From Bodo saltans (taxonomy: Eukaryota > Euglenozoa > Kinetoplastea > Eubodonida > Bodonidae), in assembly GCA_001460835.1 (NCBI GenBank), contig CYKH01000397.1:44659-108658 (forward strand): DNA of 64,000 bases, read 5' to 3'. Positions 1 to 64,000 of the stretch are shown in pieces. The position numbers were made by a program, and so were the translations under genes. Positions within the stretch are counted from its first letter, which is position 1. Each line of letters begins with the position of its first letter. The notes beneath the pieces are model-generated. The model saw only the letters and a list, made by a program, of their open reading frames with translations, searched no databases and had not been told where the DNA came from.

Positions 1-1
1 A

Positions 2-658
2 AGCGGAGCTGCCATTTCTGGAAGCTTGGCGAAGAGTCTTCGGCGTCGCCTTCCCACGTTGCCGATACCAGCGGGTTCCACTTCCGCCTCGAAATCCGCA
101 GTCCCGCTCATCTCCGATGAGGCGTTGGCAAGATTACGAAATGGTGGTGGTGGTGATGCGGTGGGCGATGGGGCTCCTAGTTCCCCCCGCACCTTGCGAG
201 AACACGAACTTGTGGAGCACATCAATCGCATGAAGGCGTGTCGAATTGCTGGAGAAGCGGAAAAGGAAGCCGAGGCAATGGCATCCGTTCATAAGCTTCT
301 TGATGAGCTAGGCCTCGAGATGGACTTCGAATGCGCCATGGGAGACGATGATGACGGCCTCGAACAACTCAGAAAAGGGGAGCTGGAGCGATTGTTGCTA
401 GAAGAGCGACCGAAATTTCTAGAAGCCTATCGTGATCAAATCCAGACATCGCGTGAACGTGGAGATTCAAGTGACGACGATACCACCGAAAACAAATTCG
501 GAAACAACAAGCTGACAGATGAGGAGCTCATTCGGGAAGTTGCTAGGCTGAAGCAGCGAACGCTCAGGGATATGGCCACAGGGCTTATGGAAGATCCTCA
601 GAAATTCGAATCGCTGCAAATGGACGATTTGGGCGGGGACGAGGAGGGTGTGCTGTAG
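2..658 (+). CDS. 3' end of a hypothetical protein (5' truncated by window edge)
   Basis: The frame is open from the first bases of the window, and the first in-frame methionine lies well inside, so the gene begins upstream. The visible 218 residues are hydrophilic. They begin with a basic stretch (LRRRLP), pass through a glycine run, and are then mostly predicted helix rich in Glu, Lys and Asp, with acidic patches (DDDDGLEQ, DSSDDDTTE). No membrane segment, zinc site or enzyme motif is visible. I do not recognise the family. The stop at 656-658 is followed about 240 bases later by the next coding start. Confidence 0.6.
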   Translation, partial: SGAAISGSLAKSLRRRLPTLPIPAGSTSASKSAVPLISDEALARLRNGGGGDAVGDGAPSSPRTLREHELVEHINRMKACRIAGEAEKEAEAMASVHKLLDELGLEMDFECAMGDDDDGLEQLRKGELERLLLEERPKFLEAYRDQIQTSRERGDSSDDDTTENKFGNNKLTDEELIREVARLKQRTLRDMATGLMEDPQKFESLQMDDLGGDEEGVL

Positions 659-848
659 ACTTCAGCGACTCTGACTCACAATTATTACAGTAGACGATTG
701 TGCAAAAAATGGAAAACGATGCTGAGAAAACGTGTCAACTGCTCTTTGCGCTATTCTTTTTCTTACTTTGACATCAGGAGGTCAATGATCAATCGACGTT
801 TAGTTTCATTTTTTATTGCGACATTACTTATTCTTGGAGCTCGCTGGA

Positions 849-877
849 TATTTCTTTACAATCCTCTTTTTCAACAG
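849..877 (+). promoter_or_regulatory. Candidate trans-splice acceptor for methionine aminopeptidase
   Basis: A pyrimidine-rich tract ends in an AG at 876-877, 18 bases before the ATG at 896. Kinetoplastid mRNAs receive a spliced leader at such sites. The position supports choosing the ATG at 896 over the in-frame non-ATG codons upstream. Confidence 0.5.
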
Positions 878-895
878 TTCGAGGTTGACCGAATT

Positions 896-2032
896 ATGTC
901 TTGCATTTGCGTAGGATGCGGTAAGGAGGGCGCTGCAATGCAGTGCCCCACCTGCAAGAAGCTTGGGCTTCCTCCCTCCTACTTCTGCACCCAGGAGTGC
1001 TTTAAGACGAACTGGGGAAAGCATAAGGGCGTGCACTCTGAGCCGCCCAAGTGCACCATCTCAACGATGAGCGACGTGGATTTGGTTACCTTCAATTTCC
1101 TAGGAACGCTTCGCCCCGGCAAGATCACGCCGCGAAGGCCTGTCCCTAGTCACATTGCTCGCCCAGATTATGCTGATAATGCTGAGGGCCGTAGCAAGTG
1201 TGAAGAAGCGGATCGTGGCAATAAAGTGGTGAAATGGGCAGGCAAAGATCTTGACAAGATCAAGAAGGTATGCCAGTTGTGCCGAGAGGTGTTAGATATT
1301 GCATGTGAGGCTGCCAAGCCTGGTGTCACCACTGATGAAATCGATCGCATTGTCCATGAAGCAACGATTGCACGCAACATGTATCCCAGCCCTCTCAACT
1401 ACTACAACTTTCCCAAGTCTGTGTGCACCTCCATCAACGAAATTATTTGTCACGGTATCCCTGACTCTCGCCCCTTGCAGGAGGGCGATATTGTGAACAT
1501 TGACGTGAGTGGTTACTTTGATGGAGTTCATGGCGATTTGAATGAAATGGTGTTTATTGGCAAGCCGGACGCGGACAGTCTGCGCTTGGTGCACTGCACT
1601 TATGAGTGCCTTGCGGCTGCAATCGCAACGGTTGCTCCAGGAAATCTATACAAGCACTGCGGTGATGTCATTGAAGCCCGTGCCAACAAGTCGAATTGCT
1701 CTGTGGTTCGCACCTACAGTGGTCATGGTGTTGGGGACAAGTTCCACACCAGTCCAACGATTGCGCACTACGCCAACAACAAGTCCCCTGGTATTATGGC
1801 GGAGGGGCACGTGTTTACGATTGAGCCCATGATCAACTTGGGCGTGTGGCAAGATGTCACCTGGCCTGATAATTGGACGAGCTCCACCAAGGATGGAAAG
1901 CGTTCCGCGCAGTTTGAGCACACGATGGTGGTGGTGCCGGGTGGTGTTGAGCTGCTCACGAATTGGGTAGATGGTGTTCCGTTCTACCAGAAGCAGCTCA
2001 AGGCTTGGGGGATTGAGCTCCCAACGGACTAA
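896..2032 (+). CDS. METAP1: Methionine aminopeptidase 1 (cytosolic, type 1b)
   Basis: This enzyme removes the initiator methionine from nascent proteins in the cytosol. The 378-residue length matches eukaryotic MetAP1. The N-terminus (MSCICVGCGKEG) opens a Cys/His-rich zinc-finger region of about 55 residues typical of the family. The five metal ligands of the pita-bread fold are all visible: Asp203 and Asp214 in DVSGYFDGVHGD, His284 in FHTSP, Glu310 in TIEPM and Glu341 in QFEHT. The ATG at 896 is chosen because the zinc finger starts there and a pyrimidine tract with AG at 876-877 precedes it. The frame stays open upstream, but only from a non-ATG codon through an unrelated hydrophobic stretch. 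All catalytic residues are present, so it should be active. Confidence 0.95.
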   Translation: MSCICVGCGKEGAAMQCPTCKKLGLPPSYFCTQECFKTNWGKHKGVHSEPPKCTISTMSDVDLVTFNFLGTLRPGKITPRRPVPSHIARPDYADNAEGRSKCEEADRGNKVVKWAGKDLDKIKKVCQLCREVLDIACEAAKPGVTTDEIDRIVHEATIARNMYPSPLNYYNFPKSVCTSINEIICHGIPDSRPLQEGDIVNIDVSGYFDGVHGDLNEMVFIGKPDADSLRLVHCTYECLAAAIATVAPGNLYKHCGDVIEARANKSNCSVVRTYSGHGVGDKFHTSPTIAHYANNKSPGIMAEGHVFTIEPMINLGVWQDVTWPDNWTSSTKDGKRSAQFEHTMVVVPGGVELLTNWVDGVPFYQKQLKAWGIELPTD

Positions 2033-2235
2033 CGGACTGAGTGATGCAGTCAGTGACACACAAACAACAAGCAAATGTGGAACACTCTCGCTTTATCTGT
2101 CCCCTGAGAAAATAATGATTGATATTCACTGATACACGATGATTTTCTCTGTCTCTCAAACTTGCTTTGATACCAAAGGTTAACATCTAGGCAGTTAGTG
2201 CGGGTGTGTACAGTTCATCGCAAAACCTCAGGGAA

Positions 2236-4704
2236 ATGCAGAGAGAAGTGATCAAATGGGCCCAGTCCCTCGACTTAAGCTTCCCCATCAAGAACCCGAG
2301 GAAGGACATTGCCAACGGATTTTTGGTAGCTGAGATTTTATCCCGTTATGACAAAGATGTGTCCATGCACTCGTATGGTACAGAAGTCGCCATGCAGCAA
2401 CGCCTCAACAACTGGCAGCAGATCCAGAAAGTGTTAGACCGCTTGCAGTGCCAGACCATCACCAAGGAGCTAGTAGAGCAAACCATTCAGCAGAAGGGTT
2501 TGGCGGGGCGTGATTTGTTAGATGAATTGTACATGTTTTTGACGAAGCGGCGCCTAAAGGCTAACACGATGGCGCCCCCTGTCAAAACGCTCCTCGAAGA
2601 GAAGGGGTACTGCCGCCCGACCGCCGCGACGTTGATTCGTGATGCAAACGATGCCACCAAACTTCGCCTACAAAACGCAACAGGACAAACGAACGAAGAC
2701 AAAATCCGTAGCAACAACGAAAATATTGTCAAGCGCCACTCAGTGACCCTGCAGTCGTTGAAGCTGGCTGAGCCTGGTCGATACCAACCGAAAAAGTCGT
2801 ATTCTGCCCTTCAAGAGCAAAAAATTGCAGAAACAGCTCGAGCATCCCTCCAGCGAGAGCGAGCCAAGGTCAGCGCTAAGGAAGTGGAAGTTCGCGCGGT
2901 TGACGACACCATCCTTAGCACCTTTGCCCAGCGTGACCAGCGAGCAAAAGACGAAGCCCTCCGATCTGGATTTGCGCGCGATGAAGATATGTCCACAGCC
3001 CTCTCTCGGGTCCTTCAAAAGACCCTCGGTGCCTTCGGACTCTCGCAGGATTTAGACGACCTGTTCCCCCAGGCTCATGACGGAGAAGAGTATTTCCAGA
3101 AGTTTGTGATGCTGAGGCATCGTATTCCCATCCAGGTGAGAAGTCAATGCTGGGCAGCGACGCATGACGCGTCAAAAAGCATCGCCAAGCATATTGTCTT
3201 GCGCGTGGAAGAAGCCAAGCATCTTATCGTGCAATTGGGCTTTGCGTTTGCCAAAGATACTGCACTTGCGACGCGCCTCACACCGTTAGCTCAAGACGCC
3301 GCCACCGCTGGTATCCGTGATGGCGATGCGGCCGCTGCGCTTTACGACGTAGAACAGGCCTTCGCCTTGCTGATTGCAGTCGGCAATCATCTCGTGACCT
3401 CCTCTCCCGAAGTTGCTGCTCGTGTGTTTGAGAGGTACCTTGTGCCTGCAGTGACTCCGTTGATCCTTCACGGCACTACTGCGGTGGTTGCGTGTGTGGC
3501 AAAGACATTGTCTGCCTTCGTGCACCATCATCACTTGGACGGCGTCCGACGACTCGTGTCAGCGTTGGAGTTGACACTCAGTGGCGAGGGCACGTCATCA
3601 TCATTATCGCGTGACCGTTTCCTCCTTGCCGTTGCTCTGTTGCTTCAGACAATTGATTGTGGGGACTGCCACGGGTTGGATGTCTTGTCGCGGTTCTACG
3701 CCGCAGAGGGTTTTGGCTCCTCTAGTATCGTTTCTCGAGGGGCCGCCCTCGTCTTAGCGACGCAAGCAGTTGAGGCCAATCCTTACGAAGGCAATGTATT
3801 CTTAGCCACTGCGTCGTCATTTGCGCGAGAGCCATCGTGGGAGCTTCGCATCAACGCGTTGGAGTTCTTGCTGGTGCTGCATCGAGCCGTCACGAGAGAG
3901 GAGGCTGCCGGCAGTGGAAATTCTTCGTCTAGACGCCGCAGTGGAGGTGGCGAGGTGGATGAGCAGCAACGTGCTACTCAAACGGAACAGTTAGAACTGC
4001 TGATTGACGAGCTCCCTCAGGTGCGTGCTAGCATTGTAGCTCTACTGCAGTCGTTCAGCAATGCCCGTGCATCACCTGCGCAACGCCTAGCCGCGCTGAT
4101 CACTGCATCACGGTTCTTTGACAATGATGCAGGTTCCCAGGAAGAGCTTGGACCTATTCTCCTCACGATGATCGCTACCGCAGCGACGAGCACCCACGAC
4201 CCCACTCGCTGTCTGCACGGCTCTCGTAGCCAAGACGAACAGCTAGCGGGTGCAGATGGTCTGCAAGGCCGCATTCGTCGCGCGTACCAAACATCAGGAT
4301 TCCAGCAGCATTGGAGCGCTGTGAGCATCGCCCAGGCACTGGGTGTGCAACTTGAGCAAAACGCATTTGCCAATGGCCATCTCTCCACCCTTCAAGTTGT
4401 GCAGATCATTGAAGCACTGCTGCTCGGCGTTGCGCACCTTGGGGAGGACAATGGCGGTGCTGTGTGGGAAGCGTTTGCAATGCAAGTGAAGGAGACGTTA
4501 GTGATTGCGGCATCCAACCCCGGACAATGCATCGGCGTGGCTCAAAGCGACATTCCCGTCTGCACAGAGACAGCGCTCAATGCCATCACCAAGTTGTATG
4601 TTGACCTCTCTGGTGATGTGCAACGCGAAGACTTAGAAACACAGAATTTAGGAGAACTTCATGGTCGGGCTTTGGAGTGGCTGCAAACCTATGAAGGATA
4701 CTAG
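2236..4704 (+). CDS. SPATA4/SPEF1-type calponin-homology (CH) domain protein
   Basis: The N-terminal ~110 residues match the CH-like domain of SPATA4 and SPEF1 flagellar proteins, with the hallmarks WAQSLDLSFPI, a basic RKD, NGFLVAEIL and LNNWQQIQKVL. This family binds axonemal or other microtubules. The first ATG is at 2236; an in-frame GTG at 2206 would add ten residues. AG dinucleotides at 2189-2194 could be the splice acceptor. At 822 residues the protein is far longer than vertebrate SPATA4 (about 300). Residues ~140-280 are charged and helical. The rest is Ala/Leu-rich and helical and could form an armadillo- or HEAT-like solenoid, which is my inference. A flagellar or cytoskeletal role is likely from the family. 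Confidence 0.75.
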   Translation: MQREVIKWAQSLDLSFPIKNPRKDIANGFLVAEILSRYDKDVSMHSYGTEVAMQQRLNNWQQIQKVLDRLQCQTITKELVEQTIQQKGLAGRDLLDELYMFLTKRRLKANTMAPPVKTLLEEKGYCRPTAATLIRDANDATKLRLQNATGQTNEDKIRSNNENIVKRHSVTLQSLKLAEPGRYQPKKSYSALQEQKIAETARASLQRERAKVSAKEVEVRAVDDTILSTFAQRDQRAKDEALRSGFARDEDMSTALSRVLQKTLGAFGLSQDLDDLFPQAHDGEEYFQKFVMLRHRIPIQVRSQCWAATHDASKSIAKHIVLRVEEAKHLIVQLGFAFAKDTALATRLTPLAQDAATAGIRDGDAAAALYDVEQAFALLIAVGNHLVTSSPEVAARVFERYLVPAVTPLILHGTTAVVACVAKTLSAFVHHHHLDGVRRLVSALELTLSGEGTSSSLSRDRFLLAVALLLQTIDCGDCHGLDVLSRFYAAEGFGSSSIVSRGAALVLATQAVEANPYEGNVFLATASSFAREPSWELRINALEFLLVLHRAVTREEAAGSGNSSSRRRSGGGEVDEQQRATQTEQLELLIDELPQVRASIVALLQSFSNARASPAQRLAALITASRFFDNDAGSQEELGPILLTMIATAATSTHDPTRCLHGSRSQDEQLAGADGLQGRIRRAYQTSGFQQHWSAVSIAQALGVQLEQNAFANGHLSTLQVVQIIEALLLGVAHLGEDNGGAVWEAFAMQVKETLVIAASNPGQCIGVAQSDIPVCTETALNAITKLYVDLSGDVQREDLETQNLGELHGRALEWLQTYEGY

Positions 4705-4949
4705 ATGAACGAGAAATGTAAACCAAGGCCTTTGGAAAAGGAAACGTGAACACAGGAACAAAAAACAAACAAACAGCCAAACGCAGCGCCTTTCCCCTGC
4801 TCAGTGTACATGTCATTTATGATGCCCAACAACGATTTTGTGACAATCATTTGCCTTCTTGTCTGTGCGAATGGGGGCAAATCCAATCGTTTTCCTTCTT
4901 CCATCTATTCGAGGTAAGTTCATAATATCAAAGTTCAGTCACTTAGAAT

Positions 4950-7310
4950 ATGAGCAAGTGGATACTTCTCCCGCCCCTGCTGCTTCTGCTGCTGCTCATG
5001 GTGTTGGTGCGTGCCGATGTCACTTGCACAGCAGGTCGGTGGACTCAGATGACTCCGTTAATGGACAGATCCTTCGTACGCACACCCACACCGTTCCCTC
5101 AACAAAGTGCAAGCAGCACGACACCGATCACAAAAGCAACATGGACGCTTGAGGGGACTGATATCGACATAGAGGCGACATCAGTGGAGAACGTCAAGGA
5201 TTGCCGTGCTGCTTTGTCGGCAGTGCGCGGCGCCACAAGTGAAGTGGCGCTCATGAATGAACAAATGTCTTTTGAGAACTGCGTCATTGAATCAGAGACT
5301 CACGCAAATTATGATCCAGAAGCTGCCGCAGCTGCTGCAGCTGAAGCTCTCCAATGGCAATGGCGTGAAGTACGACCTCAACTCCTCCCAGCTGGTAGTG
5401 TGCGCCTTTCCGATGGTGGTCGCATTGATCTACTCTTCCAACTCTTACCTTTAGGACGCGGGTTGGTGTTTCCTGTCACAGGCACCATGACCTTGGTGTG
5501 TCCCCTTCGTCTCACGCTACATCAATTCCAAGGGCACGCTGCGTTCCATATCGACACATTGTTGCCGATCAAGATTCGATCGACTCAAGCAGAAGTGTCA
5601 CTCGTTTCCAGCAAACTGCAATTACCGAACACGATGCTGCACATGAAGCCAAGAGGTGCCCCTGTCGTCACCGTCCCAGCCGATGTGGACGAGAAGCACT
5701 TGAACAAGGAGGGCCTACACCTACGAGTGAGTATTGCCGGTGACATGCTCATAGTGCCACTCAGAAGAGAATGCATCGAAGCCTTAGGTCCAAGTGCTGC
5801 TCGAGTCGCTTGGTCAGAGGAGGAGATGATGGGAGGTGAAGGTGACGACGATATGTACGCATCTTGCATCATTGAGCGCCGTTGGTCGCTGGAGGCTGTC
5901 AAGCGACACGTGGTGGAAGCGTTTACATGTCAACCTCTGCCCTGTTTGAACAGCAATCACTTGTACAATGTGTCGCGTCTAGCAGTGGATGAGAGTGACC
6001 CTTATCAAGCCCTGCCAATGGATGCCAAGACGTTCGGGGGTACTGGTGGGTTTCTTGGCGATGCTGAGCGGTCAACGCGGCAGTTTGCAGAGCAGATGCC
6101 CCCAGCAGCAGCACTCGCCTCTGGTGACGATTCCAAGACGCAGTACATCAGTGAGCTGAAGGCACTCGTGCGTCTTTGGTCGTCATATGAAGCAGAAGGC
6201 ACATCGCTGCTACGAACAAAAGACATCGTCACTCTTAGCGACAATTATGCAGAGCTGCACATCGGCCCTACAGCACTCGCCCAGCGGGGGTTCCTCTTGC
6301 CCAGTGTTCGACATGTGTGCTGGTGGCTGCATCACGTGCGGTCCTCTCGTACGCTCCCATCACTCACGTCAGCGTGCCAAGATCCCTCACAGCGCTCCGC
6401 AATACTGGAGGCATGGCATGAAGCACTATCGTCCAGCGATTTTGGTGATGTGGATCAGTTTGTGCGCGGACTTGGTGTCGCTGCGAAGCAGAAAGTGTTA
6501 TCGGAATCGTCACGATTCTACATTCAGTTTGACTCGTCCAACTTATGGACGATCAAAACAAACGTAACAAGCTCATTGACTGCTGGTGATCCTATTCAGT
6601 TCGCTCCATTTTCAATGGGCGCTCGTTGGATTATTCAATCGACGAATGTGTTGGCACTACCCACGAGGGGTATCGATCTTTCTGATCTCAGAACGCCCCA
6701 TCCGTCGCTGCGCTACCAAATATCGCATCCCCACATCAACCACGGGGATCGTTGGGTGCGGCTTGATGGAGCCTCATTGCTGTCACTGACACTTGACTGC
6801 TTGACAGGACGGAACAACAGCTTCCACTGCCCGCTACGCTTTGGTATCGTTGCAGAGCATCTTCCTTATGGATGGGAGGCGACGTTGGACAGAAGTGTGA
6901 TGGAGCACACCCTCTACTTGGTATGCCCAGAAGAGAATGCCAGCAAACTTTCGAATCCACATTCTACTGCTCTCACATGCGGTGCGCAATACTACGGCAA
7001 GTACGAAGCTCTGTTCGCACACTGGGTCCGTAAGGAATGGATTCACGCAGTGGAAAAGAGTGACGCAAGCACCAAGGTGTTCTCATTTGTTCTCGCGTCA
7101 ATGACCGACGAGGTCTCGAAGGCTTTCGTGGAGTTTGGTCAGCCGCTGTATGTTGTCATCCAACTGCCTCAGCGGTTGGCTGTAGACGACCATAGACACC
7201 CCATTCCTCGAGGTTCCACGGAGGAAGCTGCTGGGACATTTGGCTTTCTTCTACTCCCACATGATGCGCCTAAGGAAGCAGGGAGTCATTCACATTCTGA
7301 TGAGTTGTAG
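4950..7310 (+). CDS. Secretory-pathway protein with SDEL C-terminus, possibly PIG-X/PBN1-like
   Basis: The 786-residue product begins with a classical signal peptide (MSKWILLPP then a Leu run, with probable cleavage near VRADVTC). It ends in SHSDEL, close to a KDEL-type ER retrieval signal. No second hydrophobic segment is obvious, which suggests an ER-lumen protein. Near the C-terminal third, HPSLRYQISHPHINHG followed by a Leu-rich strand and a Cys (SLTLDC) recalls the RYH-P motif of PIG-X/PBN1, the stabilising subunit of GPI mannosyltransferase I. That match is a short pattern only and the protein is much longer than PIG-X, so the assignment is tentative. Several N-glycosylation sequons (for example NVS and NNS) fit a luminal protein. 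Confidence 0.6.
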   Translation: MSKWILLPPLLLLLLLMVLVRADVTCTAGRWTQMTPLMDRSFVRTPTPFPQQSASSTTPITKATWTLEGTDIDIEATSVENVKDCRAALSAVRGATSEVALMNEQMSFENCVIESETHANYDPEAAAAAAAEALQWQWREVRPQLLPAGSVRLSDGGRIDLLFQLLPLGRGLVFPVTGTMTLVCPLRLTLHQFQGHAAFHIDTLLPIKIRSTQAEVSLVSSKLQLPNTMLHMKPRGAPVVTVPADVDEKHLNKEGLHLRVSIAGDMLIVPLRRECIEALGPSAARVAWSEEEMMGGEGDDDMYASCIIERRWSLEAVKRHVVEAFTCQPLPCLNSNHLYNVSRLAVDESDPYQALPMDAKTFGGTGGFLGDAERSTRQFAEQMPPAAALASGDDSKTQYISELKALVRLWSSYEAEGTSLLRTKDIVTLSDNYAELHIGPTALAQRGFLLPSVRHVCWWLHHVRSSRTLPSLTSACQDPSQRSAILEAWHEALSSSDFGDVDQFVRGLGVAAKQKVLSESSRFYIQFDSSNLWTIKTNVTSSLTAGDPIQFAPFSMGARWIIQSTNVLALPTRGIDLSDLRTPHPSLRYQISHPHINHGDRWVRLDGASLLSLTLDCLTGRNNSFHCPLRFGIVAEHLPYGWEATLDRSVMEHTLYLVCPEENASKLSNPHSTALTCGAQYYGKYEALFAHWVRKEWIHAVEKSDASTKVFSFVLASMTDEVSKAFVEFGQPLYVVIQLPQRLAVDDHRHPIPRGSTEEAAGTFGFLLLPHDAPKEAGSHSHSDEL

Positions 7311-7429
7311 CGTGCGCACGTTCGAAGAAAGACGACTTTACTGATTGACGAAGAATAAGAGAAGCAACTCGTGCCATTGTCTCACTTCCCCTTAATTGAT
7401 GCGTATCAAGGTAAGCACTCATCAGTGAT

Positions 7430-10400
7430 ATGTTTTCGCGCACGAGCGGGTTTGGTCAAAGAAAACCAGGTGATCCTGCAACGCCGGCCGTGAGCGGTGT
7501 TGTGATTCCCTTAACGTCCTCATCGACTGGTGTGGTTTCTGCGGAGAGGAACCTTTCCCCTAAGCAGAAAATTGCTGGAGAACGACTAAGAAAGTTTCTT
7601 ACATCCGTAGTGGAAAAAAGAAGCGCAGTCCGCGCACTTCTTTTGTCCGAGAATGCTCCACAACCGCAATGCCCCAACGCCCAAGTTGTGTGGCACGTCA
7701 GGCTGTTGCATTTGGCTCTTCTGAAATCGTGGATCCGCGTGGCCCCCAAGCCTCTCGCCAACATCAACACAAGTGCGACTTCGTGGAGCGCATGTCCAGA
7801 CGGTCTGCTGCTATTGCAAGGCTTATCGAAGTGCTTCAAGAGCCTCCTGCCACTGGAGAAGTCAGTGAAGTCCATGGCGCTCCATGAGACCACGAAACTC
7901 AAAGGTGAGATTTCGAGTAAGGTGGTGTTGCGCCTTTTGATCAAGTTAACGCAGTGTGCAGCCAGCATCATTGCCATGAACCAACGTGGCACTGGAGTGC
8001 CTGCATGTCCACCACTCTTGCTGTGTGCTGTTCAATTTATGTTAGCCGCCAGAGCTGGGCAAGCAGGTGGGGACGCTATCGCAGCAGCGGCTTGTAGCGA
8101 GGAGACCACAATGGATTCCATCTCGGTGATACTGTTCAGTGCTACATCCCATTCGCTCCTACGGGTATCAACTCGCAGCAACGCCTCACCGCTGAGTGCT
8201 CCACAATTGACACGCACGACAGTCTTCGAGCTACTTGGGCAATACATCAAAGCAACTGATGGCGCTAACGCACCGCCCCTCTCCCAGCAAGAAACGCTTA
8301 TCTCAGAGGCAGTGTTTAAAGCTGCATGGAGCGCACTAGATTCCGCCCACCGATCGCAGGTCGCAGCTGGTAGCGCTGCTGTATCTGACGCCGCGGCTGC
8401 GAGCGTTGTGCAGTCGTTCTGTCTTCATTTGCTGCCTAGCCGGGGCAATGCACTGCGAGCTTTCGCCAATGTGGCGGGCGACGATGTGATCACCCTTACT
8501 CGGCGTAATGTCATCGTCGCATGGCTTGGACGGCGGTTTCCGTGCCCAGCGACGCTTCCCACAGCCAACGTGCAGCTCATCATCAAGTTAGTGCTACTAC
8601 AATTGCACTTGCTTGGTAAGCTGCTCAATGTAGTGGAGGATACAGATGGCGGTATTGGATTGGAGTTGCGAAATGTCATCGACGAGTCAACGTTGTGGTG
8701 GTGGGAAGGCATCATGACCGCTTCACCTGCACTGTCATCGTCGACCTCCCCAGCCACCCACGTGCCACTCGTGTCCGATGTTGCTAAGGAATTTTCCAAG
8801 GCAATCGGTAGGGATATGTCTGGATGGTGCGAAGCATTTGCGGCTGCCTGGAAGAATGCAAAGCTTGTGAATATGTTGTGTGTCCCGCCGGAAATTGCGC
8901 CAGGGGCACACCAGAAGAAATCGTCAAGCAAGAAGAGCGAAGGACTTCTTGCAGAGCTGCGTAAGCTCACTGCCGACGATGCTGTCAAAGCAGCAGCTGC
9001 CTGCGCCGCTACAGCGGTTCCTTGGTCTCAGTCGTTGCTGCGGAAGGATCACGACGTGACTGCAGATGTCCTTGAGGTGACCATGACGTCGTTCTTTCTC
9101 ACGTTTCATCCTCCGCTATGGGTGAGAGGGGCCACGTTGCTGGCGCTATCGTGCGTAGATGCGCTGCAACCACTACACATGCTAGCGTACCACGGCCCTA
9201 GAGTCGTGCATCGACTCCTCAGCGCCTGTCTTGTCGATACGTTGGTTCCCACCGCACTGGACATGCTGTACGTCCTTGATCTGAAAGCTTTGCAGCAGTC
9301 CAAGACGACAACGGCTTCGTTTCTCCCGCGTCAATCATCCATGCTAAGCTTTGTCAGCAGCACTGTACGGGCAATGGCGCTGGTCACTAACGGGGTGGTG
9401 GGGTTGCTGATGCAGCTTGCTCACCATTTGTTAATTGTGTCAGGGGATAACGATGTGGAGCGAGCAGGCTGCCCAGTGCCGATGGACCAACTTCACGCGA
9501 TGGTCGACTTGTGCAACGTGTACCTTCTTTCCGTGACGAAACGGTTGCTGTCACCATCGACCGCCCGCGTGACGAGCGGCACACCCGTCACGTCCCTGAC
9601 TGTGCTTCGCAACGAGATCACCGACGGCTGGCTGCGTGAAGACCCGTTTCGGTTGAGGCCTACCATGTCAACATTTGTGCGCGCTTTAATGGATATCTCA
9701 CTGCGGATCCCTCGAATCACTCATTTCAATCCGAACCTTCGCAAGAAAGAACAAGAGGCGCTTTCCGTCCAGCAAGGACACGACGATGAACGCTTTTGGT
9801 ACCTCGATACGGATCTGCAAGATGAATTATTTCCAGGATCGTACCGAGCCGCATCACTCTTAGACAAAAAGTCCTCCTCCTCGAAGAAGCGAACCGATGC
9901 CCTCACATGTGCATGGAATCCGCTGCAGGTTGCTGTGTTGCAAGTGACCCCACATGTTGTGCCCTTTGCGCTCCGTATTGAATACTTCACGCGTCATCTC
10001 GCTGAAGATCGACGCAAATTTGTGGGCACACGCGATAGCAGCAATCTCAAGCTTGGAATGCGCATTCGTCGTGATCATATGCTCGAAGATCTCATCGAGC
10101 AGTTGTCCCTCGTGCGCGCTTCGAATCCAAATTTGGCCGTGGACGGAAAATTCTTACGAGCCAAGTGGCATATTCAGTTGATTGATCGTGCAGGGATGGC
10201 CGAAGCTGGTATTGATGCTGGCGGTGTGTTCAAGGAGTTTATGGAGCGGGTTGTCAAAGAATCTTTCAACCCCAACCTTGGTCTCTTCGTTCCAGTCGAG
10301 CCCGCAGAAGGTGACGATGCCGCGGCAACAACCGCCACTGCAAGTCGTGTTCTTCATCCGAACCCCCACGCTCGCCAAGCGCTGGGAATGGAATCTCACG

Positions 10401-11245
10401 CCCCTCAGGCCCATTTGGAGTATCTTCGATTTCTTGGGATTCTTGTCGCCAAAGCTATTTACGAAGGAGTGGTCCTCAATTTGGAGTTTGCCCCAAGCTT
10501 CCTCAACAACCTGCTCGGTCGCCGGAATTGTATCGATGACCTGAAGGCAGTCGATGCCCAACAATTTCGCTCACTTCAGCTCCTCAAAGGAATGGAGAAC
10601 GTGGCAGACGCAGAGTTGTACTTTTGCGTTGAAGAAGAAGTGTTGGGCGTCCGCAACACCATTGATCTCGTCCCGAATGGTCAAAATATCCAAGTGACCA
10701 GTGAAAACGTGGTGCGTTACATGCACCTCGTTGCACATCATATGCTAGTGAAGCGCAACAAAGATGAGACATCCAGTTTCGCGGCCGGATTTTTTGAAAT
10801 CCTCCCACGTAACGTGGTCACGTTCTTGTTCAACCGCCGAGAGCTTCAGCAGCTGATCTCTGGTCGCAATGGGCTACGTCTCGACGTAGAAGACCTGAAG
10901 AACAACTCTCGCCTCGTCGGAGGCATTGAGGCGGGATCACGCACGTTGACGCTTCTCTGGGAAGTACTGGAGGACATGTCGGCCGAGGATCAAGCAAAGT
11001 TCCTTCAGTTTTGCACAGGATCATCGAAACCACCCCTTCTAGGATTTGCGTCGATGAACCCACCGTTCTCCATCCGAGGTGTTGAAGAGGGTTCTGTGTT
11101 GAACTTTCTTGTGGACTTAGATCGGCTTCCCAGCGCGTCGACGTGCTTCAATTTGCTGAAACTGCCGTTGTACCGCAACAAGAGCAACATGCAAGATAAG
11201 TTGTTACAAGCCATCCGGAGCGATTCTGGATTTCAGTTGTCGTAG
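7430..11245 (+). CDS. HECT-type E3 ubiquitin ligase (UBE3B/UBE3C-like)
   Basis: The ligase accepts ubiquitin from an E2 on a cysteine and passes it to substrate lysines. The 1271-residue protein has a long helical N-terminal region and a C-terminal HECT domain starting near residue 850. In the HECT domain, the segment GIDAGGVFKEFMERV is the typical N-lobe entry and YLRFLGILVAKAIYEG follows. The C-lobe carries FCTGSSKPPLLGF and the catalytic Cys1239 in PSASTCFNLLKLP. The last 33 residues match the usual HECT tail. The FxxFCTGSSKPPLLGF pattern and large N-terminal region resemble the UBE3B/UBE3C group more than the C2-WW NEDD4 group, since no C2 or WW domain is seen. The ATG at 7430 lies shortly after a pyrimidine-rich stretch. 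Confidence 0.9.
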   Translation: MFSRTSGFGQRKPGDPATPAVSGVVIPLTSSSTGVVSAERNLSPKQKIAGERLRKFLTSVVEKRSAVRALLLSENAPQPQCPNAQVVWHVRLLHLALLKSWIRVAPKPLANINTSATSWSACPDGLLLLQGLSKCFKSLLPLEKSVKSMALHETTKLKGEISSKVVLRLLIKLTQCAASIIAMNQRGTGVPACPPLLLCAVQFMLAARAGQAGGDAIAAAACSEETTMDSISVILFSATSHSLLRVSTRSNASPLSAPQLTRTTVFELLGQYIKATDGANAPPLSQQETLISEAVFKAAWSALDSAHRSQVAAGSAAVSDAAAASVVQSFCLHLLPSRGNALRAFANVAGDDVITLTRRNVIVAWLGRRFPCPATLPTANVQLIIKLVLLQLHLLGKLLNVVEDTDGGIGLELRNVIDESTLWWWEGIMTASPALSSSTSPATHVPLVSDVAKEFSKAIGRDMSGWCEAFAAAWKNAKLVNMLCVPPEIAPGAHQKKSSSKKSEGLLAELRKLTADDAVKAAAACAATAVPWSQSLLRKDHDVTADVLEVTMTSFFLTFHPPLWVRGATLLALSCVDALQPLHMLAYHGPRVVHRLLSACLVDTLVPTALDMLYVLDLKALQQSKTTTASFLPRQSSMLSFVSSTVRAMALVTNGVVGLLMQLAHHLLIVSGDNDVERAGCPVPMDQLHAMVDLCNVYLLSVTKRLLSPSTARVTSGTPVTSLTVLRNEITDGWLREDPFRLRPTMSTFVRALMDISLRIPRITHFNPNLRKKEQEALSVQQGHDDERFWYLDTDLQDELFPGSYRAASLLDKKSSSSKKRTDALTCAWNPLQVAVLQVTPHVVPFALRIEYFTRHLAEDRRKFVGTRDSSNLKLGMRIRRDHMLEDLIEQLSLVRASNPNLAVDGKFLRAKWHIQLIDRAGMAEAGIDAGGVFKEFMERVVKESFNPNLGLFVPVEPAEGDDAAATTATASRVLHPNPHARQALGMESHAPQAHLEYLRFLGILVAKAIYEGVVLNLEFAPSFLNNLLGRRNCIDDLKAVDAQQFRSLQLLKGMENVADAELYFCVEEEVLGVRNTIDLVPNGQNIQVTSENVVRYMHLVAHHMLVKRNKDETSSFAAGFFEILPRNVVTFLFNRRELQQLISGRNGLRLDVEDLKNNSRLVGGIEAGSRTLTLLWEVLEDMSAEDQAKFLQFCTGSSKPPLLGFASMNPPFSIRGVEEGSVLNFLVDLDRLPSASTCFNLLKLPLYRNKSNMQDKLLQAIRSDSGFQLS

Positions 11246-11474
11246 GGGATGAAGCAAAAACATTCCACAGATTCTTCTTGCTTTATCATTTTGTTGACAA
11301 TCAGCGCATCAAAGGTTTCGCCAGTCTTTGTCTGCGGTGTTTATTTCGTAACGCACTTCCTTAATATTGATCATCTTTACCAAACAGTAGCAAACGCACT
11401 CAAAGCAGCAAATCTCGCTAAACAACGAGACACTAGATAACCTCGTCTTTGTGGCTTATTACACAAAGAACACA

Positions 11475-14400
11475 ATGAACTTTGATGAAGATAGCTCATC
11501 AAGCAGCAGTGGCGACGAACTGCCGATGTTCGATACTGTGCAAGGACGTAAGAACAACCGCCATTCATCGCCACCGGCAGCAGCTGTTCGCCATGCAGAC
11601 CCGTCTGTGGAACGCAGCGACGATGATGCGGATGGTGTTGATGAAGACAGCAGTGGTATCAATGCCGATATTCCTGAGTGGGCACAGAATTTACAACGGC
11701 CTGGAACTTCGTCACTCGTCGGAAAATACTCCGATCGCCAAGATGAATTTACTCGTCACTTAAACTTCACCGATGACCCAGACGTTGAAGTCAGCCCTCA
11801 ACGTGAACGTTCTTCTCAACCTCGAAGCCACCGCGGTGGTGTTCAATCGTTTGACGAGGAAGGAGAAAACTCAACGCATTTCTCTGAGCACATGGAAAAC
11901 AGTGTTGGGCGAAACCGGAGTACAACATCAAACCCTCGACGTGGTGGTTCTGGTCAAGACGATGTTGGGAGTCCGAACCTCATCGAAGACGGTGACGATG
12001 GCGTCGATGACATTGAACGCCGCGATGGCGGAGGCAACGGTGATGACAGCGAAGAAGCGTTCCCCATCACAGAGGCTGCCCAATGGGACTCGTATCTTCA
12101 GAGTGGTGTGTTGGTGGATGAAACACCCTTCACTCAATTATACTCGATGGAAGAGGAGGTCGCTCAAGAAGAAGAGGGGGAAGAGAGCGGCGACGATGAT
12201 GATGACGATAGCGATGAGGAGGTTCGCCCCAAAAAGAAGGCAGGAGTTAAGACTGTTTCTCAAATCTTCAAGGTGTTTTGTCCTCCTCTGCCTGATGATG
12301 CCATCGCAACGGATTTTGATCGGGTTCGTCGCTTGACAGAGCGACTGTGCCGCTCGATGCTGAGCAGCGCCGAAACCATCGCCAACAACGATACCCTAAG
12401 AGATCGTGTCATTTGCAATATCGAAGAGGTTCACTGCGACAGCCAGACTCGTATCGTTGTTCAAGTCGCCTCGCATCACCCTTGTGTGACCCTGGGCGAC
12501 ATTGCTGCGTTCGTTTTTTTTTTTGTCCTCCTCTGCCTGATGATGCCATCGCAACGGATTTTGATCGATGCTGAGCAGCGCCGAAACCATCGCCAACAAC
12601 GATACCCTAAGAGATCGTGTCATTTGCAATATCGAAGAGGTTCACTGCGACAGCCAGACTCGTATCGTTGTTCAAGTCGCCTCGCATCACCCTTGTGTGA
12701 CCCTGGGCGACATTGCTGCGTTCGCAACGGTGACGTCCGAGCACATTCGTATCATCGCCACTACGGTGGTGCGCAACCTCGTGCGATTGCACGAGGATGG
12801 CCTTGTGCACGGCTCGCTCCATGGTGGCAATGCTCTGATTCACCTCACCAGCGGTTCGCTGAAGTTCACTGATGGTACCGGACTGCTGTCGTGCCCAGTG
12901 CTTGCACCTGATTTCAGTTTCATGTCGACACACCTTGCCTCTCACATCAAAGACCTCCTGCCCACGGAGCTCGACCCTAACGCTGAGCCGAACAGTTTCT
13001 TGAACGAGATGTGGGCTGCATTTTACGAAGACCCCTATCAAGAGGCCTTCCGTGACGATGCCGTCGCAGTCGCTCATCTGATTGCAATGCTAGTGAACGG
13101 CTTCCCATCAAGGTTTGGAATGAGTCTCACCGAAGTTGTGGACGACGTTGACAGCCATCCCTCTCCTGTGCTGCTGACCCTCGCCACCGGAGGAGACTAC
13201 TTTGCCCAGCGCGCAGCGGCTGCAGGCTTCACCGAGGAGTTCCTACACTCTGCGCAAAGTCTCATTGATGTTCTGGTAGGGACAGAATCTCTCGCTCAAG
13301 ACGACGTGCTTGAGCATTCCTTCTTGATATCCTCAAAGCAAATCGACGCCGATGCAACTGGTGAACTTGAACAGCAATTCGCCGAATTTCTCCTGCAAAT
13401 TGCACAAGAAGCGAGTCGAACGATTGAGTTCTCCTTTTTTTTTTTACACTCTGCGCAAAGTCTCATTGATGTTCTGGTAGGGACGGAATCTCTCTCTCAG
13501 GACGACGTGCTTGAGCATTCCTTCTTGATATCCTCCAAGCAAATCGACGCCGATGCAACTGGTGAGCTTGAACAGCAATTTGCCGAATTTCTCCTCCAAA
13601 TCGCACAAGAAGCGAGTCGAGCGATTGAGTTCTCTAAGATCACTGCTGGTAGCTCCCCAATGAATCTGCGACTCTTCCGCAATGCCATCTTCTCGTCTAA
13701 TATTCAAAGTAGTGGCACTGGTCGTCGCACTAACAGCGAGGTCGCTCACATTCTCCCTGAAGGGGTTTCATTTGTTGGCACCGACACTGTGGCAGCCAGT
13801 TGCAGATCTCGCTGTTGAATCCCCTACCCGCTGCTCGTATCATTCTTATCATTCGTAAAGTGGAAGACGCGTCGATTGTCATTCTCTCCAAGTTTCATCA
13901 CGTTGTTCTCCATGACGTTTCCAACTCCACCATCGCGCTGGGCCCATGCCGCGTCTGCTTGTTAGAGGACCTTGCACGGTGCCCACGCGTTGCAGTTGCT
14001 GCAGTACAAGCGATACTTTCACGCGTTGCCGATGTCGAGCTTTCGCTGCACAGTGCCGATGTTCCTATGTGCCCTGATCCCTCTACCATCTCAAACGTTA
14101 CGATTGTACCGTACAGCGTCTCGTACCCTGGCCTCTCCAGAGACTTCGAGGAGATTGGGCTGCCGCAAGAGTCTCAAGCAAGCCTGCTGTCCTACCAAGT
14201 GCCAGATGCAGTGGAACGGCGAGCGCCACAAGAACTGTTCGCGAATATCCGTACTGGTCATGATTATCCCTACCTTCGTGNNNNNNNNNNNNNNNNNNNN
14301 NNNNNNNNNNNNNNNNNNNNNNNNNNNNNNNNNNNNNNNNNNNNNNNNNNNNNNNNNNNNNNNNNNNNNNNNNNNNNNNNNNNNNNNNNNNNNNNNNNNN

Positions 14401-16982
14401 NNNNNNNNNNNNNNNNNNNNNNNNNNNNNNNNNNNNNNNNNNNNNNNNNNNNNNNNNNNNNNNNNNNNNNNNNNNNNNNNNNNNNNNNNNNNNNNNNNNN
14501 NNNNNNNNNNNNNNNNNNNNNNNNNNNNNNNNNNNNNNNNNNNNNNNNNNNNNNNNNNNNNNNNNNNNNNNNNNNNNNNNCACTGAGTGGGTCTGGGTCC
14601 CATATGCTGCTGGCACCAAACTCCCCGTCACGCAACACACGTCACGTCTTTCCTGTGATTATGATTGTTGACTCGGTTGAAGATGTGTACATCTCGGACT
14701 GCGAAAACGTCACGATTGTAGTGATTGGCGCAAAGGGGGCAATTAATGTCAGCAATGTGCGCCATGCAAAGCTGTTCTTGGCAGGTGCGTACGTGATGCT
14801 TTCTGATTGCAGTCATTGTGAAGTGCATGCGTTTGCGTTGAAGGGCGCAATGATCGAAGGATGTGAGCGTATTATCGTATTTCCCATGTTCGCTAGCTTC
14901 CCAGGCATTGACGGTGTCATCCAGCAAATGGCAGAGGCCAACGGGGTCGAAGGAGAAGTATCGGGTGCAGACAATTTGTTCCTGACGCCTCGTGTGCAAG
15001 TGCAGAACAACAACGGAGTCGATGTTCATCAACACCCGCAGCTTCTCGTATCCCTTGATGCACCTGAGCTCGGTGAGTGCCCCTCTGCACTTTTCTCTCA
15101 ACAAACAGCCCCAGCAGGAGCCAAATTGATCCCTGTCAATTTCTCATCGTCTCTCTTCGAAGGCCACCACTTGGCACTGGAAAGTGGATCGGTATTAGAG
15201 CGTTCCTCTGACGTCGTCGTGCAGATCTCTTACATGATCGACGCGAGCATCCTTCGCACTGCAGGTATGCTGTGTCCAGGACGCAAGCCTGCGCTGCCCA
15301 CCGACCCCTCTACAAATCTCATCATCTCACATGTCCACACTGGTGTCATCCATGTTGCGGACGCGGTGGCCCATCTCACGATTGTTGGCTGCACCGGTCC
15401 ACTCGATATTGTCGTCGCTGCAGCACAGCAAGTCACAGTGTCAGATTGCACTGGCATCACGGTGCAAGTCGCATGCTTTGGATTTACCGCCGCCCATTGT
15501 CAAAACTGTCATTTTGCGCTCCATGTCAATACGGAGCCTAAGATAGAGCAACGATGCGAAAACGTTCTGTTCTCTGCACTCAACATCACCTGTCTCGGGT
15601 ATGAGGATGTTCTGGATCGCGCATCGGTTCAACAACACTTGAACTTGTACGATCACCCGGTTGACGCTGACACGGCCGCGATCGGACCTTCTATCGCGAC
15701 GTCTACTGGCATCAGTGTAGAATCGTTGGGGGCCACGCTGCGAGTTTCTGACGCCGCCTCCGCGAGGAAACTTCTCGATCGCAGGTGCTTCATTGCTCCA
15801 CCTCTTCCAGCTACTTGTGTAGGAACTGCAGAGGCGCCATTCCTAGGTGCCCTTGAAGACCGCGTCGAGAAGGACCAAAGTCGGCCCAATGTTTACTTGA
15901 CCTTGTTCGAAGCGTTGTCAACTGTCGCCTCGTCTCGACTGGATGAAATCACCGACGAATCTTTACTCGTTGGTGACCGGCGGCATTCGATCAGCCATTC
16001 CGACGAAGGCCGTGAAGACGACGATCGCCCCCAGCGTTCCTCAGCGCGACTTGGGCAACGCAGTCGGAAACATGATCACTACGATTCATCCTCAGATGAT
16101 GAAGAAGACAACGACGAAGAGGTGAACGAAAGTGGACACTCCAGCAATACCACATCCCCGCGTAAGGTTGCCTCCCAGGCACAACAATCTCCGGCGCAGT
16201 CGGACTCTGACAGCTCACCCGTAAAGGGTGCTGCTAAGTCTGTTGTTCCTCCGCAGCACAAAGCTCCAGCGCAACCTGCATTCGTAGGATCGATGTCGGC
16301 AGCCAATCGTGATGACTCCTCCTCCTCCTCGTCCAGCGATGCCGACGACGATAGTGAAAAGCACCAAAGCCCAAATCGTTATAAAAAAAAAATCGGACTC
16401 TGACAGCTCACCCGTAAAGGGTGCTGCTAAGTCTGTTGTTCCTCCGCAGCACAAAGCTCCAGCGCAACCTGCATTCGTAGGATCGATGTCGGCAGCCAAT
16501 CATGATGACTCGTCCTCCTCCTCGTCCAGCGATGCCGACGACGACGATAGTGAAAAGCACCAAAGCCCAAATCGTTATGAAAACACATTCGATAACGACA
16601 GCGAAGATGATGAAGAGTACTCGCATCGAGGCGGTGGCAACGCCATGTCCCCAATGCGCCATGAGCATGTCACCGACGCTGCTCGATTCGATGGGGTTAT
16701 TTCCTCTGCAGAGCGCAGCGTTAAGCCTGCAGCTCTTCCGAGGAGCGACTCGCCATCAAATATCGCCATCAGTGAAGAGGAACCAGTTATTCCTACCCGC
16801 CGTGGCGTGGGATCCCCAGACCATAAACAAACCAACCCACTTCGTCAAGATGTGGCTGATTTCAAAGCATTCCTCGCTTCTGGCGGTGGCGCAGACAACA
16901 CTCCCTCACCAAAGAGAAGCAGCTCACGCTACGAAGCATCCGACGGAGAAGAGAGCGACGGGGGGATTGAGCTGGCTGTCGG

Positions 16983-17020
<38 letters not shown>

Positions 17021-18726
17021 GTCAAAGGAACGATAGCAATTCCCAAGATGCTGTGGAGAGGAACGAAGTTGCCGCTCTAGGTCAAAAGTCTCCCTCTCCG
17101 TTCAAGGAGCGCAAAGCGAAGCTAGATCTCGGCTTCGACGACACCACGTCTTCAGAGAGCGACAATGAAGGCACGACGACGACACGCAAACGACCCGTCC
17201 TTAATCACGAAGCGGCGCTCGCCGCAATGGGCCTGAGCAGCGATGCGGCAGCCAGAATCGGAACTCGCACCACGCGTGTCCACGCAGATCCTGCCTCGCT
17301 TTTCGACGACGTACTGCCCGACATTCCCGCTCATGATGACAGCGCGGTGGACGTTAGTGAAGATGCGATGTCAAGAATCCGTAGTCGAGGAGCGCCGAAG
17401 ACACAGTCTCCCAACAAATCCTCTTCCTCATCTCCTCGCAAGGCCTCAAGAGAGGAATCTGACGATAGAGTTGCCACTCACGACGACGAGGACAGCGCCG
17501 TTGACTTACAGTCGACATCCTCAGTCGATGAGCAATCGACCGCGTTCTCACCAAATGAACGAGGAGTGGTGGTGGACTCCGACCACGAGTCTTTGAACGC
17601 TACTTCACCGGAGAACCGTCAGGAAACGGATCTCCCGACTCCTGTGTCATCGCCGCATCGGTACCATTCGACAGCTGATGACCCAAAAGAAGAAAGTTAC
17701 GAGGGCAAAGAGACAGCGTCTACAAGCAATGCATCTCTTCCCGGAGTTCTTGCGGGTGCGGATAGCCCAGAGGATCTGGCTGTTTCGATGGTAAGTGATC
17801 GAACGGTGATCTTCCTAGATATTGATGGCGTGGTCGTGCCCGTCTCTCCGATGAGCTTTGGTGGCGGCGACATTGACCCAACGTGCATCAAACATCTGAA
17901 GGCCATCGTCGACCAATGTGGGTCCCTTGTGACAATTGTGCTGACGTCCACCTGGCGGCATGATGAAGCAAAGAAGGCTCGACTGAATGCTGCATTCGTC
18001 CAAGCAGGCATTCCGCTGGTCACCCTAGGCGTGCCGAACGGCGTGCCTGAGCCAACAGAAGTAACCTACTTGCAGCATGACCCGCAAGAACAAGGCCTCG
18101 TTCGCGACCGTGTGGATGAAATATTCTCCTTTGCGGAGAACTCTGCCTCGATGTTCCCTGAGGCATTCCGCGGGGGTAGATGGCTAGCGATCGATGACAT
18201 GAATCTTGGGCTGGATCCTAGAATGGCTGGGCATTTCTTGCTGACAGATACCGAGGAGGGGATGACCTCAGTGAATGTGTCTCAAGCAGCAGCGATTGTC
18301 GCTAACTTTCCTCACTTCTCACCCTCTGCGTCGGCGACTGAGCGCCAAGCTCAAGTCAATGAGGTACTTAGACATGTTGGGGCAAGTTTCTGCTCTAACG
18401 AAGACTTAATGCTTCCACTTGGTATTGAGCAGACATCGGACTTCTTGGCCAGCAGCACGACGAGGGGCCGCAGCACCAATGGGTCCGCGTCCCACACGTC
18501 GATGCTCACTAGCATTGACAGCGAGGAAGAACTGCGACGCGTTTCTAGCTCATCCCTCGACGAGCAGGAAAAGAACCGAGTGATTCATGTGGTCAAGGAG
18601 ATTCAATCACTTCGACGCTCCCGCTCGGAGCTGGTGGATGCGATGGGCGATTTGACATCTAGAGTCTCTCGCGCGTTAGAAAAGCTCAGCAAGGAGAAGA
18701 AGCAACATGACAACGGCAGCAAGTGA
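11475..18726 (+). CDS. Giant pseudokinase-like / TBCC-module / HAD-domain protein (frame broken in this assembly)
   Basis: I read this as one gene. Order of parts: an acidic Ser-rich N-terminus; a kinase-like domain with VHGSLHGGNALI in place of HRD and KFTDGTG in place of DFG, so probably inactive; and three TBCC-like beta-helix modules (about 13.83-14.11, 14.64-14.91 and 15.31-15.62 kb; for example VEDVYISDCENVTIVVIGA), as in tubulin cofactor C and TBCCD1. Next comes a Ser/Asp-rich linker with GAT x12. A HAD-like domain follows (FLDIDGVVVP, LTSTWRHD, WLAIDD), then a short C-terminal coiled coil. Three frames are used. Two of the shifts vanish if one copy of the duplications at 12.5 and 16.4 kb is removed. 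A third shift near 13.80 kb is unexplained, and 300 Ns interrupt module one. No stop-UTR-AG-ATG boundary occurs inside. Function unknown; a basal-body or cytoskeletal role would fit TBCC proteins. Confidence 0.65.
12275..12724 (+). repeat. Direct duplication with poly-T linker; second copy lacks 34 bp
   Basis: The segment 12275-12513 recurs at about 12524-12724, joined by a run of T. The copies look identical except that the second lacks 34 bases between two TCG trinucleotides. The offset at the 3' end is 211 bp (1 mod 3), which breaks the reading frame. Removing one copy rejoins the frame. Confidence 0.9.
13244..13634 (+). repeat. Direct duplication (~190 bp) with poly-T linker, in frame
   Basis: Copies at 13244-13433 and 13445-13634 are joined by a T run. 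The offset is 201 bp, so the frame is kept and the linker reads as Phe residues (EFSFFFLHS). I count nine differences between copies, seven of them synonymous and two conservative (Ala/Ser, Thr/Ala). Confidence 0.9.
14281..14580. other. Assembly gap (300 N)
   Basis: A run of exactly 300 N lies within the first TBCC-like module region of the giant gene. The frame is the same on both sides, but the round length suggests an estimated or default size. Confidence 0.98.
16200..16572 (+). repeat. Direct duplication (~180 bp) with poly-A linker, frame-shifting
   Basis: Copies start at 16200 and 16393, separated by a run of A at 16383-16392. The offset of 193 bp (1 mod 3) breaks the frame. The copies differ by an Arg/His change, a synonymous Ser change and one extra GAC (Asp) codon in the second copy. 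Removing one copy restores the frame. Confidence 0.9.
16984..17019 (+). repeat. GAT trinucleotide repeat x12 (poly-Asp)
   Basis: Twelve uninterrupted GAT codons encode an Asp run in the acidic linker before the HAD-like domain. Pure codon use makes it likely to vary in length between alleles. Confidence 0.95.
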
Positions 18727-18895
18727 GTGGAGGGCCAATAGTTTGCTTGCCCAATCTGTCGAGTTTCTGAGATTTCTGGCTGATCTCTTTAAATAGAACA
18801 ACTACACAAATGACTCTAGAATTACAGAACAAACGCAACATTAACTCATTTCGCCGTCTTTTTTCACCGTTTGGAAACTAGTAACTTGTACGCCA

Positions 18896-21001
18896 ATGTG
18901 GACGCTCAATTTGTTGTTGAAGTGCTCGAGAGGAGTGATACCAAATATGCGAGCAAGAACACCGCGAGATCTTAGCAACACATCAACGCGAACTTCGCGT
19001 GCGGATCTCAGCGCAGCAGAAGAGCAACTCGAGCGATCCATCGCCTCGGGTACAAAATCAGTGTTGAACGGCATTGCGTTCCCTTCAGAGGTTGCACGTA
19101 GACTGCAGAGAGTTTCTAACGTTGCCACCCGTGACACGTTCATTGTATCCTGTTACGTCGATGTCGTGTTAGATCCTCCTCACCGTGCTGTGCAGCAGCA
19201 GCGAGACTCGGTGATGTCTCCTGTCGGCAAAACACCGTTGACGACCAAGAAATCTCAGCGAACCACAAAGGTAGGCTTCAATGATAGCACCAACGATTTC
19301 CCTGGATCAGGATTTGCCACCTTCGGAGGCGCCGATTTCGAAAGCCTTGTCAGCCCCATTGCAGGGGGGAGGGGAGGTAACCTGTTTTCGTACCCTCCTC
19401 CCTCAGCTATCCCACAGCAACGAGGCAACATCACGCCAAGCTTAGTAGGAGCAGAGTCAACGCAGCCTCTCGTGGAGCAGCTTCGATCGGTGCCCAAAGG
19501 GCCGTACCAAGTTCGCATTCCCACAACGGCGTCTGTAGGAGAGGCTGCTCTGATGATACAGAATGCTATGCGTGATGTTCAGTTGAGAGAGCGCCAAGAC
19601 GTCATGCATGCCCAAAAAGAGCACGGGAAAGCTCTGTTGTACTCCTATCCACTGAGTGCTTGTGAAGACATTGCGTCGAAGCGTCTTGCCGCCTCTCAAA
19701 AGTCCGTCCCCACTCGGTCGCCTCCACAGTCAGGTCTCAACGCGCCTCGTCGTGCATCAATGCTCGGCGGAGGGCTTCGCAACGGTATGATGAAACGGCG
19801 CCCCTCCGTGACGCCGGACACTACTTCCCTCACACCCGGTCAGAACACGACCCCTGCCCTTCGTGGCATGACATTAGATCCGCTGTTTATCAGCTCTCCT
19901 TTAGCACTCACCAGTGACTCCATTGCGAAGATAAAATCGACGTCACCTGACGATGTCTATGGCGGCAACATGGTGTCGATGAGCTCGCTTGCTTCGCTGG
20001 ACTTTGACATTCCTCGCGCTGGGGATGTTGTAGCGAGCGATAGCTTACGGGCGAATAAGGTTAGTGGAGAAGTGGCAATAAATGGAGGAAGTCAAAGTTT
20101 ATCGTTTGGGGCTTTCACAGCGTTTATTGCGGAAGATACAACGCCGCCAGCGATGAAAATCGACCGTAACTCCTCACCAACGTTGACTGCGCCCAATACA
20201 GGAGTGTCATGTGCATCTGCCTTCGCACACCGTCGATTTACGATCAGACCTTGTGACCCTCTTGGACGAGTCTTGAAGATACCGACCACTGTTGTAGATT
20301 CGATGATGATGTCCTCTGCTTCTGCTGCTGCTGCTGCTCTTGACGTTCCAAGATTCGAACCTGCGTCAAAACCGTTGATCAAGTGCTTCCCTGCCGGGAC
20401 GGTTAGTTTTCACGTATGTCTTTCCATTGACGGCGCATTTCACCGAGAGCAGATTCGCGAGTTGTTTGAAGCTGACGCAGAGCTCAAGGCTGAGGAACGC
20501 CACGCCACAGAGCTAACACGTCACGATGCCATCGCGTCGAAAGAAGCCGTGTGGGCCGCGGAAGATCGACGGACCGTGATGAACAGCATTGTTCGAGATC
20601 GCACTCTCAGGGAACATACAACTCGTCCCACTGCAACGGAATCGTACAAAGCGTTCCTCAAGGAAGAAGCCAACGAAGAATACGAAAAACAAAAGCAGCG
20701 TCGATTGGCTCAAGCACAAGCTGACAAAGAAGAGTACAAGAACGCCGTCCGGACTGCTCTGAAGACTCTGTTCACAGCGCTTCTAGCTCTCGATAAGCGC
20801 GAATTTGCCACTCGATTTGAAATGGAGACTACGGTTGAGCGAGAGCTAGACGAGTTACACACAAACATCAAAACACAACTTGATCGACTGTGGAGGGAGA
20901 GGCGTGTTGCCGAGGGCATGACTCGTGCTCGACACTCTGCAGAGGCCGTAGCGATGAGAGCTGGCGTTCATGACACTGGTGCCATTTTTCGAGGACTCTA
21001 A
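18896..21001 (+). CDS. Hypothetical protein with C-terminal helical region
   Basis: The 701-residue product has no family I recognise. The N-terminal ~500 residues are Ser/Pro/Thr-rich and probably disordered, with scattered basic patches (KKSQRTTK, APRRASML, MMKRRPS). Residues ~530-690 are strongly charged and helical (KEEANEEYEKQKQRRLAQ, then ELDELHTNIKTQLDRLW), likely a coiled coil. No membrane segment or enzyme motif is visible. The first ATG at 18896 follows an AG near 18880; an alternative in-frame ATG at 18947 (MRARTPRD) would drop the slightly hydrophobic first 17 residues. The spacing to the upstream stop is 169 bp. Confidence 0.7.
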   Translation: MWTLNLLLKCSRGVIPNMRARTPRDLSNTSTRTSRADLSAAEEQLERSIASGTKSVLNGIAFPSEVARRLQRVSNVATRDTFIVSCYVDVVLDPPHRAVQQQRDSVMSPVGKTPLTTKKSQRTTKVGFNDSTNDFPGSGFATFGGADFESLVSPIAGGRGGNLFSYPPPSAIPQQRGNITPSLVGAESTQPLVEQLRSVPKGPYQVRIPTTASVGEAALMIQNAMRDVQLRERQDVMHAQKEHGKALLYSYPLSACEDIASKRLAASQKSVPTRSPPQSGLNAPRRASMLGGGLRNGMMKRRPSVTPDTTSLTPGQNTTPALRGMTLDPLFISSPLALTSDSIAKIKSTSPDDVYGGNMVSMSSLASLDFDIPRAGDVVASDSLRANKVSGEVAINGGSQSLSFGAFTAFIAEDTTPPAMKIDRNSSPTLTAPNTGVSCASAFAHRRFTIRPCDPLGRVLKIPTTVVDSMMMSSASAAAAALDVPRFEPASKPLIKCFPAGTVSFHVCLSIDGAFHREQIRELFEADAELKAEERHATELTRHDAIASKEAVWAAEDRRTVMNSIVRDRTLREHTTRPTATESYKAFLKEEANEEYEKQKQRRLAQAQADKEEYKNAVRTALKTLFTALLALDKREFATRFEMETTVERELDELHTNIKTQLDRLWRERRVAEGMTRARHSAEAVAMRAGVHDTGAIFRGL

Positions 21002-21499
21002 GCGCGCGTCAGAATACAGTACAAGTACATTACGTAGAAAAAAAATGTTTTGCGTTCTTTTTTCACAAAATTCTTGCATTCTTCATCCCGCATCCCGGTA
21101 AGCATGTGTACTCCTTCATCTTTCTTTGTTGTGCAACAGGAGGGAAGTCAACGCTTCGCGATAGTGTTGGCAGTCCATTCAAAGGGTTAAACAAAGAAAT
21201 CGCAAATTGGTCACACAACTTTCTAAAGAAGGGCTGCTGTTGAACATTCACTGCAGCAACGTGTGAGCACAAACGAAGGAGAAATACTTGGAGCTACGAG
21301 CAGTTATCTATTGTTTAGTTTAGTAAACTCAAAAACGAGTGAGCGTGAATTTGTTGGGCGGTCAAAACATCGCCATTTCCCAACACTTACAGCGAGGAGT
21401 GGCATTTTTTTCGAATTTCTCTCTCGCACATCAACCGATACGTCTTAGCACACAATCAATACGCATTCCCATCGACCTAAGCGCCACATCAAAAAGCAT
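21002..21499. other. Intergenic spacer with splice and polyadenylation signals
   Basis: No supported gene. The spacer holds several T-rich and pyrimidine tracts (around 21047-21063 and 21405-21425) followed by AGs, as expected for coupled polyadenylation and trans-splicing. The ORFs here use non-ATG starts and show no domain. Confidence 0.5.
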
Positions 21500-24400
21500 A
21501 TGGCAGAATTGAAATCGGAATCAGATCGCCCACCAACAGCAACGATCCCCGATGGCTTGCCGAGAATATCCGCAGTGCAGAATTATTCAATCCTTTCACA
21601 GAATTCTGATGGCACACGGTCTGCCCGAACGCCATTGATGGGCAGTGGCCGTGCCATTCTAGAAGCCGCCGCGCTGTCGAGTGGTGGATTTAGCTTTAGT
21701 TTTAGAGGCACGGGAGGAGCGCTAGGATCTGGTCCCCTTGCAGCCTCAACCGATTCTCCGAACCGTGCAGGTGATAGCCCGCTCCTTTCCAACGCCTCTG
21801 TCGTTGCTCTGGGGCCTAGTTGTGCGATGTACTCACCCTTACTCACAGACCGCAGGAGTGGCGGCAGCGGTGGCGGCACACCACGAGTGACCAGAGCCGC
21901 TGCACCTGCGTTTCAACCACAGTTTAGCAATACGTCACTAACAAAAGCATTATCCACGTCTCCTATTCCACTCGAACCGACGGATATTCTTGAAGTCAAC
22001 AAATCACTGAATCGATCGTTCCATGCTACACCAGTGATCGAAAGTCAAAATATAGACAAGGTGACGCTTGTACATAAGCGCCAAAAGCTCTTGAATGACA
22101 AGTACATCCTTTACCCTCGGCAAGAGCTTGGTAGAGGTTCATACGGTAAAGTTGTTTTGTGTTACAGTCTCGAAGATCATGCTCACTTCGCAGCAAAGAT
22201 CTTTCAAAGAAATTTCCTGCGGAAGGTAGGCCTTGGCGCCAATAGCGCACTGCTTCGAATTCATGTGGAATTGGAAATCTTGAAGCGACTTCGTCACGAC
22301 AACATCATTGCACTCCATGAGTTTATCGATGATGGTGTCTCACCAAAGCTGTACATGATCTTTGAGCTTGCCGCTTATGGCGAAGTGTTGAAGATGACGC
22401 CGCAAGGTCAACTCGCTGAGGGGGAAGAACCACTCCCTGAGCGTGAAGTTCGTCGCGTTGTCGACTCGGTGGTGAAGGCACTTTCCTTCGCTCATGAGCG
22501 TGGCGTTGCGCACAGAGATGTCAAACCAGAAAATATCTTGATTACGTCGACGCATGCAGTCAAGTTGGCAGATTTTGGTGCTGCAATCGCTGATGTCGCG
22601 GATGGCGACACCGTCAACCGTGGCGGTAGCGTTGCGTTTCTGCCACCAGAGCTGTTAGCAAAAGAAATGGTCTTGTCACGCGCCACAAGCAATGTCAGTC
22701 GCATACTGCCACGAGCCGCCAGCTCTCGGGGCTCGGCCGTGTGGAAAACGACTCTTTCTCTCGAAGGCCCGCAGTCATTTCCACGGTCTCAAGGGTTATC
22801 ATCGCAGCCCCTACTGGACCACATTGAGTGCGCCGACGACTCGTCATTCATCACGTCGTTGCACACCCCTGGGACAGTTTCATATCGCACGGACTCATCC
22901 CTAGGAAACCAATTCCGTCAGATTAGCAGCATAAGCGCCACCAGTAGCAACGCATGGGTGGCGCCTAACACTAGCAGCAGTGGTGTGTTTCACCCAGGTT
23001 TTGAACTCCCGTCCGTGCGCCCGACAGAGCCCCATTCTCACGGAGACGCTGGGCCTCTCAGCGCAGAGAGCTCCATGAGCATGCAGGCATTTACCTCCGA
23101 GGACACTCCGCTGCGGGGTGGAGCAACGTCTTCGGCAGGCATTGTGGTTGGAAATCTTGTCGATTTCTTCAAAGCTGATGTGTGGTCACTAGGTATCACT
23201 ACATTCTTCCTTCTTTTTGGAAAACTTCCATGGAAGCGAGCAAGAGATGGGCCAAGCCTATCTGAGGATATTTTGGATCACCCGGACCCCTTCTACGAAA
23301 TACTGAATGACTCACTGTGTGACTCAGACGATGATGACAACACCACCCTCTCCAACTCACCAATGGAGCCATCATTGGCTGTGTCAACCCCTACCAAAGG
23401 ACCCGACGAGCTTTTCGAAGACCTTGATCGAACCTCAAGGCCTCTCCTTGTCAGTACCGCCGTCCCTCATGGCGAATCGTTTTCGGGAGCCAGTCGAACA
23501 AGCACTCAGTTGTTCCGGCATGGGTCATGCGCAAATCACGTGGTGCAAACACCAGACAATCACTCATTGCCAAGTATCTCGGTGCAAAATGCCTCATGGG
23601 CTGGTTCCCTCGTGACTCTCGAACGTACAGAGAGCCAGACCGTCGATGATCCCAAGTATCTTGGGAGTCGCAAGAAGTCCGACCCCTCCTCGGCACGCCG
23701 CAATAGACGACGAACGCCAAGATCCATCGAATCCCTTGGGGTCTCAAGTGTTTGTATCGACTTTATTCGACAATGCCTTTCCACGGATCCTCACCACCGC
23801 CCCACGGCGAGAGAGCTGGAAGATCACGTGTGGTTCCAGCAGCAACCAACGCAGCGGCGAGAGACACAATTACCAGACCCCGACGTCATGCCAACATTCT
23901 CCGTTCCGCCTCCGCTGATCGCGTCGCCATACAAAGAGACGTCATCCACAAAAGAGACAGCGCAAGTGAGCGTACGAGTATTAGCCCATGGAGAAGAGCG
24001 CGATGTGCCAAGCGACCTCCAAGAACTACTCAAGGCGAAAATTGGCCCGTCCAACAAGCGACTCATTCCTTTGACATTCTTTGATGCGAGCCCTCCCACG
24101 CTCTCCCTTCAAGATCCCTCCATCGGCAGCAGCACCGGGTGGTCATCACCAAACTCACAGTTTGTTTCGCCTATCCTTGGGATGGGAAGTGCCCTGCTGG
24201 TGCCAGGGCAACGACGCAGCAAAGATGATTCTGTGATCTTTACTGCCTTCCCAAGCACTCAGCAGCCCACTGCGAGAAGAGATTCCACCAGGCCGTCGAA
24301 CAGCGTCGTCTCAGGTGATGGCAACCAGAATCCCACCACACCTAAGAAACACAATTCTGTGGTCACACCTGGAGTGACTCTGCGGCACGTCGATTGCGTT

Positions 24401-24721
24401 GCGATTGAAGCCTCGGGAGCGACGCCTTACGGCCAGCGCGCCTCGTGGAGCGCCAACGCCTTGTGGAGTGGAGGATTCGCGCAGCCGACATTGAATAACT
24501 TTATCGGGGATAAAGTACGATCGCCTTCCTCTCCCAACAAGAGCGGGAAGGGAGCGATGATGGTGCAGCAGCACCCGCCTGCGGCCGAGGGGCTTTCAAA
24601 AGATAGTGGAGGAGCTGGGGTGAACAGCACTCGAAGAATAACGTTGCGTGATCTTGTTCAGGAATCGAACGAAGGCCCTGTCACATCAGATATGAAGCAT
24701 GTTAGCTCCGGTCCTCTGTGA
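21500..24721 (+). CDS. Ser/Thr protein kinase with large insertions (CAMKK/SNF1-kinase-kinase-like)
   Basis: The 1073-residue protein contains a complete catalytic core: the Gly loop GRGSYG (211-216), Lys233 in FAAKIF, HRDVKPEN with the catalytic Asp at 339, and DFG at 358-360. These are followed by GSVAFLPPE near residue 382. The core is then interrupted by about 155 extra residues, rich in Ser, before ADVWSLGITTFFLLFGKLPW (near 560). A second insertion of about 160 residues precedes the final subdomain (FIRQCLSTDPHHRPT, near 765). The activation segment and GKLPW resemble CaMKK/SAK1-type kinases that activate AMPK/SNF1; this subfamily call is inference. The flanks (1-200 and 790-1073) are Ser/Pro-rich and probably disordered. 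All catalytic residues are present, so activity is expected. Confidence 0.85.
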   Translation: MAELKSESDRPPTATIPDGLPRISAVQNYSILSQNSDGTRSARTPLMGSGRAILEAAALSSGGFSFSFRGTGGALGSGPLAASTDSPNRAGDSPLLSNASVVALGPSCAMYSPLLTDRRSGGSGGGTPRVTRAAAPAFQPQFSNTSLTKALSTSPIPLEPTDILEVNKSLNRSFHATPVIESQNIDKVTLVHKRQKLLNDKYILYPRQELGRGSYGKVVLCYSLEDHAHFAAKIFQRNFLRKVGLGANSALLRIHVELEILKRLRHDNIIALHEFIDDGVSPKLYMIFELAAYGEVLKMTPQGQLAEGEEPLPEREVRRVVDSVVKALSFAHERGVAHRDVKPENILITSTHAVKLADFGAAIADVADGDTVNRGGSVAFLPPELLAKEMVLSRATSNVSRILPRAASSRGSAVWKTTLSLEGPQSFPRSQGLSSQPLLDHIECADDSSFITSLHTPGTVSYRTDSSLGNQFRQISSISATSSNAWVAPNTSSSGVFHPGFELPSVRPTEPHSHGDAGPLSAESSMSMQAFTSEDTPLRGGATSSAGIVVGNLVDFFKADVWSLGITTFFLLFGKLPWKRARDGPSLSEDILDHPDPFYEILNDSLCDSDDDDNTTLSNSPMEPSLAVSTPTKGPDELFEDLDRTSRPLLVSTAVPHGESFSGASRTSTQLFRHGSCANHVVQTPDNHSLPSISVQNASWAGSLVTLERTESQTVDDPKYLGSRKKSDPSSARRNRRRTPRSIESLGVSSVCIDFIRQCLSTDPHHRPTARELEDHVWFQQQPTQRRETQLPDPDVMPTFSVPPPLIASPYKETSSTKETAQVSVRVLAHGEERDVPSDLQELLKAKIGPSNKRLIPLTFFDASPPTLSLQDPSIGSSTGWSSPNSQFVSPILGMGSALLVPGQRRSKDDSVIFTAFPSTQQPTARRDSTRPSNSVVSGDGNQNPTTPKKHNSVVTPGVTLRHVDCVAIEASGATPYGQRASWSANALWSGGFAQPTLNNFIGDKVRSPSSPNKSGKGAMMVQQHPPAAEGLSKDSGGAGVNSTRRITLRDLVQESNEGPVTSDMKHVSSGPL

Positions 24722-25078
24722 CGGTGCCCTCGCGTGGATGATAGGAGATTTTTCTACTTTTTTCGCACACCTGATGCCTTAGCAAATGCCCACACTCAGA
24801 TGATTCAACTCTGCTTACGTTTTCCTTTTTTTTGATTCCCTACCTGCTTTAAGGAGCTTCAAGTTGATACGCATCAGTGGCCTCAACTAACGAAGCACAG
24901 TGTCCTTTTTGTTCACGTGTGTGCTGCTTTCCCGCTTGATCGATCTTAAACGACACAGCTCAATCTATTTGCATTGTTGTTTTTTCCCCTAGCGATTACG
25001 ATTGATCTTCAACTCCTTGGCTTTATGTTTGTTGTGTTTTTTTTTTTTTAAAAGCAGAAACGCACTCAACAGTGGCTG
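24722..25078. other. Intergenic spacer, pyrimidine-rich
   Basis: No gene seen. Long T runs (for example 25037-25049) precede AGs at 25053-25057, the likely acceptor for the RPC11 gene. Confidence 0.5.
25027..25057 (+). promoter_or_regulatory. Candidate trans-splice acceptor for RPC11
   Basis: A near-pure T tract is followed by AGs at 25053-25054 and 25056-25057, about 22 bases before the ATG at 25079. Confidence 0.45.
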
Positions 25079-25432
25079 ATGTATTTCTGCCCGTTTTGTG
25101 GCACTCTACTGCAGCTCGGCCGAGCTGAGCTCTTTCAATTCTTCTGTTCCACATGTACGTACGTTGTTCCAGTGACGAGTGCACTGACCCGATCCTACGA
25201 TTTCTCGCATGAGAACAAGAAGCCCGATGGTGATGACGCTTTTCTTGCCGCATCCTCGTCAGTGGCCGGTGCTGAAGGATCACAAGTCACAAGCATTCGT
25301 TGTGGCTCCGACGGAGGCGAGTGCGATGGAGAAAAGGCTCAATTTATCCAAATTCAAATGCGCTCTGCCGATGAGCCCCCGACAACCTTCTTTAAGTGCA
25401 CCACGTGCGGTTATCAGTGGAGATCTGATTGA
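25079..25432 (+). CDS. RPC11: RNA polymerase III subunit RPC11/RPC10 (POLR3K)
   Basis: This small Pol III subunit provides RNA cleavage and helps termination and reinitiation. The 117-residue length is close to human POLR3K (108). The N-terminal zinc ribbon reads MYFCPFCGTLL then CSTCTYV. The C-terminal TFIIS-like ribbon carries the diagnostic QMRSADEPPTTFFKCTTCG, including the RSADEP loop whose acidic pair promotes cleavage. Oddly, the first knuckle of the C-terminal ribbon is CGSDGGEC, a CX6C spacing instead of the usual CX2C. I checked this in the DNA and it is not a frame error. The start is the only ATG that keeps the first CPFC knuckle. Confidence 0.93.
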   Translation: MYFCPFCGTLLQLGRAELFQFFCSTCTYVVPVTSALTRSYDFSHENKKPDGDDAFLAASSSVAGAEGSQVTSIRCGSDGGECDGEKAQFIQIQMRSADEPPTTFFKCTTCGYQWRSD

Positions 25433-25619
25433 CCTCTCAGAAGGAGTGTCCTCATTGTTGTTGTTTTTTCTTTTTTTTTCACGTATGGCACACGCAATTC
25501 ACTTTCTTTTTGCGTACGATTTCAGAGGTGCTTGTTGGCTGATTTCATTTATTTTTTTCACCTTTCTTGTGTTCAAACGAATTACCGCAGCTTCAAAACA
25601 TTAAACAAAACGCACAGTC

Positions 25620-26627
25620 ATGATCCCATCGAGCACAAAGCACTACCCTGGAAGAAAAACACAACTTCCCCCATCAAACGCACCTCTCAGATCGGTGACC
25701 ATTAGTGCGGCCACGATCCCAGATGCCTCCATCGACTACGTGTCACTAGGCAGCCGCGAGCCTGCCGATGGCCGCTACGTATCTCTTGTGCGCAGCAACT
25801 TTCAGCACAGAGCTGTCCAGTCATCTGGTGAGCAGTTGGTAGAGCCGATGTCTGCTGAGCAAATCACAATCGAAAAGCAGCAACGAACGTTACAAAACCG
25901 TGAGCGCCAGTACTACCTTGGTCCCCCTGGCGATGACGACGAATTGTCACGATTCATGAACACCACTCCCTCCATTGGAAGAGGGACCCCATCGCCCGCC
26001 TTGCTGTCACGCTCCCAATGTGGAACCCCGCCAGTGTCCTCGTACAACCCCGAAGAGGTTCGCAAGAACGCTGGAGCGATGCGTCAGTGCCATGTGTTTG
26101 TCAGCTCAAAAGATCAGCAAGGATGGAAAGATGGCAGTGCGTCAACGATGAGGAGTGATATTGGCAAAAATGTAGCAACGGCAAACGTTATCTCCGTGCA
26201 AGATCGTACGAAACTGCGAGACGCTCAACGATCCACCCACTTTGCTCTCGGTTTCAATTCTGACCCAGTCACCAGTGAAGCGCGGGGTCAATTCCGAGGA
26301 GAGCCAGCTGCTCGACTGCATGCCCTGCGGCTAGCAAACTCCACTCTTCAGCTTGGAATGTCCTCGGTGGATGTGAAGGACACTCTGCAATCCCTGAAAC
26401 AGGTGGATTTCAAGCCAACAAACGACGCCATTCGAGAAATGCGAGATGAGAAGACGCGCCATGCCTTGGCGGGCACCAATCGCAACGTTGTGAACGCCGA
26501 GACCGATAGCCTTGTGCTTGGATACGCTGAGCACAAGCCCGGTGGTGCAGACAAGAATTCACTGTATCGCGTGTCCTTTACACCAGTGCATTTTGAACCC
26601 AGTCCCCATCGAGCCTCGCGCCAATAA
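25620..26627 (+). CDS. Hypothetical protein, possible microtubule inner protein
   Basis: The 335-residue product is basic, polar and without membrane segments or catalytic motifs. The C-terminal half has three imperfect units built on S-x-h-x-LG followed some 15-20 residues later by F (STHFALGFNSDP, NSTLQLGMSSVD, TDSLVLGYAEHK). SHF-LG motifs of this kind occur in axonemal microtubule inner proteins of the SAXO/TEX45 type, so a flagellar doublet-lumen role is a reasonable guess, but it rests on a short pattern. The first ATG is at 25620 after a pyrimidine-rich spacer. Confidence 0.65.
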   Translation: MIPSSTKHYPGRKTQLPPSNAPLRSVTISAATIPDASIDYVSLGSREPADGRYVSLVRSNFQHRAVQSSGEQLVEPMSAEQITIEKQQRTLQNRERQYYLGPPGDDDELSRFMNTTPSIGRGTPSPALLSRSQCGTPPVSSYNPEEVRKNAGAMRQCHVFVSSKDQQGWKDGSASTMRSDIGKNVATANVISVQDRTKLRDAQRSTHFALGFNSDPVTSEARGQFRGEPAARLHALRLANSTLQLGMSSVDVKDTLQSLKQVDFKPTNDAIREMRDEKTRHALAGTNRNVVNAETDSLVLGYAEHKPGGADKNSLYRVSFTPVHFEPSPHRASRQ

Positions 26628-27232
26628 CACCGATCGCAGCACAAAATTGTGTAACTGTAAAGTACTCTTTTTGTTCCCCCAAAAAAAAGATGTTCTTCCT
26701 ATGAGATCTCTCAACCATGTCAAGCAAACAACAAAAGAAAAGGTTCCAGATCTCAACGCTAAGTAGAATCGGAAGGCCACCTCTTATTTCAACTAACATT
26801 GTCGATCAAGTGACAGGCACATTGCTTCTCTACTTGCGTTTTTGTTTTTGTTCTCTCTCGCTGTTTTACTCAGTTGATAGTTGCTTCACCGTAAGGCCGT
26901 AAGCACTACCAAGTCAACGTTTCGAACACACAAAAACCCTAAGCATCAAATCTTTACAACACGCCAAGAGCTTTGCTCGTCGTGCTTCCACATTGTTAAC
27001 GTAGGAGAAGCTCGCACAGCACTCAACCCTTGGACTTCATTCGTAGGAACATATTCCTGCTACAAACCACAGAAGAAAGATCCTCAGTGACGAAGCTATA
27101 TCGGACGGTGTGGATACGACAACTCCTTGTTTGTTTCGCCCTCCGACAGCACCTATTCAACACCCAAAGTCATCGTATTTATACACCACAGCTTTACTTT
27201 GACCATCACTTTACCGTTTACACACACTTCAT
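26628..27232. other. Intergenic spacer (605 bp)
   Basis: No gene supported. It contains T-rich tracts (26825-26860) and an A run near 26680-26690. Small ORFs here have no coding character. Confidence 0.45.
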
Positions 27233-28744
27233 ATGCAGTCAAGTCTCAACCACAGCGTCGGCCCCTTTGAGGGTCCACCGCCTCCGTCGTACATGAACAC
27301 TGCGTCGTTTCCCGTCGCTCAGCCCCCGCCGAGCCCCATGATGCAGCAGCATTCCCGTGAAGACATGCTGGAAGGGCGCATCTTAGCACTGACCAAAGAG
27401 AACGAACGCCTAAAGTTAGAATCAAACCTCGGCAAGAGCCACAGTCGCACTAGTAGTATGGGAGGCTTCCCCTCAATGAAATTACCTGCGTACCCGTCGG
27501 AAGGTCCCTCAACGCCGATTCTTACCGGCACCCATCGCCGATCTGAGGACGATATGCTCAACATGAGCAATTCCCAACCCATCCACACGGACCACCTTGC
27601 CGCGTCCCCAGGAGGAGATCCACGGTACAATCAGTTGCTCAATGAATACCGTCGAGTGTGCCACGAATTGTCCTCCCGGAATAGTAGCAGCTGGCGAGGA
27701 GGGAGCAGTGGATCGCACGTCCCACCGCCGATGCCTCCTCTGAATGGCGACTTCGGTCCAAATGCAGTCGCTTATTGGCATCAAGCCGCTGCAGGCTCTT
27801 CTTCTCATGGCGGGGGGCACTCGCCCCCTCAGAGCCAGCCTCAGGTCGTGTCAACCCCAACCATTCCTACACCAAGCTCCCCCGCTCCCCAGTCCCCCAA
27901 AATTCTCCCCCAGGCATCCCCCACAACCAAAGGGCCTTCCAAACTCTCTGCGCCACCCGCTAGCACACAGCCTGTGAAGAAAGTCAGCAAGAAACAGCAA
28001 GAGATCAATGCCGAGAATATGTCCAAAGACGCGTATATTACGTACCTTGAGCGCCTTATTCAGAATAAGGATGAAATGCTTGCCAAGTACGAAGGCACTG
28101 GTCCAGAGACACTAGACAGTGCTGTTCAAGCAACGGTGCGCACGACAATTGCCCGCACTCAAACAGAACATGATTCAGAAGAACAGCACGAAGGCGGCGA
28201 CGCGAGTAGCTCGTCTAGTGCCGCTGACGTGGACCCCACCTACGTGGATGGAAAAAGCCTGTTGCTGGACGCTCACCAAATGTTGACAGTAAGTGGTTTC
28301 ACCACTTTACGTCCTTTGACGCTGCAGCTTGTCGCAGACCCTGCACTTACCCTCGTCGGCAGTGGTGCTGGAGGAGCAGGTGGGGCAAGTCCTCAGCCAC
28401 GGTGGCAGCACCGTCCGTACGGTGGCCTCTCAGGAAGCAAGAAGCGTTCTTCGATTCCTGGGTTAGGAAACAGTGCTGAGGGGACGCCGATGATGGTCGA
28501 TCTTGTCGACGTCTCAGCACCATCAGGTAGTTTACGGTGGGCAGACGAGCCCTGTGACTTGGATTTAGCCCCTCCCACGCCACACTTGGACCGCCGAAAT
28601 GCGTCTCTTACTGGGGCAGGTGCGTCGACTAGTAGCCTTCGGGCGGATTCCCAGAGCAATCTCTCTGCCTCTAGGGGCGGTGGTGCAGCATGGCGAGGTG
28701 GTAGCAGGACTGCTGCTCGTGGCAGCGTTGCACAAACACTGTAG
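27233..28744 (+). CDS. Hypothetical Pro/Ser-rich protein with short coiled coil
   Basis: The 503-residue product is dominated by Pro, Ser and Gly (for example GPPPPSYM and PTPSSPAPQSPK) and is probably largely disordered. Two helical stretches stand out: residues ~48-65 (EGRILALTKENERLKLES, a heptad-like coiled coil) and ~255-285 (INAENMSKDAYITYLERLI). The C-terminus is Gly/Arg/Ser-rich. I recognise no family. A scaffold or cytoskeletal role is possible but unsupported. The ATG at 27233 is the first in frame. Confidence 0.65.
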   Translation: MQSSLNHSVGPFEGPPPPSYMNTASFPVAQPPPSPMMQQHSREDMLEGRILALTKENERLKLESNLGKSHSRTSSMGGFPSMKLPAYPSEGPSTPILTGTHRRSEDDMLNMSNSQPIHTDHLAASPGGDPRYNQLLNEYRRVCHELSSRNSSSWRGGSSGSHVPPPMPPLNGDFGPNAVAYWHQAAAGSSSHGGGHSPPQSQPQVVSTPTIPTPSSPAPQSPKILPQASPTTKGPSKLSAPPASTQPVKKVSKKQQEINAENMSKDAYITYLERLIQNKDEMLAKYEGTGPETLDSAVQATVRTTIARTQTEHDSEEQHEGGDASSSSSAADVDPTYVDGKSLLLDAHQMLTVSGFTTLRPLTLQLVADPALTLVGSGAGGAGGASPQPRWQHRPYGGLSGSKKRSSIPGLGNSAEGTPMMVDLVDVSAPSGSLRWADEPCDLDLAPPTPHLDRRNASLTGAGASTSSLRADSQSNLSASRGGGAAWRGGSRTAARGSVAQTL

Positions 28745-30045
28745 CACTTTCTAGGTGAAATCCACGCTCTCTCCCCAGAAACTTTTTGAGAACGTCAAGT
28801 AAGGACAACGATGAGAGTGTTGAGTGGAACCGATTCCTTCGTTTCGACTCCTCTGTGATTTATTAGTGTGATTCTTCAGGTGGACTTCATCGCGCTTTCA
28901 GTCGCACAGAAAAAGAAACACTTGCGTACCTTTCTGTTTTCTCGTTGACAAGACAACCGACTTGATCTGTTGCGTCCCTTCCACATCCTCCCTCAATTTG
29001 TTTACGTCATTTTGGCGCGTGTTGATTTCTACTTTGGCGTTTTCCGTTTTTTGTTTTCCTTTCGAACCCTCTCAACTTTGCTTTTGGCGTATTCAAAAAA
29101 AAAAATCAAACTTTTCAATGTGCGAGAAAGGGAACATGAATATTGCCGAGAAGTCACTCTTGCGACTGCGGTTTAACCCTCTCCTTGAACATAGAAGAAC
29201 AAACAATCAGAAGTCCAGCGTGCATTCGATGGACCCCAAATTCTTTTTATTGCGAGTGTTGGAGTCGGGTCAACTCCCAAAAAAAATTGCTGTTCGTTGC
29301 GTTCTCAATATCCACCCCGTTGGTGGGTGTGTATGGCGACGACTATCATTTGATATTGTGCTTTCTTGTTTTTCGACCTGCTACTGCGTGCAATGACTTG
29401 GCTGATTGGGTATGATGAACTGCATGTGTGTGGTGAGGTGTGATTGCGCCGAAGGCAACCACATTCCCCAAAAAAAAAAACTCTACCAACGAAACCAAAG
29501 AAAAAAAGTTGCCAATGACACCGACGTCAAGACATAACCTGCAAGAAGAAAAAAAAGAGGGAGTTTGTGTTTTCCCCTCCTTCACTGCGCCGTGTTGTTT
29601 TATCTTACTTTCTTTAGTTTCGCACGACCTGCTACTGCGTGCAATGACTTGGCTGATTGGGTATGATGAACTGCATGTGTGTGGTGAGGTGTGATTGCGC
29701 CGAAGGCAACCACATTCCCCAAAAAAAAAAACTCTACCAACGAAACCAAAGAAAAAAAGTTGCCAATGACACCGACGTCAAGACATAACCTGCAAGAAGA
29801 AAAAAAAGAGGGAGTTTGTGTTTTCCCCTCCTTCACTGCGCCGTGTTGTTTTATCTTACTTTCTTTAGTTTCGCAATTTTATCGCAGCAACCAAGCGACA
29901 CCACTTCTTCGATAGTTTCGTGCTCCTCACGGTGCCCTTTTCCTCATTTCTTTTTCTTTGCTCAATATTCTACTTCCATCTAAAGGCACAAGCCCCAAAA
30001 CGCGCAAATACACACACACACACATCAAAACACGATTTTCTCACA
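28745..30045. other. Long intergenic spacer containing a 251-bp tandem duplication
   Basis: About 1.3 kb without a convincing gene. T- and A-rich tracts are frequent. Small ORFs on both strands lie mostly in the duplicated segment and show no protein signature. Confidence 0.5.
29374..29875 (+). repeat. Perfect 251-bp tandem direct duplication
   Basis: Copies at 29374-29624 and 29625-29875 abut directly and appear identical base for base, including internal A runs. It lies wholly in the intergenic spacer. Confidence 0.92.
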
Positions 30046-30603
30046 ATGGGAGTTGAAATTCACTACAGCAACGAGTCTTCCGACCTCAACAACCAATGCG
30101 AAGCGCTCAACACGCCCCCGCGCCTCTCTCCTCGCTCCAGTTTTACTGTGAAGTGGGAGGGCGACGCATATCAGCATAACCCGTACGTTGCGGCCGGTAC
30201 CCAAGAAGCTGCGCGCCATCTCGGTCTGCGCAACTTCCAGTGCGTTGAGACCTTCAACTGCGGTGGGCGCACTCACCTGCACATCCAGTTCTCCGATGGA
30301 GAACATGCTAGCTTTACATTCAGCGGGCGCAACGAAACCACTGGCGTATTGAAGTTAGTTGGACGCGTCCCGTTGAGCGAAGAGCGCATTGTCACCCACG
30401 AATGCGCTACGACCCCCGGCAAGTGGCGCAACACCGCGATTCGCGTGCTGTTGCAAGATATCCTCGAGACGGGCGCCCTCCGCGTTGCTTGCGTGAAGGT
30501 TAGCTCGTCCTCGGTGGAGTGCCTTTTGTCGGCGGAGGAACGACCCATGTTCCTCGATGGAAAGCGTACTCCTATCCTTCGTTTGGGTGCAAAGAACATC
30601 TAA
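30046..30603 (+). CDS. Hypothetical protein, 185 aa
   Basis: The ATG at 30046 starts MGVEIHYSNESSD; the open frame extends upstream only through a hydrophobic, non-ATG stretch within the 5' UTR. The protein is mixed alpha/beta in appearance and hydrophilic, with no signal peptide, membrane segment or recognised motif. The composition is ordinary for a cytosolic folded protein. Codon use (GC-rich third positions) resembles that of the well-expressed genes here. Function unknown. Confidence 0.7.
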   Translation: MGVEIHYSNESSDLNNQCEALNTPPRLSPRSSFTVKWEGDAYQHNPYVAAGTQEAARHLGLRNFQCVETFNCGGRTHLHIQFSDGEHASFTFSGRNETTGVLKLVGRVPLSEERIVTHECATTPGKWRNTAIRVLLQDILETGALRVACVKVSSSSVECLLSAEERPMFLDGKRTPILRLGAKNI

Positions 30604-31835
30604 TGAACACCTCTCTCATCCTTTTTTTTGTTTTCCCCCATTTTGCACGCCACGTTCATGCTTCAAGCATGCATGACCTGATTTTTTTCCTAAGAATTCA
30701 AAACTACGTGTGGAGAGAGTGTTCTTTAGAGCAAGCTGTACCACGCAGCTAACCTGCAAAATCACGGATCGCTACATTGACGCCAAGCAATTGTGTAACC
30801 CTCGCCCTGCTCTCTTATTTTTCACTCCCACAAGCGTCCCACTCCTCGTCACTGCACTCACCGATGTTCCTGCTCGTCGCGACGTGTGTCGCCTTGAGCT
30901 CTTCTCCCATTTGTGGAGAATATCGGAGGAGTCAACAAGTGTGAGGCCCACCACTGAAACGCCGCCAAGCAACCGCTTCACTTTGTCCAAAAAAATTGGT
31001 GAACCACACACCAGAAAGGTTTGCTTTGGCAAGTTGTGTTGTTTTTTTTCTAAATCTTGCGAGTGTGTTGTCCGTTGTGCTGTGTTCGCTCGTTTTCTGG
31101 TTTGAAACCCTTCGCTTGAGGAGAGGTGGCAGAGGGAGGGTCAACAGATCACAGAAAATCAGAGTGTTCTTTTTTTTCTCGAAGAAGTTGTTGCTTGACT
31201 GACGAAGACAAGCAAACTCACTGACTTTTTTGTGTTCTTTTTTGTCTTCTCCCCCCTGCTCATCTTCTTTTCATTCCGTTCGGTGTGCACACCTCTCTAC
31301 CTCACCTTCACTCGGGATTCCTATCGGGCATGCTATGCAAACCATCGCCCTCAGATGATGATCGTTGAAACGCCGTGTGCTGAGTAAACCGACATGCATC
31401 TTGAGAAAGCTAGCGCCCACCTTTAACACAACAGGATCCCATCTACAACAAAAACACGCTGCTTCATTTACGTTGCTTACCTTCTTTTTTACGCACATCA
31501 CTCACCGCAGCGTCATCTTCGTTCGAAGACCGTTTTGGTGGGTCAAGTTTTTTTCTGGGTTAGTATGTGGTGTTGCCATCCGACTTGCCCGAGTCGTTTG
31601 ATCGCATCTCAACTGCGCAAAGACAAAAAAATCACATGCAGGAAATTTTTGCAGCTGCTACTTTAGGTTTCCTTCGCACTAATTGATTACTTCTGAAATG
31701 TCATGCGTTTCTCTCTTGTTTGTTTGTTGTTGTTTTTTGGCGCCAACACAGAGAGACCGCTCCCTCCCTCTCACCCCCTCCCTCTGAAAGCCATCGTAAT
31801 ACATTCATTTCCGCCACTTTCCTTCTCTTTTAGCC
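30604..31835. other. Long intergenic spacer (1.2 kb), no gene seen
   Basis: Pyrimidine-rich throughout, with several T runs (30622, 31040, 31170, 31240, 31545, 31720). The ORFs on either strand are short and compositionally biased. I looked for tRNA B-box-like motifs and found none. Confidence 0.45.
31808..31833 (+). promoter_or_regulatory. Candidate trans-splice acceptor two bases before the ATG
   Basis: A pyrimidine tract ends in AG at 31832-31833, leaving only CC before the ATG at 31836. An alternative AG lies near 31789. If the near site is used, the 5' UTR would be the spliced leader plus two bases. Confidence 0.4.
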
Positions 31836-33128
31836 ATGGGAGCGTATCAAAGTACTCCCGATGCCAAACCGCCGGCGCTTTGCTCGCTGCAAACAAAAAA
31901 TGGTGAATTTGTATTGGTTCCTCTCATCGAAAAATACTTTCCCGACGTTGATTTTCCTGCATTTCGTGCGCTCTACCGCGCCCGTGAAGACGGCAAGACC
32001 AGATTTTTCTACAGTCGGCCTGAGGATGATGACTGCAGCACCCCGGGAGACCACGTCACCGCAGAAATGCTTTACAAGATTTTTGTCACGCATCAGACGA
32101 CGCAACTTCGATCATTGCCGGTCTCCACATCATGCCCCATTGGGTGTGCCGTGGGGATGGTGGTAACGGACAACGGTCCCTACGACGCTGTGTATGCTGG
32201 TCGCCGTGTGCGAATCTGTGGCCGAATTGCGTGCCGCAACGCGGGAGGTGAAACATTGCCGTGGTCAGCCGGCATCTACCTCAGTCATCAGTTCACGGAA
32301 GGACTATTTAAGTACATCGCTGTCATTGCGGCCGCCATGTACGTCCATCAAACCGGCGATGGCTCTATTGAGCATTTTCGGTCCATTGACTTCACAACGC
32401 TGCAGCAGAACACAGCGATGCTGCGAGCAGTCTTTACTCTTCGTGAGCTTGTGAATTGTGAGAGTGATCGCCTCAGTGCCACTTCAAGCTTCACGTCGTC
32501 TCCTAGTGCTGAGGATTACGCCGCTGGTGTTGTCGCGCCACCACCACCCCAGCAGGACGCGCCTCCTCCTGCACATGTGGGAGTGACCTTCGAGCCACAA
32601 GCCAACCGCTACCGCATGTGTGTCCTGCGAGAACATGTGTACACCATTGCGCAATGCCTGTCAACCCTTGTTAGTCTCAAGCAAGGTGCACCGAAGGACA
32701 GCAATGATTGGGTGACGTTCGAACTGAAGCACCGCCTCCCTGTCAACGAAATTGTGACGATGTCCGCCGAGGCCACGGCGATGATGACAAACCTTCTCAG
32801 CAATGTTGTGATTACAGTGCTTGATGTGGATGCCTCAGACGAGGAGGACATGAAGGAACTTCGTATCTGTCGTATTTATTCCCCCAAACCCCTTACGGTG
32901 GATACCTTGGATGAGGCCGTCTACTTGCTGTCTCGTTTGAGCCGCATGTGTGATGAACATTTGCAGAAAGCGCAACAACTACGTGGTGCTGAGGGTGACT
33001 CGCAGGCGATGCCAAATGATTCACAATTATTTGTAGATGGGGCTGAGAACATTGATGTGAAGCTGTTTCCATTCACAATGCATCTGCAGCGCCGCATCAA
33101 AAAGGCAGCACAGCCAAACCAGCGCTGA
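31836..33128 (+). CDS. Hypothetical protein with N-myristoylation-type start
   Basis: The 430-residue product begins MGAYQSTP, with Gly2 and Ser6, which fits an N-myristoylation signal. Membrane attachment is therefore likely although there is no strong transmembrane segment. The N-terminal ~200 residues look folded, with a Cys-containing core (STSCPIGCAVGMV, RVRICGRIACRN). A Pro-rich linker (PPPPQQDAPPPAHVG, near 235) separates a second folded region. The last residues are basic (QRRIKKAAQ). I recognise no family. Confidence 0.7.
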   Translation: MGAYQSTPDAKPPALCSLQTKNGEFVLVPLIEKYFPDVDFPAFRALYRAREDGKTRFFYSRPEDDDCSTPGDHVTAEMLYKIFVTHQTTQLRSLPVSTSCPIGCAVGMVVTDNGPYDAVYAGRRVRICGRIACRNAGGETLPWSAGIYLSHQFTEGLFKYIAVIAAAMYVHQTGDGSIEHFRSIDFTTLQQNTAMLRAVFTLRELVNCESDRLSATSSFTSSPSAEDYAAGVVAPPPPQQDAPPPAHVGVTFEPQANRYRMCVLREHVYTIAQCLSTLVSLKQGAPKDSNDWVTFELKHRLPVNEIVTMSAEATAMMTNLLSNVVITVLDVDASDEEDMKELRICRIYSPKPLTVDTLDEAVYLLSRLSRMCDEHLQKAQQLRGAEGDSQAMPNDSQLFVDGAENIDVKLFPFTMHLQRRIKKAAQPNQR

Positions 33129-33534
33129 TCGTTCCCCCGGAGTTTTTTGTCCGATTTGGGGGGCGGAGACGATCGTTTAGTGGTGAAAAAGCTTTTGCTT
33201 TCGCTGCCATATTTTGTGTTGCTGATATTTACAACAACATTGACAACGTTGATTGCTTTTTTTGTTTTTGTAATGTTTCCTCGGACGTTTGCACTTGCAA
33301 GTAAATGCGGCAATGAAACATTTGCTGCTCATGCACATGAGTCCCGATGCCTTTTGACGTGGTTCTTCTCTTCATTTCCTTGTTTTGTTGTGTTTTCGCC
33401 ACAACCTCTTTGTTTGTGTGTGGAGAACGAGCACCGGAAGATCCTCCAGCAATGTGTGCACGTGCTAACTTTTTTTTCAATTTCTCTCTTTAAAATCAAA
33501 AGTAATCTCCCTAGGCTCATTTAAGCGCAACCTG
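33129..33534. other. Intergenic spacer (406 bp)
   Basis: No gene seen. The T-rich tract 33469-33490 followed by AGs is the probable acceptor region for the small membrane protein gene. Confidence 0.45.
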
Positions 33535-33789
33535 ATGAAATTCACCAGTATCTCGATGGCACTTGTGTGCGCAATGCTCATGAAGAGCGCTGCTGCCACC
33601 ACTCAATACGTGGCCCCTGCACTAACGGACTCCCTCTCTGCTAGCAGCCAGGCATACTTGATTGGCATTTCGTCAACGTTCCTGTTCCTTGTGTGCGCAT
33701 TTATGGCGGTATCTGCTCTTACTGGTATCGATTACAGCAACGACAGTCTCCTTGTGGTTGACGTTGAGCCAACTGTCGATGAGCAGTAG
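33535..33789 (+). CDS. Small type I membrane protein, possibly V-ATPase-associated (ATP6AP2/Voa1-like)
   Basis: The 84-residue protein has an N-terminal signal-peptide-like segment (MKFTSISMALVCAMLM). After a short luminal part comes one transmembrane helix (YLIGISSTFLFLVCAFMAV) and a short tail with TGIDYSNDSLLVV. The tail resembles the cytosolic end of ATP6AP2 and yeast V-ATPase assembly factors, where a D-x-Y-x-x-DS motif follows the membrane helix. Reduced versions keeping only the membrane and tail portion would fit. This is a short-pattern guess. Both the first ATG and the signal peptide support the start. Confidence 0.6.
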   Translation: MKFTSISMALVCAMLMKSAAATTQYVAPALTDSLSASSQAYLIGISSTFLFLVCAFMAVSALTGIDYSNDSLLVVDVEPTVDEQ

Positions 33790-34223
33790 ATGACGAAAGG
33801 TTTTTGGGAACGCTCCCTGATTGCGCAATATGAATTTCACTGCCTCATCATTCTGACAAAAAAAACTTCAGCGTTTTATACGTACGAGTCCAGTGGAGTC
33901 GTTTGCATCGCGGGGAACGGTGAGAGGTACCAAAACGTTGTTTGTCGTAAAGGAAAAGGAAAAAAAAAAAGTGAATAGGAGAGTGAAAGCGCAAGGTGAA
34001 GAGAAGTGTGTTGAATTTGTGCATGATCGAAATACTAGAAACAAGCGGGACGACGCAACCACATCATTCGGTTGCCTGATTGTTTTAGTACTACATCGAA
34101 TTCTATTGTTGTGTTCCCCTCTTTGATGCTGATCAAATATTTTCATTTCATGTCCATCGTTATTGCTGTTTGTTGGTGGTGCCATCAGACTCAACGTCTT
34201 TTTGAGAAATCAATTCGATAATA
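33790..34223. other. Intergenic spacer (434 bp)
   Basis: No supported gene. Contains an A run at about 33960-33970 and T-rich tracts before the CYTH gene. Confidence 0.45.
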
Positions 34224-35661
34224 ATGCAAGTTGAGGTCAAGGCGCTTATTGGCTCCCAAGAGACGTACAACACAACCCTCTCGCTGCTTCAAGGGCAGTT
34301 TATCCGTCAAGATTTGCAAGAAAACCACTTCCTTGACACAGCCGGGCGAGAGTTCTTTGCGCAAGGAACGATTCTACGGATCCGACTGATTGCAGTGCCT
34401 CAATCACCCACCAACAGCAGCCAACAGGAAGCAATTGGTCATGGCAGCCTCCTGCAGTACTCAAGTGCCAAGCTGATGATGAAGGCACACACTCATGTGG
34501 AAGACGGCTCGCAGATATCATGGACGGCTGAGGAGGCCATTCCGGTGGACACTGCGCGTGCCATCTTGACGACTCCTCGCCAGCTCTACGCACTCCTTCA
34601 GGCGGCCAATATTGTCAGTGAAACCATTTTACCGCGACTGGAACGGGAAGTGCCCAGGGAGCACCTTGACGCCTTGGAATACGTTGGCTCGTTCTCTACT
34701 CTCCGAACGGTGTGCCACTTTAAGTCCGAAGCACAGCCAGGTCTCGTGATGCACATTGATAAGACGACTTATCCGTTCGGGGAGCGATTTGAGGTGGAGG
34801 TCCCCAATATCACTGTGCCTGTGCATGACGTTGCCGAGGAGGTAGCTGCGTTTCTTACCGCCAATGGAATTCCGTTCGAGTTTGCAGAAGAGAGTAAGTT
34901 TCAGCGGTTTGTTCATGGCGTTCAAGCCACCAAATCTAGCAGTCATATGGTACAGGATGTGAAGGTTGTGTTAGACAGCGTGGAGGGTGTTCAGCGTGTG
35001 TCTGCCAACCTGGAATCGTTTCTCTTGTCGGAGAAGCAGCAAGACAACACATTTTATGACGGTTTTGATGATGAGTTGGCTGCACGTGGCGCATTCTTCC
35101 GCCTCCGTCACGAAGTCCATGGGAACCGCTTTGCCGCCGTGCTGAAAGAGCATCAAGATGTGGACTCAGGCTCTCAGGTCAACTGGACACAAGAGCTCGA
35201 ACTATCACCAGACGTGGCGCACGCGATTCTGCACGACCCAACTGGATTTCTTGCACAGGCAGGCTCCAATGCATTAGCTCAATCCCTTAAGGAAAAGTTT
35301 GGGGTCACGAGGCTTCGCAGCATTGGAAGTTTTTCTACGGTACGACGCGTATACGCGTGGGAGAACGCAACCAGCCAGCCAAGTGGTGGTCTGCAACTTC
35401 GCGTGGACACAACAACATTTCCGTTCGGTGAGCATTATGAAGTTGAGGTGACAGCCAAGTGGTGGTCTGCAACTTCGCGTGGACACAACAACATTTCCGT
35501 TCGGTGAGCATTACGAAGTTGAGGTGACAAACATCTCTGTGCCGGTGAGCGACGTACTTGCAGAACTTGAAAGCGTCCTGCGGTCGTTGGGTGTGGCATT
35601 CCGCGTGGCAACCGAAAGCAAACTTGACTGTTTCTTGCGCGGATGCAGCCGTCGTCATTGA
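34224..35661 (+). CDS. Tandem CYTH-domain protein (triphosphate tunnel metalloenzyme family), frame broken near 3' end
   Basis: Two CYTH-like repeats are visible. Repeat one begins MQVEVKALIG, carries GTILRIRL and KLMMKAH, and ends GERFEVEVPNITVP. Repeat two has VKVVLDSVEG, AFFRLRHEV, AAVLKEHQD and GEHYEVEVTNISVP. CYTH enzymes bind triphosphates with metal ions inside a beta tunnel (thiamine triphosphatase, adenylyl cyclase IV). The second repeat has VKVVL rather than the E-x-E-x-K start, so it may be inactive. The frame breaks at a 76-bp duplication (35377-35528) and otherwise stops at 35507. Removing one copy gives a continuous gene ending at 35661 with a matching C-terminal helix. Confidence 0.75.
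35377..35528 (+). repeat. 76-bp tandem direct duplication, frame-shifting
   Basis: Copies at 35377-35452 and 35453-35528 abut without linker and differ at one base (TAT/TAC). An offset of 76 (1 mod 3) breaks the CYTH gene. Confidence 0.92.
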
Positions 35662-35968
35662 GGTATTGGTTCATCGAAAGGGATGGTGGGGGAAAAAACA
35701 ACATCAAAATCAAAAAGAAACCGTAAGCGAGACAAAGAAATCCCACAACAAGTTTTCAACCGAATTTCATCTGCAACATAGATCGATGAAACATAAACGA
35801 GACAACCGTCACCACACTTTGCTGGTTGCAACCCAAGAAGTTGAGCACCCGCCTGAGGGGATAGAAAAGTGCCATTTTCGTGGTAGACGAAGTTTGAAGT
35901 GCTGCAAGAATTGAGGAAAACACGACACTTGATGAAACGCGACGTGAGCGAGAGCAACAACAGCCAGC
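35662..35968. other. 3' flank of the CYTH gene up to the assembly gap
   Basis: No gene supported. Purine-rich on the plus strand just after the stop. Confidence 0.4.
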
Positions 35969-36268
35969 NNNNNNNNNNNNNNNNNNNNNNNNNNNNNNNN
36001 NNNNNNNNNNNNNNNNNNNNNNNNNNNNNNNNNNNNNNNNNNNNNNNNNNNNNNNNNNNNNNNNNNNNNNNNNNNNNNNNNNNNNNNNNNNNNNNNNNNN
36101 NNNNNNNNNNNNNNNNNNNNNNNNNNNNNNNNNNNNNNNNNNNNNNNNNNNNNNNNNNNNNNNNNNNNNNNNNNNNNNNNNNNNNNNNNNNNNNNNNNNN
36201 NNNNNNNNNNNNNNNNNNNNNNNNNNNNNNNNNNNNNNNNNNNNNNNNNNNNNNNNNNNNNNNNNNNN
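35969..36268. other. Assembly gap (300 N), probably hiding a second histone H3 copy
   Basis: Exactly 300 N. The sequence resumes inside a histone H3 coding end, so the gap should contain the rest of that gene. A 144-codon H3 needs about 430 bp, so the real gap is longer than 300. Confidence 0.95.
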
Positions 36269-36310
36269 GACTTGCACCTCGCACTCAAGCTGCGTGGGGA
36301 GCGTCGTTGA
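36269..36310 (+). CDS. 3' fragment of a second histone H3 gene
   Basis: The first 40 bases after the gap match the end of the complete H3 gene at 37091-37130 exactly and encode the same last 13 residues ([13 protein letters not shown]), but the stop is TGA rather than TAA and the 3' flank differs. This is therefore a distinct H3 copy, not a misplaced read of the same gene. The rest lies in the gap. Confidence 0.85.
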   Translation, partial: DLHLALKLRGERR

Positions 36311-36697
36311 TGATTCTCTTGCGACAGAGAAATCGAGACGAAAATGAATAGACAACAAAAAACACAAAAACAAAACGTGACAAGCTACAGGATTTCTACC
36401 CTTGAACGAAGACCGCGAGCAGAATCAATTAATCTGGAAATTGGTTCGGGCTTGTAGGTTCAACAAAGGAACCAACCCCTCTTTTTTATTGCACTGTGAT
36501 GTTCTTTTTTTTTCTCTTTTACCGCTTCCCATATGCTGCTGCGCGCTGCTTGTTACGAATGCAGTTCGACGGAACATTGGGATGTCTCTCATATGATGAT
36601 GGTGTGATGTGCGTTTCCTCTGTATGTTTGCCTTCGCATCGCTGCAACTTATTTGTTATTGACTCATAAAAGCTTCGTGAGTATTCCTTTTAGAACA
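36311..36697. other. Spacer between H3 copies
   Basis: No gene seen. T-rich tracts at 36480-36520 and near 36683-36693 with AG at 36692-36693 form the likely acceptor for H3. Confidence 0.5.
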
Positions 36698-37132
36698 ATG
36701 GCTGCGAAGAGCACTGTGAAAAGCGAGAAGGCTAAGGCCGTCGTTAGCAAGCCCCGTAAGAACCTGGGCTCGCGCAAGACGTACACGCAAGGTCAGGTGT
36801 CTGCGAAGCAGGCAGTTGGCTCTGCGCCGAAGAAGTCTCACCGCTGGCGCCCGGGCACCGTCGCGCTTCGCGAGATCCGCAAGTACCAGGCCACGACTGG
36901 CACCCTCATTCCCAAGGCTCCCTTCCGCCGCTTGGTGCGTGAGATCTCGTCCTCAGTGAAGGAGACCATCCGCATGCGCGCGACCGCCATCGAGGCGCTG
37001 CAAGAAGCCGCTGAATCCTACGTGATCAGCGTTGTCGGTGACGCGAACCTGTGCGCCATCCACGCCAAGCGTGTGACGCTGTTCCCTCGTGACTTGCACC
37101 TCGCACTCAAGCTGCGTGGGGAGCGTCGTTAA
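36698..37132 (+). CDS. H3: Histone H3
   Basis: Core nucleosome histone, 144 residues. The fold is clear from [53 protein letters not shown] and the final LRGERR. The N-terminal tail ([16 protein letters not shown]) is divergent from animal H3, as in trypanosomatids. It lacks the ARTKQTARKS start, so most canonical tail-mark positions cannot be assigned by position. The ATG lies four bases after AG 36692-36693. The gene is followed by a 250-bp spacer. A second copy sits just upstream. Confidence 0.97.
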
Positions 37133-37338
37133 CTTTTCGCACACACCCCTTCAGAAGAAAGCTGTATGAACGATAGTTGTAGTCCGAGAAGCGAAATGTA
37201 ACACATTAACCTGCTCTTTGCACTGCTGAGTTCTTAGGTGAAAATGTTCCTCTCGTCTTGATTTGAAGATTTTCTCTCCAAGGGCCTATTTTAGGGACTC
37301 AGGAGGAAAGAAAGCCTTTTTAGACAATTGTAGACAGT

Positions 37339-37363
37339 TACATTCTTACTTTATATTTTTTAG
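37339..37363 (+). promoter_or_regulatory. Candidate trans-splice acceptor for the giant coiled-coil gene
   Basis: A T-rich tract ends in AG at 37362-37363, 22 bases before the ATG at 37386. This favours that ATG over in-frame codons upstream. Confidence 0.5.
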
Positions 37364-37385
37364 CCCCTTACGTGTTACCACATTT

Positions 37386-40300
37386 ATGGCGTCCACTTCC
37401 ACCAACGAGACTGCGAAGCCAGCTAGTGGAGGGAATGAACAGCCACCCCAAGCACAGCAACCTGCAGCGGAGGTCAACAACAACAACAACAGCTCCTTGT
37501 ACATGGATGTAGAGGAGACGGAGCTGCTTCACCGCTTCAGCACTGACAATCCCAACATGGTCACCTTCAAAGATACAGATGATCGAGTTCGTACTCTAGA
37601 AGAGCGTTTTCCTGAGAGTGAGCTCGAGAAGTTGCTCATCAAAGCGAATCGTACTCTAGAAGAGCGTTTTCCTGAGAGTGAGCTCGAGAAGTTGCTCATC
37701 AAAGCGAATCAGTTGCTGTCCAAGCGCAAGGAAGCCATGGCCACGGATGACAGGGTGCAGACGCTACCGCTCCATCCCACGATTCCTACGGTACTGGAAC
37801 TGCGTGAACTTCGCAACGCCATTATCGATACGGTGGCACTATCAGAAGAGTCAAGGGCGAGCTTGCCGTATGCTCTTGCCTTACTAAAAACGTTTTTTGA
37901 AGGGGAAACGGAACGGCTGCCACGCAAGTTGTTGAAGTACCTTCAGCGGTATGAGCAGCTCTCATCCAAAGACACTGAGTGCGCCATTGCCCTTCGCAGC
38001 CCGGTCCAGCAGCGGCTCTCAAAGGTGCAAGAACAAATTCAATTCGCCAAGCACGCCCTTCAGACGATTACTACGTACTCAGATTTGTACTCAGCTCAAT
38101 CGCGCATCGGCACCAACTCTCGCAGCTACGCACCAGACAACACCGACGACGCCAAATTCTCTGCTCAGTCGGTGAATGCGCGCATGGCAGAAGCGTTGCA
38201 CCCTCTCTTCTTCCGCTACTTCATTGCAGATCAATCCGTTGAGTATCGATGCTCTCGCCGGTTTGAGCGCTTCCTCAGTCGCGCCCAGCTCATCCCCTTC
38301 ACGAAGAGGTATGACTTGTACGCCGAGGTGACGCAACACTTGGTGGGAGGCCACCCTGCCATTGGTGCGGACCAGTCACATGCCGTGCCGCTGTTGGGAA
38401 AGGTGGAGTCTTCCTTCGCAGACCAGCTGGACCATCTGTGCTCGTGCTTTCGTATTCCCCATAATGATTCCAACGCTGATTTGCAGCAGTTCGCGTATCT
38501 CGTGAACCGCAAGTATCAACTTGTGTTCGCCGCACAGAACGAGGAATGGATGTTTGTGCAAGACACACACCAGCCCCACTCGCAAAACGCCGATGGGAGG
38601 AGCACCGCCAACAGCGCTGCACTCAAGTCGACTTCCTCATCGAAAACATCAGCCGGCGGTGCTCGCACGCCCACACCAACCCCGGGCACTGCTGCAGGTG
38701 GGAAGAGTGCAGGGAGTGCAGGGGACGCGTCTGTCGTCAAGGTCGTGTTGCGGAAGTCGTTATGGGCAAATCACGCCCTTCGTATTGACCCTGGTGCTCC
38801 TGCGTGGCAAGTGCAGCAAGAGCTGCGCCTGTCAACAGTTGCTCTTACAGGGGAAGGAGGGCGTCAAATTGTTTCTGAAATCGAATACTTGAAAGAAAGC
38901 AACGTCCAGCAGTCCGGTGATCGTTGGAAGCAGCGCGCAGAAGCACTCCATCGACGCCTGCAGCATCGCAAAGGATTCGGGATCGTCACCAGCGGTGTTC
39001 TTGCCGCAGACGCAGCGACGGAAGATGCGCCGTCGATCGATATGGCCGCCATCAACCGCCTCGTTGCGGGAAGCCCACTGCTTCAAAAGTACCATGCTGC
39101 CCAGCAGCTTCGCTTCATCCGAACTCGTGAATTCCGACGAAAGATTCTTGACTTTCTCAACTGTTTTGCGTCAATTCTCAGGACGGTGGCCCAAGACACA
39201 TCGATGACCAAGTCGGTATCCCACAGCTCCACCGGTGTCGCTGCCATAAGCATTCCGCCAATCCCAGCGGACGCAGAGTTTGAGCACCGCCGCAAAGTTC
39301 TAGACGCCGCGTTGACCGTTGATGATCCTCTTCGGTTTGTCGAGTGTGAATCCTTCGCATCGCAAATGATGAGCTTGCACTTCGATGGCGTTGCCGGAGA
39401 CGCTGATGTAGATTCCACGGATCTGAAAACAACGCAAGATGTTTCAGGTGGTCGCAAGAAGTCCGCGTCTCACTTCGGCAAAGATGCCGCTGCTGCCTTT
39501 GAGGAGGCAAAACCATCCTCCAGCCCCTCTGCAATCTCCACCGCCCACATCGATAGTGTTGAGGTGGTGGATGGAAAGTACTCCGTCAAGCGTGGTCACG
39601 ATGGTGTGCCTGTGATGGACTCATGGGCTATCGAAGAACTTGCACGTGTGGAACACTGGCTGGCAAGGGTCGCCACGTGGTTTGTAGAGCAGTACAACAA
39701 CGGCACGTACCCAGACCCCTTTGATGCCAATCACAACAACAACCCACGAGGTTCGCCTACCTCACCAGACTCGCCAAATCAGGACGGTAGCTCCGGTGTG
39801 ATCGACTACGCCACAGTTGTGGAGGACTTACTGGAAGCGGAATGTTGGTTTATGGAAGGCAAGTTCAAGGTGGTGAATGATTATCGTGAGGCGTACGAGC
39901 AAACAACGGATGGAAAGAAGCAACATGAACTTGCATCGGCGATGATTGGCCTCATTCGCCGTCGCCCACGCATTGACTTTTCCGACGCCTACTTCACTGG
40001 ATCATTCACTCGCGAAGTTGTCAACTTTGAACTCCACCATGCACTGCTGCGTGAAATTATTCAAGCACAGATTGTGGAAGAGCGGCGAATTATTGCAAGC
40101 GCTGCGCCACGAGACTCCAAGCCTGATGCTGCCGCCACTGGTGGTGCTGGGTCAACGCAGGATAAGGACCGTGCTCCACCGTCCCGTGCTAACAGCATCT
40201 ACTCTGCGGGGTCTGTGAAAGGCGGTGGTCAAGGCGCCAACAATCCGCAGTCCAATGCTCCGTCCATGAGTGGTGCTCGTGTCAAAGCTGCCGACACCAA

Positions 40301-43300
40301 CGAATTCCCTGCCGCACTGCAACGATCATTGAGCAAGTCCAACATTGACCCGTTGTGCTTTGGGTTGCCGGAGGCCAGCATCAACGATCCTCGACTGTTC
40401 CACAGCTTGTACCCAGGCTCCTCTGTTGGAAATCTCCTCGACGTGTATCGATCGTTGGGAAGCATCAGTGTGATCCCCGCGCTCATTGAGCACGCAGCTC
40501 GTCAAGTCGCTGACCGGTTCCACCTAGAGCAGTACCCCACAACAAGTCAAGTTCTTGAAAAGGAAGTTCTTCAGGAGATGCTTGTGCAGTGGCGTGTGTT
40601 GGTAGAAGAAGACAAAGTGGGGCGTCAGATCCACGCATCGTCCGTCAATGATATTGACGTAGACGCAACCTCTGTTGCAGCGATTCATGATATCCGCCAA
40701 CTCGACAGTATCGTGGACGAGCTCCTCAGTGAAGAGGATATCAGCGCAAGGAAGCGCAATAATGCTGGTGGTGCAGGTGGTGATAATGAACCTGCTGGTG
40801 GGCATGCAGGCATCCTTGGCCTCGGTCACGCACGCCAACTCCCACCGCTATCTCCACGCTGCGTACACTACATCACGCTGATTGAAATTCTGCACGTGCG
40901 CAGCGCTCTGCTCACCTCCTTGTACGAAACTGAGATCCTCTACGCACTGCACCGGCGCCAAGGGAAGATTATGGGCCTTTCCGTCAAGAAATCGCAGCTC
41001 GGCCCCATCGACTTCGAAACTCGTAGAACCTTCGCAGAAGTGGATGACCTTGAGGCATTCAAAGACACGTCAAACCCATTGGAAGAAATCCTCTCCGTCA
41101 AGACAGAAATGTTATCAAGTCTTTCGATTGGAGAGTTTGATGCCCAAATGGCAGTCTTTGATCTGCAAACCTATGACGGAGTGCGGCGATTGGTCTCGCA
41201 CACAAGTACCGACTTCCGTGCTGCGCTTACTGTTCAATTATGCACCAAGAACATGCTGATCTCAGTGACACATTGCAACATGGTTGCAGTTGATGTGTAC
41301 TTCGAGAATGTATTCAAGCAAGTGTACGATCGTGCTTGCAAGCAAATGGTGAACTTCCGTTACACAAACAGCACGCCCTCGACGCCCCTTGTACGCTGCC
41401 GCCTCCGCTCGTGGCCTGCAGTCACCGCCCTTCAAGATCATAGCGCCGTGGATGCCAACAGTGGAACGACCACCACTCTTGAGCGAGCGCAGCTTTCCAA
41501 ATATTTTATCTCAGTCAACAATATCAAGTCAGTGTTCCGCAAGTTTATCCTTAACGAAATGAGCAATCGAACTTCTGACGTCATGTCGTCCAAGCGTCCG
41601 GAAACACTTCGTAAAGTCCTGCGGGAGCTGAAGAGCACTCTCATCAAAGAGTACTGCGTTGCAGTGACAATGGCGACATATCAGCTTGCCGCCAAGTACC
41701 ATTGTTGTGCACTCTCTCTGCACCTTCGAAAGGTGGTGCTGCAAGATCCCCAGTTGAACTTCTTTGTGCTGGGTGCTGCTAACGATGTCATTCGCCCAGC
41801 TCCCAGAGGATTGGTGTCGACAGGAGAATCCCGAAGGGCCGCGACGTGCATGCTGACCCGCAACGGCCGAGTGGACGAAGCCCGATATATTCCGAATGTG
41901 TTGCAGATTCTATCTATGGACTCCAAAGACGCAAGACCAAGTGGCAACAGCAACAGTGGTGGAACGCAGCAAAACGTGGCAGGGAATGCGAACGCAGGGG
42001 GTTCTGGTGGAACCTCGTCAGCTGCTGTGTGTGTCGTGCTGCCCAACCTTTCCGCCGGCACAACTTACCTCCGCAGTAACGTGCTGTTGAGCCTCACGGC
42101 CCGCATGCTGCATCACTGGAACGCCATCATGCGCCTCCTCCGCACTCTTGCTGGCATCTCACCGTCACTTCGTAACGCTAGTCTTGGCCTTGCAGACGAT
42201 TCCGCGGGTGTCACAAAAAACGCCATGCTCGACGTTTGGAAGACCGAACTGGCAATGCTTGCCAATGAATTGGAAGCGTTACGCGACCCCAACGACACTG
42301 TGAGCGTTGTGGAGTACCTCGAGGGCAAGCACTCCGTGCTGTTCCTGAAGACGGTTGCTGGCCTCACAAATGCGAAAAGCTTCGCGGAACGGTACCAGCA
42401 CGTCAGCAGTGCCAAGAAGTTCTCGAACCTCCTGCGATTGTTCTCTGACAGCTCCATGTTCCGTTTTGACGCTCGCCCTCAACGTGTGGCTCGATTCCTC
42501 AACCCTCAACTGGAACTGTGGCAATCCGCCCAGTCCCAACTGCCGCCTGATGAGCGACTTAAGATCAGCCCGTACTACGCCCCAGTGACGGGCGTCAAGA
42601 AGTTACTTGACGGCACCATGCCCACGGATTTGGAGCAAGCCCTTCACGATATCGACTCGATGCCTCCCGCCAGCATGGCCCTCCACCGAGACGAAGATAC
42701 GTTCTACGGCGAGGTCACGAAGCACCACTTTGAGTTTATTGGGGATGAGGTGCTGGCTCCCCTGCAAGCGTTAGAGTGGTTAGAAGCAGCACTTGGTACG
42801 GAAGAGCGAAACCTGCTTGGAACAGAGGTTGCCCGTGTGGAGCAACTTGTTGATGAAAGTCGGGAGGATGCAGAGAGTCTCTTGCCCATTCGCATCCCCA
42901 ACCCGAAAGCGTCGGCGCAAGTTGCTGCCGTTGTTATTCCAACTGTTGCCCATTTCGAGTTGATGCTGTTTGTCTCTCGGCGAGATCGACTGCGAGATTT
43001 GTTTTTCGTGTTGAATCGTGAGTGCACCCGCTCTGGTTGGCAGCGCATCTCCAAGGCACAAAAAGCAGCCACAGCCACTGCCGCCAGCAGTAGCGACGGT
43101 CCCACATCCACAAGTGGATCCGATAACTTCAGCAGCAACATGGCCGTTGTCCTCGACGACCTCTATGCTCGGCAAATTCTGTCAAGGGGCCGCGTTGTCT
43201 GCGAGAAAGAGGCTGCAGACCGCAACGACACACGCTTCCGCCGCAAGCAGAAGGGTAACGAAAAGGAAGTCGTGCGCCGACAGTATCAACTGTTGGTGAT

Positions 43301-45122
43301 GGAAGTGAACAAACTGTTGTTATTGAAGTTCCGCGTAGAGGCTGAGCAGGTGGTAAAGGAGTTAGAAGACGCCGCCGCTGTGCGTGAGAAACTCAATCAC
43401 GTTGCCGCTGAAGGCACCGCCGGCCGGCGCTCCGCCACCCACTCCCACAACCTCGCTTTCAAATCGTCCGTCTTCACAGATTTCTGTCGTATTGTCATGG
43501 CCCGAGCGATGTGTACACGGCCCGAGGGTGAGCGCATGGCCACCTTTCACATCCCGGAGAGTTCACTCACGTTAGCCATGGATACCGTAGGCACACGTTT
43601 GGCGGAGTGGAACAACGCAGTCATCACTGCCAATGTGAACATTTCTGAGCAGCTCATTCGTGACCTGCAGGCCAAGGTATGTAACCTCGAGAAGAAACTT
43701 CAGCATGAAATGTATTTACGAGAAGTAGATGCGAAGTCTGTGGATCGTCGAGCTGCCGCAGAAATCGCAGATCGCAAGTACGAGTTGCTCTTCTCAAATG
43801 GTGTTCTTGAAAAGCAGCTGCAATCCTTGACAAGCCAACTTCATGGTTCTGAGCTGCGACTCCGCGAATCCCTTCGTGTCGAATATCAAGAGCGCATCGC
43901 TGCGCTGGAGAGCGACTTGATTCTCAGCGAACAACGTTTCCAGGCGTTTAAGAAGAAGACATTCCGCGACGTGCAAGCCTCCTTAGAGGAAATCAAGAAG
44001 GGTGCCATGCTAGCCGTTGGAAAGATGGAAAACGCACCATTGCACATGAAGCGTCAAGCGCTGCGAATTGCCATCAGCGATGACGAGCTCAATACGCTGA
44101 AGGAGCAAAACGCAGAACTGAAGCAAGCCATTCAGAAAACCAAGATTTGGTACGAAATTAAAGCCATGCGCACCAAGGCCGCATTTGAGAAGAAGCTGAA
44201 GGATGCGACTCGCTCCATTGAAGAATCTCGCGCCAACTTCTGGGATAGCAAAGAGTCCACTGAGGCTGAGATTAAGCAGCTTAAAGCGCAGCTTTCCTCC
44301 TCGCAGTACCAACAATCTCAGTCAGAAATTGAAATTGAAATGCTCCGCAAAGACTTGCAGGTTCAATTATCGAACAAGAAAGACCTTGTTTCTTGGAAGC
44401 TGCAGAACGCGAAAGCGGTCGATGAACTTCAAATCAAACTCCGAAAGTTTGAAAAATGGAATGCGTACGACATGGATAAAATTGTAGCAGAGTACGAAAA
44501 GCGCCAGCAGCTGCAACAGTTGCAGAATGTTTCTTCTGACGATGCAGCAGCAACGCCAACAAAGAAAGGTGCATCTGGTCGTGGGACCTCATCTTCTGGA
44601 CTTCAACGGCAATCGAGTGCGCAAGGCGCAAATTCGTCCATGACTATTTCGGTGGACGAGCACAAGAGGTTGCTAGAAAAGATCGACCGTGAAAAGAAAC
44701 TCAAGGAACAGGCCTTCGCTAAGATTGACGAGATGAAAATGGCGGAAGCGGGAAGTACTGAGGCACTCGTGTGGCAACGGAAGTACTTTGAGTCAGCGAC
44801 AGAGCTGCAGCGCTACCTGAAGGAGTTGGAAGCGACTCGTGCATTCCTTGTTGCCAACGGACTCACGCTGCCCATCACCTCTACAACTCCTCTTGCTGGT
44901 GCAGCAAGGGGGTCGTCAGCGATGTCCAATACTCGCCCAGGTGCTGCAACACCAACTGCGCCGTCGTTTGAGCTTCGTCCGTCGCTCAGCAGTGCTCCTG
45001 CGGCGCGTCCTCCTCATTCTGCAGCGAGCTCCTCGAAGCCAGCTACTACTCTGGACGCAGCGCGAGTGGTCTCGTCGGCTGCAAGCGTGCCAAACGCGTC
45101 ACGTTTGAACAAAAAAGCGTAG
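37386..45122 (+). CDS. Giant coiled-coil protein (2578 aa), probably flagellar; perhaps CCDC162-like
   Basis: The start at 37386 (MASTSTNETAKPA) follows an AG; the longer open frame upstream is 5' UTR. The protein is largely helical. Residues ~1-80 are polar. Residues ~100-2080 are predicted helical and globular, with disordered Gly/Ser/Asn inserts (for example GGARTPTPTPGTAAGG and NSNSGGTQQN). From ~2090 to ~2480 there is a long coiled coil (AKVCNLEKKLQHEMYL, ERIAALESDLILSEQRF, NTLKEQNAELKQAIQ), then a Ser/Ala/Pro tail. No motor or enzyme motif is present. The architecture recalls the long CCDC162/DUF4549-type ciliary proteins, but I cannot confirm homology by eye. A perfect 60-bp tandem repeat sits near the N-terminus. 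Confidence 0.75.
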   Translation: MASTSTNETAKPASGGNEQPPQAQQPAAEVNNNNNSSLYMDVEETELLHRFSTDNPNMVTFKDTDDRVRTLEERFPESELEKLLIKANRTLEERFPESELEKLLIKANQLLSKRKEAMATDDRVQTLPLHPTIPTVLELRELRNAIIDTVALSEESRASLPYALALLKTFFEGETERLPRKLLKYLQRYEQLSSKDTECAIALRSPVQQRLSKVQEQIQFAKHALQTITTYSDLYSAQSRIGTNSRSYAPDNTDDAKFSAQSVNARMAEALHPLFFRYFIADQSVEYRCSRRFERFLSRAQLIPFTKRYDLYAEVTQHLVGGHPAIGADQSHAVPLLGKVESSFADQLDHLCSCFRIPHNDSNADLQQFAYLVNRKYQLVFAAQNEEWMFVQDTHQPHSQNADGRSTANSAALKSTSSSKTSAGGARTPTPTPGTAAGGKSAGSAGDASVVKVVLRKSLWANHALRIDPGAPAWQVQQELRLSTVALTGEGGRQIVSEIEYLKESNVQQSGDRWKQRAEALHRRLQHRKGFGIVTSGVLAADAATEDAPSIDMAAINRLVAGSPLLQKYHAAQQLRFIRTREFRRKILDFLNCFASILRTVAQDTSMTKSVSHSSTGVAAISIPPIPADAEFEHRRKVLDAALTVDDPLRFVECESFASQMMSLHFDGVAGDADVDSTDLKTTQDVSGGRKKSASHFGKDAAAAFEEAKPSSSPSAISTAHIDSVEVVDGKYSVKRGHDGVPVMDSWAIEELARVEHWLARVATWFVEQYNNGTYPDPFDANHNNNPRGSPTSPDSPNQDGSSGVIDYATVVEDLLEAECWFMEGKFKVVNDYREAYEQTTDGKKQHELASAMIGLIRRRPRIDFSDAYFTGSFTREVVNFELHHALLREIIQAQIVEERRIIASAAPRDSKPDAAATGGAGSTQDKDRAPPSRANSIYSAGSVKGGGQGANNPQSNAPSMSGARVKAADTNEFPAALQRSLSKSNIDPLCFGLPEASINDPRLFHSLYPGSSVGNLLDVYRSLGSISVIPALIEHAARQVADRFHLEQYPTTSQVLEKEVLQEMLVQWRVLVEEDKVGRQIHASSVNDIDVDATSVAAIHDIRQLDSIVDELLSEEDISARKRNNAGGAGGDNEPAGGHAGILGLGHARQLPPLSPRCVHYITLIEILHVRSALLTSLYETEILYALHRRQGKIMGLSVKKSQLGPIDFETRRTFAEVDDLEAFKDTSNPLEEILSVKTEMLSSLSIGEFDAQMAVFDLQTYDGVRRLVSHTSTDFRAALTVQLCTKNMLISVTHCNMVAVDVYFENVFKQVYDRACKQMVNFRYTNSTPSTPLVRCRLRSWPAVTALQDHSAVDANSGTTTTLERAQLSKYFISVNNIKSVFRKFILNEMSNRTSDVMSSKRPETLRKVLRELKSTLIKEYCVAVTMATYQLAAKYHCCALSLHLRKVVLQDPQLNFFVLGAANDVIRPAPRGLVSTGESRRAATCMLTRNGRVDEARYIPNVLQILSMDSKDARPSGNSNSGGTQQNVAGNANAGGSGGTSSAAVCVVLPNLSAGTTYLRSNVLLSLTARMLHHWNAIMRLLRTLAGISPSLRNASLGLADDSAGVTKNAMLDVWKTELAMLANELEALRDPNDTVSVVEYLEGKHSVLFLKTVAGLTNAKSFAERYQHVSSAKKFSNLLRLFSDSSMFRFDARPQRVARFLNPQLELWQSAQSQLPPDERLKISPYYAPVTGVKKLLDGTMPTDLEQALHDIDSMPPASMALHRDEDTFYGEVTKHHFEFIGDEVLAPLQALEWLEAALGTEERNLLGTEVARVEQLVDESREDAESLLPIRIPNPKASAQVAAVVIPTVAHFELMLFVSRRDRLRDLFFVLNRECTRSGWQRISKAQKAATATAASSSDGPTSTSGSDNFSSNMAVVLDDLYARQILSRGRVVCEKEAADRNDTRFRRKQKGNEKEVVRRQYQLLVMEVNKLLLLKFRVEAEQVVKELEDAAAVREKLNHVAAEGTAGRRSATHSHNLAFKSSVFTDFCRIVMARAMCTRPEGERMATFHIPESSLTLAMDTVGTRLAEWNNAVITANVNISEQLIRDLQAKVCNLEKKLQHEMYLREVDAKSVDRRAAAEIADRKYELLFSNGVLEKQLQSLTSQLHGSELRLRESLRVEYQERIAALESDLILSEQRFQAFKKKTFRDVQASLEEIKKGAMLAVGKMENAPLHMKRQALRIAISDDELNTLKEQNAELKQAIQKTKIWYEIKAMRTKAAFEKKLKDATRSIEESRANFWDSKESTEAEIKQLKAQLSSSQYQQSQSEIEIEMLRKDLQVQLSNKKDLVSWKLQNAKAVDELQIKLRKFEKWNAYDMDKIVAEYEKRQQLQQLQNVSSDDAAATPTKKGASGRGTSSSGLQRQSSAQGANSSMTISVDEHKRLLEKIDREKKLKEQAFAKIDEMKMAEAGSTEALVWQRKYFESATELQRYLKELEATRAFLVANGLTLPITSTTPLAGAARGSSAMSNTRPGAATPTAPSFELRPSLSSAPAARPPHSAASSSKPATTLDAARVVSSAASVPNASRLNKKA
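37590..37709 (+). repeat. Perfect 60-bp tandem repeat (20 residues x2) in coding sequence
   Basis: Units 37590-37649 and 37650-37709 are identical and encode RTLEERFPESELEKLLIKAN twice, in frame, in the giant coiled-coil gene. Confidence 0.95.
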
Positions 45123-45326
45123 CAATTGTGGATCAAAAAAATCCCCCCTCCCTCTCACAGTGCTGTGTCACCGCAACGAATGTACACCTTAGACTTTTTT
45201 CAAGTTCACTCTCCATGATGATTCTGACAACTGTGCTAAAGGGAGCCATTAATTCGAGTCAACCTTTTTTTATTATTTGTTTTGATCATAAAAAGCGAAT
45301 TAGATCGCTAAATAGCCTGCAATTCG

Positions 45327-48300
45327 ATGTGGAGAAAACATCAAATTGCCTTTGTTGCGGTGCTCGTTGCTGTGCTCGTCGGCTTTTCGGCAGCTCAAAC
45401 CAGCCCAACCACAAATTCGTCTGCACCATCGTCCACCGTACTTTCAACCGACACTAGCTCAACGACAGCACCACCCCCAACGACAACCTCCACTGTTGCG
45501 CTTACCACCACGACGACCACCGTGACACCCACCACCACCACCACCGTGGCACCCACCACCACCGTGGCACCCACCACCACCACCACCACCGTGGCACCCA
45601 CTACAACTACCGTTGCTCCCACCACGACCACTGTGGCCCCAACCACAACCATCGCACCACTGCAGGCAGGTTCTCTCCGCTCCTATGTCTTCCTTGACAG
45701 CACTGCAACGTCCACCAACTTGACCGTTATCAACAATGCGATGCAGACGTTGATCTCTCAGCTCACTTCAGATTCCAAGGCACTTTTCGCGACACCCCCG
45801 CAGTTCATTGACACGAAAGGCGACGTGTTGACCGCATTGGGCCAGCTGCAACAGTTGGTTGCGTCCAACACCACCTTCCCCGATTTAATCTTTATTGGCA
45901 CCAAAACGGACGTGTCCCTTGCTTGCGTTGAGTGATGTGCTCAAGCAGAGCACCATCACGACCAACATTCCAGTGATTTCCATTCATGACTCCAATGCAC
46001 GCATGTGCGACTATGCCACGAGCCCCGAGACGGTGTGCATTGTCCCGCGCGACTACTTCAACGTACGCGCCGCTCTGCAGATCACGTCGTTGAAGTTGGG
46101 CTGGGCGTCTGCTGCTGTTGTGCTCAGCAACAATGATTACGGAACTGGTGTCGCCACTGGTCTCGCTAGCGAGATTCTGTCCGCCACAAGCGGGCCAACG
46201 ATCGTCACGCAGGCTATTATTCCCCGCCTGAAGACCAGCAACGCCACCGACGATGCGTTCGTCAAGGCTCTCTTGAAGTACAACCCTGTCGGTATCTTGG
46301 CGTGGGTGAGCGATGCTGAGCTGACACGTCTCCGCCAAGCCGCCGTGCGTGTCGGCCTGACAACTTCCCAAATCTTCTTCATCGGCAGCCGCGAAGCACT
46401 CAACATCGTTTCCACGATGACTGGAGCCAAGCTCGCCCAGACGACGACACCTCTCTGGGGTGCCCTCATCACACCGGAATTCACGCCGATGGAAACTTGG
46501 GTGACCAGCGGCCTTGTCCCTGCCAACACGATGGATCAGATGGGCGCCTTCATCCTCAGCTACCTGATGGATGCGATGCAGTTGGTCATGAACGCACGAT
46601 CCAGCAACATCACCCGCATCCGCTACGCCACGGTTGTTGGCGGCTACACGGGTACCGTGTCACTTGACGCTGTGTCGTTCCAGCGTGCCTCGGTGATCTT
46701 CCGTCTCATCTCGGCCTCCTACGATATCACCCGCGCCCTCGTTACGTGGTCCGTCACGTCCCTTGGCGCCACGCCCGTGATTGATATCTCCACGACGAGC
46801 ATCTCCTCGATCATCCAGCCCTCACCGCTGTTGGCTGTGACAGTGTGCATGACAGCGCCCTCTACGTGCGTGGATGTCGCAAACGTGAATGCCCTTCTCT
46901 TTTACTTTGAGAATCTCAACAATAACCGTGCGTCCAACACAAGCGTCAGCTACATTCCACTGCCTGTCTACACTGGCTCCTCTGGTGTGGAGGGATTGTC
47001 CAACCTTATCCCAGTCGCACGCTCTTGCACCTTCCTCACCGGCCCAGGCCGCAGCACCGTCGCCTCTGCCCTTACACCCGTCATCAACGAGTTCTCCATC
47101 CCCCAGCTCGATTACAGCACTGCTAGCGGTGTTTTCTCTAACCTGTTGATGTACCCGTACTTCTCTCGCACTCTGCCCCTGGAAACCTTCCTGTACGGCG
47201 CCCTGTTTTTTTTTTACGAGTTCTCCATCCCCCAGCTCGATTACAGCACTGCTAGTGGAGTTTTCTCGAACCTGTTGATGTACCCGTACTTCTCTCGCAC
47301 CCTGCCCCTGGAAACCTTCCTGTATGGCGCCCTCGGCGAGGCGGCCAGCTACTTCGGCTGGGAGCGTGTTATTCTGATCTCCACCGATGACGCCTACGGT
47401 GTCGAGTCCACTACTGCTGCCCAATCTGCCTGCGATGACAAGACCATTCTCGTCGAGGCGTCCTACGCCGTCTCCGACACCACCAATGCCACCCTTGCTG
47501 GCGTCTTCCAAGACATTCTCAATGTTGCCATCTCCCGTGTGATCATCTTCTTGATCCCCCTGCAGGGAACCGACGCAGCAAATTTCTTCACCTTGGTGAA
47601 CCTCATGGGCATGAACAACCCAAGCACCCAATACCTCTTCTTCCTGAGCAATGATCTGTGCCAGTACGCGCTCTCCTACCCCGCTGCACGCCAAAATATC
47701 ACCAACTCCATCTGCATGACCCCGTGGGTCAACCCCACTACGTACAACGTCACCCAATCTGCGTACTTGACCTCTGGGATGCAGTCGACGCTCTCGTCGA
47801 CCCTCTACAGCGGCGGCTTCACTACCGTGGGCAGCTGTGATTTGTCGCAAATTTCGACCTATAGCGCATTTGCCTTGGACACCGGCGCAGTGATTACAGA
47901 CGTCATCACACGTGCCCAGAAGGCAAAGATCCTCTTGACCAACACCGCAGCACTCCTCCCCCTGGTGCGCACCACCTCCATCACCACCGCCTCCGGGTCG
48001 TTCTCCATCAACGCCAATGGCGACCGCGACTATGCTGCGTACAACATGAACATCCAAACTGCGTCTGGCCTCGTGGTCTTCGCCAAGTGGGACACCAAGA
48101 CGTACCCCAACTTCGTCTACAACACCTCAGCCAGCATCGTATGGTACGATAACACGACGGACATCCCCTCCTCCACATACCGCTCTATTTCCTTCATCAC
48201 CAAGTCCACCATCTCCACCAACCCGGGTACCATTGTGCTGTCTGTGTTGGGATTCGTTGGCACTATCGCAGTGTTCTTCTTCTGCTACCGCCACTACAAG

Positions 48301-48381
48301 ATGCAGCGCCTCATCGAGCTGTCCTTGGAGACAGGCGAGATGACACCGACGACGAAGAATTATCGTGAGTCTGCATATTAG
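45327..48381 (+). CDS. Type I surface protein with Thr-rich stalk and receptor-type ligand-binding modules (frame broken by 4-bp duplication)
   Basis: An N-terminal signal peptide (MWRKHQIAFVAVLVAVLVG) is followed by a Thr/Pro/Val mucin-like stalk (residues ~35-110) and two periplasmic-binding-fold modules. Module one includes DYFNVRAAL, LGWASAAVVLSNNDYG. Module two includes YPYFSRTLPLETF, FGWERVILISTDDAYG, the pattern of ANF-receptor and receptor adenylate cyclase ectodomains. A transmembrane helix (IVLSVLGFVGTIAVFFF) and a short basic/acidic tail end the protein; there is no cyclase domain. The frame breaks at 45918-45925, where CTTG occurs twice. One copy would give a continuous SLALSDVLK. 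A second duplication (47087-47333) adds about 43 residues in frame. Many N-glycosylation sequons fit surface location. Ligand unknown. Confidence 0.8.
45477..45655 (+). repeat. Thr-rich low-complexity repeat (TTTTVAPTTT)
   Basis: Degenerate ACC/ACG/ACA-rich repeats encode tandem APTTT-type units, an expected O-glycosylated stalk. Confidence 0.9.
47087..47333 (+). repeat. Direct duplication (~118 bp) with poly-T linker, in frame
   Basis: Copies at 47087-47204 and 47216-47333 are joined by T residues. The offset is 129 bp. The five differences I count are all synonymous. The linker reads as Phe (GALFFFYEF). Confidence 0.92.
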
Positions 48382-49238
48382 GTTGGTGACGAAGAAGACA
48401 TGGAAATACGATTAAGAAAAGAATGGGAGACCTGTACGCTGCCCTTTTTTTATCGTGTGTCAAATTGCTGAACCAAACAAACAAAATTACACAAAAAAAG
48501 AAAACAATACTACAAACTACAAAACTCAAAAAAAAAACTCAAAAAAAAATCCCCACTCCACACACACTTCTCTGTCTGAGCGTTGCTCGACATGGCATTC
48601 AAGCTTTGCGAAGTATCGATGATTGTTGTCGCACTTCCTGTGATTGTTTTTTGCCACTTCTGCTGAGACCGCGCCGCTCATTACATATTAAGTGGGCAGA
48701 ATGCGAAAATCTGAAAAGAACGTGGCTAAACTTTCACACTAATGTTGCTCCAATTTTCGCTGATATTTACGTAACAAATCAACCCAAACCATTGGAAGAA
48801 AACCCCCTGCCAGAATGAAAATAAAGAAAACACTGAAACACACAAAAAAAAAACTAGCACCAAAAATCAGCCGACAGTATCATCACCAGCGAGTGAGATT
48901 GCGGTGTGTGTGTGTTGCAATGAATCCACTGCAGAGGTGGAGTGTGTACTCCAACATATGTGTTCGTCTCCCCCAATTAGACACTCTTACGTGCACAACT
49001 TGAAGGCGCGACAGAAAGCAACGTTCACAAAAGCACAACAGAGAACAAAAAAATAGGCGAACAATATGGAGTACTTGTTGACAGAAATCCAATGGATTGG
49101 GTTTACGTTTTAGGATGCGGCACAATAAAAAAAAAACGCAAAGATTTTTTTTGGGATGTGACGATCATTGGCACGCACCTGCCTCTCTTCGAATGACTTG
49201 TCTCTTCCACAAAAAAAATAATAATAATAAGGTATCGT
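48382..49238. other. Intergenic spacer (857 bp), A-rich
   Basis: No supported gene. The plus strand has many A runs (48490-48550, 48842, 49125, 49210) instead of the usual T-rich tracts, and an AAT-type repeat (49218-49230) just before the next start. Confidence 0.5.
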
Positions 49239-52200
49239 ATGAACACAGAAGCTGCCCTTGGGTTCTATGGGAGCACACCCTCAACATTGGCGAGTGCGCC
49301 TAACGAAGGCACTTACAATGCCTCAAAATGGTTTGCTGCTCAGCACCAAGCAAAGTTGCCAAGTGCAGGTTGCAAGCTGAGTACAGTTGTCACTGACAGC
49401 GACGTCTCGCGCTGGGAGGCATCGTTGGATACCGAGGCAGCAAATCTGCTTGCTCACAATGAGGATGTTGCTGCACACGTCATTCCTGATCTTGCCAACG
49501 CCGTTGTAAGCCAAGAAACAGCTGCCGATGTCAGTCGGTTGTGCATCATTCCTCCGTTCGTTCCTTCTTCCGTCGCTGCCCGTAGCAACGCAAAGCAGCT
49601 TGCGCACCGCTCCAAGTGGCTTCCCTACCGCCAAAAGGTTCCAGTGTACCAGCAGCGCAGCGCTATCGTCGCGTCTGTGCGTGATGCCCGCGTTGTGACG
49701 GTGGTTGGCGGACCCCATAGCGGCAAGTCCACACAAGTTCCGCAACTTCTTGCCGAGACCGACATGTTCAAGAGAAAGCGTATCGTGGTTGCAACCGCCA
49801 CACCAATGTCGGCAGTACTTCTCGCGAAGCGCTTGCGCGAAGAGAAGGGTGACTCTGCCCCGTCCATTGCCCACTGCGTCGCATTGTCCACGTCGGATTG
49901 CACCCAAGCGTCGCTTATTGTTGTCTGCACGTATGACGTGCTGTTCCGCTCACTCCTTGCCGATGCACGCATGCAGGACGTGGGATGCATTGTGCTCGAT
50001 GACCTCCACGTGCACCACACCCTTTACATGGACTTGTGCCTGACTGCGCTGCGCGACCTTCTTTCACATGCAACCGCCAACAAGGACATTCGACTGGTGA
50101 TCAACTGCCGTGACGACGTTGTGGAGTCCTCGTTACTGCAATTCTTGCAACCCCTCGTCTCTGCTGGCCAGAAGTTTGATAGGCACGTCGTCCCAGACTC
50201 GATGACAAATTCCTCTGCGGTGATGTATTTAGACGACGCAGCTCAGTGGTTGCAGAAGTCTGACGCCGCGAAGGGCAACGCCTCCCTTGTACGTGATCCA
50301 GCGGCAGAGCTCGGTGACGTTGCCAACAACGTTCAGGTGCTCGCCCGTGTGCTCGACAGTGACACCGCTGGTGACATCATCAAGACCAACGTCAAAGGCC
50401 TTGAGAACTACTGGTTACCACTCTTGCGTGAGATTGCCTTCACATATGACGTTGCGGAGAGCAAAAATAATGCGGAGGCAACTACAAAGGCCAAGAACGC
50501 CGTCAAAAAAAAAAATGCTGGTGACATCATCAAGACCAACGCCAAAGGCCTTGAGAACTACTGGTTACCACTGTTGCGTGAAATCGCCTTCACATATGAC
50601 GTTGCGGAGAGCAAGAATAATGCGGAGGCAACTACAAAGGCCAAGAACGCCGTCATGATCGTGCTCCCCTCCAGCGAAATGTGCAGTGTGGTGGAAGAAG
50701 ACCTCCGCAAGCATCACAATACTACTGTCGAGAGCTCACCACCGTTTCACGTCGTGACGTTTGTCACGCAGCTCACTCCAGCTGCGATGGAGGCTGCTGC
50801 CTCACAAGTTAGTGCGGCCCTTTTGAACTCCTCTCAACGTGTCGTATTGTTGACGACGCCGCAAGAAATAGTGAACACGACGCTCATCCCTTTTAAGAAC
50901 ATCGGTTGCCTTATCGACACGTGCCGACAAGATCGCATCGCCTACGACAGCAGTGTAGAGGCGGACCGCTGGACCATCGGGGAAACGATCAGCAAAGCGG
51001 CCCTCCGCGATCACCGCCTGCTCTTGCACAGCAATCCCACCCACACGATGTCCATCCAGCTTCTGTCTCGCCAAGCGCTTCACAGTCAGCGCACAAAGCA
51101 GACCAATCCGCACCCATTGGCAACTGCGACGCTTGATGCACTCCTTGCAGCCATTACGTTTGTGTACCTCCGCACAAAGCATCAGCAGCAGAGTGGAAGC
51201 GGTTTGGGGCCTCGTCTCGTCAAGCACTTTCTGTCGACTTGCTGGGATGCGAATCCCAATCAACTCCGAGGAGATGCGTGGCAGAAGAACACCCAGCAAG
51301 CAGAGTCATGGCTTCAACATCTTGGCGCACTCGACGCAAAGTTTGCCCTCACTGGGCTTGGAGTAGGATCGCTTGTGATTGGTCTGCCATGGCAGGTGAG
51401 CCGATTGTTGCTGTTTGGCAGCCTCTTCGCCCCCACAGCAGTGATCCACATTGCTCTCCTTGGCGCAACGTGGCTTGCTGGTGACATCTTTGACAGCAAA
51501 GACGAAAGTAGTGCACAAGATGCCAAGAAGTTTTTCCTCAGCAGCAACAGCGGAGAATCAATTGGCGTGCCCATCAATGCCTTCTCCATGTGGCGAACGG
51601 TAGTCAAAACGCCAGCCGAAGAAGATGAATTTCTTGCGACTGCGCACCTCAGTAAGAGCCGGTTGTTGGAAGTGCAGGCGTTGCATTTGGAGCTTCTGAA
51701 TCGTCTTCGTCAGTCAGGATTGTCGACTATGGATGCCCCAACAATCGAAATGGTGGACAAAGTCTTGACGCTTCAAAGTGACTCTGCTGCTGCACCTCAC
51801 GACGCAGCGCTTCGGTTCTGTGCGACTGGTGCGGTGCATCCGAATGTTGCGTTCCACAGCAAGTCGGGAGCGCTTGGCGTAGCTCGGCTGATGGACACTG
51901 CAGTGCCCTCCCTCCTGCCTACTGTCGTAGTGCCCCCTCGTAGTGGTCTCGTCACAGCGGCCCCCGTTCAAATTGCAGTGACTAAGATTGTTGCCCCAAC
52001 AGGATCGCACATGGAGCTCACAACCTGCGGGTCCATGTCGCTGCCCGCTGCTGTTGTGTGCTGTGGAGTTGGAGTTCGTCAACCGTTGACGCCCCCAACC
52101 CGCACACGAGGGTGGATGTCGGCACTGACCAACACGTGGCGGCAGACCAACGCAGCTCGTCATCTCCCGCCACCTCCGCAAATTTCCGCTCGAACAGTGC

Positions 52201-54679
52201 CGTTGAAGTTTCACAATCCCACACGTGTTGCGCCTGTTGCTCTTGAGCTTGACGGTGCCATCAACGTTCTGACAAGTGCCACAACAGCGGCGTTGCTCTC
52301 AAAGATTCGTGATTTTTCGAAGCGAAAGTTGGCGACAATGATTTCACTGAAAGAATCGAAAGCTGTCGCTGAAGCAACAAGTTCTCGCAATACTCTTGAG
52401 GAAATTCTACAATGGCTCGACCAGCGCCAAGCGACGCAAGAAGACTTCCTACGTGACCGCCGAGAGCACATGGGCGTCGAACAGAACGCTGGAGACCTGC
52501 CGTTACCCTACCTCACATTCGCAGAGGCGTATGAGCGACCAGTCGCTATCCGAGTGGTAGCTGCTCAAGCCTTCACTGCTTCTTCTGCAGCGTCGACTGG
52601 AGCGGCGGGGCCTGCTGCGGTGACGGGAGAAGTTGCGGTCGCAACAGCGTTGACGTTCACTGGTGCTATCCCACCGGATCAGGCAACCCAAGCGCTCATC
52701 CGTCGAACAGCCGAAACGATCGGAAAGAATCCAAACCGCGATGGCGAGGCGAACTTCATGCAGCGTGACAATTTTGCGTTCCTGCGTCAAGATCACCAGT
52801 ACCACGAGTACTACCTTCACATCCTAAAGAAAGAAGCCCCCCACTTGGATTGGCTCGGTGATGATCTCGTGGAGTTGGAGAATTGGCTGCAAGACTTGGA
52901 GCGTCAGATTGAAAAGGACGCTGAGAGCACATGGGCGTCGAACAGAACGCTGGAGACCTGCCTTTGCCCTACCTCACATTCGCTGAGGCGTATGAGCGAC
53001 CAGTTGCTATCCGAGTGGTAGCTGCTCAAGCCTTCACTGCTTCTTCTGGAGCGTCGACTGGGGCGACGGGGCCTGCTGCGGTGACTGGAGAGGTTGCGGT
53101 CGCAACAGCGTTGACGTTTACAGGCGCTATCCCACCGGATCAGGCAACCCAAGCGCTCATCCGTCGCACAGCCGAAACGATCGGAAAGAATCCAAACCGC
53201 GACGGCGAGGCGAACTTCATGCAGCGTGACAATTTTGCGTTCCTGCGTCAAGATCACCAATACCACGAGTATTACCTTTACATCCTTAAGAAAGAAGCCC
53301 CCCACTTGGATTGGCTCGGCGATGACCTTGTGGAGTTGGAGAATTGGCTGCAAGACTTGGAGCGTCAGATTGAAAAGGACGCAGACGCATCGTTCCTGCA
53401 GAATGGTCAACAGCATCAGCAATATCAGCAGAATGGACAGCACGATCCCACTGGGTATGAAGAAGTCTCCGAAGAACAGTTCACTGCTGAGCTTCAACGC
53501 CAGCGCGAGGCTGAGGAGGCCCAGCAGAAAGCAGCGGAAGAGGAGCGTCGCAGGAAAGAGGCTGCCAATCCTCCACACTTACCGAAGCCTGGCTCGACCA
53601 CCCAATTCTTGTCGCCCGATGCAAGTGCACAGGGAGTTGGTTCGGGGATGCTACACGGAGGCAACACATTGCTCCAGCAACTTATGGCGATGGCAGGCCG
53701 CACCAACGCCGCGCCGCCACCAACCGCCGCCACCCTCAGCTCCGCACCACCAGCCCTACCTCCGTTGGATGGCCCAGCAGCAAGCAGTGCAGCCTCCATC
53801 TTTGGCAAAAAAAAAAATGCCGCGCCGCCACCAACCACCGCCACCCTCAACTCCGCACCACCCGCCCTACCCCCGTTAGATGGCCCAGCAGCAAGCAGTG
53901 CAGCCTCCATCTTTGGCAACATTCCCGGAGTCGCACCGCCGCCACCATCAGCCCCTCAAGAACAGCTTAGTGCTTCTGACCTCCTCGCCATCATTGGCGG
54001 TGGTGGAGGCAATGGTTCTATTTTTGGTGAAAGTCTACCGCTATTCAACGCGCCGCCAGCTCTGCGCGCCCACCCATTAACGATTCCTCCCCCGCCGCTT
54101 CCCAGCGAGGCCGTGCAGAATCGATCACCATCTGTGATCGTCGAGCCCCTCCCTAATGCACCCGGTATGAACCTACCTCTGGTGCTCGCAAAGGCGCTGG
54201 GAGAGACTCTCGACATGAAAGTTGGTCCAACGCTCATTATCGGTGATGTTGCTCGTATTGAAGTTCCAAGTATCAGCGTGGAGTCCCGAGCGATTGCATT
54301 GAAGCACTTCTACTGCCTTGGATCAAAGCTCACGATCATTAAGAACGATCGTATCATTGACAATCCCTCCCGAGTGAACAGCTCACGGATTATGGAGCTC
54401 AAAGAGCGCCTTCATGGCGGCCGCGGTGGACGTGGTGGATACGCACCCTCAGCGCCAATGGACTCATCGTTCCGCGGCCGCGGAGGCCGAAGTCGTGGTG
54501 GGCGCGGTGCACGCCCCAGCTTCGTTGAGGATGACACTCCGAAACAGGTGACTAGTTTTGTTCCTGCAACGATCGGTGCTGGCTACCTGCAACCCCCACC
54601 TCGTTTTGACCAGCAGGGCCAAGATGCAGACGCCGCCGGGCGTGCAGCTGGGTCCTTCACCGACAGCGACGAAGAGTAG
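49239..54679 (+). CDS. Degenerate DExH-box helicase-like protein with C-terminal RGG box (frame broken by a 461-bp duplication)
   Basis: The Walker A motif is intact (GPHSGKST, residues 158-165). Motif II is DDLH (254-257) instead of DExH, motif III reads VINCRDD, and the position of motif VI has ISKAALRDHRLL with no QRxGRxGR. The HA2 region is recognisable (LGALDAKFALTGLG, VIGLPWQVSRLLL), followed by an OB-like part. The C-terminus is Pro-rich, then an RGG/RG box (GGRGGRGG, FRGRGGRSRGGRG). This is the DHX9/DHX36-type layout, but ATP hydrolysis coupling is probably lost; it may act as an RNA-binding scaffold. Three duplications lie inside: 50.37-50.65 kb (in frame), 52.46-53.38 kb (frame-shifting) and 53.71-53.92 kb (in frame). 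Removing one copy of the middle one makes the gene continuous from 49239 to 54679. Confidence 0.8.
50367..50654 (+). repeat. Direct duplication (~138 bp) with poly-A linker, in frame
   Basis: Copies start at 50367 and 50517 with an A run between. The offset is 150 bp; the linker reads as Lys (NAVKKKNAG). I count five differences, four synonymous and one Val/Ala. Confidence 0.92.
52462..53383 (+). repeat. 461-bp direct duplication without linker, frame-shifting
   Basis: Copies at 52462-52922 and 52923-53383 abut. The offset of 461 (2 mod 3) ends the first helicase frame. More than a dozen base differences separate the copies, mostly synonymous. Confidence 0.93.
53708..53919 (+). repeat. Direct duplication (~101 bp) with poly-A linker, in frame
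   Basis: Copies start at 53708 and 53819 with an A run between; the offset is 111 bp. I count five differences, three synonymous (the others Ala/Thr and Ser/Asn). The linker reads FGKKKNAAP. Confidence 0.92.
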
Positions 54680-55292
54680 AACTGTACTACGTATGCGACG
54701 CTTGCTAGGATAACATAACTCTAAAAGGAATATGAAAAGAAGGACGACGGAAATGAACTGTTAGATCATCGTGCATTGCGGTCAAGAGTGCGCAATGCCC
54801 TCAATTGCCATTAAACGCTGTTCTTAAAACTTCTGAATCGTTTTCTTCATCAATAGCAGCGAGTGAGACCAATAATTTACCATGGCTTCAGTCAAGGATA
54901 GGGCTCGCGTGGGCCGTGATCGCATCGAAAATGTGGAAACCAGCAGCTCACCTCACAGATGCAGACGCCGCCGGGCGTGCAGCTGGGTCCTTCACCGACA
55001 GCGACGAAGAGTAGAACTGTACTACGTATGCGACGCTTGCTAGGATAACATAACTCTAAAAGGAATATGAAAAGAAGGACGACGGAAATGAACTGTTAGA
55101 TCATCGTGCATTGCGGTCAAGAGTGCGCAATGCCCTCAATTGCCATTAAACGCTGTTCTTAAAACTTCTGAATCGTTTTCTTCATCAATAGCAGCGAGTG
55201 AGACCAATAATTTACCATGGCTTCAGTCAAGGATAGGGCTCGCGTGGGCCGTGATCGCATCGAAAATGTGGAAACCAGCAGCTCACCTCACA
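54623..55292 (+). repeat. 335-bp perfect direct duplication across a gene boundary
   Basis: Copies at 54623-54957 and 54958-55292 look identical. Each carries the end of the helicase gene, the intergenic spacer and the first 25 codons of RPAC1. Confidence 0.93.
54882..54957 (+). pseudogene. Duplicated 5' fragment of the RPAC1 gene
   Basis: The first 76 bases of the RPAC1 coding sequence, starting MASVKDRARVG, are repeated here and then run out of frame into the second copy of the helicase 3' end. It is a by-product of the 335-bp duplication and should not be counted as a gene. Confidence 0.85.
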
Positions 55293-56305
55293 CGTTCGGC
55301 TCAGGTGCGATTGCAATGCCTGAGTCGTGCATTCCCGATGTGCCCACGATTTCAAACATCGTTGTGGTCTCCGCCCTCGCCGGTGATCCATCGCTGTCCA
55401 AAGCCAGTGGAGTGGATCGCGCCGAGTCTGAAGGACCCGCTACCACCCACCGTGTGCAGACCCTTACGTTCGACCTCCAACGCGTTTCTGCGCCCACTGC
55501 AAATATGTTCCGCCGCGTGTTCGTCACCGAAGTTCCCACAGCTGCGTTTGATCGCATCATGATCGAAGAGAACGATGGTGTGGTGCTTGATGAGATCTTA
55601 TCACACCGCCTGGGCATGTGCCCAGTCGCCGCACCAGTCGACAAGCTGGAGTACATCACCGACTCACAATCTGTTAGTTTCAGCCGTCTTGATGCCAGCA
55701 GGTGCATCGTGTTCGAGCTTGATGTGTGTGGGAAGCCGAACATCCCCATCACACCAGTGTACTCAGGTGAGTTGAAGTGGGTGCCCCTTCCTGGGCAAGA
55801 GAGCTGGGGTAACGAGGTGTTCATCGTACATCAGGATATCATGCTAGCAAAGTTAGGACCGAATCAGCGCATTAAGCTTCGTGCGGTCGCCATCAAGGGC
55901 CTCGGTCTTTCTCACACAAAGTGGTCGCCTGTGTCAGCGTGTTTCTATGAAATGAAAACCGATATTCAATTTTCGTCGCCAGTCGTCGGAGAAGCTGCAC
56001 AAGAACTTCGCAAAGCCTGTCCAATGCGCGTATTTGATGTGGAGGATAGTGGCCAAGCAGTTGTTAGCCGCCCGCGTGATTGCACACTTTGCCGCGAGTG
56101 CTTGAGAGTTGACCGCTACCCAGCATTTGCAGAGTCCATAAAAATTGAGAAGCTGAAGACCAATTTTCACTTCACCATCGAAACCACCGGACAGCTTTCC
56201 GCTGAAGTGGTCTTCCGAAACGGGCTGCAACAATTTGCGGAACGCATGCGTGATTTGGCGAAGACCCTTACGTCGTCAGAGGTGAAGGTCACCGGAGTTG
56301 CGTGA
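55217..56305 (+). CDS. RPAC1: RNA polymerase I/III shared subunit RPAC1 (POLR1C/AC40)
   Basis: This alpha-like subunit pairs with AC19 to nucleate assembly of RNA polymerases I and III in the nucleus. The 362-residue product is slightly longer than human POLR1C (346). Diagnostic segments are AFDRIMIEENDGVVLDEIL, SHRLGMCPV (the alpha motif), LGPNQRIKLRAVAIKGLG and HTKWSPVSACFYEM. A Cys cluster (RDCTLCRECLR, around residue 290) lies where some Rpo3/AC40 relatives carry an Fe-S or zinc site. The C-terminal dimerisation helix (LQQFAERMRDLAKTL) is present. The ATG at 55217 is in the second copy of the 335-bp duplication, which connects to the full gene. RPC11 is also in this window, but 30 kb away. 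Confidence 0.93.
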   Translation: MASVKDRARVGRDRIENVETSSSPHTFGSGAIAMPESCIPDVPTISNIVVVSALAGDPSLSKASGVDRAESEGPATTHRVQTLTFDLQRVSAPTANMFRRVFVTEVPTAAFDRIMIEENDGVVLDEILSHRLGMCPVAAPVDKLEYITDSQSVSFSRLDASRCIVFELDVCGKPNIPITPVYSGELKWVPLPGQESWGNEVFIVHQDIMLAKLGPNQRIKLRAVAIKGLGLSHTKWSPVSACFYEMKTDIQFSSPVVGEAAQELRKACPMRVFDVEDSGQAVVSRPRDCTLCRECLRVDRYPAFAESIKIEKLKTNFHFTIETTGQLSAEVVFRNGLQQFAERMRDLAKTLTSSEVKVTGVA

Positions 56306-56520
56306 AAAGAAGATGCACTTCTACTTCTTCATCGGATAAGAATCATAATCAACAGATCATCTCACCGAGGGATGACAAACGCATTTTTGGCACGGATAAG
56401 GAGGAGTGTGTGCAGTTGTTGTCGATTTTGTACGTAAATGCAACGCACAAAACAATTCAATGCAATCAAAAGCGTAGCAGTGCGTTACACTTGATGGAAC
56501 CCTCCTTGCGATAGATTTCT

Positions 56521-56556
56521 TGTGTTGTTTTGCCGGCTTTTTTTTCCTTATCGTAG
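56521..56556 (+). promoter_or_regulatory. Candidate trans-splice acceptor for UTP11
   Basis: A strong T tract ends in AG at 56555-56556, five bases before the ATG at 56562. It supports the internal ATG over the earlier in-frame codon. Confidence 0.5.
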
Positions 56557-56561
56557 GAAAC

Positions 56562-57497
56562 ATGACAAAGGGAAAGGGAAAGAACCCAGGAGCAGGAAAT
56601 CTTGATAAGCATATCAAGCGTACCGCTCACAAAGAGCGATCGCAGCCAGCGTCGCGCAAGCACCTTGGTGCGCTTGAGAAGCACAAGGACTATGTGAAGC
56701 GTGCAAAGCGCCGGCACGACAAGGTGAGCAAGCTTAACAAGCTGAAGCGTGCCGCCGCTCAACGGAACCCAGATGAGTACCACATGAAGATGACAGAGGC
56801 CGTGATGGACGTCGCTAGTGGAAAAATGAAGCGAAAGAACGCCTCAAAAGAAGAACGATTGAAGGACACGAAACTTCAGCTCCTAAAAAACTCAGAGAAC
56901 ATCAATTACCTGCGTCATGCAGCGGAGCATGATCGCCGTCGTGCAAAGGAACTCCTCGATGAGGTGGTGGGACTTGACATGAAGCCGTGCAACACGCACA
57001 CTGTATTTGTTGACGATGAGGAAGAAGTTCGCCGCTTCAAGCCGGCGGAGTATTTTGGAACCACTCAGGAAATGCTAGCGTACCCCGCAATGCGCGGAAA
57101 GGTGGAGATGATGAAAAATCAAGTCCTGCCAGAGAGTCTTGTGCAGCGTTCAGATGCGCTTCTCACTCGCGCTCAAAAGCTAAAGCAGCGTGAGTCGTTT
57201 GCTGGAGGTGATAATGACGAAGCAGACGAGGATGAGGAAGCTCAGGGAACCGCTCCTGCTGCAGCAGTCAACGAAGTCGACGCAGATGACATTTTAGGCC
57301 AACGACAACTTGCGCACCGTGAGGAGCGTCTCAAAGCAGCATCAAAAATGAAGGAAATCTCCCAGCGATTTGAGCGGAGCCGCAGTCTCGGTGCCCTCGC
57401 CAAAGAAGTGGAACGCCAGAATCTTGGGCTGAATAAGAACGTCAATGCCAAGAAGATCAACCAGTTCCGCCGTGGTGCAAACGTGAGATCCCGATAA
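56562..57497 (+). CDS. UTP11: UTP11-like U3 snoRNP / SSU processome protein
   Basis: UTP11 is part of the small-subunit processome that matures 18S rRNA in the nucleolus. The 311-residue protein shows the family start (HKERSQPASRKHLGALEKH, then KDYVKRAKRRH) and the NPDEYHMKM motif, in the expected order. The sequence is very basic at both ends (MTKGKGKNPG; FRRGANVRSR), with an acidic patch near residue 225 (DNDEADEDEEAQ). The upstream in-frame codon at 56520 would add a hydrophobic stretch that overlaps the splice acceptor, so the ATG at 56562 is preferred. Confidence 0.93.
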   Translation: MTKGKGKNPGAGNLDKHIKRTAHKERSQPASRKHLGALEKHKDYVKRAKRRHDKVSKLNKLKRAAAQRNPDEYHMKMTEAVMDVASGKMKRKNASKEERLKDTKLQLLKNSENINYLRHAAEHDRRRAKELLDEVVGLDMKPCNTHTVFVDDEEEVRRFKPAEYFGTTQEMLAYPAMRGKVEMMKNQVLPESLVQRSDALLTRAQKLKQRESFAGGDNDEADEDEEAQGTAPAAAVNEVDADDILGQRQLAHREERLKAASKMKEISQRFERSRSLGALAKEVERQNLGLNKNVNAKKINQFRRGANVRSR

Positions 57498-57749
57498 CGA
57501 AAAAATTGCTGCAACACAAACATTCTAAACCAAAAAAAAGTGTGTGGAGTCACAAGTCCGCTCTACCACACTGCTGACAATTCCGAGTAATGCGACTACT
57601 TTACTAAAGTGATGAATCGACAACGCCTTGAGAATCGTCTTGCATTCAACTCACATTAACATGATTCTCTTGTGTTCGCTTACACTAATTTCTAGAGAAA
57701 AAAACTTGATACAATTGTCAAGACTTGACGTTCACTTGAGGAAGAAAAA

Positions 57750-60700
57750 ATGAGGCCAGTGTCCCTAAGTCTGCAAAACCGCTTGAGACGCCCCTCAGCA
57801 GCGGAGAAGGGTTTGACCGGATCCCCCATAAGTCACACGCCGTCCCACACGTCCTCTGCCACATCCACACCAGTGCCGGCGATTGCCTTGTCATCCGTCA
57901 ACGCTCAGCATGACGTTGCCAGTGGCGTAAAGGTATTTGTTCGTGTGCGTCCCTTTAACGAGCGAGAGAAGGCGCAAAGTGCACAAATGATGGTGCCAAT
58001 CGTCAAAGTGGACGCCGCGGAGCCTTCCCATATTACATTGCTTGACCCAAAACACGACATGCGGCCCAAGGAAACTTACACATTCGATCATTGCTTCTGG
58101 TCTGTTGTCGGCTCAAATGACAACACAACGGCTGCATCTTCTGATGGCAACTTCACTCCGAGGCCAACGTCCCAACCGCCCTACCTCACACCCCCATGTG
58201 CGTCTCAAGCAGATGTGTACGACCTGGTTGGGCACTCTGTACTTTGCAACGCCATCGAGGGCTTTAACGGATGTATCTTCGCCTATGGACAAACAGGCAG
58301 CGGCAAAACATTTACCATGATGGGGTACGAACCAAACGCACCTGCTGCTACGGTGAGCACACCAGTGTCACGACAGCCCAGCTCCGCGATCCTTCCTGGT
58401 GGCAGTCTGGCCACAAGCCGCCGCAGCTCTGCAGGCCCAACGACCCCTCGAGGCATGACGCCTTCCAACTCGGAGTGCGTTCTTGGGGGCAGCACGGAGG
58501 AGTGGGAGACTGCGAAGGGCATCATCCCTCGCATCGCATATGAAATCTTCGAGACATTGTCCATCAAGCACAACGGTGACTCAACCCACTCGTTCCGCGT
58601 GGAATTGCAGTACTACGAGATCTACAACGAAAAGGTCTATGACCTCTTTGAACCGTGTAATTCAAATGAGCTGCGTGTTCGACAGGACCCGCTGCGTGGC
58701 CCGTTTGTCGACCAACTCACCACTAAGTGTGTTGACAATCAAGAAGCGATTGCGAAGTTGATCAAGAAAGGATCCTATGAACGCCACACAGCTGCGACCA
58801 AGGCGAATGAAAGATCGAGTAGGAGCCACGCCATCTTGACATTGACACTAGTTCAGATGGTTCTCGATGAAAACGATTGCCCGCAAAAAATGGTCAGCAA
58901 AATGAACCTTGTCGATCTTGCCGGGTCGGAGCGCACTGGGCTCACTGGAGCAGAAGGCCAGAGGTTCACTGAAGCCACCAAGATCAACCTCTCGCTTACC
59001 ACCCTTGGGCGCGTGATTGACTGCCTAGCAGACCAATCCACTGGAAAGGCGAATGGGTTTACGCACTGCCCCTATCGTGAGTCCCTCCTTACGTGGCTGT
59101 TGATGGACTCCATCGGAGGGAACAGTAAGACGACGATGATTGCCACCATCTCCCCGTCGATGCTAAATCAAGAAGAAATTGTCCAGACGTTGCGCTACGC
59201 TAGTCGTGCTCGACAAATTGTGAATAAAGTTGTCATCAACGAAGATCCTCAAACACGCAGAATGAAAGAACTTACCGCTGAAGTGGAACGACTGGGTCGC
59301 ATTATTTCTGAGTCCCAAATGTGTCCGTACAGCGTTCAATTTGTCTCGGAGCTAGAAGAAAGCTATCGCACAGCTCAAGGAGAAATCACTCACCTTCGCC
59401 AGAACAATGCAAGTCTTCGCTGTGAGGTTGATATTCTTCGCACGAAGAAGTCGATGAAAACCGTAGTATCGACAGAAGACGAATTAAATGGGGGAAGTCA
59501 GCCCATGACACGAGACGCATCACCAACGCAACTTCGTCACCTTCACCAACATCAACGATCAGAGTCTTCGTCTCCTCTTCCGTCGTTGGGTGGGCCTCAT
59601 CCCATCTACGCCGACCCAAATGCTGCTGGTGTCCCACAACGTTTGTTTGAGCGTAGCGAGGCCGTCGCTAACCCGTCGCTACAGTTCACTGGGTCCCCGA
59701 TGGAAAATTGCCTCCGATCGCGTGTACGTGAATTAACTCTCGCCATGCAAGACATGTTGAAGCAGCAACGCAGCGGTGTCGCTGCAAGTGCACTGCGACG
59801 CCACCACCGTGGTAGTGCTGCAGGCATCGGTGATATTTCAATCGACTCAGTCGCGTCGTCCACTGTCTCATTTGACCTAGACCCTCAACACGGCGCCCAA
59901 GCGGCAGGAACTGGAAGTTACGGTCCAGCACACGAAGAGGAGGACATCATGTCTGTTGAGTATGTTCACATGATTGAAAAGCTTGCTCAACAGTTAGAAC
60001 AGAGTGAGGCCGCTCTTCAAGCAATCACCAAGACCCAAATGGAAGTGTTTCATGCTGATATGAATGGCATCCGTGACACAGTGATGATAGCTGAACGTGA
60101 GCACAGAGAGAGAATCACAACAGTGGCCTCCTCCGTCCGGTCTGACATCAAAACGCTCATTTTCCGCTCTAACGCAGCGACAGAGAAGATGATTGGAGAC
60201 AAGGCGAAAGAGGCAGCATCCAAAAAGCACGCTGCGGACATTCAGCTTGTCGAAGAGCGGTGGGAGACTCGCCTGGCAGAGTGTAGAGAATCGTTCGCTG
60301 CACAGATTGCAGAGGAAAGGGCTCTCCATGAAAGCGCCTTGCGGCAAGCAAAAGAAGCAAGTGCCAAAGAACAGAAGAAGGTTCTGTGCAAAGAAGAAGA
60401 GCGGACGCGAACTGGCGCCGACGCGCAAAAGACTATCGAAGAATTGCAGGCAAAGTTAGATGCAGCGGCACTGGCCCATCAAAAGCAGCTGACGCATGCA
60501 AGAATGCTGCACGACAAAGACAAGAAGAAATGGGAAGAGGAAACCGAAAGCAAAGAAACCCGAGCTGGCGATATGATGCGAATTGCGGTTGCAGATGCAC
60601 ATGCGAAAGGCCGAGCTGCTGTAGAAGAAGTCAAAAAGAAGAAAGAGGCGATCGCAGCGGAGAGAGACTGTCTCGCCAAACGTCTCGCACTTGCAGAAGA

Positions 60701-62746
60701 AAAGCTCAGCGAATCTGTTGCCTCAAGCGACGCGCAGAAGCAATCATTCGCAAAGCGCGAGAAACAGCTTCAAGAGTGGCAGCGCAGCCTTCAGACCGTC
60801 GAAGCACGCGAACTTCACTCCGTCACAGAGCAATTGACTGTTACCACCCGCGCACGTGAAGCATCGCACGCTCGACACGAGGTGGAAGTTGACTCCACAA
60901 AAGCAGCCATCGAGCAGCTAAGAGCGAGTCATCAGCAAGAGTTGACTGAGGCACATGAGCAGCATGCCGCTGAGGTGAAGGCACTTGAAGCACGAGCTGA
61001 AGAACTCACAGAACGCGTTACTGAGCTGACCGCTTCAAGCGACGCGACGAGCGCCGCACTTTCACAGAGCACTGCTGAGTTGGCGAGTGCGAACCTGGAA
61101 GTGGAACAGCTTCGTGAGCAACTGCGCATCGCATCCAATATTGCTCACTCTCACGGCATTGAGGCGGATGAAGTGCGCCAGCAACGTGCATCGTCACAAT
61201 CTCGCCATGAGTCTGATTCTGAAATCCTTCGCCAAACTCATCAAGAACATGTCAAGGCTAAGAACATGTCAAGGCTATGGCGTCTCAGCTTGAGATTAAG
61301 TTGCAAAACGCAGCCCTTGAACATGAAGCTGCACTGAAAGCACTAGCAGCTTACTCCGATGCGCGAGTGGAACGACTGACTGTTGCTGTTCAAGCCGTGG
61401 AAAGTGCGAGAGTCAGAGATCAGCAACTGAGTGCTCTCTCTCACCAAGAGCGCGACCATCGAGATTCTATCCTAGCAGCGTGGTTTGAATCTCTGGTGTC
61501 ACACATTATTATGCACGAGCGGTCCCACGGACAGAAGGAAGGCGACAAGAAGACCGTTGCAACAGTGGCGTCGATGTTGGAGTGCTCGGAGCGCTCTATG
61601 GAGCGTCAGTTGGAGCTCCACACGTCAACAGTAGACGGCATGATGAGCACCATGCTATCGTCCCTGCGTCAGCTGAGGTGGCATCAAGAATCGATGCTGT
61701 CGGATGCACGCGATGCAATCCTGCACGAGATGGGCAAGCACAAGGTCGCCATCACATCTTGGATGGAATCAGAGCAGTCTCAGCTGACAGCTTCCCTCGC
61801 TCGACTTCACTGCCACACGAACGCAGGCATGCAAAGTGCGGCAGGTTACGCGGAAGAGGAACAAAATCGAAGAGACATTGAACTTCTTGCCAACTACTCG
61901 CGCCAACAGCTCTTTGAACATTGGGTTACCGGTGTTCATCAAAGCACTGTTGGGAAGCTTCTCGAGGCGTACTGTGATGTGCAACACACGGAGTGGATGG
62001 CGAGCGTGGAGTGTCTCCTCGTTCAACAGTGGCAAACTACGCAGGAACTGTATCAAGAACTGCAGGAAGACCAAACCATGGGGGCGGAGCAAAGAGAAAT
62101 CATCGCTTCGTTGCGACATCAAATCACAGCATTGACGGATGATGCTGAGGTGCGACACAGTTCATTAGTGACCCTTCACCATGAGCGAGACGCGCTTGCG
62201 GAAACTGCGCGGGCCTTGGAACTCCGCCTGGGTGAAGCAAATTTAGAAGTTCTTGAAGCGGACCTCTTGTGCTCACAGCTAAAAGATGAACGCGATCAAG
62301 CGGAACAACAACGAAGAAGCGATTCCGAATCGAACACGAATGCCAGCGGCATTGTTGGGTCGCTGGTTCGTCGATTGTGGTCTGTATCGCAAGGTCGATC
62401 AGCACCAAGTACTGAACGAGACAATTCTCGTCATCGCACTTCGTCTCAAGAAGGTTGGCATCAGCCCACCCCAACCACGCCGAGACTAGCACTTCCGCTT
62501 CCGCGCCTTGGGTCCTCAGGAAATAACTTTTCTAACACGGTAGCAGCCATTCCATTTGGCGTCAATACACCTCGAGGCATCACCAGCGGCGCTAGCTCCA
62601 CCCAGCTAGCGACACCACGACGTGCTCCCATCATCATGGGCAGCAATGCAACCCGGCTCGTAGCCACGTCTAGAGGCGCACCGTACAGCCAACAACACCT
62701 TTTTGGTGCGTCGGCGAACGAAAGTGTGAACGAAGATATTGTGTGA
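57750..62746 (+). CDS. Kinesin (kinesin-3-like) with long coiled-coil tail; frame broken by a 17-bp duplication
   Basis: The motor domain spans about residues 58-500: VKVFVRVRPFNERE, P-loop GQTGSGKT (180-187), switch I NERSSRSH (353-360), switch II DLAGSERT (about 389), and the neck after ASRARQIVNKVV. CIFAYGQTGSGKTFTMMG and the early position of the motor suggest kinesin-3, but no FHA domain is seen. Two disordered insertions interrupt the motor, one before the P-loop and one of about 55 residues after it. The tail is a long coiled coil (about 510-1400) followed by a Ser/Pro-rich end. The frame shifts at 61243-61276, where 17 bp occur twice. With one copy removed the gene encodes 1659 residues. 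Likely role: transport along axonemal or cortical microtubules. Confidence 0.88.
61243..61276 (+). repeat. 17-bp perfect tandem duplication, frame-shifting
   Basis: AAGAACATGTCAAGGCT occurs at 61243-61259 and again at 61260-61276. The 17-bp offset moves the kinesin frame; deleting one copy joins HVKA directly to MASQLEIKL. Confidence 0.95.
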
Positions 62747-63145
62747 GGACGGTTTACACGTCTACGTGAAGTGACGATGTGTGGCCTCCACTCCCCAAAA
62801 GACAACGAAACGGCAGTTAATCCTGCAAAAAAAACGGAACGAAGAAGTTGCTCAGACCAGAGAATACACACACTATTTTAAATCAGACGTGTTTTTTTTT
62901 TGTGGTCTGACCATTGAAAGGCAGGAAACTTCGCGATTTCATAATAGCTAGAAACACAAATTTGAGACGGGGAAATGAGAGCGAGAGTCAACAGAGTTAG
63001 ATGCGAACAATTCCTTCACATATGTTGCCAAGCGTCACAATTCGAATGTTTCTCTCTATTTGACGATGGTGATGTGTCTTATGTTTGTGTTGCTTCTAAC
63101 TAAATACAACGCAGGTGGGGCTCCACTCGAAGAAGAGGGGAAACA
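62747..63145. other. Intergenic spacer (399 bp)
   Basis: No gene seen. A T run at 62890-62900 and pyrimidine-rich stretches near 63050-63100 precede the next gene. Confidence 0.45.
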
Positions 63146-64000
63146 ATGTCACAGTTAACGCGCTATTTTGTTGCCTTTGCTGTTGCAATGCAATGCTGTT
63201 GTGCGTTTCCCATCAGCGCCCTCCTTGTCGGCTCAGCGTGCACAGATGCATGTGACGCAGCCACACCCGATGACGATCCACAGGAATCAACCTACAGCGT
63301 ATTTTGCGGCACAGATGGTACGACCTACAACACCACCATCGACAAGTTCAATAACAACGATTGTTACTCCCGGTGTGGTGTGGCGGCACGGTACATTGGT
63401 CTGTGTGGTTGCCCTAACCATTGTGGCTCTCACGTTGCCCATGGAGAGTGTGCAAAAGTAAATGAAACATCCAGCGAAATTCATTGCGAGTGCATGCCGG
63501 GCTTCTCTGGAGATGATTGCATGAAAGTTGATTGTGCCACGGGCAATGGCTGTTCGGGTCATGGCACCTGCACGCCTGCAAGCACCGCGTCCATTGTTGG
63601 CGGTGACTATTGTAGTTGCGTTGCTGGATACACAGGTGCGTACTGTGGGCAGGAAGTGTTTCAGTATCCACTCTACGAACCTGTCATCGCCAATGTCCCA
63701 CCGCTGTTGCAACCAGGCTACGAGTACGTGACGCCTCTGCTAAATATGTCGGTGATTGGTGACCTGCGAGTGCGCATCGCTCAGGAAGACTTTGACTATC
63801 TTGTCGATCCCTTCACTGTCTACAACGACTCCAAGGTTGACAAGCCTGCCACCGTCTTTTATCACAATGGAAATTACCTCGTGGACAACATCTCGGCAAT
63901 GATGGCGGTGAAAGGTGCGACCTCGCGTCTTGACTTCAAGAAAGGCTGGAAAATTTCGTTTCCCAACAAAGTCGATCAAGCGAAGTTCTTCGGACTTAAC
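63146..64000 (+). CDS. 5' part of a secreted Kazal/EGF protein, possibly CotH-kinase-like (runs off the window)
   Basis: The frame is open from ATG 63146 to the end of the window (285 codons). It starts with a signal peptide (LTRYFVAFAVAMQCCCAF). A Kazal-like inhibitor motif (VFCGTDGTTYN, then CYSRCG and LCGCP) follows, then two EGF-like units (HCECMPGFSGDDC and YCSCVAGYTGAYC). After residue ~180 the pattern changes to a folded region with DLRVRIAQEDFDYLV and AVKGATSRLDFKKGWKISF. This resembles the start of CotH-type extracellular protein kinases, where an RGxSSR-like turn precedes a KKxxKIxF strand. That last call is tentative because the catalytic part lies beyond the window. Confidence 0.75.
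   Translation, partial: MSQLTRYFVAFAVAMQCCCAFPISALLVGSACTDACDAATPDDDPQESTYSVFCGTDGTTYNTTIDKFNNNDCYSRCGVAARYIGLCGCPNHCGSHVAHGECAKVNETSSEIHCECMPGFSGDDCMKVDCATGNGCSGHGTCTPASTASIVGGDYCSCVAGYTGAYCGQEVFQYPLYEPVIANVPPLLQPGYEYVTPLLNMSVIGDLRVRIAQEDFDYLVDPFTVYNDSKVDKPATVFYHNGNYLVDNISAMMAVKGATSRLDFKKGWKISFPNKVDQAKFFGLN

What the first reader, a model, noticed from the sequence alone, without database searches (positions are those of the whole stretch)
12275..53919. Six direct duplications whose copies are joined by a short A or T homopolymer
At 12.5, 13.4, 16.4, 47.2, 50.5 and 53.8 kb a 100-240-bp segment is repeated and the copies are linked by about 9-12 A or T. The linker strand varies (T at three sites, A at three), and the duplicated sequences are unrelated. 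Such a uniform structure at six unlinked coding sites is unlikely to arise by ordinary slippage. The simplest reading is a shared assembly or gap-closing process that joined overlapping contig ends with a homopolymer. A biological alternative, insertion of a poly(A) tract with long target duplications, would be new.
Basis: partly seen in the sequence, partly recalled or inferred. Interest (0 to 1): 0.75.

Follow-up and report, generated by a model that had tools for sequence, protein, structure and literature searches.

The report
Padding left by genome assembly software
Six short duplications joined by runs of A or T in a Bodo saltans genome sequence are most likely overlapping fragment ends that assembly software placed side by side with a ten-letter filler, so they are an artefact and not a feature of the organism.

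Summary
The six copy-homopolymer-copy structures are real in the sequence. The window is from Bodo saltans (inferred from exact primer matches), whose published genome was assembled with Velvet 1.0.18 at k-mer 41 (PMC4728078, passages). Turned so that the linker reads A, all 9 sites found (6 here, 3 elsewhere in the assembly) have 10 A once one adjacent native A is allowed; in 7 of 9 the perfect match before the linker is exactly 40 bases, k-1 for k = 41. Differences between copies are mostly synonymous (19 of 24 codons, four sites), as between alleles. Homologues have a single copy at the three sites checked. In 253 kb, 8 of 40 A/T runs of length 10-11 lie between copies, against 1 of 289 other runs of 6 or more, and that one is an ordinary tandem repeat. 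That the filler was first N and was later read as A is inferred. No raw reads were available. Interest is low, but predicted proteins in the public set carry the error.

The parts
12280..12724 (.). Site 1: copy 1 (12280-12513), T11 linker (12514-12524), copy 2 (12525-12724). Copy 2 lacks 34 bases of copy 1; otherwise identical.
   Evidence: exact tract at the linker 43 (44 with one native T), not 40; four native T at the edge
13245..13634 (.). Site 2: copy 1 (13245-13433), T11 linker (13435-13445), copy 2 (13446-13634), 180 of 189 identical
   Evidence: linker 10 plus 1 native T; exact tract 40
16200..16578 (.). Site 3: copy 1 (16200-16382), A10 linker (16383-16392), copy 2 (16393-16578), 181 of 183 identical plus small indels
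   Evidence: linker 10; exact tract 40
47087..47333 (.). Site 4: copy 1 (47087-47204), T10 linker (47206-47215), copy 2 (47216-47333), 113 of 118 identical, in an ANF_receptor-like gene; adds 43 residues that the 7 aligned homologues lack
   Evidence: linker 10; exact tract 40
50367..50654 (.). Site 5: copy 1 (50367-50504), A11 linker (50505-50515), copy 2 (50517-50654), 133 of 138 identical; spacing of 50 codons; the 2 long homologues have one copy
   Evidence: linker 10 plus 1 native A; exact tract 40
53708..53917 (.). Site 6: copy 1 (53708-53806), A11 linker (53807-53817), copy 2 (53819-53917), 94 of 99 identical; spacing of 37 codons; the 2 long homologues have one copy
   Evidence: linker 10 plus 1 native A (two native A at the edge); exact tract 40
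52458..53382 (.). Duplication D2 without linker (spacing 461, 95% identical); one gene appears as two overlapping ORFs; near one edge an exact 40-base tract
36269..36308 (.). First 40 bases after the declared 300-N gap, repeated over exactly 40 bases at 37091-37130: a k-1 word at a contig end

Best explanation
Each site is an assembly join. At heterozygous places Velvet (k = 41) ended one contig on one allele and began the next on the other, so neighbouring contigs overlapped (57 to 200 aligned bases at the nine sites). Read pairs placed the contigs next to each other, the estimated gap was negative, and the software wrote a fixed 10-base pad instead of merging the overlap. The pad, first N, was later read as A by a two-bit base code, and appears as T where the scaffold was reverse-complemented. 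Shown here: fixed 10-base pad, k-1 = 40 tract, allele-like differences, single copy in homologues, agreement with the published program and k. Inferred: heterozygosity as the cause, that the pad was once N, and which program turned it into A.
For: Pad length: 10 in 9 of 9 sites after allowing one native base of the same kind at the edge. Exact-match tract before the pad: exactly 40 in 7 of 9; with 4.5% differences a tract of exactly 40 has a chance near 0.7% per site. The published assembly used Velvet 1.0.18 with kmer 41, then SSPACE, GapFiller and IMAGE (PMC4728078, passages). A 40-base word also occurs at a declared gap edge (36269-36308), near one edge of D2 and at both edges of a duplication with a one-base linker in L011. 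A and T sites are one structure in two orientations: with the run turned to A, the first base after it differs from the other copy in 7 of 9. Differences between copies: 19 synonymous and 5 non-synonymous codons; by codon position 3, 2, 19 (4 in-frame window sites). Homologues have one copy: 7 of 7 aligned (of 19 found) at site 4, 2 of 2 at sites 5 and 6. Whole assembly: exact runs of 8, 9, 10, 11, 12 number 3537, 2344, 1645, 868, 457, an excess at 10-11 over a geometric decline, and the reverse/forward bias of runs is 1.52, 1.53, 1.41, 1.24, 1.57 (10-11 against the rest p = 0.01).
Against: Two of nine sites lack a 40-base tract: site 1 (43, or 44 with one native T) and L050 (28). Sites 1 and 6 have more than one native base of the pad's kind at the edge (4 and 2), so their pad could be counted as less than 10. 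Five of nine copy spacings keep the frame (201, 129, 150, 111, 102; not 173, 68, nor sites 1 and 3), more than a third, though not significant (p = 0.14). Organism: two B. saltans primers (GAPDH F, Rab1 R) were not found in the held 29.3 Mb, and the PFR2 primer site lies at other contig coordinates than the paper gives for scaffold1667. The excess of runs gives about 365 pads in the assembly, with no excess of 11-base runs on one strand; the sampled rate outside the window (3 of 45) would give about 170. I found no printed statement of the 10-base minimum gap or of N being read as A; both are recalled.
Confidence: 0.97

Rival explanations
1. Insertion of a poly(A) tract by a retrotransposition-like or end-joining process, with long duplications of the target.
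For: Copy-A(n)-copy resembles a fully truncated retroelement with target duplications (recalled); 5 of 9 spacings keep the frame (p = 0.14).
Against: Linker fixed at 10 in 9 of 9 and exact tract of 40 in 7 of 9. Copies already differ by 4-5% at 4 of 6 window sites while the run is uninterrupted. Homologues have one copy and no run at the three sites checked.
Confidence: 0.01
2. Real local tandem duplications inside genes, with the homopolymer made by slippage or fill-in at the junction.
For: Real-looking tandem repeats exist in this assembly, e.g. L010 2389-2544, whose T8 belongs to the repeated unit.
Against: Slippage is not expected to give one fixed run length between unrelated copies, or a 40-base tract. 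At sites 1 and 3 the spacings are not multiples of 3 and the ORFs break there.
Confidence: 0.01
3. Same kind of artefact, but the pad was written by another step than the main Velvet run, e.g. Velvet inside IMAGE, GapFiller, or SSPACE. The confidence given is the share within the artefact reading, not added to it.
For: All three programs were used (PMC4728078), and IMAGE itself ran Velvet (PMC2884544, passages). L050 has a tract of 28, which a smaller k could explain. Joins with a single-base linker also occur (L011, L031).
Against: Seven of nine tracts equal k-1 of the main Velvet run.
Confidence: 0.3

Closest known systems
False duplications in genome assemblies (PMC9516828; title and start of abstract seen in the search listing; the rest recalled)
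   Same: A stretch present once in the organism appears twice in the assembly; overlap of haplotype contigs is a known cause (recalled)
   Different: Here the gap between the copies is not written as N but as 10 A or T, so it is not recognisable as a gap
Velvet scaffolding with a minimum gap of 10 N and two-bit storage of bases (recalled; not found in print)
   Same: Fixed 10-base pad; k-1 overlap words at contig ends; N can become A
   Different: The step at which N became A in this project is not given in the passages I read
Retrotransposon insertion with poly(A) tail and target site duplication (recalled)
   Same: Copy-A(n)-copy layout
   Different: Fixed run length, long copies that differ, no element body

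Membership tests
Assembly join of overlapping contig ends (Velvet, k = 41) | Linker of one fixed length whatever the flanks | tested here: met
   10 in 9 of 9 after allowing one native base; sites 1 and 6 less sharp because of further native bases
Assembly join of overlapping contig ends (Velvet, k = 41) | Exact overlap word of k-1 = 40 at the contig end | tested here: met
   7 of 9; misses are site 1 (43/44) and L050 (28)
Assembly join of overlapping contig ends (Velvet, k = 41) | Published assembly used this program and k | tested here: met
   PMC4728078 passage; organism inferred from primers (misses)
Assembly join of overlapping contig ends (Velvet, k = 41) | Copies differ as alleles do | tested here: met
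   19 synonymous, 5 non-synonymous codons at 4 window sites; sites 1 and 3 were not in this count
Assembly join of overlapping contig ends (Velvet, k = 41) | Raw reads lack the junction | not testable with these tools
   no reads held
Poly(A) insertion with target site duplication | Variable poly(A) length | tested here: not met
   all 9 runs are 10 or 11
Poly(A) insertion with target site duplication | Duplicated target identical, or as old as the run | tested here: not met
   4 of 6 window pairs differ by 4-5% although the run is intact

The most novel reading that the evidence does not exclude
A real process in Bodo saltans inserts short poly(A) into genes with long target duplications.
Probability: 0.01. 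Interest if true: 0.8.

Novelty: not a real feature. Interest (0 to 1): 0.1.

Why it matters
It matters for users of this genome only. Two predicted proteins in the searched public set that equal the window's own (P0001, P0021) carry extra residues. ORFs break at sites 1 and 3 (no homologue checked) and at D2, where two homologues run through. Rough extrapolations give about 170 to 365 such pads in the held 29.3 Mb. Because the pads contain no N, filters that look for N miss them; a scan for runs of 10-11 A/T between near-identical copies finds them.

Tried and rejected
Real structure under frame selection: 4 of 6 window spacings are multiples of 3 (p = 0.10), and 5 of 9 over all sites (p = 0.14); not significant, so not used for either side.

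A second copy of the locus elsewhere in the assembly (another haplotype contig): only the locus itself was found for 12100-13900; the other sites were not searched this way.

Other records: no match of 49239-53018 among phage records, as expected. The protein search with ORF 12568-13815 (site 2) gave no homologue; that used the last of three protein searches, so the ORFs of sites 1 and 3 have no homologue test.

Printed support for the 10-N minimum gap and for N read as A in Velvet: searches gave nothing usable in their listings (of the listed papers I opened one '10 Ns' passage, in PMC3610655; it is about another matter). A search for a long-read B. saltans genome (8 of 16 papers listed) showed none by title.

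L010 2470-2477 (T8 between copies) was set aside from the nine sites: the T8 is part of a repeated 78-base unit. It is kept in the 1 of 289.
Full report
Observation. The six copy-homopolymer-copy structures are present as described. The linkers are 10 or 11 bases of A (three sites) or T (three sites). The copies align over 99 to 200 bases at 95 to 100% identity. Around all A/T runs of 6 or more in 253,474 non-N bases (the window and 24 stretches of the same assembly; one of these is all N and one repeats 59 bases of the window), flanking duplicates were found at 3 of 25 runs of length 10, 5 of 15 runs of length 11, 1 of 53 runs of length 8, and 0 at lengths 6 (117), 7 (77), 9 (26), 12 (3), 13 (5) and 14 or more (8). 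The single length-8 case (L010) is an ordinary tandem repeat whose unit contains the T8. Of 20 further loci chosen only for holding a run of exactly 10, one (L050) has the structure; one of the 20 (L037) lies inside an earlier stretch. With L021 and L029 that makes nine sites: six in the window and three outside.

Organism and assembly. The receptor-like protein of site 4 has its named trypanosomatid homologues in Trypanosoma, Strigomonas, Angomonas and Leishmania at 37-40% identity, so the host is a kinetoplastid outside those genera. Primers published for the Bodo saltans PFR2 gene (PMC9544060, passages) match the same assembly exactly: PR3 at C348, and in the 3-kb locus around it 5 of 7 primer sequences tested, PR3 included, in consistent order; two of the five overlap each other. 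PR3 lies about 7 to 13 bases further into the gene than the paper states, depending on where the start codon is taken, and the contig coordinates differ from those the paper gives for scaffold1667. PF1, by the paper 1.2 kb upstream of the gene, would lie outside the piece held; the 3'UTR primer was not found in it either. The HSP70 R primer of PMC2621209 (passages) matches exactly once; the GAPDH F and Rab1 R primers do not match. I take the organism to be B. saltans. Its genome was assembled from Illumina reads corrected with SGA, by Velvet 1.0.18 with kmer 41, then joined with SSPACE and closed with GapFiller and IMAGE, the process being repeated three times, followed by ICORN and REAPR (PMC4728078, passages).

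Anatomy. I turned every site so that its run reads A. Four runs are 10 long, and in each of these the native base after copy 1 is not A. Five runs are 11 long, and in each of these it is A. The linker is therefore 10 plus a native base. In sites 1 and 6 there are further native bases of the same kind (4 and 2 in all), so the count there is less sharp. Counting one native base, the perfectly matching stretch that ends at the linker is exactly 40 bases in 7 of 9 sites; site 1 has 44 (43 without it) and L050 has 28. In a de Bruijn graph with k = 41 neighbouring nodes share words of k-1 = 40 (established knowledge), so the published k-mer can be read off the sequence. In 7 of 9 the first base after the linker differs from the other copy. 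These features sit on the same side of the run in A and T sites once oriented, so the two kinds are one structure on opposite strands.

Further marks of the same process. The first 40 bases after the declared gap at 35969-36268 recur, over exactly 40 bases, at 37091; the other three gap edges in the window show no repeated word of 15 or more. A duplication in L011 with a one-base linker has exact tracts of 40 at both edges, and D2 in the window has one of 40 after a 3-base match and a mismatch, and 53 at its other end. The internal gaps seen (two in the window, one in L011) are each exactly 300 N; stretches of N of other lengths at the start of sampled stretches are probably withheld sequence. 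Other duplications do not show 40: L031 and L021 4517 have edges of 49 to 60, and several are perfect or nearly perfect tandems in which no tract can be read.

What the copies are. At the four window sites where both copies stand in one frame, 24 codons differ: 19 synonymous and 5 not; by codon position the differences are 3, 2 and 19. This is the pattern of alleles, or of closely related strains, kept by selection. Homologues have one copy: 7 of 7 aligned, of 19 found, at site 4, and 2 of 2 at sites 5 and 6. Those two homologues (P0022, P0023; 1592 and 1600 residues) also run through both overlapping ORFs at D2, so one gene has been split there. Site 2's ORF had no homologue, and the ORFs of sites 1 and 3 were not searched.

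Whole assembly. Exact runs of 8 to 12 A or T number 3537, 2344, 1645, 868 and 457. Against a geometric decline from 9 to 12 there are about 286 too many at 10 and 79 at 11; at 11 the excess is on one strand only, which pads alone would not give. The strand bias of the runs dips at those two lengths (p = 0.01), as pads on either strand would cause. The sampled rate outside the window, 3 of 45 distinct runs, would give about 170. The number is uncertain by a factor of two or so, and the window (6 of 14 runs of 10-11) is unusually rich.

Mechanism. Best reading: contigs that ended at heterozygous branch points overlapped; the scaffolding step estimated a negative gap and wrote a fixed 10-base pad; N was then read as A by a two-bit code when the scaffold passed through a program again, and shows as T after reverse-complementing. 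The fixed pad, the k-1 word and the allele-like copies are shown. The 10-N origin and the N-to-A step rest on my recall of Velvet; three literature searches did not confirm them.

Verdict. It deserves a note for users of this genome, because the pads contain no N and two predicted proteins in the searched public set carry the extra residues (P0001 and P0021).

Noticed in passing
window 52458-53382: A 461-base duplication without linker (95%) splits one gene, with weak helicase-like matches, into ORFs 49239-53021 and 52931-54679; two homologues span both.
   Followed up: yes
window 54622-55292, 29374-29875, 37589-37710, 35376-35529: Further local duplications with no linker, spacings 335, 251, 60 (100% identical) and 76 (99%). 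They may be joins without a pad or real tandems; not decided.
   Followed up: partly
window 14281-14580, 35969-36268; L011 7063-7362: These three declared gaps are each exactly 300 N; I recall 300 as a setting used with IMAGE, not checked.
   Followed up: no
L011 5533-5839, L031 8551-8829: Duplications (96-97%) joined by a single T, the first with exact tracts of 40 at both edges: probably a second kind of join with a one-base pad.
   Followed up: partly
P0001, P0021 (window 45895-48381, 49239-53021): The protein set gives 128,366 bases as the longest contig for these two window proteins, whereas the held contig C197 has 108,658; unexplained.
   Followed up: no
P0002 (homologue of window 45895-48381): A transcriptome record under the taxid of the ciliate Platyophrya macrostoma holds a 63%-identical homologue of this kinetoplastid receptor: probably a bodonid in that culture.
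   Followed up: partly
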